A DNA stretch of 64,000 nucleotides, from contig RPFO01000085.1 in NCBI GenBank assembly GCA_009746045.1, positions 62,001 through 126,000 on the forward strand, written 5' to 3'. Below the pieces are notes generated by a model. It saw only the letters and a list, made by a program, of their open reading frames with translations, did no database searches and had not been told where the DNA came from. Shown here piece after piece: positions 1 through 64,000 of the stretch (the first letter of the stretch is position 1; each line of letters opens with the position of its first letter). The position numbers and the translations under genes were made by a program. This DNA comes from Mesostigma viride (lineage: Eukaryota; Streptophyta; Mesostigmatophyceae; Mesostigmatales; Mesostigmataceae).

Positions 1-244
1 AGTACCAAATAAACACACAAAGTCCCGAACTTAGGACAAATTCCCAAATAAGTCCCGAATTGAGTCCTATAGTCCGGCGGACTATGAAAGCGAGCTATCG
101 AAAGTCCCAAACGAATAACAAATGACTTTCGACTTATTTATATTGAAGGCATTGTTATGCCCATACAAAGGTCTGGGCCGTAACATCAGTGCCACAGACA
201 ATTGGAACGCCAGAAGTTCTTTGAGGAGTCCTTACAAAACCTAA
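1..244. other. Non-coding stretch before LINE-A
   Basis: No gene is supported here. The stretch is A/T-rich at first and contains a short inverted motif around 70-85 (agtccggcggact). It weakly recalls the LTR of the copia#3 element (cggactatcaaagtg), but the similarity is too short to call a solo LTR. It may be the 5' part or flank of LINE-A. Confidence 0.3.
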
Positions 245-1479
245 TTTTTGAGGGGGCCACCCCGGCCCGCCACTTCTTGGTTATCAGCGCTGCTTGACGC
301 CAATGCCACGCTCCCCGTGGGCCCTGCTGGCCTGAGTCGCTTTTCTCCTGCCGAGTCACGGTTGCTGACGGCAACCCCCTCTTGTTTTCGGCCTTTTTGC
401 GGGATGGTTGCTGTCAACTGCCACTTCCACCATCGATCCCTCACCGGACTTGGTCACTTTTCGGGGCCCTAACAACCGTAGTAAGGCCTGTCTGGACTAC
501 GTGGCGGTACGGCATGCAGCGGCCCGGCCAGACCTGTGCGCTTCGGACTTCTGGATACCGGCGAGTGTCCGACCCACCCACGGTACGTGCTCTGACCACC
601 GGTTGGTGCGTGCGACCATTCGGCTCCGGTTCCAAGCCCCCAAGCGCCGCGCTCATGTGGTCCGCCCTGACTGCATGACTGCACTACGCCCGGTCCGCCC
701 GAACCCTGAGGACTGGACGGACGCCGACCGACGAGCGGAACCGGTGCCGGCCGGCAGGCGTACCTGGAGGCCCTGGGGGCCCAGGCTGGCGTCGACGCAC
801 TGCATGGCCGAGGGTGCTCGGCCAACGCTGCCATGTTTTGCGGGCTTTGCGGCCCGGCGGCGCCCCGCTGCTGGCGGCCCGGCACCTGCCGGCCATGCCC
901 CGCCGACGACCGGCCGCGGCCCGCTCTTCCGACAGGACCCCAAGGTCCTGGCCGCCCGGCACCGTCCCAAGCGTAGTAACAACAGGGACCAGCTGCTGAA
1001 AACGGTGCTCAAGGCCGCCCTTGTGGAGGCCAATGCACAGGCTCAGGACGCTGAGGCGGCCCTGGCAGTGCATCGCGGATGCCAATCAAGGCCTGCCAAG
1101 CTCGCAACCATGCAGGGCAAGGAAATGTCAAATGTGGTACCCGACCTCGACCGGCTCGGCGGCCGGCGGCACCGCGGCAGCGCACCCCGGTGCCGCATGG
1201 AGCACACGGGGGACGGCGCGGCGCTGGCCAGCCTTGACCGCTGGTTGGCCCACAATGTTTCCTTGACAGGTGGGGCTCGCGCCCCCCTCCCCCGCCGCTT
1301 CACCCCGAGACGGCCGCCCGTCTTGGTGTTGCTGGACCCCCCCCGCCACCCACGGCGCCCTCCTCGGCCGCGGACTACCACTGAAGTCCCTGCCTTGAAG
1401 GAGGGTTGCCTTGCCACCAACGACGTCGGCCACCCCTTCACTTTGGAGGAATCAGACGTCCGGCGCCCTTGCTTGCTTG

Positions 1480-2690
1480 TGGTACGACGCAGCCGTACCT
1501 GCCGGCCAAGCTGCTGCAGACACCTGACCTGGCGGTGAGGGAGCTTCTGCTGGCGTTCTGCAACCGTGTTCTGCTCTCTAATGAGCCTCCGCCTGCTGAG
1601 TGGCAGACGGCCATCCAAGTCATGCTGTACAAGAAGGGTTCTGCCGCTGACCCCGATCGGTAACTATCGAGGTGTCTGCCTCCAGAGCGCGGCCATGCTG
1701 AAGGTCTTCATGCGTATGGTGCTGCACAGGCTCCGCGCTGGCCTGGACCCACACCTAGCTGGGTGAGTCTCAGATGGGTTTCCGTCGTGGCCGTACAATA
1801 ACACTGTCATGGCTGTACGATTTGTCGCGCGCCGGTTGGTGGAGGAGGTGCATCGCATTCGCCCTGATGGTTTTCCGCTGGTCTTCATTTTGTTGACTAC
1901 ATCAAGGCTTTCAGTAGTTCGATACGGCGGTCCTCTGGGAGGCTCTTTGGGCCATCCTAGCTCTGGATCGCGTGCCACCAGTATTTATTGCTGCCATTCC
2001 CCGGCTGTCTGTATGAGGGTATGTATGTAACTTCCCAGGCGGACTGCGAAAGGCATGCACCACCACACCATTCCCCCTTCACCGGCCATGCATGGGGTGT
2101 GCATGGCAAGGTTGTGTCCTGTCCCCACTATATCTGTTCATTATTGTTGTGGATGTCATGCGCCAGGCGGGCAAATCGTCGTGCGCGCTTTGACCGCTCG
2201 GGTTTGAGCCTGGCTTGGACGACGATCGCGAAAAGGGTGGCGGTGGCCCTGATTACCGCATGTTCGACCTCAGACCTGCATGATCGATTTCTGCGGATGA
2301 TTCCACCCTCATCGAGCGCCCCGAGCACATTCAGACCTGGCGGGAGTGTCTGGGCTTGGAGGCGCGGGCGGTGCATGGGGTTGGAGATAATTGGAAAAAC
2401 CGAGGCGATGGTGATTGGGGCTACCAGTTGCCCGCCATGGCTGCGGCTGCTCGACGGGACGGACGGGTCCCGTTCCACGATCGCTTCAAACTGCTGAGGA
2501 GCATGCTCCCCGACACTGCCGACGATGTGGACACCCGCATCGGCCTGGCCTGCATGGGCCAGGGTCCGCTAGCTCAACACCTACTGGCACTCGAAGGACG
2601 GCCTGGGCGAGGACCGCATGAGCGAGTGCTCTTCAAGGTCCTGGTCCTCACGGTGCTCACCTACGGCGCCGAGTAGGAGGCGTGGACGCA
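1480..2690 (+). pseudogene. Reverse transcriptase remnant of LINE-A
   Basis: The LINE-type reverse transcriptase is spread over at least four frames. Recognisable blocks include the WQ-x-I-x-V-x-LYKKG segment (about 1600-1640), NYRGVCLQ (about 1662-1690), QMGFRRGR (about 1770-1795) and a degraded counterpart of the A-motif near 1890. There is a D-D-S-T-L-I version of the YADD motif at about 2296-2320, where the Tyr-Ala pair is lost. Intact homologous blocks occur in LINE-C at 50224-53101, which supports the reading. A normal LINE ORF2 protein is around 1000 residues, and no continuous frame of that length survives here. Confidence 0.6.
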
Positions 2691-2894
2691 GCCTCACGGA
2701 CAAGCTGGCCACCCGCCTGAACGGCAAGGTTTACAGGATGCTCCGACAGGTCCTGAACGTAGGGTTTTCGATACATGCATATAGGTCATTAGAGTCTTTG
2801 TATGAGGGTATGCCTCACGTTACGGATGAGGCTATACGAATGCAGCGTAGGATAGCATTTGCAGGACATCCTGCTCGCACCAGTCAGGTAGACA

Positions 2895-3159
2895 CCACCC
2901 ACCCACCCACCCACCCACCCACCCACGTACCCACCCACCCACCCACCCACCCACCCACCCACCCACCCACCCACCCACCCACCCACCCACCCACCCACCC
3001 ACCCACCCACCCACCCACCCACCCACCACCCACCCACCCACCCACCCACCCACCCACCCACCCACCCACCCACCCACCCACCCACCCACCCACCCACCCA
3101 CCCACCCACCCACCCACCCACCCACCCACCCACCCACCCACCCACCCACCCACCCACCC
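2895..3159. repeat. (CCCA)n microsatellite
   Basis: About 265 bp of almost perfect CCCA tetranucleotides with a few interruptions (a GTA near 2927 and a phase slip near 3026). It sits immediately after the conserved C-terminal block of the LINE-A ORF. The repeat keeps a Pro-Thr-His-Pro frame open on the plus strand and Gly-Trp-Val-Gly frames open on the minus strand. The long reading frames in this area are therefore artefacts of the repeat. Confidence 0.95.
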
Positions 3160-3230
3160 GATGTTCCTTGGTAGGTCGTGGGCGATAGGCGGTGGTACTG
3201 TATCGCGACGTAACACCACCGGCACCCACC

Positions 3231-3343
3231 CGACGTCCGTCCGTCCGTCCGTCCGTCCGTCCGTCCATCCATCCATCCATCCATCCATCCACACATCCAT
3301 CCACACATCCATCCATCCATCCATCCATCCATCCATCCATCGG
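3231..3343. repeat. (CCGT)n/(CCAT)n compound microsatellite
   Basis: Seven or so CCGT units grade into CCAT units, with two CACA interruptions near 3289 and 3301. This is a second tetranucleotide expansion inside the same LINE 3' region. It probably arose by slippage from the same kind of C-rich seed as the CCCA tract upstream. Confidence 0.9.
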
Positions 3344-3404
3344 GGCTAATACTCCGTGACTCCCCAACTGTGACTCCCCAACGGGAGTTTAATTAATAAA
3401 TTAA

Positions 3405-3565
3405 TCCGGTCCCGCGATATCTTTGATATCGCAAAAATTTGCATGTGCGAGGCAGTCATAACTTTACATGAGTACACAAACATCGTCTTCACAAAAGCCT
3501 ACAGACATCCCACGCCAATTCCTTGATTCAATGCATATCAATTACCAGTACTTCATCCCGGGAGG
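3405..3565. other. Unassigned spacer
   Basis: I see no gene or clear repeat. It starts just after the LINE-A tail and includes a gatatctttgatatc inverted repeat at about 3415-3430. It ends at the TTAA that opens the next element. Confidence 0.3.
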
Positions 3566-5457
3566 TTTAAGGGGAGGGTCCCATGGAAATGTATTAAAAC
3601 TGAAGCCCCCTAATAACTACAGAAATGCAACTGACAACCACTGAATGATGTTTGGGGACCATAAACATGATGTTTGGGCATGCATACCCCCAGCCATACA
3701 CCGGCTATGTGCTAAAAATAGAAAAAAATGCTGTCCGGGGCACATCTTGCCCAGAACAGTGGGAGAACCAGTTGCATGAAAAAAGCACAACCCATATAAA
3801 AATGTCATGGGACATGGTTTCTACCTAATTGGATCGACAAAATCAGCACATCCCTTTGAGTTATTAATTTTTGGGCCAAAAATACGCTTTTTTAGGCGGG
3901 GCGTCCCCATACACACTCATAACACATCAATTGGGCCTGAAAAGCACAAGTCAAATTTTGTCATGACCATAGAAGGCACTGTCAAAGTTTGGTGGCATTC
4001 TGAGCTCAGCTGTAGCAGTTATTAATTTTGGCAGTTGGCCACCTGTGCAGACGCTAAGGAAGGCATTAGTGAGTATTAAGGCACACTAACACTTCCTATG
4101 CCATCCAAAAGGCTACCTGACCATGCCCAATTCGACCGCAATGTACAAGGAGGTGGCTGGGCACGTCATGTGCCCTTGCCTTACCTCGACACGGGCAACC
4201 TGTTGCGTGTGTGCACAACAATGAGGCAGGTAGCTCTACATGCCTAGCCAACACTTCTAAAGCATATTCCAGGTTTATGGTGTGGGCATCATCCCAAAAC
4301 CAAGCTCAAACACACCCTAGAAAGCCATATCCACTATAGTTGCCCAACAAGGGTAACAACAGACAGTCCACAGAGAAAGCAGAATTATCATACATGCTGC
4401 TTGCCAAGGCTTCTTACCATGGTTACCTTGCCTTGCTAGCATATTCATGAATTAGGGCTCTCCCATTTTAGTGGGAGAAAGGCCAACAAGACAACGATAA
4501 CCCCTACCTACGTGCAGTTCCACCCATGCAGTATGCCCCTCAGAAAAACCACTGCCACCTTTCTTTCCAGCGCAATTGTTTCCCAAGAAACAAACTCAAG
4601 CTTGTGAGCCTCTAACCACAATAAAGCCTCTGCTAAGAAAGGCCGCGTCAATATTCACACAAAACTGAGTGCTGTTAGCAGTCTCCTTCCAAGAAACCAT
4701 GCACTCAGCAAATCCCTGACAAGGACGATATGCCACGGTCACGCTTTGACACGTCCCAGCCATGCAACGTACATAAAACCCACTGAAAGGTGCCACGAAT
4801 CTGGCGATGCGCAGCACGGAATGGCATTATACCTGGCGCTAACTGCACGGAAAGAAGCCGAAAACTTGCGTTGATAACCCATAAAGGAAGCGAAACATTC
4901 ATAGGGTCACGTTGATCACACGATCGTACCATTACCGGAATTGTCCTTCGCCCAGCGGCGCAAGAAAGAAAAACCTTCCATGGAATAATAAGACGCGCAT
5001 CCCGCGAGCCTGGAGAGTGTCTTACCGATCATGACGGAAATCTTGCCGAAACCCAGCAAATTTTTTAAAGCTTTACCAATATCAATTTAAACGCATCCTT
5101 GACGCTAGGTAAAGCCCATGAAACCTGACAATCACCGCCGCCAGCGTGCATTCTAATTTATTCCTCTCGACGAAAACATCAGATTGGACCCCCGTGGCGA
5201 TGGTCATCAATGAAATCATTGACACTGCAAAAAACGCGAACTCCGCTGCGAAGTAGTATCATTTACTCATCGTCTTTAAGATTCGCTCAGTTTCTCTGCA
5301 TTCCGCGAGCTATCTTTTTCTACTCTGCCTGAAAGCACGTCGCCATGGCCAGCTCCGGTAGGGGCGCGCGCCCCGCACGTGCACCACTTTTTCACGGTAC
5401 GGACGGGTACCGCGAATTTTTCGGCGCCTTAATATTCGCAGGGACCGTCCCCTTACG
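3566..5457. mobile_element. Candidate non-autonomous TTAA DNA transposon, copy 1
   Basis: From 3566 the sequence matches the segment starting at 62879 with only scattered differences, for as long as the second copy is visible (about 1.1 kb). Both copies start abruptly at the same TTAAGGGGAGGGTCCC. The second copy starts exactly where a gypsy gag gene is broken, so this is a true mobile-element end. A near-perfect inverse of the terminus (gggaccgtccccttac) lies at 5441-5456, which would make a 1.9-kb element with roughly 14-bp terminal inverted repeats and TTAA-like target duplication. No transposase is encoded. The right end is tentative: it has one mismatch in the repeat and TTAC in place of TTAA. 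Confidence 0.5.
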
Positions 5458-6039
5458 ACTAATACAACTACACCCCCCCCGCCACGAAATCGAATGGGGC
5501 GGTCTGACCCGACTTACCCAGGGCTGCAATGTTAGAGATAGAACTAACGAGAATCCAGGACCAACAGGGGAGAAGTATATAGGATCATAAACCTGAGGTG
5601 GGGGTGCAGTCTATGTCGCGTACCGCTGACCAGGACTTTGCAGCCTTAGGTACCGTACCCTACAAAATCAGCCCTGCGATCCAAAAATATTAAAATCATA
5701 AGGGTCTCAAAATTTTAATTTTGGACATGCCTGATATTTTTGAACATGCCAGAGGGGGTGTACGTTTACTGATCCATGGCACCGATTTTAAGGGGCAACA
5801 GCCCAGCGCGCTCAATCCGGCCAATGTCGCAACTTCAACGACTGCCACCTCCCACCCCCGTGTCTCCCCAACAACTAGTCTGCCCTCATGTCGAAGCTGT
5901 GCCACAAATACAAGTTTCATGGTCACGTAAGTGCCACCTCACGCGGCACTGTTATATAACACTACCTCCTTCATCTACCATGGTCCTGAATCTACAGATA
6001 TCTGGCCTGCACTGCATGGCCTCATTGATAATCACCACG
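5458..6039. other. Gene-poor spacer, 3' flank of msrB
   Basis: No coding region is supported. It contains the presumed 3' untranslated region of the minus-strand msrB gene. The short open frames here (for example 5776-6234) show no recognisable domain and read antisense to msrB at their right end. Confidence 0.4.
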
Positions 6040-7640
6040 TCACGCGTCCGCCTTAAACACCAACGCGGCGCCGTTCATGCAGTAGCGGAGACCCGTTGGC
6101 CGCGGGCCATCAGGGAAGACATGCCCCAGGTGTCCCTGGCACCGTGCGCAGCGCACCTCGGTGCGTGGCCCCCACAGCAGCGACGGGTCGGGCGTCTCCA
6201 CCACAGCGCTGTCGCTCACGGGCGCATAGAATGATGGCCAGCCGGTCCCACTGTTGTACTTGGTGCTGGAGCTGAACAGAGGGTTACTACAGCCGGCGCA
6301 CGAAAACACGCCTGCGTGACGGGGGCAGCGTTTCATGCGCGGAAACAAGAGCGTGCAGCAGCAGGGGAGCACAACACAGTTTATGCCAGGGACAGCGTAT
6401 CGATGCTCACGATGTGTACACTTGACAGCGTGAATGCGGTCAAGGGATGACATGGGGTCAGGGGGATGACTTCACGGGGTAAGTGGGATGATGCCAGCGT
6501 GGGAGCGGTGTGAACGGATATGGGTAGCCGCAGTACGTTATGCAACCGGGTAAAAGGTGGCAGGAGCAAGGAGGAAACGAGCGAGGTCAACATCCATGGA
6601 TGCTATATGGGTGCTTCCCGCCACAAGGCAAATTTCCCGCACCTCCCAAGAGCTTCCCTTCACGAAAGGATGGAATCAACAGACAGCCTCAGTTCCCCAG
6701 CAGGTTGCCAGTGGGGTAATGATGAGTAGTGGGGAGGGGCAATGGGAGGTACGGGGGAAGGGCAGGGGCAGGGTCTTGGGGCAAGGGGTCCAGGCAGACA
6801 GCAAGGTGGACGGATGCAAGGGCAGGCATGCAGCAAGCCACAGAGCCTCAAGTCTTTGCTAGTCAAGTCTTGGTTGCTGGTCGGGTCTTAGTCACCTCAG
6901 GGATGCAGCAATGCTGGCCGTCTCACTAATGCAGCAATGCTGGTAATCGTCTGATGGATGCAGCGATGCTGGTAATGTGATTGATGCAGCGATGCTGGTC
7001 ATCTCACGGATGGAGCAAGCCAAGAGGAGGATGGTGCAGCCAGAAAATAGGGCCCTGCCTCAGCACGCAGGGGGTGGCCATCTATGTACTCCATGTACAC
7101 ATTCGTGTCGCACCTTATGGTGTTAACTTCTTATAGTAACTTATGGTGTTAACTTGATGAGGCTACTTATTCCATGGGTTTGAGAAAGGGATGCACACAT
7201 GAGGCCACGTTGCTGAAATGAAAAAACATACCTTTCCTCTTCTCATTATTGAGTGGGCTGGTGAACGGGCGCTCGGTGGCAGCATGCCGCAGCACGTCGT
7301 ACGAGAGCGGGTCGAGCCTGGCGCGCCATTCGGCGTCCGTGATAGCGAACTCCCCAATCCGCTTCTCGCTCGATCCCCCCGCCAAAGCTGGCAGGGACGA
7401 GGCAGCAACTGCCACCGTCCCAGCCACGCAGCCACCAAGTAAAGCCCGCCTGCTGCTCTTTGGTTCTGTGCTATCATGGGCGCACGCATCGTGTTCGGAG
7501 TCCAGGCTGCTCGTCGAGCACTGTGCGTAGAATGCAAGCCGTCGGCTCCTATGCGTGCCGCTGGAACGCGAGCTTGGCAGGCAGAATGCGAAATTCGTTT
7601 GGCGCAGGCTTTGTGCCTGAGGCAGTAAGCAGCATGACCA
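6040..7640 (-). CDS. msrB: Peptide-methionine (R)-S-oxide reductase, organelle-targeted (5' end incomplete)
   Basis: Reduces methionine-R-sulfoxide in proteins back to methionine. Two exons are visible: 7640-7232 and 6311-6040, joined by a 920-bp GT-AG intron in phase 1 (donor GTATGT, acceptor CACGCAG). The joined product shows the family motifs: [16 protein letters not shown] before the junction, then FSCAGC and CARC (zinc-binding CxxC pairs), [16 protein letters not shown] and the catalytic Cys in RYCMNG. The protein ends shortly after this motif, as is normal. Upstream of the enzyme is a long leader with a twin-arginine, hydrophobic, Ala-x-Ala pattern (SRRALLGG ... LPALAGG) typical of thylakoid-lumen signals, preceded by a Ser/Arg-rich stretch. 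The exon is open to 7640 but has no in-frame ATG, so a short upstream exon is expected. A tctgcctcag acceptor near 7616 is one candidate. Confidence 0.85.
6895..7020. repeat. Short minisatellite in the msrB intron
   Basis: About four imperfect copies of a gatgcagcaatgctggtaat-type unit of roughly 30 bp, lying in the 920-bp msrB intron. A smaller duplication of cttatggtgttaac follows near 7115-7160. No function is apparent. Confidence 0.7.
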
Positions 7641-9551
7641 TTACGGACAGGGCCAGAGGCAGGCACAGACGGAGCAAGCAACAGGTTACGAGCATGCAGA
7701 ATGCTAACTACAGCGAACTGCTGTTGGACGCATATGACGAAGGTAACAAAAACATCAACAAAAAAATACACGTACACGCGGAAATGTGCATTTGATATGC
7801 AATAGCAACGCCCGTCTAGCTGTCTGCACGGCCTGCATAGGTGGCTCGACCGGAAAGAGAATGCCTACTGGCAAGCGGGGACTATCTTACCGACCTGGGG
7901 GGGGGAACATTGCAGGCGGGGAAGGTCCAAGGAGTTAGCGACACAGAAAGCCGCACTGGCCATTGTCAAATGTGGAAACCAGAATAGATCTAAGGAAGGT
8001 TAATTAAACAAGGTCACCACGCGAATGCTACGTAATATTATCGAGAGAGAGTATGGGCAATGTTCTTTATCACAACTTCCCATCTAAAGTGGAATTACGT
8101 AGGTACACGGTGACGTGGCGACCCCATCGGCGGAGCCAGCCTCCCTCTTTCTACTGTAGAGACTAGAGAGAGAGAGATGCTCAACGACTTGGCCATGCAT
8201 TGGCGCGCCACGTCGGCAGTAAGTAATGTGCACGCGACAATGCGAATGCACGCATAAACAACTGTGGTCGTGCACCACTGCAATGCCCAGCTGCATGTCG
8301 GCACTAGCTAGCGAGTGTGCAAATTCGAGCTAGCGGCCTAGCGCTGTGGCGAGCCCAGATTTCAACGGGTTCATGTCGGATTACATTGCTTTACAAATAT
8401 TGTAACTTGCCAGCAATCTTTATTAGGATGTTTGGATTATATTGCAATCAAGTGAGAAGCGAAGCCATAAACATTGCTTCCGCAGGATCTCTCCTTCCCT
8501 GCATTCCTGGCGCCGGGCATTGCTCCGGATCAACCGCCGCGTTTGTCGAGCATTGCGCGGCCTTGATCTTTAAAAGCCTTGTTGTCCAATTACCTGATGA
8601 GAGGTTTGGTGGGAAATCTGGCAAAGCTTCTGTGTTGCGAGCTTCGCCTACCAAGGCAAGGCTGAAATACGCGGCATGCCGCCAGTGCCGGCGCCTCATG
8701 CGCAGCCTGCGACCTGGAGTTGACAAATTACTCGAATCGAATCGATCCGGTAATTGCGGCCCGGGGTTTGCTGCATTTCGACCGGCTGCGTTCGCAAGGC
8801 AACATTGATTACGTTGGCTCCGTTCCGCAGGATCTCTCCTCCCCTGCATTCCTGGCGCTGGGCATTGCTCCGGATCAACCGCCGCGTTTGTCGAGCATTG
8901 CGCGGCCTTGGTCTTTAAAAGCCTTGTGGTCCAATTACCTGATGAGAGGTTTGGTGGGAAATCTGGCAAAGCTTCTGTGTTGCGAGCTTCGCCTACCAAG
9001 GCAAGGCTGAAATACGCGGCATGCCGCCAGTGCCGTCGCCTCATGCGCAGCCTGCGACCTGGAGTTGACAAATTACTCGAATCGAATCGATCCGGTAATT
9101 GCGGCCCGGGGTTTGCTGCATTTCGTCCGGCTGCGTTTGCAAGGCAACATTGATTGCGTTGGTCCCGTTCCGGAAGGAATCTCGAAAAATCCTCTAGAGC
9201 AATGCAATTGCTTTCGCACATGGATGCAAGGGCATGACACCGCTGGCTGCCGGGGAAGCGGCACATCAAATTCACGCGCTCTGCCGTCGAGGGCGGGTTC
9301 GGTGTAACGTGGGAGTATAGACCTCCAGTAAATTAACTGAGGAGTTCCACTGCCGCGAGCAGCTTGCCTTGGGCATAGGCAAATTACAAGGCTTAATTCC
9401 TTTCATTTCACGCACGCGCCTTCATCGGGCACGCGAACGCGTCGTTCCTGCACCGTCGAAAGCTATGATGGACGGCAAGTGAGCCTTAAATTACGTGCCA
9501 TTCGCGAGCTATAATGAACGGCGAGTGAGGTGTGATATTACTCGGTTGAGC
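7641..9551. promoter_or_regulatory. Divergent intergenic region between msrB and the channel gene
   Basis: msrB reads leftward and the channel gene reads rightward, so this 1.9-kb interval must hold both 5' regions unless msrB has a distant first exon. It contains a GA-rich block near 8160-8180 and the 345-bp tandem duplication at about 8480-9175. I could not identify a TATA box or other core element with confidence. Confidence 0.4.
8480..9180. repeat. 345-bp tandem duplication
   Basis: Two nearly identical copies of a 345-bp unit lie head to tail (the ggatctctcc block at 8485 recurs at 8830), and a short third start (tcccgttccggaagg) appears near 9163. The period equals 115 codons, so a minus-strand frame (8448-9275) stays open through both copies and would encode two 115-residue repeats. 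No domain is recognisable in it, and plus-strand frames are open over part of the same unit. I treat it as a recent local duplication rather than a gene. Confidence 0.85.
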
Positions 9552-12500
9552 ATGTTGCCAGCACTGGGCGCGCTGCGTCGCGCGGCGCGTGACCTCTTCT
9601 CCCTCCACCACCTGCGCAAGGGGAGCAAGGACCTGGTCACTTCCCGCTGGTTCACGCACTTCATCCTCGGGGTGGTCATCATCAACACGGCGCTCATCGG
9701 CGTGCAGACCGACACGCGCGTGGACATGGCCGCAGGTGTGTCCATGAGATGGGACACCAACCCCTTTCTCTAGAACTTGGGACGCGGACCCCTTTCTCTA
9801 GAACTTGGGACACCGAACCCTTGTTGGGCTCGCCTCTACGGCTGCGCGCGGCACCCCCTTAAGATCTTGTTGCTTGCGCCCTTTAGGTCTTGTTGCTTGC
9901 AAAGCCGTAGGTTCTCCGCGCCTGCCATTCCATGCCGAGTCATGCGATGAAAAAGTTTATGGCTCTGTCGTTGGTACCTGTGATTGCATGCGTGCCGCGC
10001 GCCTGCATGCCATGACGAAAAGAGCGTACGATCAGTTCAACAAGGCTCCTGTTTGACGGAACTTTGACCATCAAAGGGACATGGCATCTGCTTGCCCAGG
10101 TTTGGGGTGCGTGTGTGTGCCTATGGTCAGGTATGGTGTGTGTTTGTGTGTGTGCCCATGTCTGCCGTGTGTGGGGCGGTTGTATTGGACGGTAGCAGCG
10201 CTGTCTATGGCTCCACTATTACCTGGTGGGCTCCTCTTGCTGGTTTGTGATGGTGCCCAGGTATCAGCGGTGGTGTTCATCGCTTCTTTCGTTTGCTCCT
10301 TGCCCCCAACCCCCCAGGGTGGCACCAGGCCCTTGTCGATGCGGCCTTCAACGGCATCTACATCGGGGAGATCGGCATTAAGCTGTTCGTCTACCAGCGC
10401 CGCTTCTTCGACAGCAAGTGGAACATATTCGGTGGGTGGAGCTCCCTCCGTACCCTACTTCATCCTTTTTGGCTTCTTCGCTTCCTTGAGGCTTTGCTCC
10501 TCAAGCGTTCTTCCCACAGCAATTGGAATGTATTCGGTGGGTTCCAAAGCCAGCTGTCGACATCATGACATTCGTTGGGTGGTCTTGGTGGCTGCTCCTC
10601 AACAGTTCCTATCGCGTCGCAAGGCATTCATTCAATTGGCGGATTGCGATGTTTTTGTTTCAGCCCGGTGGACCCTGTACAGTTTTGGTGGGTGGCACTC
10701 ACAAGTACATTACTCACTTAATTCTCAACGGCTACTCGTTCATTGTCAGTTGATGCTACTGCCATCTTAAGCAGAACAGAATGTTTGTAGCGGAATGGAA
10801 ACCACCCTATGTAGGACTTGGGAAGGCAGTGAAAGCGGGCGTGCAACGCCACGTACTTGGAGTGGGGATAGACACGAGCCGAGATGACCTTGGTGACCTA
10901 TGTTCAACTTCTTGCAAGCGGTTGTGGGATGGCAGGCTAATTTTGGCAAGGGTTGCTTGGAAGAGGTAGGGTGCAAGGATTGGAAAAAGGGTGACTAGAT
11001 AGATGCCTAACGCGGAGCAGACAGAAGCATTATTGCTGGAGGACCTGGTGGTGAATGCCATTGTTTACAGGGCCATGGTCTACCTGCTTGCTTGTGGAGA
11101 CACGCACTATGGGTGTACACCACCTGCCCGACACTTGCACACGTTATCGATGCGTGCTTGCGTGCGCACCCACCCACCCTTCCGCATGCCGCGCTAGCGC
11201 ACAGTGTTTCGATTAGTGGCGATACACCGCCAAATGTGGCGGTGTGGCACTTTTTTTGGCAAAATGTGGCGTTGCCACCCACTTTGACAGGGCTCCCAAG
11301 AAGCCACAATTTGGCCGTGCTGTTCTACTTTGTAGTTTCGTTTCGCCACAGGGTGGCCGTGCCTGAAGTTCACTCTAGTACAGGTTACGCCACAATTGGC
11401 GGTGTCAGCCGGTCTTCCGGCCGGCGTTCCGCCACAAGCCTCCCTAGTACTAGACTACTACTATGAGTACTAATATGACTGACTGACTTACTGACTGCAT
11501 AGTGCATGGCCAAGAGCCCGGCCAAGAGCCCGGCCAAGAGCCCGGCCAAGTGCCAAGTGGCAAGCCAGTGGCCCGCTGCCAGAGACCATAGTGCACTGTG
11601 CAGACTGCAGCTTGTGTGCATTTTCACTTTTCAGGCTTCAGCTGGCTGGCGGCCGCCGGCCTGGCGCCTCAGTTATCAATAAGACACTCGCCAGCCATAC
11701 TGCATTGACTAGGTTTATTTATCTACTAGGTCGGTATGGTATCTACTAGGGCTATTACCGACTAGGTCGGTAATTTTCAACAGACCCCTCCGGAGGTGCA
11801 CACCCCTTCACGCCGTTTTATTAAAAATCGGACCCATTTTAACGTGAACTAGGTACCGCCGTACCCAGTTCGTACACAGCGGTTCCACCACCAGATTCTC
11901 GGGCGGTTATGGGAGTTACGTTGGAGTTACGCGATCCGATCTTGCTACGGCCGCATCGATCCCCGCCTTGATGGCTTGCCTCGAGGAGCACCGCAAGATG
12001 AAAAATTGGCTAGATCGAGCCGTCCACGTGTAAATTTGTGCCCGTAGCTTTTTAATAAAAGTTCGTATAAACCCAGCCTAATGTGTTTCGACTTTCGGCA
12101 CTAGTAATCGTTGTTGTTAATTTACCAAGTAGGAAAAATCCTCTTGTGTACAGCCAGTACGGCGCCGCGCCGCGCTGACCCCGCTGCCGGCAGGGTCATT
12201 TGCCGCACCAAAAAGCCAGCCCGCCACACGTGGCCGTGCCAAGCCCAATTTTAATTGGCTTAAAGCCACACATTGGCCGAGTAAACTGAAGTTTTCATAG
12301 TTATAAACGCCACAAGTGGCCTAGCGCCACGAGTACCGAAAACCTTAATCGAACCACTGCTAGCGCATGCAACGACCACCCACATGCCGCGCTAGCGCAC
12401 GCAACGACCACCCACATGCGGCGCTAGCGCACGCAACGACCACTCGCATGCCGCGCTAGCGCACGCAACGACCACTCACATGCCGCGCTAGCGCACGCAA

Positions 12501-15500
12501 CGACCACTCACATGCCGCGCTAGCGCACGCAACGACCACTCACATGCGGCGCTAGCGCACGCAGCGACCACTCACATGCCGCGCTAGCGCACGCAACGAC
12601 CACTCACATGCGGCGCTAGCGCACGCAGCGACCACTCACATGCCGCGCTAGCTCATGCAACGACCACTCGCATGCCGCGCTAGCGCACGCAACGACCACC
12701 TACATGCCGCGCTAGCGCACGCAAGGACCACTTGCATGCCGCGCTTGCACCAGTGACAGCTGACGCCGTTGCCTGCTTGTCCAACTAGGACGCACCGGGG
12801 CTGCCACCAACCGGTCCCCTTACCAACCACAATGCTTGCGCAGCCACCAACCAGCCAGCCAAAAACGAATCAGAGCAATAATGTGAATTGAAAAATAATG
12901 ACGATAATAAACTATAGCCGCGACATCATTGCATGCATCATTGCTTGCACCGCAACCCTTGTGCATGCGCCGCCCCCCTTGTGCACCCACACTCCACAGA
13001 CATGGCGGTCGTGGGGGTGAGCATGCTGGATTACCTCAAGCTGCTGCTGGCGAACTTTGCCATTGACCCGACCATCTTTCGCCTGCTGAGGCTCTTCCGC
13101 GCCCTGCGCGCGCTCAGGGCGCTGAGGTGAGCTCCTTCCTGTAGATAACTTGTGCCGGCAACCATGCGCGCGGAGGTTAGACCTTTGCAGTCACGACAGC
13201 CATGCGCCACCCCAACATACCACGCGCGAACTATCTTGCTGCAATAATGTGCAAGTCCTGCTTGGTCAGCGCCGCAGTAAACCCTTGCTGAATTCAACGT
13301 GCTGGCAGATGCATAAGAGTCTACAACTTGTGAATAACCACCTACCGCTTCCCACAGCGGCAACCCTTAGTCCTCATGATCCACGATCGACAGAATTTCT
13401 TGTGTCATCTTTGAGGCTGATGTAATAGTACAATGCCGTAGTTTAGACTTCTAGAAACAGATATTGGTATATCTGAATGTGTGTCCGCTGTCAAATGCAT
13501 CTGAGAGCGGATGTCAGCATCAGAGAGCGGATGTCAGCATCTGAGAGCGGATGTCAGCATCTGAGAGCGGATGTCAGCATCTGAGAGCGGATGTCAGCAT
13601 CTGAGAGCGGATGTCTGAGAGCAGATGTCAGCATCTGAGAGCGGATGTCAGCATCTGAAAGTGGATGTCAGCATCTGAGCGCGGATGTCAGCATCTGAGA
13701 GCGGATGTCAGCATCAGAGAACGGGCAAGTGCCAGGTCTTAGGTGTCCGTGTCCGCATACTTACGTTCGCTGTACAAGGCTTGTAGCTTTAGGTGGCTCG
13801 TTGAGGTGGCTCGTGATCCACGCTGGGGAGTGGCAGGGGTTCAGCTTAAGGGACAAAAAGGTCAAATCTTCACGTGAGGTGCCCAAAACACTTCAATGGT
13901 AACAACCCTATATGAGAAGTCAACGCATTGATGTTTCGGGCACAGAAGGCAGCAAGTGGACGTAAGAAAATGCTACGGCTTCACATGCATCATCGACACA
14001 ACCAGTTGACGCCAGGGTATTTGAGTCACTCACGACGGTCTTCCCCCCCTACCCCCCCTACGGTGTCCTTGTGACACGACAGCAGGGTGAAAAATCAACA
14101 ATGTTGGTGGCCCAACGCAAAGGCGAACGTTACATTTGCCCACACTCTTAGCAATAGCACTGGCCGGAGCAACGACAGGCCTGTTGGTCTCGAGTGGGCA
14201 GGAGGGTGGAAATAGTGCGGACAACACTGCTTGTATGCATTGAATCAGATCAGGGAACTGCAGCGTAATGCAAACACCTGTGCAACCACATGTTGTCATA
14301 CCCATACAAAGGAGGCTCACTGGTGTCCAAATTTCAAGGGACATACGTGGGAGGCTGTTCCATAGACTAGACATCACAAGGGATCCCTATCCCTTTGCGT
14401 CGTGAAGAACGCCTGGTACTGCTCCTTTCCGTTTCAATACAGAATAGCAAATTACCCCTTTTGATTCCATCGGCTACAACTGGTGAACGCATTTCTTGCT
14501 GGGAGTTGGGAGCACCTGTCCTTTGCATCCTAGTCCACCGTTGCTCCTACCCCGCCACTTGTGTCAACTGACCACCGTCCGTGTCGGCTTACCGATCCTG
14601 CCACTCGCCCACACACACACACCGCCGCCCCCGGCAGGGTGCTGCGCACAATCGCCTTCTTCAAGAGCCTGCAGGTCATCGTGCACACGGTGCTGCGCTC
14701 AATCCCTGCGCTTGGCAGCATCGTGATGCTCCTGCTGCTGCTGCTGTGTACGTTGGGTGGAGTTGACATGGTAGGCATTGTACAGATAACGTCTTCGCTG
14801 CTGCTGCTGCTGCTGCTGCTGCTGGTAGTGGTGGTGGTGGTGGGGTGGGGGTGGGCGGGGGCGGTGGTGGCGGTGGTGGTGGTGGCGGCGGCGGCGGCAG
14901 CGGCCGCCGCCGCGAACGCTCACAAGACTAAGAGGGTGGCATTGGGACCGTCCTTGTTACTGCTGTTGCATCTGTTCCTGCTGCCTACAATGGCACCGCG
15001 GTCAATACTGGCCGTGGCACAAGATGAACTCACAATCCGCACGGCTGTCGCCGATAATGGGGTTGTTGAGGAGGCTATAATAGTCAACGATTCGGTTCGA
15101 TCGGCTCTCAGGCCTGTATTTAGCCAGGCCGGGTTACACCGGGGCTGGGTGACACCAGGGTAAGGGATTCGGACACCGGTCGGCATTCCGTGCATTTCAC
15201 TCCCACTCCAGTTTTGGACCCCACCCCTTGGGTCCCTGCGGCGCTTCTTCCGAAGCCGTAGCTCAAACGCCTCACCGCGGTGCCCTCCTTGCCCCCTTGC
15301 CCCCTTGCCCCCTTGCCCCCTTGCCCCCTTGCCCCCTTGCCCCCTTGCCCCCTTGCCCCCTTGCCCCTTGCCCCCTTGCCCCCTTGCCCCCTTGCCCCCT
15401 TGCCCCCTTGCCCCCTTGCCCCCTTGCCCCCTTGCCCCCTTGCCCCCTTGCCCCCTTGCCCCCTTGCCCCCTTGCCCCCTTGCCCCCTTGCCCCCTTGCC

Positions 15501-18500
15501 CCCTTGCCCCCTTGCCCCCTCGCCCCCTTGCACCGGTCGCTGCCTCATGGCCTTTTTCTATCCCCCTGCCCCCCCTTGCCCTCCCAGACGTGTTTGCCAT
15601 CATTGGCCGCAGCCTCTACGGCGAGGTCTACCCGCAGCGCTTCGGCAACATCTGGCTGGCGGCCTTCTCCCTGTTCCAGATGCTCACCCTGGACGACTGG
15701 TACAGCTTCTACACGGACATGCGGCAGACAAAGCCGTCCATCCTCATATACTTGGTGGTCTTCATCATCATCGGTGCGTGTGCTATCAACGTAGATAGTG
15801 GTACCACTGGTGAAGCTTCTTCGGCGACATGAGAGAGAGAAAGCTGTCCATCTTACTCGATTTGGTGGTCTTCATCATCATCGGTGCGTGTGCTAGCAAG
15901 ATGAAATATTGGTGTATCAGTTTGTGCGTGTGTGTGGTCACTATAGTATTGTGTGTGTGTGTGCGCGCGCGCGTGTGTGTTGTGTGTGTGTGTGTTTCAG
16001 TGTGTGTGGTTTAAGACATCCAGGAGGTGTAACCGTCCATCTTGCTAGACCTGGTGGTCTTCATCATCATCCGTGCACGTTTGTTCGGAGCATTGGGCAT
16101 TGTAGTCTCTACAGAGGTGGCAAATTCCACGACTTACATTGACGGTGCCAAGGAGGTCCTTGGCCTGTCGTTGTTCTCTGGCGCCCATGGATCTTGGCTC
16201 GAGAGAACAATAATCATGGGGGCTTGGCTCAATCCCCGCAGCCTCCACACCCAGTTCCTTTAGGGCACAAGCATATGCACGTTGAATGGGGCGTCCAGTG
16301 TGACGGTTGGCACTTTAAAAGCTTCAACCGGTCAAGCTATGTGTGCCACCGCATTGGTCTTGCGTACACCCCCATATTCCACCCGTGCCGCTGCCGTCCC
16401 TTGTCATTTGTCATGCTCCGCAGGTAGTTAGGGGGCCCCTGCATGCTGTGAGCCAAAGGACCCAGGACCTGATGACTAAATATACAGCCTATGAGCATCA
16501 TGAAGCTGCTGTCTTGCAAAACGCTCCTAGCGTACCTTGGGCTGTGAGCGATGCCCACCTGTCGAGACCTCGCTAACCATTCTTGGAAGCAGAGATGGGC
16601 CGGATTCTCATTCGCTGATCTTCTTCGTTTGGTTGACTCTAAGTTATCTAGTTCTTGCGCGCCGCATGCTTTGTTCTGCTCACTCCCGAGCGCACGGCTC
16701 TTGTCTTGCGAGTCGTGTCATGTGCTGCGCTTCTTGTCCTGCTCACTAGCGCATGGCTCTTTTCTTCTCTCCCTCACCACAGGTTTTCCAAGGCACTTCT
16801 TGGCTGGCCCTTTCGGCTTTCTGTGCCCTGTATTTCTTGCACGCTCGCTACGGCGGTGCTCTTGCCTCGCTACCGCATGACAACATCGTGCTTGTGTCTT
16901 CCGTACCGTCATGAACGTGGCGGACAGAGACGTTCATCTTCATGAATCTCTTCATCGCCGTCATCGTCAACAACCTTCAGATCAACCAGCGCAAGTACCA
17001 CAGGGAGAAGAGGGAGGTGAGCGCGGGGATGACAGTAGAAGAGGATCATCAAGCAGGGAGAGTAAAGTATCAGTAGAACACCTGTTTTATGTCCCGCCGG
17101 CCGCGCGGGTTTCAGGCATCAGACAATTAAGTCATAGATTAAATATGGGAAATTGTGGGCCGGCTGCCCTTGGTCAGGCCGCGCGCCACTAGTCCTTGGG
17201 CAGCTAGAACGGAATGTACGACATTGCTGAAAAAACAGCGTCACATGCTAGTGACGTGACGGTCGCCACTTGTCAGTGGCCATATTTTGCGACGAAAGCA
17301 CTTTGCGTGGCAAGCCCTAGAGGGCTTTGAAAGTACGAGTAGGAATATTTTAAAGCTTGTATATTTCGTATCGAGTTTGTGACGCAAGTCTGACGTTACA
17401 CGGAAAGTGAATGACGGTTGTCAACGGCTGTCCTGCTTGGCCGAAGGGGAATATAGCCAAACGCCGTTTGACGTCTAGGTAGTTTCTTTCACCCGCCCAC
17501 CCACCCCTTTTTTTTCTCTGTTGCTGGGGGCATAACCATTTTGTGTATAGTTTTATAAAGTACTATCAAACAGGGAGGAGAGGGAGGTGAACGCTTGGGA
17601 TGATGGTAGAGGACACCCATCAATAGCATGTTTGTGAACTGCAAACAAGGGGAAGAGGTATTTGAGCGCGTGGAAGAGCAATATCAAACAGGGAGGAGAG
17701 GGAGATGGGTGATCCATTGGATGATGACAGCGGACACCTGTGAATAGCACCCGTTCGAGCATCGGTGGTGCGCTGAACTGAGGGTTTCTGGAACCCAGTA
17801 TTAGAGAAAATAGATATATAATAGTATCAGAGAATGCAGTCAATCATCCTGTAGTCAGTATAATGGTATCAGAGAATGCAGTCAATCATCCTGTAGTCAG
17901 TATAATAGTATTAGAGAATGCAGTCAATCATCCTGTAGTCAGTACAATAGTATTAGGGAATGCAGTCAATCATCCTGTAGTCAGGCTAATAGTATCAGAG
18001 AATGCAGTCAATCATCCTGTAGTCAGTATAATGGTATTAGAGAATGCAGTCAATCATCCTGTAGTCAGGCTAATAGTATTAGAGAATGCAGTCAATCATC
18101 CTGTAGTCAGTATATTAGTATAAGAGAATGCAGTCAATCATCCTGTAGTCAGGCGGACCCTCGCGCTTCTCTGCACTGTGCCCGTTTACCTGCTGTTGAA
18201 TCCGATCCTTGCTCTGGGCGTGCCGGCCTTTGGATCCGCTCCTTGAGCAAGGTGGCCATGCCATCGCCGCATTGGAAAGCGGTGGTCACCGTAGCCTTCC
18301 AAGGTCACTGTTTTGGTGGTCACGTGTGGGAATACGTGCCATTCTGCCAAGTACCTGCGATAATGCCCACACGTGGCTGTGTGCCTCTTTGGGAGACTGG
18401 CACGCCTGTGGTGTCTGCCATAAGAATGCATTTGGGATCATGTAGACAGTGCCTACAGACAATCGGTTGGATGCTCGGCCACAGCCCTGAGAACAACGAT

Positions 18501-20459
18501 AGTGAGGAACATAGTCCACGCGACACCCCACCCATGAGAAGAAGGGTACTGTGAGAGCAAGGTATGAACGGTATCAGGGATGCTGGTTTCACCCCTTTTC
18601 GACCTATGTTAATGCCGTAGTGTTTTGGTTGCGCCGTGATGCGCATGCCTGATATCAGCATCATGCATCGCGCATCCATGCTGCAACTCGTGTTCACATT
18701 TTCTGCCTCGCAGAGCGAAAAGCGCAAGAGCACCAAATCAGCTGGCGCGTCCGTGACGGTCGAAGCAGCGCCCAGCGCGGGGGAGGAGGGGGGCAAGTTA
18801 AAGAAACCGGTCAGTGGCGAGGGGGGAGGAGGGGGGGGAGTGGCGAGGGTGGTCACAAGGGGGTGAGGGCGGGGGCCGGGCGGAGGGGGGGAGGGGACAT
18901 GCCGGTCCTGAGGGCCCATGGTGTTCGGGGACGAATGATTGTTAGGGACTTGATACTGCCAATAGCCAATAGCAACGATGATGCGTCCGGCACCAGTCAT
19001 TTGAATAGGAATGGTGGCTTGTGTTGTCGGTTGCAACACGTTTGTTGGTATGAGAGTGGACATGCCACACGTCTTTGTTGCTTGTCTTGTTGCATGTCAC
19101 TAAAACAGGAACAGCCAACCCACTATATGTGTGAGCGGCGGGAGACTGCAGTTGGGCAAAACCAACCGTGCTTCGGTGCATTATAAGTCGTTGCCAAAAC
19201 GGCTGCGTGTAGTTGGGGGCCAGGGTAGTTGGTAGAGAACCCAAGCAGGATCTTGGCTCCTGCCTCAACAGGGTGTCCTCCTAGTGCATGTCCGCACGGT
19301 GTCCTCCCAACAAGTGGGCGTGCCATGCCCTCCCAACAGGTGTGTGTGCGGTGTCCTCTCGTGAAGGCTCCACCCTGCCCCTGCAGTAGACCTGTGCGCT
19401 CGGTCACGCTCTGTGGTAGGGCTCGATGCCGTCATGAGAGCTTTGCTGGGATCATGCGGAGCCGGAGACCAATGTTACCAAAATTTCCAATAATTTCCAA
19501 TCATTCACAATGGGATTCAATGGAATTCCACTTGAGCCTTGTTTTGATGGCAACGTTGCCTTGGATGATCGTAGCAGACAGGGATCTTGATGCTAGTGTG
19601 GGTACCTGTCCGTGTGAGTTAGCGTCTTGTATGCTTGCTGATGACCTGCTTCGCTGTGGTGCTTTGATCCCAACGGGGCTTCCTGCGGGGGGGAATGCCA
19701 TCACGCCCGCTCTGGACCGCTGACCTGCAGGGCGGGGGGGACTCGCTGCGGGGGCCAGCGCTCACGCCAGCCTCCTCCATCCGCAGGGCCACCTACACGC
19801 CCTTGGAGGCGAGGGAGAAAGGCAGCATGTTGCTACCGGACATGCCGCTGTGGTACGTATGGCAGTAGCACTACAGCGGTGATCCATGCAGACGACATTA
19901 GCCCGTGTGTGACGAATTGTGGTAGCTGCCCGGCACTGTGTTGTGCTGCTGCTTCTGCTGTCGAGTTGAGGTGCGGATTTTTTTCGCTCTGCAGCCATGC
20001 GGCATCGACCAAAGGCAGTAATGGCTGTTGAGAAGGAAATGAAATTACTTTTATGCTGTACTTGATTTATTTGTTTCACCAAAGGTTGGACAACAACAAT
20101 TAAATGTCCTTAAGAATGAGATATCGGCATGTGTGGTAATTGGTGGTTGTTTCCAAGTACTGCACCTCTCTCTGTTTGTTTCTTCTAGACGTTTGGCTCT
20201 GCCGTGATGCCATCGACAGCATCGCGCTAACTGCTAACATCTACGTTGTGTCATGTTTGCATGTACAAACACCTGGTGGGCACATGGTATCATCACCTGG
20301 TGGGCATGGACTGGGTGGCACGGTCGCAGGCAACGCGAGCTCCACGAGCAGATTTTGGAGCAGCTGGCGTCGGTGGAGGCCAAGGCCAAGGTGTGCCGCA
20401 ACCAGCAGCTGGCGATGGACGACCTGGTGGACATGATGCTGCTGGAGGACGGCCCTTGA
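9552..20459 (+). CDS. CatSper-like single-domain voltage-gated cation channel, nine exons
   Basis: A six-transmembrane ion-transport protein. Exons: 9552-9735, 10318-10431, 13000-13126, 14638-14747, 15588-15773, 16928-17016, 18714-18862, 19787-19852 and 20330-20459. All junctions are GT-AG and in phase, giving 384 residues. S1 is at about 28-50 and S2 at about 68-86. S4 (about 126-147) has seven Arg at three-residue spacing (RLLRLFRALRALRALRVLR). S5 spans the exon 4/5 junction. The pore helix ends in the filter T212-L-D-D-W216, matching the T-x-D-x-W signature of CatSper pores, and S6 ends in MNLFIAVIVNNLQ. After a Lys/Gly-rich linker, a C-terminal heptad-like segment (QRELHEQILEQLASVEAKAK) suggests a coiled coil, as in CatSper subunits. 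Length fits CatSper3/4. The first in-frame ATG was chosen. An alternative is an EukCat-type protist channel. It acts at the plasma or flagellar membrane by inference only. Confidence 0.85.
10405..10700 (+). repeat. Degenerate copies of the exon 2 3' end in intron 2
   Basis: The last codons of exon 2 plus its donor (agcaagtggaacatattcg|gtggg) recur at about 10517-10545 (agcaattggaatgtattcg|gtggg) and, more weakly, at about 10662-10692 (ttttg|gtgggtgg). These duplicates carry an intact GT donor context inside the intron and are potential decoy 5' splice sites. Confidence 0.65.
12355..12750. repeat. 32-bp minisatellite, about 12 units, in channel intron 2
   Basis: Tandem 32-bp units of the form cgcaacgaccactcacatg followed by ccgcgctagcg. 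Each unit contains the self-complementary core GCGCTAGCGC. Single related copies occur further upstream (near 11186). Units differ by a few point changes, and units with gcggcgctagcg alternate with ccgcgctagcg. It lies inside the long intron between exons 2 and 3. Confidence 0.9.
13488..13725. repeat. 20-bp minisatellite, about 11 units, in channel intron 3
   Basis: Tandem copies of gcatctgagagcggatgtca with occasional substitutions and one 10-bp shortened unit near 13612. It sits within the intron between exons 3 and 4 and carries no ORF of interest. Confidence 0.9.
14795..14915. repeat. (CTG)n then (GTG/GCG)n tracts in channel intron 4
   Basis: A run of about ten CTG triplets at 14796-14825 is followed by GTG- and GCG-rich triplets. 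The exon 4 coding end just upstream also contains CTG triplets encoding the Leu run of S5. The intronic tract may be an expanded copy of that exon end, or an independent triplet repeat. Confidence 0.75.
15285..15530. repeat. 8-bp (CCCCCTTG)n repeat upstream of the exon 5 acceptor
   Basis: About 30 tandem octamers fill the intron shortly before the exon 5 splice acceptor at 15587, with one 6-bp-unit slip near 15364. The tract is purely pyrimidine apart from one G per unit. The Pro/Leu/Ala-rich plus-strand frames and the Gly/Gln-rich minus-strand frames over it are repeat artefacts. Confidence 0.9.
15734..16090 (+). repeat. Degenerate copies of the exon 5 3' end in intron 5
   Basis: The end of exon 5 with its donor (ccgtccatcctcatatac to ttggtggtcttcatcatcatcg|gtgcgtgtg) occurs at about 15733-15785. 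It recurs at about 15842-15895 and again at about 16036-16085. The second copy preserves the GTGCGT donor; the third has ccgtgcac in its place. The two downstream copies would still encode the S6 start (LVVFIII) but lie in the intron. They are separated by a TG/GC-rich microsatellite at 15919-16010. Confidence 0.85.
16999..17760 (+). repeat. Degenerate copies of the exon 6 3' end in intron 6
   Basis: The exon 6 end and its donor (cagggagaagagggag|gtgagcg) are followed by gggatgacagtagaag. The same block reappears at about 17570 (cagggaggagagggaggtg, then gggatgatggtagagg), partly at about 17640-17670, and at about 17690 (cagggaggagagggagatg, then ggatgatgacagcgg). As with exons 2, 5 and 9, an exon-intron boundary has been copied downstream. 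Confidence 0.7.
17822..18155. repeat. 42-bp minisatellite, eight units, in channel intron 6
   Basis: Units of about 42 bp: agtatcagagaatgcagtca followed by atcatcctgtagtcagtataat. The unit is a multiple of three, so a plus-strand frame (17863-18123) encodes a 14-residue repeat, but it has no exon context and no homologous domain. I regard it as intronic. Confidence 0.9.
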
Positions 20460-22097
20460 TGGAGTGCTTCCATCCTTGCTCCTCTCGCAGGTGCCCATCA
20501 CCGCCCTACCGTGCGACGACGTGGCCGGCATAATTCTGCCGGAGGAAGGTTGGCCGCTGGCGACCGTCACTAGTGCCAGTCGATGTGTGCGCTCCGCTCC
20601 AGTATACGACGACCTGGTACACGATGCTGCTCGAGGACACAAGAGCGTTAGAGTGTTCTGTCATTACTGCGCCTGAGAGTTATGTAACTGGTTCCAGTCG
20701 CACGCGCCCGCTATCTATCAGAGTTATGTAACTGGTTCCAGTCGCACGCGCCCGCTATCTATCAGAGTTATGTAACTGGTTCCAGTTGCACGCGCCCGCT
20801 ATCTATCAGAGTTATGTAACTGGTTCCAGTCGCACGCGCCCGCTATCTATCAGAGTTATGTAACTGGTTCCAGTTGCACGCGCCCGCTATCTATCAGAGT
20901 TATGTAACGGGTTCCAGTCGCACGCGCCCGCTATCTATCAGAGTTATGTAACGGGTTCCAGTCGCACGCGCCCGCTATCTATCAGAGTTATGTAACTGGT
21001 TCCAGTCGCACGCGCCCGCTATCTATCAGAGTTATGTAACGGGTTCCAGTCGCACGCGCCCGCTATCTATCAGTCAGACGACGAACTGGTCGACACGACA
21101 CTGCTGGAGGATGGCAGTTGAGGCAACTTCTTTCATGTACTTGCTCATCAGCCCCTGCCATTAGTGCCAGACTGCTGCTGTGCGTGCACTCCCTATCACA
21201 CAATGCTCAGCATCGCTGGAAGTGATGCTAGCAATCGGCTCAAGGGCGATGAGCGTATACCACATCATAGCGCCATTTGCTATGTGCCCCGTTTCTTCCA
21301 TACAATGACCTGGCCAATGGGAATGGTTTTTGATGCCCCTGGAGGATGGCAAGGATGTGACAGGTGGAGGCCCTGCGCCCATCATTGGTGCTGGCCAACG
21401 GTTGCGTGCTTCGTGTCATCCGATGACCAGTGGGCCACTGGAAGTGATGCTGATCACTAGTAGTGCCACCGGGCCCAACCAGGCATGCTGCAACCAGGCT
21501 GAGATTCCTTGAGGTTGCCAGCATGCTTGCATGATCGAGGTTGTTATGACATGCTCGCCTTCAGCGCTTCACCCCAACTGCATCCGCTACATCGCCTGGG
21601 AGAAGTGTTGGCCTGTTGGGGCCATTCGTGTGTGCGATTGGCGCCAAGTATCCCTTCCTTGAAATCACGCAACACAAGCAGGGGATCATGCTCATTTTTT
21701 TCCTGATCGATCCTGTGAACATTCTCTGCATTAGTGGGCGTACCATGCATATGACGCACTGTTGCTCCCTGTGCAAGGGTGCAAGGAGGGTGCAAGGAGG
21801 GTGCACGGGTGCAAGGGTATCCCTAGACTTGGATTCATGCTATGCTGTACCCACGCCACCTTGCAGTGCGCTGCTTACAGTGAGTCTCTTGAAAGAGCTT
21901 ACTTGCTGAAGGCCGACGTCAGTGCACCCGACATCTGGGTGTCGAATACTACTGTCCTGCATAAAGCAACCATGGGAGGCACAATTCCTCGTAAACAATG
22001 CATGCACGTTAAATGACGGGCGTGATCTGCAGCACTCAACGTTGTGTACATGAGAAAGGCAACCCCAAACCATAAATTGCCATGCTTTCCTGGCATC
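20460..22097. other. 3' flank of the channel gene with exon 9 copies
   Basis: No further gene is supported. The stretch holds degenerate copies of the exon 9 end (gacgacctggtggacatgat and following). They lie at about 20608-20640 and about 21082-21120, with a weaker one near 21330-21350; each is followed by a tract resembling the sequence after the real stop codon. Small gcaagg repeats lie near 21775-21815. The open frames listed here are short and show no domain. Confidence 0.55.
20677..21072. repeat. 44-bp minisatellite, nine units
   Basis: Nine direct copies of a 44-bp unit beginning gagttatgtaactggttcca and ending cgcccgctatctatca, about 220 bp downstream of the channel stop codon. Variation is limited to a few sites (ctggt/cgggt, gtcg/gttg), and variant types recur along the array. 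This indicates recent expansion by unequal exchange or slippage. Confidence 0.95.
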
Positions 22098-22110
22098 CAT
22101 GCACGGTGTA

Positions 22111-22726
22111 CCTGGACACTGACGCAGGAGCTGGAGCAACGACTCGACGGCAACGTCACCAAGATGCTGCGCAAGGCCCTTAACATCCCCTTTGGTTTGC
22201 ACATTAGTAATGAGGATTTGTACGCTGATTTGCCCTATGTTTCCCACATTATTAGGCACAGGCGCCTGGGCCTAGCCGGGCACCTGGCCCGCACAGATCA
22301 GGTAGACACATCAGATAGACTAGCTGGCACCAAGCCCGCCCAGCCTGGGCGTTATGTCCTCGCCTGGCGTGCCCCAGGCCGCGCGCGGCAGGGCCGCCAC
22401 CCGTTGACTTTTCATGATAGACTCGGCATGGACATGTGCTTCCCTAGACGAGACAGGCTCACACCCGGTCAGCCTCCTGTCTTGTCTGTAATATGGAGGC
22501 AGGTGGTACGCAAGGATAGATGGCAGGTAGTGATGAAGGAGACCACCCCCAAGTCTGCGGGGGCTCCGCGTGTGACCGCGTATGGCATTCATAGCGATTC
22601 GGGCCGTGGTGCCCACAACCCTGTAACAAGGACCTAGATAGCTTGCATCATCCATTCCATCCCATGTTCCCCTCCCACTGAGGAGGCATGCTCACGGGAC
22701 GCAGTCACGTGTCTAATTAATTAATT
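22111..22726 (+). mobile_element. 5'-truncated LINE copy with 13-bp TSD
   Basis: Flanked by a perfect 13-bp direct repeat (catgcacggtgta at 22098-22110 and 22727-22739). The insert encodes the C-terminus of a LINE protein, ending near 22637, with the RRLGLAGHLARTDQ block typical of the region after the RT. It then has a short 3' UTR and a TAATTAATTAATT tail instead of poly-A. The same C-terminal block and the same style of tail occur in LINE-A, so they belong to related families. The coding part is open across the insert, which suggests the copy is fairly young. Confidence 0.85.
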
Positions 22727-22739
22727 CATGCACGGTGTA

Positions 22740-24617
22740 AACATTACGTTGACGTTGCTAATTATTCAAAGCTCATTACAAGCTGTACACTGTCTTTTGT
22801 ATACTAATACAAGTTATGATTAGATTTTTAAGTGTATGCTGCATGCGGGTTGCCTGTGTTCCGAAACAGTCCGGACCGCGGGCTTCCTAGCACGTTACGT
22901 AATTCATGACAGTGATAGCCGGTCAGGGTCCTAAATCCCACCGTAGGCCATGGGGGCGCGAGCAGAATCGAAAGCAAGAACATGCCAGAACCGCCAGTCT
23001 GCAATGCTGACAGCTACTACGCCATGAAGGGAAACCATGCTAACCAAAACTGCACCGTTAGTAGCGGCATACCTTATTGCTAAATTAAACGCTCTGGAAT
23101 TGTGGTCGGAGCGAACGCTGCCAGGCCCCGTGGCCTGCCGTGGCAGTCAGTGCCCTCACCCACACCTGCAGATTCTGCGTTGTCACCGTCGTGCCCGGGC
23201 ACGACGGTGACAACACAGAATTTGCAGGTGGGGTTGAGGCCTAGCATACTGCATCGTTGATGTCCCGTTTCCCAGAAGCGTCTTAACAGCTACGTAACCC
23301 TAAACAGGCCCACACCAGAAACACGTCCTTCCAACTGCAGGACGCTCCTTAGTTCCATGTCCGTAACCCTGCATGCGTTTCTGCGGCGCTCTCCACTGAC
23401 GGTGAGCCCGATTCGGTTGCCTCCTATGTACTAAAAATTATACAGTAATTACTTACATCAGAGTGAAGGCACCCAAACAAAGCCAACGCTAAAAAGAGAT
23501 GCCCCGACAAAATAACCTCCTATGTATGCATGTTATCCACCTTTTCTGCTGCCCTGCCTGACCCGTTGGTTTTATGAATTCCCGAACCTGCCTGCCCCGA
23601 TGACCGAGCGGCTTCCCTGTTTCCCCTCGCTTTCCATGCAATTTCAATTTCACGCCGAGTGCATCGGCGTCGGGCTGGGAACCGCGATGGCACGTTTGGT
23701 GTGCGCGCCGTGTGACAGTACCGGACGGTTCGTGGACACACCGGTGGTGCTGCTGGCCGACGCCGAAGGAATTACCAAGGCCCATTCTGTCGACGAATTC
23801 CCCCCCAATGGCTGCAATGCTGGCTAGCTCGCTCCCGTCAGTACGTGACGTGGGTGGGGCCTTGGTGTTTTCCCGCCACGTGTCGGTACTCGGAAAGCGA
23901 AGGCGGGCACTATACTTGCCAGTTGCCAGTATAGGCAAGTGGTCCACTTGACTTGACTTGTGCCAAAATGGTTCATGACCGGTGCCCAATGCATGGTAGT
24001 TAACTTGTGCCCAAAACGGGGGTCTTGCCGCTTAATTGCCCTGCGGTGGACCTTGCACTTCGCAGTGGACCTCCAGGCGTACCGAAGGTGTGAGTGCTAG
24101 AGGTGCTGTCGGTCGTCCGGCCATCCCCGTCCTCCCGTCCCTAAATTATCCTGTTGCCCGCCTCGCCAAGAGATACTGTATACCCAGCTATGAACCTTGC
24201 AACTACACCCTTCACGACATTATATATGTATTGGGGTCCGACCAATCCAGGGCTCACGATCTACAAGAATCTTACTACTGTGATTCGATTCTACTACACT
24301 CTACTACATTCTACTACTGCACTCTAATAAGTTAGTACAGGTAAAATCCAGGGTCTCACAATCTTAAACCTGGGAATCTTAAACGTGAAAGGTGTACCAT
24401 TACTGTATAGGCGGCTACCGTGGGTACGGGCCGTCGTCACCCAATGCGTCGCGTCACGGCTGTAGCCATGATTTTCAAATGTGACCGCGTGCAAGCTTGA
24501 TGAGCGAGGAGACGTGAATAATGTCACTACGTACGATATACCCTGCAGTCAGTGCTCTGCAGTCAGTAGCGTTGCCGCCAGCCTAGCTATGCCTCCGACG
24601 CGTTGCATCGCACGTTC
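22740..24617. other. Gene-poor spacer before the nested retrotransposons
   Basis: I see no gene. The longest frame (23489-23989, minus) has no recognisable domain. The notable feature is the palindrome at 23163-23230. Short repeats (tgcagtcag twice near 24545-24565; ctactacactctactac near 24290) are also present. Confidence 0.4.
23163..23230. repeat. 68-bp near-perfect palindrome
   Basis: Two 34-bp arms (starting cacctgca and ending caggtg) meet with no spacer at cccggg (centre 23196/23197). Only two positions mismatch. It could extrude as a cruciform or form a long hairpin in RNA. It is not adjacent to any annotated gene. Confidence 0.9.
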
Positions 24618-24962
24618 AGTTGAGTAACTCTAGAGCCCTAGGATCTGGCTCTAAGTTCCCCATGTCCATCCGCACGCCTTCCGCTAGCGTCCGCTAAGCC
24701 GCCGGCTATAATCCGGCGGTCCGATGCGGTCGACCGGTCTAAGGGCGGCGCCTAGGGCCGGCGCCACCTAGGCCCCAGTCCGGGGCCTTATCCGGATCGG
24801 TACGGACAGCTAGCTTGTCCCACGGTTACGGCTAACCGGATAGGGTTTGCTGGCTAAGACATAAACCAGTGGTTGGCCAGCTCCGACAGCAGTTCTCTGT
24901 GTTCACCTTATCCCAAGCTCAACGTGACCGACCGCCATAGCTGAGCCGGTCGGGCTTTAACT
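24618..24962 (+). repeat. 5' LTR of copia#1
   Basis: 345 bp, starting AGTTGAGTAACTC and ending GGCTTTAACT. It contains an imperfect inverted block around 24690-24790 (gccgccggctataatccggcgg and ggcgcctagggccggcgcc). The sequence right after the LTR (TGTATTCATAAAAATCC) does not start with the TGG expected of a standard tRNA 3'-end primer binding site. Confidence 0.93.
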
Positions 24963-24981
24963 TGTATTCATAAAAATCCCG

Positions 24982-27763
24982 ATGGCTTCCGGTACACGGA
25001 GCCGCACGGGCGAACACACAGATACGCCAAGTGGCGAGGCCGCAGGGTCCGTCCTGCCACGCTTTAGTGCGGACGAGGCCACGAGGTTGATGCAAACCCT
25101 CGTGGCGCAACCTGAACTGGCCAAGCAGTTCAATTTGATGCTTGCTGCTGACGATGCACTGAATCGCGGCCCTCTCAAGCAAACGGAGGTGCCCGCTGAT
25201 CTACCTGCCGACTATACGGCGGACGACGCAGCAGATTTTCTAGCTGCTCTCAAGCGTCTGCGCGATGGACGCGCAGACAAAGATTCGGAGCTGATTGGCA
25301 AGTTCCGTGCAGTATTTCTGCAGTACAACAAAGCACCCAAACATTGCCAATCTAGTTCGCATTGCGGACGACAACAAACAAACCTGGGAAGTTTTTTACA
25401 ACGGTCTAGATGCCCACTTGTCGCGGTCTAAGGAAGAGGCCGACGAGCAAGCCTTCAACGACTTCGAGGGCTATGCAGTTAATAAGGCAAATTTGCCCGG
25501 GGCTGCACGTGATTTCCAGGTCTTCGTGCACAAGCACAAGCTGCTAGATACTCTCAAGCCCATTTTCCTGTGCAATCGATTTCTCAAGAAATGCGACCTG
25601 TCGTCGGATGTGCATCTGACCATAGCGACGGAACTCAAAAAGAAGAGTGCCGTCAGTTTCGACGAGGGCATGCTGTATTTGATCTCATGCTTCAAGAGTG
25701 CGCAGTCCAAGCCGGCTGCCTCGGCCGCTCTGCCATCCCTGCGCAAGGTGGATACCGGCGCGTCTTCTTCTTCAGGCGCAGAGGCTCCAATTACGCGGTC
25801 GGAGCTTACGGCCATCCTGAAAAAGGTCGTCGGCCACGGCAACAACGGGGGCCAGCGAGGGCGCAAGCGCGGGCATGGTGGCGACGCCAAGCAGGGTGAC
25901 AATCCCCCGGCCAAGCGGCAGCAGGGGGCGTCTACTGACCGCAAGCAACGCTGTGAGCGCTGCTTCGGACGTCGCCATGTCCGGGATGACTGCCGAGTTC
26001 GCCCGGACCTGGAGCTCGAGGACAACCTTTGCCGCAAGTGCCACGACGTTCTGCGTGGTCACAGCGTGGAGGCGTGCAAGGCCAAGCGCATCGTCGTCCA
26101 CGGCACACGCGAGGAGTGGGCAGAGCGACGGGCAGCACGAAAGTCAGGTGAGAGCACGCTCGATACCCCTTCTTTTGCTCAATGCGTCACGCTGAACCGG
26201 GCCGTCGTAGAGCCTGACGTCGTTCCTAAAAGCAACGTGACTGCATCCTCTGTCTCATTCCGTGATGTGCTCACGCAATCCGTTGATGCTGCTCTGGCTC
26301 TGTCGCGCCAGGATCACGTGCTTCCTGAGCACGGGTCTACAATGCGTGACCTAAGCAATGTGGTGTCTTCTAGGTCGGGTGTGTACAACGCCGAGCGACC
26401 AAGCACTACTGCAGCACCCCAGCTAGATACTGGGGCGGTTGGGCCTATGAGGAATGTTGTGACAGTGCAAGAGAATGCTGGGCGGGCAGATGTTCTCGGT
26501 ACACACCACCCTAGTGTGGATCTTCACATTGGCAAGGTGCTCACACGGGCGGCCTTTCGTGCAGCCTCTGAAGCTGCCCAGTTAGCCAATGTCACTACCC
26601 CAGTAGTCACCCCACCTGTTGAGAATCCTGACAATGCCACTGCACCTCAGGCTGTCACCCTGAAACTGTTAGCATACCAGATGCACCGTGCATACGGGCA
26701 TGAGGCCCAAGCCGAGGTAGAGGGGGCACACATGTTGGGGGCACCTTTATACAACGAGCTGAAGAATGTGCGTGCTCAGTGTCCTGCCTGCATCAAGATC
26801 AGGAAGAAGTCGCGTAGGCGGCATGCCAAGACTCCACCCTTGGAGCGAGGGTACCTTGTGGGGGATGTCATGCACATGGAAGGGGGGGACACCTATTTCA
26901 TAGTCAAGGATAGGTTCAGCAAGGTCACCTACATTGAGCCGCTGCCCCACATGTTTGAGGCTGACCTGCACAGGGCTATCAAGATCAGCCTGGCTTTCTT
27001 TCATCCCGTAGTGGAGCTCATGCTAGACCAGCAGTTCCGCTGTGTGCAAGGTTTGCCGGGGATGGAGGCCGTGGTCATCGTGGGGCGTGAGGATCACGGC
27101 AATATGGGCATGATAGATCGCACTGTAAGCTATGTCAAGACTGTGGCAGCCAAGCGACAGGATAACCCACATGGCAAATCCTACGCGGTCAAGACGGCGT
27201 GGTGCAAGGAGCTCATGCATGTGTGCAACCATAGGCACGTGCTTGATGTCAAGGGCTTTGGGCTAGTCACGCCTCGGGGGCTGTCAGCGGGCACCTACTC
27301 ACCCGAGGTAGTAGAGGCATACCAACAGCATCTACAGGATACCGCCGCCAAGCTGCGGCTCAAGGATGCCACGCTGCCTGATTTGTCTAGCGCTTTTGAG
27401 GTCGGGCAGTTGGTCATGTTCCACAAGGAGAGCTCGCCCAGCGGCAAACGGGGCACCATGCAGGGGCCTGGGGCCATCACAAAGTTAGACTGGCCGCTGC
27501 GGGTCATAGACATAGAGTGGAATGATCGGGTGTATAGGGTACCATGGGCATCGGTGGCAGGCTATAAGCAAGGGGATAGCATGGAGAGTGAGCTGGCAGC
27601 CAACAGGGCACTGGGGTGGGTAGTGAAGGATAATGCGCCTGTCGTAGCATCTGAGGTGGTACCCCACGGGTCGCTCCCAGGGGCAGACACAGCTACACCC
27701 CCCCCTCCCCTGGGCCCCAATATGACCCCGTGGATGGGTGGGATGAGGATGGGGTGGGTTTGA
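24982..27763 (+). pseudogene. Gag and integrase region of copia#1
   Basis: The gag N-terminus (from the ATG at 24982) runs in one frame to about 25330; the protein then continues in the 25295-27763 frame, so one indel has occurred. Gag carries basic stretches (GQRGRKRGHGG) and two cysteine motifs (CERCFGRRHVRDDC and CRKCHDVLRGHSVEAC) at about 25955-26085. The gag-pre-integrase part has H-x3-H-like and CPAC residues (about 26680-26800). The integrase core follows with acidic residues in GDVMHM and LMLDQQF. The third site reads GMIDRTVSYVK, so Asp stands where the other copies here have Glu (AIERA, IAERA). No protease-sized domain is seen between gag and integrase. The last residues overlap the next ORF in another frame. 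Confidence 0.85.
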
Positions 27764-28573
27764 CGGGACCTAGTGCACGTAGTGACTCACCTCCTGTGCT
27801 AGCCACGGATAATGTGGGAGGCCCGCCTAGCGTGGCCTCGCCGGAGGGTCAGGGTCCTGCCCATGCGCCTCGCCCACCTAGGGACCTGGCTTCAACGGTC
27901 ACGGCCTTGTGGCGTGCTCAGGCGCTTAAAGCGAAAGCTGCATCAGGGGTGGCTCAGGTCAAAACTCTCTCACAGGGGGTCAGGCCGGTTAAGTCAGCCT
28001 TGTTTCCTACGTGTAGACCGTGGCAGCTGGTGGCTGTGGACACGCAAGCATCCGTGTCTATTATCTCTCGTCGGGCAGCCACCCTGTATCCAGTGCTAGA
28101 GTCGCCGTACAAATCGGTGACCGACTTTGCAGGCACTTCGGCATATCAAGTTACCGGGATGGTGGTGCTGCCGGTGTTGGGCATTGACACGCCGTTTCAC
28201 GTCGTGGATGGCTACGAGGATGTGGCCTTGCTGGGCGAACCTTTCGTATCATACCCGGGGTTCTCAGTGTCCACTGACTAGCTGTCGGTCGCGGGGGTGG
28301 GCAGCATCCCGCTTCGCGAGTACCACGCTCCATTGGGGGTGGTGGTAGGGCAGCCCGGCGTCGTGCGGCGCTTACCGATGGTGGCGTTTTCCACACCGCC
28401 GCTCGTCCAGTCCATCATTCAGCCTCAGGATTGGCACCCGCGCAGCTTCGGCCTCCACTCACACTCACTGGCGGCGGATAGCCCTGTGACGTGGGAGCAA
28501 CTTGTCCTGGACTGTCAAGATCCTCTCAAGTTTGCTTTGTGGCGCGACGCGTTCATTCGAGCCAAGGAGCAGT
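27730..28573 (+). pseudogene. Retropepsin-like domain and start of RT, copia#1
   Basis: This frame follows integrase and carries an aspartic-protease-like segment: VAVDTQASVSII at about 28025-28060, then a beta-rich stretch (VTGMVVLPVLGIDTPFHVV) and the flap-to-C-terminal motif DVALLGEPFV near 28220-28250. The canonical retropepsin triad is D-T/S-G; here it reads D-T-Q. A TAG stop at 28279-28281 interrupts the frame, which then continues open (VGSIPLREY ...) to the copia#2 insertion at 28573. After removal of copia#2 and LINE-B the reading passes straight into the RT at 42517. Confidence 0.75.
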
Positions 28574-28856
28574 AGTTGTACTGTGTAGTTCTACTCAGTA
28601 CCATAAATCCTACAGTAGTGTGGACGCCGCGCCGTCAGCATCTTTGCTGCGTCGGAATCTTGTGAACGGCATCTAGCGTCGCGCCGAGGAATCTCGGACT
28701 ATGTTAAGCAAGTCCAATGCACGATGATAAGTTAATGAGAAATAAATGCAACGTGACGGCGGACGAGGTAGCCGCCGGCGTGTTCCTCTGCGTAGCACCA
28801 AAGCAAGTTTGCCTCTCGACGAAGAGCGTTGGTATCCAAGACACATTATTGCAACT
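28574..28856 (+). repeat. 5' LTR of copia#2
   Basis: 283 bp with AGTT...AACT ends. Compared with the 3' copy it has acagt inserted near 28613 and several substitutions. The internal region starts TGTACTCAAGAAAG, again not a standard TGG primer binding site. Confidence 0.92.
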
Positions 28857-28883
28857 TGTACTCAAGAAAGAACATTTTCAAAA

Positions 28884-30128
28884 ATGTTCCGGACGGGCCT
28901 GACAACGCCGTCGTCCAAAATCAAACACAAAATCAAGCTGCCGAATCTCGGAGCCCTGGGCTCGAAGGGCGTGGGCACACTCCGCAAGCCCACCGCGAGC
29001 GAGATTCAGAGGAATCTGAACGAAGAATTTGCCAAGCAGGATAGCCCCGCAGTGGTGGACACTGCGGCGGAGGAAACTGCACCTGCAGCTGCCCGTGCAG
29101 CGGAGCTGCCAAGTGGATCACAGGCGAGAATCACCAACGAGGCTGGGCTGCGCACTGCAAGCCTAGACCGTGCTGCCCGCATCCTCTGGATGAAGGAGCA
29201 CAAGGTGATCGAGGAGCGAATTCCTGCGCCGATTCCAGCGGCTCCTGAGCCATCAGAGAAGGTGAAAGAACAGTTTATTTTGAACCTGCGAAAGTGGCAC
29301 AGTGATGTCCAAGACATGGTAGCCAAGCCTATCGAATTGCTGAGGCGCAATCGGCTGGCCACCGAGGGTTACAAGGTCGTATCCGACCTGATCGAGATAG
29401 CCTACAAGGAGGACCGGAGATGGGAAGAATTCATGGCTAGTCTTGAGAAGAATCTCCTGAAGACGGGGCTAATGCGCCTCGTCGCAGATGCAGTAAGTAT
29501 TCTAAAGTTTGATCTGAATCGGAAGGTAGACATCAGCCAGGCAACGCTCGACTACGAGCAGAAACTGGCGTTGTCGTCATGCTCGCCAGGTGACGCCTTC
29601 TCGGTGGTAATGTTTCTGGCAAAGGGCATCATGTCTGGTAGCCTGTCTGAGTCCGCCCTCCAGGGCATGTCGGGAACACTGACTGTCGACAAGCTAGCAA
29701 ATAGGGCAGAGGCTTTCCAGATTATTCGCAATTCTGTTGCTGTGCCGGCTGCCGCCAAGGCATTGGTGGAAGCGGGCATTTCTGACCCTCTTTCCTCTGC
29801 TGCAGCGCCCATTGCAAGAATTCATGGTGCAGGTGAAGAGAAGTGTGGCCGATGCCAGGGCACCGGGCATGTGTGGTCGGATTGCCCAGCCAACACGAAG
29901 GCTGGTCCGAATAATATGCGGCTGTGTGGCGCCTGCCACCAGCCAGGGCACTTCGCCAAGGACTGCAAGCACACACGCGGTCCGCAGGGCAAGAAGCGCC
30001 CGCCCAAGCCGGCTGGCAACATGCGGCCCAAGAAGGCCAAGTGGAACAAATGGCAGAGGCAGGGGAACACCCAGGTCACACCTGCTAACACTCATGTGCC
30101 TGTCCCTGCTCCCTCTGCAGCAAACTAG
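28884..30128 (+). CDS. Gag of copia#2
   Basis: A continuous 414-codon frame starting at the first ATG after the 5' LTR (28884, in aaaATGttc). It encodes a basic N-terminus (KIKHKIKLPN), a long helical central part and a C-terminal nucleocapsid with two CCHC knuckles, CGRCQGTGHVWSDC and CGACHQPGHFAKDC (about 29840-29975), followed by a Lys/Pro-rich tail. It would form the virus-like particle shell and bind the element RNA. The intact frame, in an element that lacks RT, suggests selection or recent birth. The start was chosen because it is the first ATG downstream of the LTR; earlier in-frame Met codons lie within the LTR. Confidence 0.85.
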   Translation: MFRTGLTTPSSKIKHKIKLPNLGALGSKGVGTLRKPTASEIQRNLNEEFAKQDSPAVVDTAAEETAPAAARAAELPSGSQARITNEAGLRTASLDRAARILWMKEHKVIEERIPAPIPAAPEPSEKVKEQFILNLRKWHSDVQDMVAKPIELLRRNRLATEGYKVVSDLIEIAYKEDRRWEEFMASLEKNLLKTGLMRLVADAVSILKFDLNRKVDISQATLDYEQKLALSSCSPGDAFSVVMFLAKGIMSGSLSESALQGMSGTLTVDKLANRAEAFQIIRNSVAVPAAAKALVEAGISDPLSSAAAPIARIHGAGEEKCGRCQGTGHVWSDCPANTKAGPNNMRLCGACHQPGHFAKDCKHTRGPQGKKRPPKPAGNMRPKKAKWNKWQRQGNTQVTPANTHVPVPAPSAAN

Positions 30129-30542
30129 ATAGCCCATGTTGGGACGATGATGTGTTTACCACTGATCTAGCTGCATGTAATGAGCTGGGTAGTTGTGTAG
30201 ACAACAATTCTGCTGCGTGCATTGCTGCTGTGTTGCGTAGCGGCTTGTGCACAGACATTGTTACGCCTGCGGCGACGCGGGACCATGAAACCCCAACGAC
30301 CAGTAATGCTGGTACTATGCAGGCTGGACTCATGCACGTCGACCGTGACGATGGGGGGTCACTGGCCACACCAGGTGAAGTCCTTTCCTTGACTGCTGTT
30401 GCTGCACGCTTGCATCATGTGTTAGGCCATGGGACCCACGCTATCCGTTTTGCACGGGCATTGGCACCGGGGACTAAGTTGGCTAGCACGGTGCAGTCCA
30501 TGTACAGTGGTTGTCACCAGTGTCAGTCCACTGCGCCTAAGC
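30129..30542 (+). CDS. copia#2 pol fragment: gag-pre-integrase (continues at 39832)
   Basis: A frame distinct from gag (ORF from 30152) carries the gag-pre-integrase zinc motif: HHVLGHG followed by CHQCQS near 30510-30530. It is cut at 30542 by copia#3. Joining 30542 to 39832 (one TAAGC removed) continues the same frame without a break into the integrase core, which proves the two pieces were one gene. No protease lies between gag and this segment. Confidence 0.85.
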
Positions 30543-31158
30543 AGTTGAATGAGAGTTTACCACCGAGGGAATCCATGGCTCTTGCAGGAAAGTTGCCTTT
30601 ATTATAATGAGCAAACACAGACGTAAGTCACGTCAAGTCCGAGACTGCACGTAGCACAGACGACAGGGTCGTTATGCCAAGAGAGCGTGCACGCAAGAGC
30701 TAGCGTCCCGGTGTGACCAAGTCACTCATATAGCTTGCTAGGGACGCGTCCAAGTATTCAGCTGCACTGTCACAGCTGAACTGTCAATCAATTGATTACA
30801 CAGACTCTGGCACGCCTTTGGCGCGCAGATCTATCAATTGTCCATACGGCTAGTCCTGTGGACCTATCCGTACACTAGTCAGCATCAATTGTCTCATAGG
30901 TCCTGGCGCGCTACAGTGCGCCTACCTATCAATTGACCATCAAGTCCTGTACAAGTCCTGTCAACGTCCTGCGGACTATCAAAGTGACACTTGTACATCC
31001 TGTGTCCGTACGCGCCCACAGTGGCGCGCCGGGTACTGTCGGCACAGCCTAGGAAACGTCATAACTTTTACGTTCCTTAACCAAATGAGGCGTTCAAGGT
31101 GCCGTTGGAAAGAGCGTAACAATCTCTATCCATCTAACGTAAATCCTTTACGTTAACT
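30543..31158 (-). repeat. 3' LTR of copia#3
   Basis: 616 bp. On the minus strand it follows the polypurine tract at 31159-31180. It contains several copies of tcaattg and agtcctgt, which may be promoter or regulatory repeats of the LTR. Confidence 0.95.
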
Positions 31159-32110
31159 CCAATCCCTTCTTTTCTTTAGGGATCACATCCCCTGCCAGGG
31201 ACCCTTGAAGTAGCTTGAAATGTCCTTCACTCCAGCTTGAAGCTTGAACAGATGTCTTTAATGGCCATTGCCATTCCCCCAGCCCTTTCTTTTAAGGAAC
31301 TGGAAAAGAAACAGATCTGCCACAGGGAAAACCATTTCATGAGAAATGGATAAAAACCTATGGAAGTGGCATTACAGAGTACCACCAGATATTAGAAACA
31401 CACAAAATTAAATACATACAGGTTAATTCTATGAGGTCTTCTCCAGGAATTAATCCCATCACCTCGGTAGAGCCTCCAGTACAATGACCTTCTGGCGGTG
31501 AGTTACATTAATCCCAGATACTAATCCCATAAAACCCAGTACATATCTAATATAAGCACAATAAATCCATGACAATTGAAATACCACTTGACAAAGTAAG
31601 ACGTATTACAATAGTTTCCCCGTCATACTCTCAACAGGTTAGTATTGGCGCCCGTCTTATGGCGCCCGTCTACTTGTCAGATGATAAATTGCCACAGCAA
31701 ACAAATGACAAAATGAAACACATAGGCAACAATTAAATCCTGCCCTGGGGAACTAGGGAAGTCTGAACAGGTAAAACACCTGAGCAGGCCAGCTTGTAGA
31801 AACATAATACCAGGGAATCGAACCCCGCCCTATAAACCCCAGAATAAAGGTTCCCAGACCATTGTGTGAGGTATGTACAAATATACATTTCTTTTTAAAA
31901 TAGAATACATGGTCTGTAATGGACCTGTCAACCTTGTGTAGTCAACAGCATGAACCCCAGCCAAAACCTGGCTGTATCCTGATTAAAATCAGAGTGAGTG
32001 TACCATGGTCCATGAGCCTTAGTACAGACTAAAATACAGGTATTATGCCAGTCACAATGCTGACACTACCACACAATCTGCTCTCCAATGCCCTATAACC
32101 AGGCACCAGC
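31159..32110 (-). other. 3' untranslated region and polypurine tract of copia#3
   Basis: About 950 bp between the end of RNase H and the 3' LTR, with no ORF of note. The LTR-proximal end reads, on the minus strand, aaagaaaagaagggattgg, a clear polypurine tract for plus-strand priming. The region is A/T-rich compared with the coding part. Confidence 0.8.
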
Positions 32111-32854
32111 TTAGACAGCTTGCTGAGATGGGTCCATCAGAGACTGAAGAACCTTGTATTGCACTGCTGCCTTCTGCACTAGCTTGGTCAAAGCATCAGC
32201 AGGATTGTCAACCCCAGGGATATGCTCAATATTGGCCAAGGAGGACAATTCCTTAAGAAGGAGATAATCCAAGTCCCTACTTCTGGCCATCTGCCTGTGC
32301 ACAAACTGCACCATCCCCATGGAGTCTGTTTTTAGAAGAGTGGTAACCTGAAGTGGCCAAGGAGTGTTAGAAGTCATCTGATGAAGCAACTCCTTCAGAT
32401 AAAGGCTTGTGTGAATGCCTTCACAAATAGCCCTGCATTCTGCCACATCACTACTGACAGCCACCCGTTTGTGCAGGCGACTGAACCAGCTCACCAAACT
32501 CCCCAGGCCTTCCTGTCTGAGCACAAAGAGCCCTGCAGCCCTGCCCCTGACCTTGGAGACCTGCCTGCTGTCCATTGAGCTATCCACATACAGCTCCATG
32601 CAAATGGGTTGTGATAAATCCACTGCAGACAACAGAATGCCAGACGAAGCCCTGACCTGATCAGCCACCTTGGCAGACCCTAGCTCTGTCAGCATGTCAT
32701 CAGGCAACCTGGCTATGACCATAAGGTCTGGCCTGGAAATGCCTGCCACCCAAGCAACCATGCCCCTCACCATGGGACACAGTGCCTGTGTGATGACTGG
32801 AGGAAGCTTGCTAATGAGGGTCTCTTGATAATCGTTGCCCCCCACCAGCAGCAT
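32111..32854 (-). CDS. RNase H domain of copia#3 pol (frame-shifted from RT)
   Basis: The copia-type RNase H, which degrades RNA in RNA-DNA hybrids during reverse transcription. Motifs: ELYVDSSMDS (first Asp), SSDVAECRAICEGI (catalytic Glu region), LKTDSMGMVQFVHRQ and the typical C-terminus IEHIPGVDNPADALTK. This frame overlaps the RT frame and is one base out of register. The shift falls in a run of seven G on the minus strand (seven C at about 32873-32879), where one extra base would bring the two into a single frame. It could be a recent indel, a sequencing homopolymer error or, less likely, frameshifting. Confidence 0.85.
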   Translation of the reverse strand: MLLVGGNDYQETLISKLPPVITQALCPMVRGMVAWVAGISRPDLMVIARLPDDMLTELGSAKVADQVRASSGILLSAVDLSQPICMELYVDSSMDSRQVSKVRGRAAGLFVLRQEGLGSLVSWFSRLHKRVAVSSDVAECRAICEGIHTSLYLKELLHQMTSNTPWPLQVTTLLKTDSMGMVQFVHRQMARSRDLDYLLLKELSSLANIEHIPGVDNPADALTKLVQKAAVQYKVLQSLMDPSQQAV

Positions 32855-35736
32855 ACGCCACTCCCCCCCTTCTTCACCAGTGTGGCCTCCATGCCCACAA
32901 ACAGGAGAGGCTCATTCTCCACCTGCCATTGCTCCCTACCCAGAGGAAACTTGGACTTAATGATGGAGATCAGCTCCTTAAGCCACGACGTGGGAGCTAT
33001 CAGATGTAGGTCATCCCCGTGCAGCGAAGCATACACTGGTAGGCCTTCCCATTGCCCCAGAAACAGACAGGGGTCTACAGGAGAAACCTTCAAGTTGCAA
33101 TGCTCCTTCAGGAAACGGTTGAGAGTCTCCCTCCAGATTATTGGACTTGACCTCAGGCCCTCCAGGCCCTTGAGGATTTTAAGGAACTCAGTGTGAATGT
33201 CCCTTTTCCATACAGCAGGCACCCTGACATAGAAAGGCGTCTTGCCCTCCCACTTTTCCTGTGCCACATCTGCATCCCCCTCCAGAAATGCCCTCTTGAA
33301 GTCTACCACCACTGAGCCATAGTCCAAGCCCTTGTTGAGAAGGCCTAGAAATACACACAGCAGCAGCCTCCAAGTGTCATGCAGCATGCCAGGGGTATAC
33401 AACTCCTCAGCGGTGCACTCACCAGTACCCTTGAACTCATTCAGTACTGGCCTGACGTGTGGTACCTTGACCCCGTCCACCTCCTTCATCTTGATGACAA
33501 ACTTGAGCTTGAGTAGACGTCGTGCAGGAGGCAGGTCATTGACAGGTTCCACGCATTTCTTGGAGATCCAGTCCTCCCCAGATTTAATCAGACCCAGTGT
33601 GACCTGGGGACACATAATGGGAGAGGACATGAGCTTCACCAGGCCTTGGTAGTTTATAGGGCTGTGTCCAGCAAGTGAGTGAGGACCAATGCCCAAACTG
33701 CTTGGATGACTAGCAGCTGGCAATATGAGGTCATCAACCAAGGGCTCCTGCCCCTGGCACACTTGCACACGCTTAACCGTCCTGGTTACTGCACGTGATA
33801 GGTGAGTGGTCCTGAAATTAATCAGTGGGACCTGACCAGCCCCTTCCTTAGTCAGGAGAGAGGACGTGATCACTACCCCATCCTGGCATAGGAAATTCTG
33901 CCCCAGAAGAGCAGGTCCCTGATAGCCCTCCAAGACACAAAAAGCAGTGTCCTGTCCAAGGATAGGAATGGATACCTCACCCAGTACCTTCACGTGTACC
34001 CCGCCACTGAAGTCAGACACAAACTGATAGCTGGGTTCAGTCATGCTGTACCCTGCTGCAGCTCTGGTCCCAATGATGGAAACCTGAGAATTAGTGTCTA
34101 CCTCTAAGGCAGTGTCCAGCCCCAGATTGCCATGCCACCTGAGCTTGGCTACCTTGGGCTGCTTCTTGGCCCTTTGCAGAGCCCCAATTAATCCAGCCAA
34201 ACTTGTCCCCCTGGGCTTGGTTAGAGCCTTGGGCTTGACAGTTGACTCCCCAGCTGTTGACCTTGCAGCCTGTTCAACAGGTACCTCTGCAACCTGGCCA
34301 GGGCTGACAGATTCCCCTGCAACAGATGTGGTCGTTGCATCAGTGATGTCACTTGGGACCTGAAAATCCTGCAGGTCCTGTGAGCCTTGTGCCTGACTGC
34401 CCTCATTCATCAGGTTAGGCTTGACATATGACCAACTCAGCCGGTGCACATGCTTTGGTTCGTCCTCCATGCTGACCAAGCATGCGTGGCTAGCTTCATC
34501 AACCTGGGTAACCACCCCAGGACTCCAGCTACCACGTTTGCCATAAAGGCTAGGTTCCTTCCAAGCTAGGACCTTCTGACCCACTTGTGGCTCCAGCATC
34601 TTCCAACCCCGGTCCTTCTCCCTCAGCTTGGCAAAGGTGACATGTGCAGCATGTTTCCAGCCCTCCAGCACATGTGGTGGGCACAGGCCATGATATAGAC
34701 CCATTGGGCTGACAGCAACTCCATCATAGTAGAAGTTAACCCTGCTGTTCAGCTGCTGCTCCACGTTCCTCAGCCATGCACTCCTGACAAGTGCAGGTGC
34801 AGATAAGGGTACCCAGTCTTCAGAGATAATCAATTTCTTGACCTCCTGGATTGCCCTCTCTATAGCACCCTGCTGCCCATGAGCCTCCCTAGGTGTAACC
34901 AGCAACTCAGGAAGGGTGGGATCACCCTTGAGATGCTGAAACTGCATGTCCACCTGGATCCTTGTGGTAGGAAACTTGGCTCTTACATTCTGCAGGGCAG
35001 CCAGCAAGTACCTGTTCTTCATAGAAGGTAAATGCTCCAGCACCTTGTATTTTGTGTACCTGTCCACGCACACCAACAGTTGCATGCCCCTGATGTGTTG
35101 GATATCACACTGCAGATCACCAATGCTCTGAGGTATAGCTTTGGCATGTGATTTCCTGGGCTTGTTGGAGGACAACTGGCACTTACACCGTGAGGCAGCT
35201 TGCTGACACGCCTTAAGAAGGGGTGCCCTGCCCATACGGAAGGCAAAGTTGTTTGACAGAGAAGTGGCATGCCCAAACATGTTGTGGATTCGGGCACCCA
35301 ACTCCTGGTACACAGAGGAAGCAGTCCCTGGCACAGTCAGGACTGTGCTGTCAGGTTGTCCAGCATCACCATGCTGTCTTCCATCCTGTTCTGACTCAGA
35401 GTCTGAGTCACCCTGCTCATGCCCAACACCTGGACCGCCAGCAGGGACCACATGCATACCACCAGAGGCCTTCACACCCCTCTGTGGTTGTACATTGGTT
35501 TCTCTCAAAATGAGAGGTCCACCCTCGTGCCCAGCACAAGGATGCATGGGGTCAGACATTCTTACAGCTGCACCAGCTGTCAAGGACGTCTTCATAGGAA
35601 CCTGTACCTCTCCAGGTGACCTGGGGCCACCATGAACCTGGAGATCACCCTCTTGTTGCCCAGATATAAAATCTGCATTGGAGCACCTGGCCTCCCCCTT
35701 GGGTGAATTAAGGTGTGTAGGGGTTGCCTCAGACAG
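32855..35736 (-). CDS. copia#3 pol: integrase, retropepsin-like, reverse transcriptase
   Basis: Continues in the same frame as gag after the TGA at 35737-35739. Domain order on the protein: a Ser/Asp/Glu-rich linker; the gag-pre-integrase zinc region (RIHNMFGH ... CKCQ, about 35150-35300); the integrase core with CDIQHI, IQVDMQFQ and GAIERAIQEVKK; then a protease-like domain (LEVDTNSQVSII at about 34080-34110 and ALLGQNFLCQDGVV at about 33880-33910). The RT comes last, with LKLKFVIKMK, VVVDFKRAFLEG, GLEGLRSSPIIW and LHGDDLHLI near 33005-33030. RT family traits (SSPIIW for QSPRAW) point to Ty1/copia. HGDD replaces the usual Y-V-D-D. The protease-like domain sits after integrase, unlike Ty1/copia (PR-IN-RT) and Ty3 (PR-RT-IN). 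Confidence 0.85.
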
Positions 35737-38275
35737 TCACTGCTCCTTGTTGTCTTCTTGCTGACTGCCCTTTGAAGGCTGGCCTGCCTGGGACTTGTTG
35801 TTGTTCTTGTTGTTGTTTTTCTTGTTGCTGCCCTGGCCCTGGGTCTTCTTGAAGCTGGGACACTCCTTCTTGATGTGCCCCCACCCCTTGCACAGGTAGC
35901 ACTGGATCTTTGACTTGCCCTGGCCTCCTCCCCCGTTGTCAGGCGCGTTACCCTGCCTGGGCTTACCACCCACCCTCCTGAACACCGACTTGGCATGTGA
36001 TTGCCCGTCAGGGTCGGGTGAATGGTTGGCCTTCCGCTTGTTGTGGTTGCCCCCACGTCCTCCTTGGCTTCTGTCAGCCTCAGACGTCTTGGAGCCCCCC
36101 TGGGCACGCCCACCTGCGTGGGTAGCCTTCACAGCTGGCATTCCACCCTCAAACAGCTCCTCTGCCTCGAGTGCTTGTTTGATTATGACCTTGTAGGCCT
36201 TGAGGGTAGAGTGTGGGGCACACATGACCTTTAAAGAGCCACGTGTTGCCTTGTCCAGCCCAGAAACCTTGAGCCAGTTTGTCAGGGCTATGCTGTCAGC
36301 GACATTAATTAATTAATTAATTAAACTCGTGCTCCCGTTGGGGAGTCACGGAGCACCGAAGTGCTTTTAATCCCTGTGTGTGCACTACAGGAGAAAGGGC
36401 AGAGACCCCCAGTCTCCTTCATGCCAAAGGCATGCCACAGCTGCAATCGGGCGCGGCTAGCTAAAAGGACAGGCTAACGATCCGGCAAACTGTGGGTGCA
36501 ATAAGACCCATGTGAGCATATCATAGCAAGGAGCGTGGGCAAGTAATCTGAACATAGCCAGGGCGTAGCATGGCTGTACTAGGACTAGGCTAAGGCTATG
36601 GCTGGTTGTGTACCGTGCGTTGGCGGCACGTGACTAGGTGTGTTGGCACAGCTAGGCGACATCTAGGCATGGCTGCCTTAGCGGCAGTGACGCCAATGGT
36701 TACAAGCTAGGGCTATTGCTATTCTAGCCCGCTGGGGGCGTCCACATCTTGTGGTTGATCATCAGGTCCCCGCCCCTCCAGTACACCTTGGGCTTCTGGG
36801 GGTCCTGCTTATGGCGGAGGTATTCCGGCCACAGGTCGCGTCGCTGCTGTTGCTGAGCGGGGGTGAGGTCGTCATCCAGCGTCCAGGTGAGGTCGTGCAA
36901 CCGCTTGCGACGAGAGAGGAACCGCTGCTTATCCTCAGGGGAGGGGAAGGTGAGTAGGACTGGTGGGGGAGCCGCCTTGTCCCGTGAGTGGGGAAGGCGG
37001 TGGCACCCACGCAGTTCTACCTCACCTACCAGGCCCATGAGGGTAAGAAGCTGGTTCTTGAGCTCGTCAGCAAGAGAGGTTGACGTCTCACCTGGCTTCT
37101 GGGGGAAGCGACGTAGCACCACTCGGCACTCGCGGCGAGCGCGGTCGGTGACCTCCCGTTGCTGGGCCTGGCGGTGGTCCTCCAGCTCCTGGAGCTTTGT
37201 GGCGATGGCGTCGGTGGTGGAGGCGGTCGCTGACCGCAGCAGGTCCGCGTAGGAGAGCGGCGGGAGGTCGCCAGCATCCTGCCGGGGTGGCTGGGATGCA
37301 ATGGTGGCCGTCTGCGCCGCTATCTTGGGGACCTGTGTGGCCAGGGCCTCGGTGTGGGCGGTGATGGCCTCAAGCTTCTTCAGGAGCACGCCACACTTGC
37401 CCTCCACCTGGTTAAGGCGAGAGACAAGTGCAGCATGCGTTTCCGAAGCCTGCGCCGTGGTGTGTAGCGCCGTGAACTGGGGTTGTAGCTTGTGGACGAC
37501 CTTGGTTTCCACGTTGGAGACCCGGGCCTCGACTTTGTTGAGCGTGGTGTTCAGCGATGTCAGCTGCTCGGCCAGCGGCCAGGTCACGTGCTCCTCCAGC
37601 ACTGCGCGGATATCATCCTTGCCGAGGGAGGAAGCCGATGGGGCTGCCGGCTGTGCGGGGGCTGGGGTGCGGAGCGTTCTGGTGATGTCGCCGAGGCGGA
37701 TCTGGAATTGGCTGGTCAGGATAATCAGCGACATTGAAGCCGTGAGCCCTGCCCTCCTCAACCATCTTACAATAGTTAAGGAAGTTCTGGATCAGGTCTC
37801 CCTTCACCTCCCACCCCTGGTATTTATCCTGCCAATGGATCCCCACTTTCTTCCTCTGATCCTCTAGCAGCTCCCTCAGCTCTGCCACGTAGACTGCCCA
37901 GGCCTTGTTGGCCTTCTTGCACTCTCTAGTGAGGTCTTTAATCTGATCTGTGCACTTGCCAAAAGTCTGGCTGCCTATCCAGATCTGATAATAGTTTGTA
38001 CCACCGTACAAACTTGGAAACCCCTCTAGTCCTTCCACAAACTCCTCTGCCTGCTTTGGCTTAGAGTCTGAAGTGACAGGTTGCAGCTGATTAACAATAA
38101 GCAGACCCTGGGTGGTGAGATCATATCCAGAAACAGCATGTGTAGTGTTATTATTCAAAGGGATATTAGTGATTTCTCCGGTGACCCCCACGTCATCTAC
38201 GTGAGCGGTCCCGCTACCAGCACCCCCATTATTATTCCCACTGGCTAGGCCCTTGCTACGGCGTCCCTCAGCCAT
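35737..38275 (-). CDS. Gag of copia#3 (interrupted by an ORF1-only LINE)
   Basis: Starts at the ATG at 38275-38273 (MAEGRRSKG) and runs to about 37736. It is then interrupted by the LINE at 36307-37724 and resumes at 36306 in the same frame once one copy of the 11-bp TSD is removed (the NVAD codons lie in the duplicated site). The C-terminal half has a long Gly/Asn/Lys-rich stretch and one CCHC knuckle, CYLCKGWGHIKKEC (about 35865-35910). It ends at a TGA (35737-35739) in the context CAG TGA CTG, after which the pol frame is open and in phase. It would form particles and bind RNA. The interruption makes this copy defective in cis. Confidence 0.88.
36307..37724 (-). mobile_element. ORF1-only LINE, copy A (inserted in copia#3 gag)
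   Basis: Flanked by an 11-bp TSD (tcagcgacatt at 36296-36306 and 37725-37735). On the minus strand it holds most of a LINE ORF1, a 3' UTR of about 400 bp and a (TTAA)n tail next to the left TSD copy. It is 5'-truncated compared with copy B (40574-42503): it lacks the ORF1 N-terminus. The 3' end includes the stem-loop ctcccgttggggag and a gtgctcc/ggagcac inverted pair. No reverse transcriptase is encoded. The sequence is nearly identical to copy B, which suggests recent activity. Confidence 0.92.
36724..37724 (-). CDS. LINE ORF1 protein, 5'-truncated copy A
   Basis: Encodes an ORF1p-like RNA-binding protein. A long helical region with heptad character (THAALVSRLNQVEGKCGVLL and neighbours) suggests a trimerising coiled coil. 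It is followed by an RRM-like segment (CRVVLRRFPQKPGE ... GLVGEVELRGCHRLPH) and a C-terminal domain ending KVYWRGGDLMINHKMW. This layout matches L1-type ORF1p. The annotated ATG upstream of the insertion point belongs to the interrupted copia#3 gag sequence, so no native start is present. Confidence 0.85.
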
Positions 38276-38397
38276 GGTAAACTACACTAGCTGTGTATGG
38301 CCCTAAGCTAAGCAGCTGGAAAACAAAAGACAGGTAGATATGTACAATCTGTCAAAAAGCCGCCTGCCCCGGTGCCGACCGCGCCACCATGCCGAAT

Positions 38398-39183
38398 TCA
38401 GTCGAGACCACGAAAATCGCAGTAGTCGTAGTCGTAAATTGGATCGTTGGCGACAGGCGCAGGCGCCTCCTGGCCTTGCCCAACCTCAATCGTCACCGGA
38501 GTTTCGATGACGATGGGGTCCAACCGACGTCCCGTCACCGGATCAATGCGGCGACGACGGCGGCGGGTGACGATGCGGAGCGGGTTGGTAAGAATCGTTA
38601 GAAAATCCCACCCGTCCGGCGCCCACTCTCGCAATGCAGACAAGAACGCGACAAGATTGAGCAGCAATTGCCGCTCACGCGTCCGGAAGCCTCGCGACAG
38701 CAACTGCAGAATCGCAAGGTCTTGAAACAGGTTGGTCGTAATCGTCGGAATGACGCCCGAACGAACCGACAGCCAGTTAGCGAGATTGCGCTGGTAACCT
38801 GTAAGCGATGAAACCGCGTTGTCGATCTCCTCAGAGACGTCGGCAACCGCGCTGGGCGCTTGCAACCCCGCCCGGGTATGGACCTCGAAGTCCGCGAGCA
38901 AAGCTCGAATGGAATCAAGGTAATCGCGAAACCCCGAAACAATCGAAGGTTGCGGAGGCGGGGGCGGCAGTCGTAGGTTTTGCAGCAGTGCCTGCTGCTG
39001 AGCGCGTAGCTCCGCACTGGACGCTACCGCCTGGTCAACAACACGCTGCCACGCCGGATTAAGAACCGGACGATCTTCACGAACAGGAGTCGTCGAAGGA
39101 CCAGCCGGAGATTCGGCGATGTCCGCTGGACTGCCCAAAATTTCAGAATCCCTCGGAATGCGGAACTCCATCGAGTCCGGCAT
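38398..39183 (-). CDS. ORF0 of copia#3, unknown function
   Basis: A 261-codon frame starting at the first ATG after the 5' LTR (39183-39181) and ending with TGA at 38398-38400, about 120 bp before gag. The product (MPDSMEFRIPRDSEILG ...) has a Pro-rich patch (LRLPPPPPQP), several predicted helices and an Arg-rich run (TRRRRRRIDP) that could bind nucleic acid or act as a nuclear localisation signal. There are no Cys-His knuckles and no recognisable domain. Its position before gag is unusual for copia elements. It could be an accessory protein, or the first part of a gag-like shell expressed separately. Confidence 0.7.
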   Translation of the reverse strand: MPDSMEFRIPRDSEILGSPADIAESPAGPSTTPVREDRPVLNPAWQRVVDQAVASSAELRAQQQALLQNLRLPPPPPQPSIVSGFRDYLDSIRALLADFEVHTRAGLQAPSAVADVSEEIDNAVSSLTGYQRNLANWLSVRSGVIPTITTNLFQDLAILQLLSRGFRTRERQLLLNLVAFLSALREWAPDGWDFLTILTNPLRIVTRRRRRRIDPVTGRRLDPIVIETPVTIEVGQGQEAPAPVANDPIYDYDYCDFRGLD

Positions 39184-39210
39184 TTTTCTTGGTACGAAGA
39201 TTGTAATACG

Positions 39211-39826
39211 AGTTGAATGAGAGTTTACCACCGAGGGAATCCATGGCTCTTGCAGGAAAGTTGCCTTTATTATAATGAGCAAACACAGACGTAAGTCACG
39301 TCAAGTCCGAGACTGCACGTAGCACAGACGACAGGGTCGTTATGCCAAGAGAGCGTGCACGCAAGAGCTAGCGTCCCGGTGTGACCAAGTCACTCATATA
39401 GCTTGCTAGGGACGCGTCCAAGTATTCAGCTGCACTGTCACAGCTGAACTGTCAATCAATTGATTACACAGACTCTGGCACGCCTTTGGCGCGCAGATCT
39501 ATCAATTGTCCATACGGCTAGTCCTGTGGACCTATCCGTACACTAGTCAGCATCAATTGTCTCATAGGTCCTGGCGCGCTACAGTGCGCCTACCTATCAA
39601 TTGACCATCAAGTCCTGTACAAGTCCTGTCAACGTCCTGCGGACTATCAAAGTGACACTTGTACATCCTGTGTCCGTACGCGCCCACAGTGGCGCGCCGG
39701 GTACTGTCGGCACAGCCTAGGAAACGTCATAACTTTTACGTTCCTTAACCAAATGAGGCGTTCAAGGTGCCGTTGGAAAGAGCGTAACAATCTCTATCCA
39801 TCTAACGTAAATTCTTTACGTTAACT
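39211..39826 (-). repeat. 5' LTR of copia#3
   Basis: 616 bp, nearly identical to the 30543-31158 copy. The internal region on the minus strand starts CGTATTACAATCTTCG, which again is not a classical TGG primer binding site. Confidence 0.95.
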
Positions 39827-39831
39827 TAAGC

Positions 39832-40264
39832 GTGCACGTAGGCATGTCAAACATCCACCCCTTGAGCGTGGTCACTTGGTGTGTGACATTTTGTTCCAGG
39901 ACCAGGCTGTCTACTTGCTGGGAATAGACAGATTTTCCCATTTTGTTTCAGTTGTCCCACTCAAGTCACAGCATGTTGGGGACCTCCTTGAGGGAATAGA
40001 TCTGTTGGACTCCATGTTTAGCATGGTTACAGGGATGCAGTTTGATCAGCAATTCAAGTGGGCTGCCAAGGAACCAGGATATGAGTTTGTGGGAACAGTG
40101 GGGCGTGAGGACCACGAGTCACAAGGGATAGCGGAGAGAGCGGTACAGGAGTTTAAGCTACTTGCTACCCGACGTGGGGACCGTGTCGGTGACTGGGATG
40201 CGGCCGTACCGATCATCTTGAGTACATCCCTGTCCGTACCGACTCACAAAGAAAAAGAAGTCAG
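39832..40264 (+). CDS. copia#2 pol fragment: truncated integrase core
   Basis: Continuation of the pol frame from 30542. It carries the integrase acidic residues in LVCDILF, GMQFDQQF and GIAERAVQEF, so D-D-E is preserved. The frame then ends in a Lys/Glu-rich stretch (HKEKEV) that is actually the polypurine tract before the 3' LTR. The integrase C-terminal domain, RT and RNase H are missing because of an internal deletion, not because of the nested insertion. Confidence 0.85.
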
Positions 40265-40540
40265 AGTTGTACTGTGTAGTTCTACTCAGTACCATAAATC
40301 CTAGTGTGGACGCCGCGCCGTCAGCATCTTTGCTGCGTCGGAATCCTGTGAACGGCATCTAGCCTCGCGCCGAGGAATCTCGGACTATGTTAAGCAAGTC
40401 CAATGCACGATGATAAGTTAATGAGAAATAAATGCAACGTGACGGCGGACAAGGTAGCCGCGGGCGTGTTCCTCTGCGTAGCACCAAAGCACTTGCCTCT
40501 CGACGAAGAGAGTTGGTATCCAAGACACATTATTGCAACT
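40265..40540 (+). repeat. 3' LTR of copia#2
   Basis: 276 bp, AGTTGTACTG to TTGCAACT, followed directly by the TSD GCAGT. Immediately upstream is the polypurine tract aaagaaaaagaag. Confidence 0.92.
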
Positions 40541-40573
40541 GCAGTGGCGAGAGCGCGAGGTCTACCGAGGATT

Positions 40574-42503
40574 AATTAATTAATTAATTAAACTCGTGCT
40601 CCCGTTGGGGAGTCACGGAGCACCGAAGTGCTTTTAATCCCTGTGTGTGCACTACAGGAGAAAGGGCAGAGACCCCCAGTCTCCTTCATGCCAAAGGCAT
40701 GCCACAGCTGCAATCGGGCGCGGCTAGCTAAAAGGACAGGCTAACGATCCGGCAAACTGTGGGTGCAATAAGACCCATGTGAGCATATCATAGCAAGGAG
40801 CGTGGGCAAGTAATCTGAACATAGCCAGGGCGTAGCATGGCTGTACTAGGACTAGGCTAAGGCTATGGCTGGTTGTGTACCGTGCGTTGGCGGCACGTGA
40901 CTAGGTGTGTTGGCACAGCTAGGCAACATTCTAGGCATGGCTGCCTTAGCGGCAGTGACGCCAATGGTTACAAGCTAGGGCTATTGCTATTCTAGCCCGC
41001 TGGGGGCGTCCACATCTTGTGGTTGATCATCAGGTCCCCGCCCCTCCAGTACACCTTGGGCTTCTGGGGGTCCTGCTTATGGCGGAGGTATTCCGGCCAC
41101 AGGTCGCGTCGCTGCTGTTGCTGAGCGGGGGTGAGGTCGTCATCCAGCGTCCAGGTGAGGTCGTGCAACCGCTTGCGACGAGAGAGGAACCGCTGCTTAT
41201 CCTCAGGGGAGGAGAAGGTGAGTAGGACTGGTGGGGGAGCCGCCTTGTCCCGTGAGTGGGGAAGGCGGTGGCACCCACGCAGTTCTACCTCACCTACCAG
41301 GCCCATGAGGGTAAGAAGCTGGTTCTTGAGCTCGTCAGCAAGAGAGGTTGACGTCTCACCTGGCTTCTGGGGGAAGCGACGTAGCACCACTCGGCACTCG
41401 CGGCGAGCGCGATCGGTGACCTCCCGTTGCTGGGCCTGGCGGTGGTCCTCCAGCTCCTGGAGCTTTGTGGCGATGGCGTCGGTGGTGGAGGCGGTCGCTG
41501 ACCGCAGCAGGTCCGCGTAGGAGAGCGGCGGGAGGTCGCCAGCATCCTGCCGGGGTGGCTGGGATGCAATGGTGGCCGTCTGCTCCGCTATCTTGGGGAC
41601 CTGTGTGGCCAGGGCCTCGGTGTGGGCGGTGATGGCCTCAAGCTTCTTCAGGAGCACGCCACACTTGCCCTCCACCTGGTTAAGGCGAGAGACAAGTGCC
41701 GCATGCGTTTCCGAAGCTTGTGCCGCGGTGTGCAGCGTCGTGAACTGGGGCTGGAGCTTGTGGACGACCTTGGTTTCCACGTTGGAGACCCGGGCCTCGA
41801 CCGTGTTGAGCGTGGTGTTCAGCGATGTCAGCTGCTCGGCCAGCGGCCAGGTCACGTGCTCCTCCAGCACTGCGCGGATGTCATCCTTGCGGAGGGAGGA
41901 AGCCGAGGGGGCTGCCGGCTGTGCGGGGGCTGGGGTGCGGAGCGTGCGGGTGATGTCGATGAGGCGGAGCTGGAAATGGCTGGTCAAGATAGCCAGGCGT
42001 TGTTGTGCTTCGTTCATAGCATAGAGCCAGGACATGTCTCCATCGTAGTCAATAGCCCCCTTCACGAAGAGCTTCCGCTCCTGTTCGAGGAACTGGAGAA
42101 CCTCAATGCATTCCTGCGGCGACAATTCTTGCCACCCGGTGAGGGAGAATCCTCGGTCGCCGGGGAGGAACTGGCGCCATTTGCGAGCGTGGCAGGGTTT
42201 CTTGGGCTCAGGCGAGGCGCTGGGAGATGGGGCTGCTGGCGGTGGGTTGGCAGGCCCAGACGGCTGGTTGGCGGGTAAGCCTGGCGGCGGAACAATGGCG
42301 AGGGCGAGAGGGTTGGGCGCTGGGAAGCTGTGCCAGCTCCTTTTCCAGCCCTCGTTTTGCTTTGGTAGTCGTCATAGCTGGTCACGTGCGTAACTTTGTC
42401 TATACTGCGTGGCAGCCGTAACCGTTTATACTGGCAAGTGCGTCTTAGAAAGGCGCATCGAATGCAAGTGGTCTGACCGAATTTGGGGCTCAGACGCAAA
42501 AGA
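40574..42503 (-). mobile_element. ORF1-only LINE, copy B (inserted in copia#1 RT)
   Basis: Flanked by a perfect 13-bp TSD (tctaccgaggatt at 40561-40573 and 42504-42516). 1930 bp on the minus strand: a 5' UTR of about 125 bp, ORF1, a 3' UTR of about 400 bp and a (TTAA)n tail. The 5' end is complete enough to include the ORF1 start, yet the element goes directly from ORF1 into the 3' UTR with no reverse transcriptase or endonuclease. Together with copy A this defines a non-autonomous LINE derivative that keeps ORF1 only. Confidence 0.93.
40992..42376 (-). CDS. LINE ORF1 protein, copy B (one frameshift near the N-terminus)
   Basis: The likely start is the ATG at 42376-42374 (MTTTKAKRGLEKELAQL). 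A single-base frame change near 42325 is needed to enter the main frame, which runs from there to the stop at 40992-40994 and includes the conserved segment MSPQECIEVLQFLEQE at 42125. Domain layout is as in copy A: a Pro-rich N-terminal linker, a coiled coil (about residues 150-270), an RRM-like domain and a C-terminal domain ending in VYWRGGDLMIN. ORF1 proteins of this class coat the RNA and act as nucleic-acid chaperones in target-primed reverse transcription. The RT must be supplied in trans. Confidence 0.8.
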
Positions 42504-42516
42504 TCTACCGAGGATT

Positions 42517-43945
42517 GGAGAGTGTGCCAGCCGGGGCCACGCGGTTGCGGTTGAAGTTCGTGCTCACTTACAAGCCGGACGAGACCAACTCTTCGGTGGT
42601 GTTCCGGGTTAGGCCCGTGGTCACGGAGACGAAGGGGTCCTCCCCGCTGGATGCCAAGGATCTTTATACCCCTGGGCTCAACCATGTTTCGCATCGGCTG
42701 CTGACGGTCATCTACTTGGGCAAGCGGAACGCGGGCAAGGACTACGGGATGTGGTGCGGTGACTTTCAGCGGGCATTCCTCCACAGCGACGCTGGGGTCG
42801 CGCAGCAAACATGGCAAGGCACCCGCTACGTGGTGAAGGTCCCGGTGGTCTGGCAGGATGGCACCATTGGCAGCGAGTATATCGAGCTGTTGACAGGGGT
42901 GGAGGGGCTGCAGAGCTCTCCCATAATCTTCCGCATTTCCGCGGAGGAGGTCTTGCAGAGCTTAGGGGCCACGTACCATCGCGCTGATCCTAACTTCTTT
43001 GTGGTCCCCACCGGCGTCCCTGGCGAGCCAGCCCTCTTCGTGTGGCATGGCGATGACTTCAAGCTGGTGGCACCTCGCACATTTGCTACCCAGTTTCTTG
43101 CTGCAGTGGCGGCTAAGTTTCCCCTGGGCAGGGCGGTGGATCATGAGGAGGGTAAACCCGTGCTGTTTTGCGGCGTGCAGTCTACGTTGCAGCGGGATTC
43201 GCGGTCTGGCGAATGGGTCATGCACATGCAGGATATCCGCAACTATGTGGTTGACCTGCTGGCCGACCTCTTGTCCCCGCTGTTGGCAACCCATGGGCCC
43301 TCGGTTAAGGGCAAGCTCGGGTGATTGGCGGACACGGTGGCACCTGATTTGGCAGTGCTCGCTCGCCTGCCCGATGATGTGCTGGAAGGACTAGGGTCCA
43401 TTCATGTTCGGCGGCAGCTGGCCATGACGCCCGGCTCGATTGCTCACAGCCGGTGCACCTCGAGATAGTGACGGATGCTAATCTAGAGACGCGCACAGTC
43501 AGCCAAGTGCGGGCTCGCATGGGGGCACTGTTCTTTATCAGCAATGAGGGCCAGCCTGGCATGTTGTTAGATTGGTACTCGCGCTTGCACAGCCGCATTG
43601 CCACTAGCCCCAACACGGCTGAATGCCGGGGCATTGTTTCAGCTATCTCACATGGCATGTGGCTGCAGTACTTGCTGGGTTGGGTATTTGGCTCGTGTGG
43701 GTTCACTCTTCACTGGACTAGCACGGTGCACACTGACTCACAAAGTTGTTTGGCCTTCCGGCCTTGACAATCCCTATGCGCGGTCACAGGACGTTGATTA
43801 CTGTACCTCGTACTCGCTGAGGCGGCCTCCTGCGTCACGCGTCTCCAGCACATCGCGGATATTGCACTCACCAAGGAGGCGCGGGAGGCTGCCCCGCAGT
43901 ACGCAGTGTTGCGCAAGCGCATGACGATGCAACACCCGTGAGCCA
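42517..43945 (+). pseudogene. Reverse transcriptase and RNase H of copia#1
   Basis: Continues the frame broken by copia#2 and LINE-B; the seams read through once TSDs are reduced. RT motifs: LRLKFVLTYK, VRPVVTETKG, WCGDFQRAFLHSD, GVEGLQSSPIIF and the catalytic FVWHGDDFKLV at about 43035-43070, where HGDD replaces Y-V-D-D as in copia#3. The frame stops at a TGA (43322-43324). RNase H then appears in shifted frames: EIVTDANLETRT, SRIATSPNTAECRGI and the HTDSQSC block, ending around 43940. Several indels show that the gene is dead. Confidence 0.85.
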
Positions 43946-44701
43946 CACAGGGTTACGGCTCGGGCGCTTTATGAATACAGCCATAACTCACCCTGTGTTG
44001 CTAGCATTCACGAGTATCTTGGTGGTAGTTTTTTTTGCTTGTGCTGACCATACCCTAGCCACGTTGGACGGTGCCTTGGGCCCGTCGGCGGGTCACTGGT
44101 CCTAATAAAATGGGTCACCTTTTGTCTGGTGGCATAGTGTTTTTTTTTTTTCTCGATCCTTATTACATCTCTATTCATGTGTGATCACAAGGGCGCGGGT
44201 CGATACCGTGGTGATTTTGACGGCCTTGAGGCCCCCTTGAGTTCCCTACTTTAACACGTATGGCTATTTAAAATAGCGCCTTAGTGATTGAGAATGAATG
44301 CGAAAGACCTTTGACAGTTCCTATGCGTCACAGCGCACGATGGTGACTTAAGAATACTTGTTACACAATACGAATAAGCTCAAACCCGGAAAACCGGTTT
44401 CGTATATTACAATGTTACCACACAGATTAAAACACTCAATCCGGGAAGACTTACACCCAGTAGGCGAGGGATTCACACTCGAGCCCACAGGAGATTTACA
44501 CTCCAGGATTAAGCGATGGTAAATAATCTGTAGAGCAACGTGGTAAATTACGATACAAGGTCCGGATTGCTGGCATAGCTCGTGCCTTCCTATTTTGTCC
44601 CTTCGTCCCCGTTGGTGGCTGCGCCTGGCGCTGCCAACCAGGCACCATGACGTCGGACGTGAGGTCCGCAGGGACGGGCTTCTCGAACCGTCTAGAACAC
44701 A
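43946..44701. other. 3' region of copia#1 before the piggyBac insertion
   Basis: A non-coding, A/T-rich stretch between the end of RNase H and the TTAA at 44702. No ORF with a recognisable domain. It resumes at 48171-48540 after the piggyBac element, ending in a weak polypurine stretch (aaagaacaaaagag, about 48521-48534) before the 3' LTR. Confidence 0.6.
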
Positions 44702-44831
44702 TTAACCCTTAAATGGTAGCAACTCAGTCCTAAAAATCGGACTGAGTTGCACATCTTTGCACCTATGCTTCTCATGGCCCAAAAACAATTTCTGGCTATC
44801 CCTTGGTACCAAGCATGCATATATGTTGATT

Positions 44832-45160
44832 CCTCCGCCTTCTTCAAGGAGTGTTGCCGGCTCCGGGAGGACCGGCTGGACCTGGAGGGCCAGCGGGCCC
44901 CATGGTCGGCGCGGACCTGGACGTCATATTGGCGTCAGCGCCTGTCGGTGGCGCTGACTCGGGCCATGGCTGACATCATGCTCCGCCGTACGCGGGCTGA
45001 TTTTGCGGTGCAGCAGGGCTATTAGGTTCCTCCCGTTAGGCGTTTCCATTGGTCTTATCGTAGTATAGAGCTTTGACATGGCTCTGTATATAGGTTTATA
45101 GCTGGGCGTTTGCTTTGGTTTGAGTGATTTCACTCTGCTGTAAGTAATTATATTTTTAAT
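44832..45160 (+). mobile_element. 5'-truncated LINE fragment inside piggyBac
   Basis: Flanked by a 13-bp direct repeat (atatatgttgatt at 44819-44831 and 45161-45173). The matching arm of the piggyBac derivative at 58239-59942 lacks the insert, which confirms the empty site. It encodes about 60 residues up to a TAG at 45022-45024 (FFKECCRLREDRLDLEGQ ...) and then a short A/T-rich 3' UTR ending tatttttaat. The family is not identified further. Confidence 0.85.
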
Positions 45161-45669
45161 ATATATGTTGATTTTCATGGGGGATAGGTCACTAGTCCCA
45201 AATCAGTTACTTTTGGGTGCTATAAATAGCGCACACCCCAGGGGGGTACGGAAAAATGGGATTTGACATGTATATAATGCATCAGTTGTTGTTTTACAAT
45301 GTTGTTGGCCCTGGAATTTCAAAGGCAGATGGAAATAATCCTAGGAATGGCATAGGAACACTGACTTCATGAAATGTTACAAAGCTCCACACGCCAGCTA
45401 GCGAAACGTCAAAAGTGACTCAGTCCTAAAAATAGGACTGAGTTTTTTTGCTACAATTTGCTAGCAAACCAATCAAAATATGTATTCCCTGTGGCATAAA
45501 CATATGGCAAGACACACAAATGCACAAAATTATCAAGCCCAGTTGTCGGCACAAGACACTATGCCATAAAACATACACACATGTGCCAGCATAAACACGC
45601 GCGCGCGCGGCGCCGGTAAGCAAAGGTCTAGCCCTATAAGGTGACCCACTACAGCTTTAGGGCTACCAT

Positions 45670-47854
45670 CTACGAGGAGCGCCTCTTGCTCTTCAGAGCA
45701 CGGCGCCTCGCGACCCCGCCCAGCAGGCCAGCACCCTCTGCCGCCCTCGTGGTGCGCCCGTTGGCCTCAGCCCATGCCCTGCCAGCCGCGCTGCGGCTCG
45801 TGAGCGGCTGCTGGGCGCGCTGCTTGCGGTCGCCCCCGTCCAGGCCGGTCAGCGCCCCCGAGTGGTACGCGTTCCAGCAGGCACCCACGCACAGCGCCGC
45901 GTCGCAGTCTTTGCACCAGAAGCTGGTGCGCTTGCGCACCTTCTCCACCGTGCACACCACGCACTGGGCCTGCTCCACGAAGGGGATGCGCTCTGGCTCC
46001 AGGTGGGTGCCAGTGAGGCGGCCGCTGATCCCAGGCTGGCGGATAGGTGGCGTGGCGAGGAGAGTCACCCTGCCGCCTGTCCACTGGTTGCTGACCAGCT
46101 GTCGGGCCAGCTCGCTCAAGAAGCCAGCATGGCTGTACATGTCAGCGCGACCAGCGCGGATGAGCTAATGTGCAGGATAAATGCATTGGTGACCGAGTTG
46201 GCCAGGTGGGCGGTCGCTGCCCGGTGCCACCAGATGCGTGTCACAAGCGCATCCTGCACGGGGTATTCAGCCCCGAACTGGTCCTGCAGGTCCACCGCCT
46301 TGTAGACCCCCCAGTAGATCGGCACCAGGCTTGGGGCAGGCACCGTGATGCGCATGTCGCGGCCCCCGTGGCGGCTGACCTCCACCTCGATAAGCGGGAC
46401 CCCCTTGGACGCCATCCACACCGTCTTCCTGTCCTGCCACGCGGTCAGGGTGAGCCCATCCTCGTTGACAGCCCACGCATACTCCCCCTGTTCCGGCCTG
46501 CGCCCCAGCAGGTCCTTGACCTCCGTGAAGGGAACGGCCCGCGCCTGTTGGGCATGATGGTGCCCACGACCTGGTGGCCCTGCACGTCGTGGAGCTCCTC
46601 CAGCATGTCACGGCTGGTGTAGAAGCGGTCAGTGGCGATCCTGCACGGGTGCGGCAGCATGCCCGCCAGCATCTTGGTGATCTTGAACGTGTGCTGGTCC
46701 TCGGGCAGCTTGTCGTAGGTGTGTGCGTGGTAGAGGTAGCCAGTGGGCCAGTCGCAGATGCAATACTGCTTGATGTGGAACGGGGAGGGCTTGGTCGGGT
46801 TATAGCACCGGATGGGGCACAGCTTGTGCCGCGTCGAGATGGAGCGCTCGTCGATGGCAGCCTGCTCCCCTGGCACGAAGTAATGCTTGTACGCCTTGTT
46901 GAGAATCTCCTCCAGTTGCAGGAACTGGAAGAGCCTCCACTCACGAGAGTGGCGGTTCTCAGGGCGGTCTGCAGTGTTCCTGAAATGGAGAATTAAGCGG
47001 CAAATCTGATCAAACCTCATCCGAGGCATGATGTGCTGCAGGTTGGCAGGATCTGCAGCGCCCATGACATCCCAGAACAGAAGAAACAGGTCGAGAGGAC
47101 TGAACTTGTGCGCACGGCCGGGAATGTTCTTGTATGTCGCCTTGCCGTCAAACGCAGGCGCAGGTATCTCGGGCAGAATTCCATCCTCAGGCTTGCCGTT
47201 TCCGAAAATCCAGCCACCATCCTGCCGAGCATGACGTCCAGCGGCACCATCATCAGGCTCGTCCTCTTCGTCGGTCTCGACCAGGTCTGGCACCTCGGCG
47301 TCATTGTCCTCGTCAGCGCTGGCTTCGGAGTTGTCATCGTCATCAGGAGCACGGAGTGGCTGCAGCCGACGCCTTCTGGGTGGATTCTGGCGTGCCGGTG
47401 CTCTGGCCGAATTGCCAGCCTTGCGCTTGGCACGCTTCCTGACCGGGGAAACCGAAATATCCTCGCTGTCGCCATCGCTAGCTGAGGAGGGGTCAGATTC
47501 GTCGTCGGCACCCCCCGACACCCCACCGTCCTCAACATCATCCTGCACTGCGGCATCGCCATCATTCTCATCACCACCGTCAACATCTGCCGAGCCTGCA
47601 GCCTCGGCGACCTTCCACTGATAAACCTGCGCCTTGGTGAAGTCGTATTTCTTTGGATCACCCTCGAAAAGACATTTCGCGAGAGTGCATGCGCGGTTCA
47701 GCGACACAACAGACCCAGGAATGCGCACAGTAGCATGATTTTCCCCGAAATTCTCCAATGCCCAGCCAGCACCGAATATAGCCGGTGGTACCGAAAGCTT
47801 AATGCCACGTCTGAGCAAAAATCCTGACTGCGCGCCACCGGGAGGCGACGCCAT
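45670..47854 (-). pseudogene. piggyBac transposase (two frameshifts)
   Basis: Starts at the ATG at 47854 (MASPPGGAQSGF). An acidic N-terminal region and a basic patch (RKRAKRKAG, possible nuclear signal) precede the DDE_Tnp_1_7 fold. The catalytic aspartates are recognisable: AIDERS (about 46855), ATDRFYTS (about 46630) and, in the shifted frame, TAWQDRKTVWM (about 46425-46455). The C-terminal cysteine-rich domain (CVVCTVEKVRKRTSFWCKDC, then CVGAC and H) lies at about 45880-45960 and would bind TIR DNA. Frame changes occur near 46540 and near 46145, so no full protein is made. The three parts together have the normal piggyBac length of around 600-700 residues. Confidence 0.9.
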
Positions 47855-48540
47855 GGCTGCCGTCGTTACTCGTCGTTTTCGCGGTCTTCGTCGTTTTGGC
47901 TCGTTTTGGTCATTTTTTTCGTGCCCAAAGTTACCTTTGGACCAGGGTACCCCCCTGGATATTTCTGTTCATAGCTCCCTGTCCAGGTGTCCGAAAGTAG
48001 TAAACCAGGGGTGTACGTGAAAGTACAAATCTAGATCTCAAAGTTGGTCCAAACAGAATATTCAAAAGTTTGCTAGAATTATAGCTAGTTCTGCCACAAA
48101 CTCGGTCCGATTTTTAGGACTGAGAAAAACTCAGTCCTTCAAATCAGACTGAGTACCATTTAAGGGTTAAAGACCAGTACGGCTAGAGGCCTCTCCTGAA
48201 AAATATCCAAATGTCCGTGGGTACCATCATAACGCATGTGCAGTGCCACTTGGCTGTCCCGTAACTCCCGTTCAGGCGCTAGGTCTGCCTACGGCGCAAA
48301 GGCCAAGTTCGTCAGCAAAACTTCTACACTTACTTCCACACGGATTGCCTCGGCTGCCAACTATACTATGGCCTCGGCACTGGCGCCGGATTACGGTCGG
48401 CGCCGATCGACCGGGACGGATAATTTAATACCACAAATGGCATGTTGCATCCGTGCAACACCTACCTTAGAGGGTTTTGTATGGTCTGCATTTGATGTAA
48501 TTATTTTGATAATTAATCAAAGAACAAAAGAGTATGTCGG

Positions 48541-48890
48541 AGTTGAGTAACTCTAGAGCTCTAGGATCTGGCTCTAAGTTCCCCATGTCCATCCGCACGC
48601 CTTCCGCTAGCGTCCGCTAAGCCGCCGGCTATAATCCGGCGGTCCGATGCGGTCGACCGGTCTAAGGGCGGCGCCTAGGGCCGGCGCCACCTAGGCCCCA
48701 GTCCGGGGCCTTATCCGGATCGGTACGGACAGCTAGCCTGTCCCACGGTAATTACGGCTAACCGGATAGGCTTTGCTGGCTAAGACATAAACCAGTGGTT
48801 GGCCAGCTCCGACAGCAGTTCTCTGTGTTCACCTTCTCACAAGCTCAACGTGACCGACCGCCATAGCTCAGCCGGTCGGGGGCTTTAACT
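48541..48890 (+). repeat. 3' LTR of copia#1
   Basis: 350 bp, AGTTGAGTAA to TTTAACT, followed by TSD CGTTC. It differs from the 5' LTR by about six substitutions and two small insertions (aat near 48750 and gg near 48880). Confidence 0.93.
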
Positions 48891-48895
48891 CGTTC

Positions 48896-50223
48896 GCTCA
48901 CGCCACCACAGCCATGCAATGCTCACACGGGTCCTATTGCACGCTGCGTCCCCTGTGCCGCAGGGGATCAGCCGGTCGAGGCGTTTCGACGAGGCTGATG
49001 GTGCACCCTGTGGCGCGCCACTGGCAATGATGCAGCCACCATGGTCCGCCGATGTGGTCCATTTGGACCCGACAACCCACGTAACGTAAGTGTGCCGCGT
49101 AATTCCGTGACCTCCGACGTAAGTGACGTAACGTAAATTGGTCCGACGGTCCAGGGCAGACACAAAGTGAATGGAAATGCTCAGGTCGGGCAGGTAATTG
49201 CGCCAAAGCCCAGTAAATACCTCGTGCAATCATAGAGTTTTTACGTGACTTTCGCTAACATTTTTTGCCGTTGAGCGCGCGCATACGAGACATGGCTGTC
49301 AACGTGCCATCCTGGTCGAAATTTTGGGTTCCGCAGCTTGAAATGGGTCTGATGATGACCCCTTGAACGACGATGCATTATCTTTGTACGTCAAGAATTA
49401 TCAGATTCACGGAACTGGGAAAATGCGCGGTGGTTATTAGATCTGGCTTGGTCGTCACCCGATCAGACGAGACGTCCCAATTGGTATCGCCGGTTTCTTT
49501 TTGGTTTCTTGGTAGCTTCTGTCTTCCCGGGCCTTCCATGGTTATACGGAAGTCCGCTGCAGCATCTCAGTGCTGGGAATGTCGACACGTTAGACGTCAT
49601 CTTTGCATAGATAATCAACATGGTAATGATGACGGATGCATGGATACAGCGGCTATGGCCGCCTGTGCATGCCACTAGCATTAATTAGTATCCGTGCATG
49701 ACGTATGAGCATGTCGGCCAGCAGAACCCGGCCAGGTCATGATCGAGGCAGGTACGGCAAGTCATTTTCGTGTTGTTTGCATGGAAACTCGTACATTCAT
49801 ACATACCTTATGGTGCATATTGGTGGTAAATATTACAACAGCCTCAGTTCCATGCCTGCTCAAGGAGGGGCCTTAGCCACAATATTGCACAGTTTTTGGC
49901 ATGTTTTGGGGGGATACCGTTCAAGTGTCAGAGTGCAAGGTGGCTTCAAATTTGTATTTCAGCATGTTTGGCAGTTTATTGTGGTCAATTATATTGCTTC
50001 ATTGTATGGCCTGGCATAGTTGGCTGTTTGAGAGCGCGTAAGCCACACACGTAAACGCGGGCATTGTATGGGCCAAATGGGCTATCCGGGTGGTTTGACC
50101 CAAGGAAAGCACAATTGACATCGACGGCTGGCGGTTTTATTATGGACTTGGGAACGGGGGCGTCGGAACGGGGGCGTCGGTCTCCTCTAGCTTAGTAGCT
50201 GCTCCCCGCTCGCTGTACGCGAC
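48896..50223. other. Gene-poor spacer right of the nest
   Basis: No coding region supported. Open frames are short and lack domains. The left edge is the original flank of copia#1 (cgctcacgcc after the TSD), so this sequence was contiguous with that at 24612 before the insertions. Confidence 0.4.
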
Positions 50224-53101
50224 ATGTGGGTGAACCCCAGCTGCATGGCCAACGCTGGCCTCGCAGCCACCTTCCATTCTGTGGAGGGCCACGACCTACT
50301 AAACCCTGACGGTGGGCGTCTGTTACGCACCCCACTCCGGCCATGCACCCGGCCTGAACAAGATGATCGCAAGGACTTCTTTGCTGCGGTGGAGAAGTTA
50401 CCTTGCGAACGGCACCCCTGGCCGCAACTACAGGTCTCGCTCTGCTACATATACTGGACGCCAACGCAACGCTACCACAGGGTACTGGCGGCCGGATGCA
50501 GCACGCCCCCGACAGTACGGTCTCCAATCCCAACACTGCACTTTTTGCTGATTTGCTAATTACGACATGCGATTTGGTAACCGTGCCAACGCCCGCTTTC
50601 CACATTTTAGTTCAGATGCTCTGGTCACACACACCTCGCCAACTGGCACTGAACGCTGCATCGACTATGTGTTGCAATGCCATGATGCGCAAGCGTCATA
50701 AAGGAAATGTACTAGCTGCTCGCTCGCACGTGAGATCCCCCTGGTGCGCTCAGATCATCGCGACGTCACCGCCCGCATCCGCCTAGGGGCGATTCCCCTC
50801 GCATTTTCGTAAGCATGTGGCACCACCTGATTTGCGCACACTACAGTTGCAGGCTTTCGAGAAAGCTGATGACGCGAGAAATCTGAGGACTTCCCTGAAA
50901 AACTTGCCCACAAGCGTGCACTAGGAACTCGGGGGTGGTAAAAAAGTGGTAAAAGTGGTAAACGTGGTAAAAGTGGTAAAAGTGGTAAAAGTGGTAAAAG
51001 TGGTAAAAGTGGTAAAAGTGGGTGGTAAATTAAGCGGTAAAAAGTGGTAAAATGTTGTTTTTACCACTTTTACCACCCACTTTTACCACTTTTTTACCAC
51101 CCCCGAGGTCCTATGTAGTGTGCGGCAGAGGAGTTCCTCGACGCGCTCGACATCCTGATTCCCGGCCAGCCATGCACGCCCAGCTGCCCGCTGCCGGCCC
51201 GGCATCGGCCCTTCGGCACCTCGCTGGCAAGCTGCCCGCGGCAGGGGCCCTGCTGCCCCCCCGCCGCCCGCCCCGCTTCACCAGCCTGCGCACCGGCTCC
51301 CCGCCGTCATCCAGGCCCGGCAAGCCCTGCGCGACAGCCGCGACCGGGCCCGCCCCGCCCGGCCCGCCTACGCCCGCCTCAAAGCCGATTATAGCACCGA
51401 TCGGCCATCCGGCAGGCGACCAAGGAGCAGGAGGATCCCTCCATGTCCGCGAGTCAGTACTTCGCCCACCTCAATCAAGGACCAGCACGGCAAGTACGCC
51501 TGGACCCGCCTGCGTCACGCCCAATGGCCAGCCGGTGGCGCGCAGCCGGCGCTGCGGACGCTCTTTGGCTCACCGCACTGCAGCAGCTTGACCATGCACT
51601 GAGTGGCATTCCTCCCAGTCCCGGCTGCTCGGCGCCCCCCCGCCGCCTCCGCCGCTTGGCCCTCTGGTGGCCGCGCGCCTGGCGCCTGCAGGCGTCCCGG
51701 CTGCGCCGCCCACGCCGCCCGCCGCGCTGAGCAGGACTACACGTACCCGGCCCTGACTGACGGAACCCGCCTAGCCGACCCCAACGAGCTACCGCCGTTC
51801 ACTGAGATCGAGCTGAGCACCGCCGCCAAGCAACTCCGCTTCTACGCCGCCGTTGGACCTGACCAGCTCCCCGCCCCGGTGATTAAACTAGTTTAACCAC
51901 CAGCTGCATGACGGCGCTCACGGGGTTCCTGCTTGACGTCTGCAACAGTCTGGAGCCAGCTGCTTCCTACGTGCCACCGATTCCTGAGTGGCAGCACAGC
52001 TACCACATTATGTATGCTGTACAAAAACAAAAAAGGTTCCCCTGACGACCGGCCCCGCCAACTACCGCGGAGTCTGCATCCAGAGCGCCGCCACTCAAGT
52101 TGTTCATGCGCATGATCCTCAACCACCTTCGTTCTGCTCTCGACCGTCACCTTGGGGATCGAGAGTCAAATGGGCTTTTGTCCTGGGCGCAACGCCGTCA
52201 TGTGGCCATCTTCGTCGCGCGCCGCCTCTTCGAGGAAATCGCTCTCCTGCAACCTGGTGAGTTTCCCGCCGGCCATCCTGATCTTCGTCGACTTCTTCAA
52301 GGCTTTTGATTCTGTTCTCTGGGCCGCTCCATGGGCTGTCCTTGCTTGCGCTCGCGTCCCCACTCCCCTGATTACCGTCATCCGCACGCTGTATGAGGGG
52401 TCGACCACTTCGGCGCGCACTCAACACGGCTTTACCCCGCCATGCCCACTGCAGACCGGCGTCTGGCAGGGTTGTGTCCTGTCGCCGGACCTGTTTATTA
52501 TTGTAGTGGATTATGTTATGCGCCAGGCACGTGCCCGCTTTGCTAGCATTGCTGGCCGTGCCCCTGGCCTAGTGATCACGAACGAGCTTAAGGGGAAGGG
52601 GGCCCGACCAACAGGCAGAATTTACTAGCTGACCTCATTTATGCCGACGACATCACGCTCATTGAGAAGCCGGAGTCTGCCCATTGACTTTGGCTGGACT
52701 GCCTGCATGGTACTCGAGGCTCGGGCTGTTGGTCTAGAAATCAGCCCCAAAGCGGAGGCCCTGGCTCTCGGCATGGCCGGGCTCCCGCCCACACTCCGCC
52801 TCTTAGACGACACCGAGGTCAACTAGCCTCAGTACTTCAGGCCGCTTCAAGCTGCATGCTCGGCAGTTGGCTTCCTGACTCAGCGAGGACGACCTGACGA
52901 CACGGCTAGGCATGGCGTGGGCGCAACTCCATGACCACCGCCGCTGGTGTCCACTCCAGAGCAACCTGTTACGTCTTGGATTTCTACCGCCACCTCTACC
53001 TCTAATGGGCCTGATGCTACCTAAACTGGTCAGGCCTCCTCTACTCAAACCCCTAGCGAAAGACGAACGTGACGGAGCTGATCTCAATGCGTTAACGTAT
53101 G
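50224..53101 (+). mobile_element. LINE-C: decayed non-LTR retrotransposon, cut by the gypsy element
   Basis: A relative of LINE-A with EN and RT domains in many frames. Endonuclease traces lie at about 50430-50800 (the DANAT-like block, CIDYVLQCHD, SDHRDVTARIRLG). RT blocks are at about 51960-52670: the NYRGVCIQSAAT segment, QMGFCPGRNA, ILIFVDFFKAFDS (A-motif), QTGVWQGCVLSPDLF and LIYADDITLIEKP (the YADD motif is intact). A foldback-like repeat interrupts it at 50932-51110. The right end is the insertion point of the gypsy LTR at 53102, so the LINE 3' end is not seen here. It is inactive. Confidence 0.75.
50932..51110. repeat. Foldback repeat built of gtggtaaaa units
   Basis: The left arm (ctcgggggtggtaaaaaagt, then gtggtaaaagtgg and repeated gtggtaaaa units) is matched in inverse orientation at the right (ttttaccacttttttaccac, then ccccgaggtcc). 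The two meet near 51045-51060 (aaaatgttgtttt). This makes a hairpin of roughly 180 bp with arms of about 60 bp or more inside LINE-C. It encodes nothing. It could be a foldback/MITE insertion whose internal repeats expanded. Confidence 0.85.
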
Positions 53102-53532
53102 TGTTACTGTAATACGCCATACAACCATTTACCAAAACCCGTTTATTCCAGGAATAGAGGAAGGAAACACACTACACTGCCGTGACCCAAGCCTATATGT
53201 GTTAATTCATTTAACACACGCCGAGTGCACACACAAGGAGGAACGTGCATAAATGGTCACCAACGGTCCAACACGCTCGGGCCGACATGGCCCTCGCCTC
53301 AAAACCACAGCACAGGCAGGTGCACAGATGCACGCTGGTCCACTACATTCTACCAAAGGATCAGGACCACTAATAAAGTACGCGGCGCGGCGCCCAAAGG
53401 CACCCAATGTACCACAGTACTGTTACGAGGACAATAATGTCCCGGTAGGAGCTACACGTAAACCTAGGGACAACCGAGGCAAAAGACCTAATTTACGTCC
53501 GTAACTACAACGAATTGTTACGCGACGTAACA
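53102..53532 (-). repeat. 3' LTR of the gypsy element
   Basis: 431 bp with canonical TG...CA ends in the form TGTTAC ... GTAACA. On the minus strand it begins TGTTACGTCGCG directly after a polypurine tract (gtggggggggagg, about 53533-53546). An AATAAA signal on the minus strand (tttatt at 53142-53147) lies about 40 bp from the LTR end. The 5-bp TSD cannot be verified because the other LTR is outside the window. Confidence 0.85.
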
Positions 53533-53899
53533 CCTCCCCCCCCACAAAGGTAGGGAGCCCTCTCCCTACGCACAGGGAGGAAACAAGGGGTAGGAAACCT
53601 AATGCACCCAGCACACACCAACACAGTCGGCAGACCATCCAAGATACAAAGCACCAATAGTTCACACGGTCTCCACCACCACGCCGGGAGGTGTAGGGTT
53701 AGCCAGCACCAAGCCTGGTGGTAGGTTCCCCTAACTGCCTGGAACAAAGTCCTTGCCGGGGGGACGGCACTGGGCAGGACACACAGAGTAAACAAATCAG
53801 CACCAAGGACCAAGAACGACCAGTCAACTGGCCAGAACGTGAGGGCGACTCTATATACCGGAGGGACAACACCCTCAGGTCGGGCCTAAGGCCCTCTAT

Positions 53900-56220
53900 C
53901 TAATGGCCATCCGTCTGGTAAGTACCACGGGAGGCCAGCAGGACATCCAGGTACGCCTGGTAGTGAGACACATCCTCAGCATTGTCGTGCCTATCTACAG
54001 TGAGGAAAACATCGGCCCACACGCCGTCAGGAAAAAGACCCAGGAAGGCCCAGTAATACCTATGCTGCGTAAGAACGACCTGGCCCCGGGCCCAGTCCAG
54101 GAAACCACAGGCAAAGAGGCGTAGGAAAGGCTCTACCGCGATCAGGCAGAGAGCCCGCAGGAGCAGGCGATGGTACCGGATCCGAGGGCGCATACCCGTC
54201 GGGAAAAACAGATCTACCAGGGGCTCCACGTTGGACGGCCACAACCGGATATGCCGAATCTCACGGGAGCGCCACCGACGGGCACACTGTCGCGACCCGA
54301 ACGTCTCGAGGTAGTCGCTAGCCCGGGGAGGAGGATGACCCCGAGAGTCCAAACCCTGGCCCGGGATGGGCGCTGGACGACGGGCATCCCACTCTAGGAT
54401 GGGCTGAAGGACCGTGCTGTACGTGGCACCCGGCACCGCAGGAAACTCTACCGTAAGGGCATCTGAGGCCATAATGCCCAGAGGCGGAGGGTAAGCCCAC
54501 TGGAACCCGCCGTAGGTGTCCAAGTCATTGTGGCGCCTAGCCCAGCGATACAGGACGCGCCGAACCAGGATCTCACCCTGGAACACCGGATCAGCTAAAA
54601 TAACCATATCGAAAGGAGGCCGATCAGTCTCAACTGGTAGGCCACGGTCCCGCGGCGCCCGACACACCTGGAGAACCGTAGGACATGGGCGAAATGGCAA
54701 GCTCGGCGGAGGCGCGCGGCAGGTCACACTGGCGGCAGGCGAGCGCAGACATACCGTACCCAAAGACAGGCGTGTCGCGCGACTCCGGAGTCGCATGCAC
54801 CACAGAAGGGGCCCGATCCCGATCGCCCTCTGACAACTCCCGAAGGGAATCGGCAGCGCGGGTGGCGCGAGGGTCAGAGCCACTGGACCGAACAACCGCA
54901 GCCAAAGACCGCGGGGCCGAAGGGACAGGGGCCGACGAAGGGGTAGGAACCGGCACAGACGCAGACGGCGCCGGTACAACAGGGGGCCGCGTCGGACCCG
55001 ATGCCGCAGGGGGTCGCGACGGACCCGCCTCCGCAGCTGGCGCGCCGGTCTCTGGGGGCGGAGCACCACCAGGCCACATGTTGAAAATAGGGCCCGTGGG
55101 GACAGGCAATCCGGCATACGACTGGTTACCGTCTAAGCTCCAGTCAGGCACCGGGATCCTCTGCGGAGGACCGCCCTCCCAAAGCCTGGGAAGACCGCCC
55201 GGGTCGCTGAAGAAACCCCGCGAGGGCGGCGCTGACGTGGTGGGCGGCTCGGACGCGGCGGCGACGGGCGCGGCCGCTGGGACGGTGGACTCGCGCCGAG
55301 GCGCAGGTACGTCAGTAGCAGGCGCAGAGGTAGCCGAAGGCGTAGGAGCCGCAGCAACAGAGGGAACCGCAGCCGCCGAGGGCTCGCGCGGCACAGACGG
55401 ACCCGTAGACGTCGAGGCGACCGAAGGGGAAGGGGGCACAGCTGCGGCAGACACCCCACCTGGCGTGGCTGGAGCGTGCGCCTGGGCCGCCATGAAGGCC
55501 CCGAAGGCCGCCGTCAGGGACTGGATCTGCGCCTGCATCGCAGAAACTGTCGCCGAAAGAGGATCAGGCTCACGACCAGAGCCCAAAGGGGTAGGCTCCA
55601 CCGATGCGCACAGGACCGACCTCGGTGAAGACGGGACAGGGGAAGGCGCCGACACTGAAGAGGAGGACGCCGCAGGGGAGGCCGAATACTCAGGAGAATA
55701 CTGTGCCTCTACCGGCGCGTCCGTAGGAGTAGGGTCGCCCAATCCTACGCCCGCTGTCTGGTCTGCTATCTCCATGAACTCTACTGCCCGTAGAAGGTCG
55801 CAGGGGTTCTCATCTATTTCCGCATCACCCTCGGCCGGAAGCCAGGGGAACACATCCCGTAGGCAGGAGCGGCCCACAGGGGTAGAAAGGTAGGAAAACA
55901 CCCTGGGGCACTGGAGAACCGCAGCTATCTGTCCCAAGGCTGGACAGCTGGAGCCACATTCTAGCAAACAGTGCCCGGCATCGTCGAACCCGTGCAAAAC
56001 AAGCTGGTGCGGTTCAGCAGGGGAGGGACCGTACCACGTGACCCCGAAGAGAGCAGCCCTGACTAAACCCGCATGTTGGGCCTGGAGGGCCGGCTGCACG
56101 ATGCCACCCGGAAACTGGACCGTGACACCCAGCGGCCCGGAAGGGCCTCGAAGTACAGCTCAGGGTCCGGTAGGGGCGGGGACGGCAGCGGGCTCTCAGC
56201 CGGAGGGGTAGGCTCTGACA
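53900..56220 (-). pseudogene. Extra ORF downstream of gypsy pol, unknown function
   Basis: A large reading frame lies between the chromodomain and the 3' LTR, in the position of env or ORF3. It starts near 56220 (MSEPTPPAESPLP), shifts frame near 56115, runs through a long Ala/Pro/Ser-rich middle (about 55700-54800), shifts again near 54670 and ends at 53900. The N-terminal part contains a compact-looking region (HGFDDAGHCLLECG, FPWLPAEGD). The C-terminal part is Trp/Arg/Leu-rich (RYYWAFLGLFPDGVWADVFL). No transmembrane segment, signal peptide or furin-like site is evident, so an envelope is not supported. A gag-like or nucleic-acid-related role is possible, but I do not recognise the family. 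Confidence 0.65.
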
Positions 56221-56297
56221 TGACGGCTGCGGAGGGGAGGGGACAACCAACCACCCGTCGACAGCAGACATAACATAAGAGAGGAGAAGGTCTACAA

Positions 56298-58234
56298 CTA
56301 GAGCTTGTGCAGGGTTTTATATTCCTGCAGCAGGCGACTACACCCATCTAGCTCACTCTCCGTATACCAGACCTTATCTACTTCACTACGAGCATACATC
56401 CACTTCACTTTATACTGACGCTGGGTACCGCGGCCCTTTTTGATATCTCTATGGGCCACGATGCTTTCTACTTCGTCTTCTACTTCCCCAGTGTCAGGGT
56501 TATGCTCTAAAGGGGCAGGCGCTAGCTCTCTACCAGCGAACGTACTAGGGTGGTACAGTTTCAGCTGGCTTCTATGGAAGGTGTTTGAATGTGTCTGCCA
56601 AGAGGTAGGGATATCGACTTTATATAAGAAATTTCCTACTCTAGACAACACATGGAAGGGTCCTAAGAAGGCGGGCCTAAGTTTGACCTTAAGTTCTGCT
56701 TCAAACTTATGAGCAAAACGGCCAACACGGGGGCCTTCTACTAATACTAGATCTCCTATTTCTATCTCAGGTGCTCTTCTATCTAAGGAGGCACGCAACC
56801 TAGCAAGGTACTTAGACTGAGCTTTTTGGTACCCTGAGATCGCGTGGTCATGAGCAGTTTTCATTCTATCTAGTAAGGACTGTACACCTTCTACAGTATC
56901 TCGGGACACATCATCCTTGTCCCGTAGAGGACTAGCTAAGAGAGAGGTAGGGTAAGAGGCTGTCTACCAGTATCTAGGAAGAAGGGCGTATATCCATGCG
57001 CAGCTTGGGGACAATTGTTGAGGGAGAACTCTACCAAACATAAATAATCCTCCCAATCACTTCCCGAGCCATTAACATAGTGCCTAAGCGCTTCTTCCAC
57101 TACCCTATTAAGACGCTCTACTAAATGAGAGGAGGAGGAGTGGTAGGCAGTACCGTAGGTAACCTTGGTACCGATGGCAGCGAAAAACTGCTGCCAAAAA
57201 TCTGAGGTAAATAACTTATCCTTATCACTAATAAACTGCCTACTCAAACCATGATATCTGTATACATTATTGAGGTATAGGCGTGCGCAATCACGTGCTG
57301 TGAGTTCTAAAGGACACGGCACGAGATGGCACATACGAGTAAAACGATCTATGAACACAAGGATCTGGGCATTGCCCCTATCATTCTTTCTAAAAGGTCC
57401 TACAAAATCCATCATGATAGAATCCCACGGCATGATGGGGTCAGGCAAGGTCCTAGGTTCTGCTATCTGTCCTACGTTATTGGGTTTCATCTCCTGGCAA
57501 GATTGACAAGTTCTAACATACTCATCTACATCCTTATAAAGGGAAGGCCAGTAATAAGAGCGGGCTACTAGGTCCCGTACCCGTTTACCACCCTGATGAG
57601 CAGCTAAGTCATGCAACTCAAAGAGCAAGGAGGAGCGACAGATAGGAGGGACATACAGGCGCCATTGAGGGGGAGAATCTGCTATCTGCACATATAAAAA
57701 CCCACCTACAAATTTACAAGGGTGCTTGCCTAATTGTTGGGGATGTGCAGCAATGGCAGCTAATGCTTCCGGCTCAGTGGCCGTAAATCTACTAATAAGA
57801 CGTTCAAGATCAGAGGTAGGCATCGCTACAGAGGTATCCAGAACAGGTTTAAAGAGATCTCCTACCGCCTTGCCAAAGAGAAGGGGAGGTCCTAGAGGGA
57901 CTATGTTTTCATAAGACTTTCCTGACCTAGTCGCTATATGGCTAAGCGGTATAGAAATTTTATTTTTCCCCTCCCCCCCCACCGAGGCCACGGGAAGGGC
58001 CTCACACGGGAGAGAGAGTCCTACCTGAGAAAGGAGATCAGGCATGCGAACAGCTGTATGAAAGAGGTAGGCATATAGGATTCATCATCAGGTAGTTCAC
58101 CATAAGGGGTTACACCCATAGTAGTAGGAACTAGAGTAGTATTGAGAACATCAAGGTCCTCGAAAAAGGAGTAATCTGCACGACGAGAGAGTGCATCTGG
58201 TACTATGTTATCTACACCCTTAACATACTGAAGT
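56298..58234 (-). pseudogene. Gypsy integrase with C-terminal chromodomain
   Basis: The RNase H tail (YVKGVDNIVPDALSRR) is at about 58170-58230. Integrase follows: the HHCC zinc domain (HDLAAHQ ... CQSC, about 57470-57620), the core with MMDFVGPF, FISDKDKLF and SHLVERLNRVVEEAL (D-D-E complete), then a GPY/F-type region (LRPAFLGPFHVLSRVGN). A chromodomain comes at the end (VESIVAHRDIKKGRG ... YKVKWMY ... VWYTESELD, about 56320-56460), which in this class guides integration to modified chromatin. Frame changes occur near 58050 and 56955. Confidence 0.9.
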
Positions 58235-58238
58235 TTAA

Positions 58239-59942
58239 CCCTTAAACCGTACTCGGTCCGTTTTAGTGGACTGAGTTTTTCTCAGTCCTATTAAACGGAC
58301 CGAGTTTGTGGCAGAACTAGCTATAATTCTAGCATACTTTTGAATATTCTGTTTGGACCAGCTTCGAGATCTAGATTTGTACTTTCACGTACACCCCTGG
58401 TTTGCTACTTTTGGACACCTGGACAGGGACCTATGGTCAAGGAAAGTAGGGGGGGTACCATGGCCAAACGAGGACGACGTGAATAAAAATTATTCACGTC
58501 CGCGGCTATGGTGGCACAAACAACTGACTGGGGCGAGAGCATGGCTTGACGTATTCGACTGAAACTTTGTAGACATCATCCCTAGGTCTTGTAAATGCTA
58601 TTTGCCTAGCCATGCAACATTTACAAATGCCTAGATATGTCTCGAGGTTATGTGGCGGCGCAGCAAATCGCGTGAGCAGCCAGGCGATGACAGTGCAAGC
58701 TGTACTTGTTGCTTGGCAGAAAATGTTCGGATTTTTGCGTATGGATGAGTTATTTACGTCGTTCCTAGCACAGTTGACCATCAATGGCGGCCAGGACATG
58801 CTTGCGGCTACGTTCGTCGGGTGGGCGTGCTAGCTCCTGCAAACAAGGTAATCTGCGGTTTCGACCAGGTACGTTTTAGCCTTTTATCATGTCTCAGTGA
58901 CCGCGCATGTGTCATATATTGTTTCGATACCAGACTCGGGGCTATAATCGAAGCTTTATGACTGTCTTTTTGTTGTTTTATTGCTTCTGTGCATAGGCTT
59001 GTGATGGTTGGGTAGTAATGTTACCTCGGCCAGATTTTGGACGAGTTTTGACTGCTTTTAGCGTATGCTACAACATGAATGTCGGTATAACGACAGATAT
59101 CGTTTGTAATAATGTTCAGTGTGATGATACGATGCTTTCCGTTGCTTAAACAACTCAGGACGAGTGTTTTTCTGCCCAGTTCTAGGCATGCATGCTGGCC
59201 AAGTCCGCCTTCTTTTTGTGTGTTTGCTGTGTGTTAGAGACATAGAGATGCCTGGGATCTGCTTGCATTTAAGCATCAGCAAGTTGCTAATTTTGTTTCT
59301 TTCCTTTTTCCTTGTATTTTGAAGTTGTTTGTAGCGTATAGGGTACGTTGGTAATAAGCTCCTTGCATGTGCCTTCTACGCGTGCTTTCTACCCAATGGC
59401 ACTAGATTTACAGTATTATATAGCATGAGCTGCTGTTTTATATGCTGGAAATGTGTTGGAGGATGCATGTGTGGCCAGCTATGATGTTTTATGCCACATT
59501 GGGATAGGAAACCAAAACGGTAGTGCTAGCCACCCCCCCAAAAAAACTCAGTCCTATTAAACGGACTGAGCTATTTTGGGATTTTTGCTAGCTAGCTTGT
59601 GCAGTTCTGTAGCATGTCATGTTGTGAATGCATTGATGGCATGCCTGTGATATAAAGAAACTGCCTTTGAAATTCCAGGGCCTATATATTTGTGTAAGTG
59701 GTCCATATTGCATGATGTATGTCTCAAACCCCATTTTTCCGTACCCCCCTGGGGTTGGTGCTATTTATAGCACCCAAAAGTCATAGATATGGGACCGGTG
59801 ACATGTCCCCAAAGAAATTCAACATAAATGCATGCTTGGTACCAAGGGGTGGCCAGAAATTGTTTTTAGGCCATACACAACAAATGTGCAAAGATGTGCA
59901 ACTCAGTCCGTTTTTTAGGACTGAGTTGCTACGGTTTAAGGG
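58239..59942. mobile_element. Non-autonomous piggyBac deletion derivative inserted in gypsy RNase H
   Basis: TTAA at 58235-58238 and 59943-59946 flank a 1704-bp element with a perfect 12-bp inverted repeat (CCCTTAAACCGT ... ACGGTTTAAGGG). Both arms match the piggyBac element at 44706-48166 in inverted orientation: 58290-58430 resembles 47960-48110, and 59670-59900 resembles 44710-45310. It keeps the actcagtcc/ggactgag subterminal hairpins. The transposase gene is gone and an unrelated middle of about 1 kb is present, with no recognised ORF. Excision in silico joins the gypsy frame SPF to LQYVKG. Confidence 0.95.
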
Positions 59943-60847
59943 TTAAAAGGGGAAAACTGTGCTAAAAATTCCATCCAGCGCGCTTGCCGAGGGGTAAGGT
60001 TGGGTTGGGAGAGAAGATGGGTAAGGGGACGGTGATCCGTTTGGATAACTAGCCTATAAGGATCTAACTCACAGGGTTCATTCAGACAGACATCAAATTG
60101 AGCACCTTTAAGAAAGTGCTGCCACGCGTGGCAACAATACACCACCGCTAAGAGTTCCTGCTGGTGTACGGGATAGTTACGCTCCGCAGGGAGCATTGTC
60201 CTAGAGATGTACTCAATTGGCTGTAAGCCCTGACCCTGATCCTGGAGAAGGACGCCCCCTATAGCTACCTTACTAGCATCTGTAGCTACAACAAAGGGTT
60301 TAGTAGTATCCGGTAGGATGAGTACAGGAGGGGAAAGGAGTAGGGATTTTAGACACTGAAAAGCCGACTGGCATTCACTACTCCAAACAAAGGGGATATC
60401 CTTCTTTAATAAATGATTAATAGGGGCTGCTATAGTTGCGAAACGCGGGATAAAACGCCTATAGTAAGAAGCAATTCCTAGAAAGCTACGTACACCTTTA
60501 ACGTCGGTAGGGGTAGGCCATTCCTGAATTGACTTAGTTTTATCCGGGTCGGTAGCGACCCCGGCATCTGACAGAACGTGCCCTAAAAATGGGACACTCC
60601 TACCCGAACGAACTTTAGCACGGCGCGCCCACAAAGAATTTTCAGCCATTATTTCTAATACTTTCTTCAAATCACGTAGGTGCGTTTCAAAATCAGGAGA
60701 GTAAATAAGAATATCATCTAAGTAAGCTTGAGCACAAGAACGGTCATGCTCAGATAAAGAAACAGAGGAGAAGGAAGGATCTTTTAAATCAGAGGACACC
60801 TGAGGAAGGTGAGAATTTCCCATAACAGGTCTAAGCACTTCATGCAT
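59943..60847 (-). pseudogene. Gypsy RT (palm/thumb) and RNase H part
   Basis: Contains the RT catalytic box AYLDDILIYS (about 60705-60735), the thumb (FLGHVLSDAGVATDPDK), the connection (VRSFLGIASYYRRFIP) and RNase H (FVVATDASKVAIGGVL, QQELLAVVYCCHAW, VIQTDHRPLTHLL). It is separated from the upstream RT fingers by a 4-bp tandem duplication near 60843-60850 (atgcatg), which shifts the frame, and cut downstream by the piggyBac derivative at 59942. Confidence 0.9.
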
Positions 60848-62141
60848 TCATTAACATTTGAAAAGAGGCAGGCGAGTTACAGAGTCCCATAGCCGCTACT
60901 CTAAACTGGTAATGACCAAAAGGGGTAGCAAAGGCGGTTTTATGGCAATCCTCAGGGGCTATCCGCAACTGCCAAAAACCATCCGCGCAATCCAATACTG
61001 TGAAACAAGTGGAACCTTTAACCTTATTAAATATATCATCAATACGAGGTAGAGGGTATTTAGACTTCACAGTAATATCATTCAACTTCCTATAATCAGT
61101 AACTAGGCGAAACTTGCCATTTGGCTTAGGAACTAACAGGACACCAGCTGAGTAGGGAGAGTTACTAGGCTCTATCAATCCTGCTTCTAATAGTGACACT
61201 AAAATCTGTTTTAGTTCCTTTAACTCGGTAGGGCCCATTCTATACATCGGAGAGTGCGTAGGAACTGCACCGTCCTTGATAACTACACGGTGTAAAACAG
61301 AACGAGGAGGAGGATAAGAAGGAGTCTTTTCTTCAAAAACTTTTGAGGAATCTATCACAGCCATGTATCTTACTATTTCATTTTCAGTAAATCCCACTCC
61401 TATTGTATCCACTGTGTTTATATCTATATCCACACTGTTATTAGTGATAGGTATCTCCTGTACTTCTAACTGAAGGAACATACATAATAAATATCCATAT
61501 TCCTTTAATTCAGAACGCAACTCATCATTGGACATTAATACTTCAGGTATAGGTCTTACAGGAGGATCAACAGGTGTAGGAGGAGTAATATCTACCAAGG
61601 ATAAATTTTCCAATCTATAATGACGTTCTGGTACCCAGTAAGAGCTATCTGGAAACCAAATGACCATGGTATCATAATTAATAGTAATCTTATTATCCTG
61701 GTGCCAATCTAATCCTAGTAATACATCAGCGGTAGTGATAGGGCCTATAGTGGCCGTCAGGTTAACAGTACGTCCTTGTATGACCAGGGGAAGGGACACC
61801 GTACCCGGGAAATGACTGGTGCGACCATCAGCATAATGAACAGTGACAGGTTTGGTGTGAGGGGTAGGGACTAGTCCTAAACGCCTAACTAGGGCCTCGC
61901 TCACAAAGGAGCTAGCCGCACCGCTATCTATCAACACAGAGACATTCAAAAGTTCATCAGCATGCAAGAAAGGGTCTACAACAGTGTGGGGAACGGTTAA
62001 ACCACCATTCAAGAACATAAGAGGACGCACACGTAGTGGTAGGGAAGATTCAGCTCCTACAGAGGTTATAAAAACAGGCAGGCAAAAATTTTTATCTGGG
62101 GTACTATCTAAGGACCTGTCCAGGTTACCCCCGGCTGACAC
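60840..62141 (-). pseudogene. Gypsy protease and N-terminal half of RT
   Basis: The aspartic protease is recognised by VLIDSGAASSFVS (about 61905-61945; catalytic D-S-G) and DVLLGLDWHQD. RT fingers and palm follow: SPYSAGVLLVPKPNGKFRLV, DYRKLNDITVKSKYPLPRI, TVLDCADGFWQL and AFATPFGHYQFRVAAMGLCN. The frame then breaks after FQMLMN at a 4-bp duplication. This frame is not in phase with gag; the two meet at a run of eight G on the minus strand near 62160-62170. Confidence 0.9.
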
Positions 62142-62149
62142 TGACAGGC

Positions 62150-62878
62150 CTACTGTTCCCCCTCCCCCCCCAAATCCATATGAACTAACCCCGAAGAAGA
62201 CCCTGGCGAAAAAGCCACTGCTGGAGGGTCACGAGGGAGCGAAGAGGGTGCGGAAGCCTGATTATCATAGGGGAACCCTGGGGGTCCTGCCTGCACAGCA
62301 TTCAGCCTACTAGGGGTAGCTGAGGGAATGCGTCCTGAAGTAGGACGAATAGGAGCACGCTGAGGGGTACGAGGAGGACGTGCGTCGGGATGAGGGGGAG
62401 CACCCGAGAGGAACTTGGGGCACTCACGTTTAAGATGACCTACTTCCTTACAATGATAGCATGTGATATGAGAGACATCAAGAGCTGAAAGATCAGCAAC
62501 GCAGATATCTAATTCTTCTACATAGGAGTTCTCCTCCTCAGGGGTAAGGATAATATTATTAATACGGGAACGGGTAGGGAGAGAAGGAGTGGTGAAGAAA
62601 TCTGCTACTCGCAAGAGATGCTGGCGCACATGCTTGAGGGGCAGATCCGTAAAACGGTAGGCAGAGAACTGGCGCTTGACTTCACGTAATAAAGGTCTAC
62701 TGAGGCCTTGGAGGAAGCGAGCACGTACTTCTGCACCCGACAAATCCCTAATTCGTACCATCTGAGCATCAAACTCTTTCATATACTCCTTAAATGATTT
62801 AGTACCCTGCTGCAAGGTACCAAAGGCTAATCTGTCCTGCCAATCTGAATCAGGAGGGACTAAATGGTTCTCTAAACG
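62150..62878 (-). pseudogene. Gypsy gag, 5' end removed by insertion
   Basis: The open frame continues right of 62815 up to 62878, where the TTAA element begins; the missing N-terminus should resume beyond the window. It carries the retrotransposon gag core (FGTLQQGTKSFKEYMKEF ... RFLQGLSRPLLREVKRQF) and one CCHC knuckle, CYHCKEVGHLKREC (about 62425-62470), followed by a Pro/Arg-rich tail. It would form the particle and bind RNA. Confidence 0.85.
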
Positions 62879-64000
62879 CTTAAGGGGAGGGTCCCATAGA
62901 AATATATCAAAACTTACCCCCCCTAATAACTACAGAAATGCAACTGACAACCACTGAATGATGTTTGGGGACCATAAACATGATGTTTGGGCATGCATAC
63001 CACCACTTGTTGGGGGTACTACCCCCAGCCATACACCGGCTATGAGCTAAAAATAGAAAAAAACGGTGTCCGGGGCACATCTTGCCCAGAACAGTGGGAG
63101 AACCAGTTGCATGAAAAAAGTAATACCCATATAAAAATGTCATGGGACATGGTTTCTACCTAATTGGATCAACAAAATCAGCACATCCCTTTGAGTTATT
63201 AATTTTTGGGCCAAAAATACGCTTTTTTAGGCGGGGCGTCCCCATACACACTCATAACACATCAATTAGGCCTAAAAAGTAATAGTCAAATTCTGTCATG
63301 ACCATAGAAGGCACTGTCAAAGTTTGGTGGCATTCTGAGCTCAGCTGTGGCAGTTATTAATTTTGGCAGTTGGCCACCTGTGCAGACGCTAAGGAAGGCA
63401 TTAGTGAGTATTAAGGCACACTAACACTTCCTATGCCATCCAAAAGGCTCCTGACCATGCCCAATTCGACCACAATGTACAAGGAGGTGGCTGGGCACGT
63501 CATGTGCCCTTGCCTTACCTCGACACGGGCAACCTGTTGCGTGTGTGCACAACAATGAGGCAGGTAGCTCTACATGCCTAGCCGACACTTCTAAAGCATA
63601 TTTCAGGTTTATGGTGTGGGCATCATCCCAAAACCAAGCTCAAACACACCCTAGAAAGCCATATCCACTAATTGCCCAGCAAGGGTAACAACAGACAGTC
63701 CACAGAGAAAGCAGAATTATCATACATGCTGCTTGCCAAGGCTTCTTACCATGGTTACCTTGCCTTGCTAGCATATGAATTAGGGCTCTCCCATTTTAGT
63801 GGGAGAAAGGCCAACAAGACAACGATAACCCCTACCTACGTGCAGTTCCACCCATGCAGTATGCCCCTCAGAAAAACCACTGCCACCTTTCTTTCCAGCG
63901 CAATTGTTTGCCAAGAAACAAACTCAAGCTTGTGAGCCTCTAACCACAATGAAGCCTCTGCTAAGAAAGGCCGCGTCAATATTCACACAAAACTGAGTGC
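62879..64000. mobile_element. Candidate non-autonomous TTAA DNA transposon, copy 2 (runs off the window)
   Basis: Begins TTAAGGGGAGGGTCCC inside the gypsy gag and matches 3566-4680 closely up to the window end, with small indels (for example, an extra ccacttgttgggggtacta-type segment near 63001 absent from copy 1). No ORF is shared by both copies with a recognisable domain, so it is non-autonomous. The right end lies outside the window. Confidence 0.75.

Follow-up and report, generated by a model that had tools for sequence, protein, structure and literature searches.

In a 64,000-nucleotide stretch of Mesostigma viride DNA (hereafter the window), we found LTR retrotransposons in which a retropepsin-like domain (PR) lies between integrase (IN) and a copia-type reverse transcriptase (RT) followed by RNase H (RH). 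Three families of one genome and the public protein P0008 have this order, IN-PR-RT-RH; the usual orders are PR-IN-RT-RH in Ty1/copia and PR-RT-RH-IN in Ty3/gypsy. We put at roughly 85% the probability that these elements form a lineage with Ty1/copia-type RT and RNase H and the order gag-IN-PR-RT-RH, which would follow the usual retrotransposition cycle and carry a putative captured protease. An initial annotation of the window had proposed a lineage of this order, and the three families, P0008 and the copia-type RT and RNase H support it. Its suggestion that the order is previously undescribed agrees with the literature, where we found no description of IN-PR-RT-RH, although coverage was partial and absence is not proof.

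The region 24618–48890 of the window is a nest in which copia#1 (+) contains copia#2 (28574–40540, +), which in turn contains copia#3 (30543–39826, −). The LTRs of copia#1 (AGTTG...TTAACT; 24618–24962 and 48541–48890, +) are flanked by the target site duplication (TSD) CGTTC at 24613–24617 and 48891–48895, those of copia#2 (AGTTG...CAACT; 28574–28856 and 40265–40540) by GCAGT, and those of copia#3 (AGTTAAC...TTCAACT; 39211–39826 and 30543–31158) by GCTTA in minus-strand reading. The paired LTRs are 96.9%, 94.6% and 99.8% identical, respectively, by BLAST, and the near-identical LTRs show that transposition was recent. The copia#2 element is a deletion derivative with only gag and a partial IN. 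LTR ends of the form AGTT...AACT, not TG...CA, are found in all four families examined (the window elements, the fetched copia#3 copies L021–L032, and L034, a copy of a further family described below). Exact 5-bp TSDs flank the three window elements, 10 of the 12 fetched copia#3 copies (the other two are not scorable) and L034, the last within repeat-rich flanks. Neither the LTR ends nor the TSDs figured in the initial annotation.

Several other elements occur in the window. Two LINE-ORF1-like repeats, 98% identical, are located in the gag of copia#3 (36304–37723) and in copia#1 (40571–41991). They encode a coiled-coil protein with nothing significant in Pfam, so named by appearance, and have a TTAA-repeat tail; the first copy is flanked by TCAGCGACATT. 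The LINE-like insert of copia#3 is missing in 19 of 20 fetched copies. A piggyBac-type transposon inside copia#1 (44706–48166, with DDE_Tnp_1_7 at 46445–47854) has termini matching at 13 of 14 bases, CCCTTAAATGGTA, at TTAA sites. Elsewhere the window contains a 44-bp minisatellite of about 10 copies (20588–21161) and a gypsy chromovirus (56298–62815, −) of the ordinary order gag-PR-RT-RH-IN-chromodomain with a D-S-G protease, which we used as a control.

Domains were placed on copia#1 and copia#3 by tblastn with the proteins P0004, P0005, P0008 and P0009, which recovered the order IN, PR with a linker, RT and RH in both elements. In copia#1 (+), gag and the gag–IN spacer (25295–26668) contain two cysteine clusters resembling zinc knuckles by eye and no recognised protease domain. 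They are followed by an integrase with a zinc finger, a core and a GKRG C-terminal motif (26669–27556), the retropepsin-like domain VDTQASVSII...ALLGEPF with the triad D-T-Q (28030–28278), and a linker which begins SLAADSPVTWEQLV and is homologous to the linkers of copia#3 and P0008 (28282–28572; PR and linker together aligned at 28030–28572). The RT with WHGDD (42494–43384) and the RNase H (43435–43923) are located downstream of the nested insertions, which separate PR from RT; in this copy IN is not in the same frame as PR. The catalytic residues of its integrase read D-D-D, not D-D-E, and D in place of the third acid E occurs in two families (MIDRT and KVDRY, in copia#1 IN and the pol of L034).

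In copia#3 (−), where tblastn placed the domains from 35301 down to 32135, the 3' part of gag (35740–36312) carries a CCHC knuckle and is divided from pol by an in-frame UGA (35737–35739). The integrase (34423–35301) has D-D-E with 29 residues, counted by eye, between the second D and E, the retropepsin-like domain (33862–34107) reads VDTNSQVSII...ALLGQNF with the triad D-T-N, and the RT with LHGDD (32866–33555, limits drawn by us around the match to RVT_2, the copia-type family) passes at a seven-G run (32863–32869) into a −1 frame encoding RNase H (32135–32860). Both the UGA in its context CAG TGA CTG and the seven-G passage are present in 20 of 20 fetched copies. An additional frame 5' of gag (38401–39300, −) is 300 aa long in 11 of the 12 full copies L021–L032 and 274 aa in one, and has no Pfam match. 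The integrases of copia#1 and copia#3 are 31% identical, which bears out the earlier statement that these are different families; so too, the motifs reported between IN and a copia-type RT were recovered in both.

Protein searches over 5.8 billion proteins, with about 8000 candidates scored in each, returned two members of the lineage, P0008 and P0009; one of the searches returned P0009 alone. P0008 (1214 aa, from an ENA contig of 6224 bases) has the same order and 48% identity to the copia#3 pol. P0009 is a 686-aa PR-RT-RH protein, a Mesostigma viride gene model by source name, and represents a third family. The only other match at E<=0.01 was P0010, a standard copia. In the genome (439.9 Mb in 2243 contigs), where all copy counts are lower bounds, the copia#3 pol occurs in at least 48 places with a 100% identical protein, and 20 of 20 fetched copies are identical over 2829 bases. 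The copia#1 gag–IN occurs in at least 55 places at 94–100% identity, and P0009, which finds a 100% match over its full length in accord with Mesostigma viride as the host, in at least 65 places listed at 100%, 55 of them sharing the top score and 45 of the 65 containing a 1344-aa open frame (both counted by hand). Two copies were picked for their long frames. L033, a copy of copia#1, has an uninterrupted 1563-aa frame covering gag-IN-PR-RT, with a frame change inside RNase H. In L034, of the third family, gag occupies a frame of 427 aa in which three zinc knuckles can be made out by eye, and a 1344-aa pol, IN-PR-RT-RH, overlaps it in the −1 frame (lengths stop to stop); its identical 482-bp LTRs read AGTTGG...CAACT, with the TSD GGTGG.

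Between copia#1 and copia#3, the retropepsin-like domains share 43% identity across 82 aa (E=3e-18), and the four members align with 16 invariant columns, D and T of the triad included, in the pattern D-T...V-S...G...P...G...F. The triads are D-T-N, D-T-Q, D-T-N and D-T-K, with D-T-G in none of the four. The replacement of D-T-G by D-T-Q or D-T-N, first noticed in the window, thus extends to D-T-K. The lack of the triad glycine speaks for altered or lost activity. We nonetheless lean towards the domain being still active as a dimeric aspartic protease, which would act as part of the IN-PR-RT polyprotein through a D-T-N/Q/K site that is unusual. It is the sole protease candidate found in intact frames. 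A less probable reading, though one to be taken seriously, leaves the order unchanged and holds that the loss of glycine ended catalysis, the fold being retained because it allows dimerisation or sets the distance between IN and RT, with maturation performed by a host protease or not needed. The absence of glycine from all four triads speaks for it, as the triad glycine is considered essential in known retropepsins, and so does the spread of copia#3 as many identical copies despite its split frames. The invariance of D and T, for which an inactive domain would have no use, and the lack of any other protease-like domain in the intact frames point instead to a putative active protease.

Could the conserved domain between IN and RT be something other than a retropepsin? 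Pfam scores are weak, the confidence of the structure model is low to moderate, and in PDB the domain has no significant Foldseek or sequence match (the first Foldseek row, foamy virus PR-RT 7o0h, has E 0.46). The model suggests a retropepsin fold, in line with the initial annotation; the VIA matches listed for it are all aspartic proteases, PF13975 aligns nearly end-to-end with the domains of P0008 and copia#1, and the motif pattern is conserved. We consider a fold of another kind improbable.

It is more improbable still that these are ordinary PR-IN-RT-RH elements with the true protease between gag and IN, the downstream domain being something else. Two DTGA strings are found 5' of IN in copia#1, at 25748 and 26423 (LDTGA); the second also occurs in L033 as LDTGAVGPM, and when hhalign aligns the PR profile with P0001, a copia#1 protein, its top position coincides with the first, at a probability of 1.6%. 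However, the next xLG motif follows LDTGA after only about 22 residues, apparently too few for a retropepsin, the surroundings of the strings are of low complexity by eye, and the first string reads DAGA in L033, leaving DTGAVGPM as its single D-T/S-G before IN. Pfam recovers no family at E<=1 on P0001 or on the 1563-aa frame of L033, and none at E<=10 on 35302–35736 (−) and 30089–30604 (+); the PR profile gives no score on P0001 residues 231–460. D-T/S-G is absent from copia#3 between 36312 and 35301 (−) and from L034, both in gag and in pol 5' of IN, and BLASTP similarity between P0004 and P0008 begins only at the IN zinc finger. The DTGA stretch, not being conserved across families, was rejected as a protease. 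Like the window elements in the initial annotation, the intact frames L033 and L034 showed no protease-like stretch between gag and IN. The splitting of copia#1 by nested elements might suggest that nested insertions, decay of the frames or errors of assembly produced the order artificially. This is refuted by the natural uninterrupted frames of L033 and L034, by P0008, which comes from a separate record, and by the at least 48 identical copia#3 pol places.

Ty1/copia is among the known systems most similar to these elements. RVT_2 is matched by P0004 (E=4.4e-6) and P0008 (E=0.014), each under the curated cut-off, and Pfam gives no match on P0009, on the copia#1 RT or on L033. RT and RNase H align end-to-end with the standard copia P0010 by hhalign (E=1.1e-12, 443 columns), whereas Pfam finds no RVT_1 match in the lineage RT, which also has no match with the window gypsy element. 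As in Ty1/copia, an RVT_2-type RT is combined with a copia-type RNase H, IN precedes RT, and the TSD is 5 bp (the copia norm is 4–6 bp). Unlike in Ty1/copia, PR is located 3' of IN and is apparently of another type, the LTRs end in AG...CT instead of TG...CA, and HGDD replaces the YVDD of P0010. This is a lineage with copia-type RT and RNase H which fails two usual copia features, domain order and LTR ends.

With Ty3/gypsy the lineage shares a PR directly before RT and the resemblance of this PR to gag-asp_proteas, but its RT and RNase H are not gypsy-type and IN comes first, not last. The gmr1 group of Ty3/gypsy, reportedly described by Goodwin and Poulter in 2002, is said to have a copia-like order with IN before RT; its PR stays before IN. 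Foamy viruses likewise have a protease fused immediately 5' of RT, in the order PR-RT-RH-IN and with an ordinary triad. Among algal copia-type elements, the diatom CoDi elements differ in having PR before IN, the expected order of their pol being given as PR, IN, RT, RH (Maumus 2009, PMC2806351). Most LTR elements have TG...CA ends and 4–6 bp TSDs, and Troyka, from animals and near gypsy and retroviruses, has CG...CG ends and a 3-bp TSD (Kojima 2025, PMC12440569). Troyka is similarly distinguished by non-canonical LTR ends, and differs from the present lineage in the ends themselves, TSD length, hosts and placement.

The initial annotation had left open whether the protease moved or was regained downstream of IN. 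Pfam matches of the domain are to gag-asp_proteas, Asp_protease_2 and, at chance level, SPT16, and none is to PF22936, which we take to be the copia protease and which is present in P0010. The PR profile of the lineage scores 2.3 bits against the window gypsy protease, a value that 21 of 2000 shuffles reached, and gives no score against the P0010 protease; neither comparison is significant by hhalign. The domain thus appears weakly closer to PF13975 than to the copia protease, and these comparisons slightly favour capture from outside copia over a shift, so that regained is the part of the claim weakly preferred. Under the lineage reading favoured here, the original copia protease may have been lost and a gypsy-like or cellular retropepsin then captured, while the cycle would be the usual one, with a gag particle, reverse transcription and insertion by integrase. 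We raise tentatively, as rather less probable than the lineage itself, that this is a branch of superfamily grade, defined by loss of the copia protease, capture of a gypsy-like or cellular retropepsin between IN and RT, a glycine-less D-T-N/Q/K site, AG...CT ends and, in some families, a D-D-D integrase.

Domain order is the basis on which LTR retrotransposons are classified, and the order and LTR ends of these elements fit neither main class. Annotation based on Pfam can overlook such elements; since the long frame of L033 is blank in Pfam, they are possibly commoner than recorded. An apparently mobile element with a glycine-less protease candidate offers a natural test of how much change the chemistry of aspartic proteases tolerates or, alternatively, of whether LTR elements can dispense with a protease.
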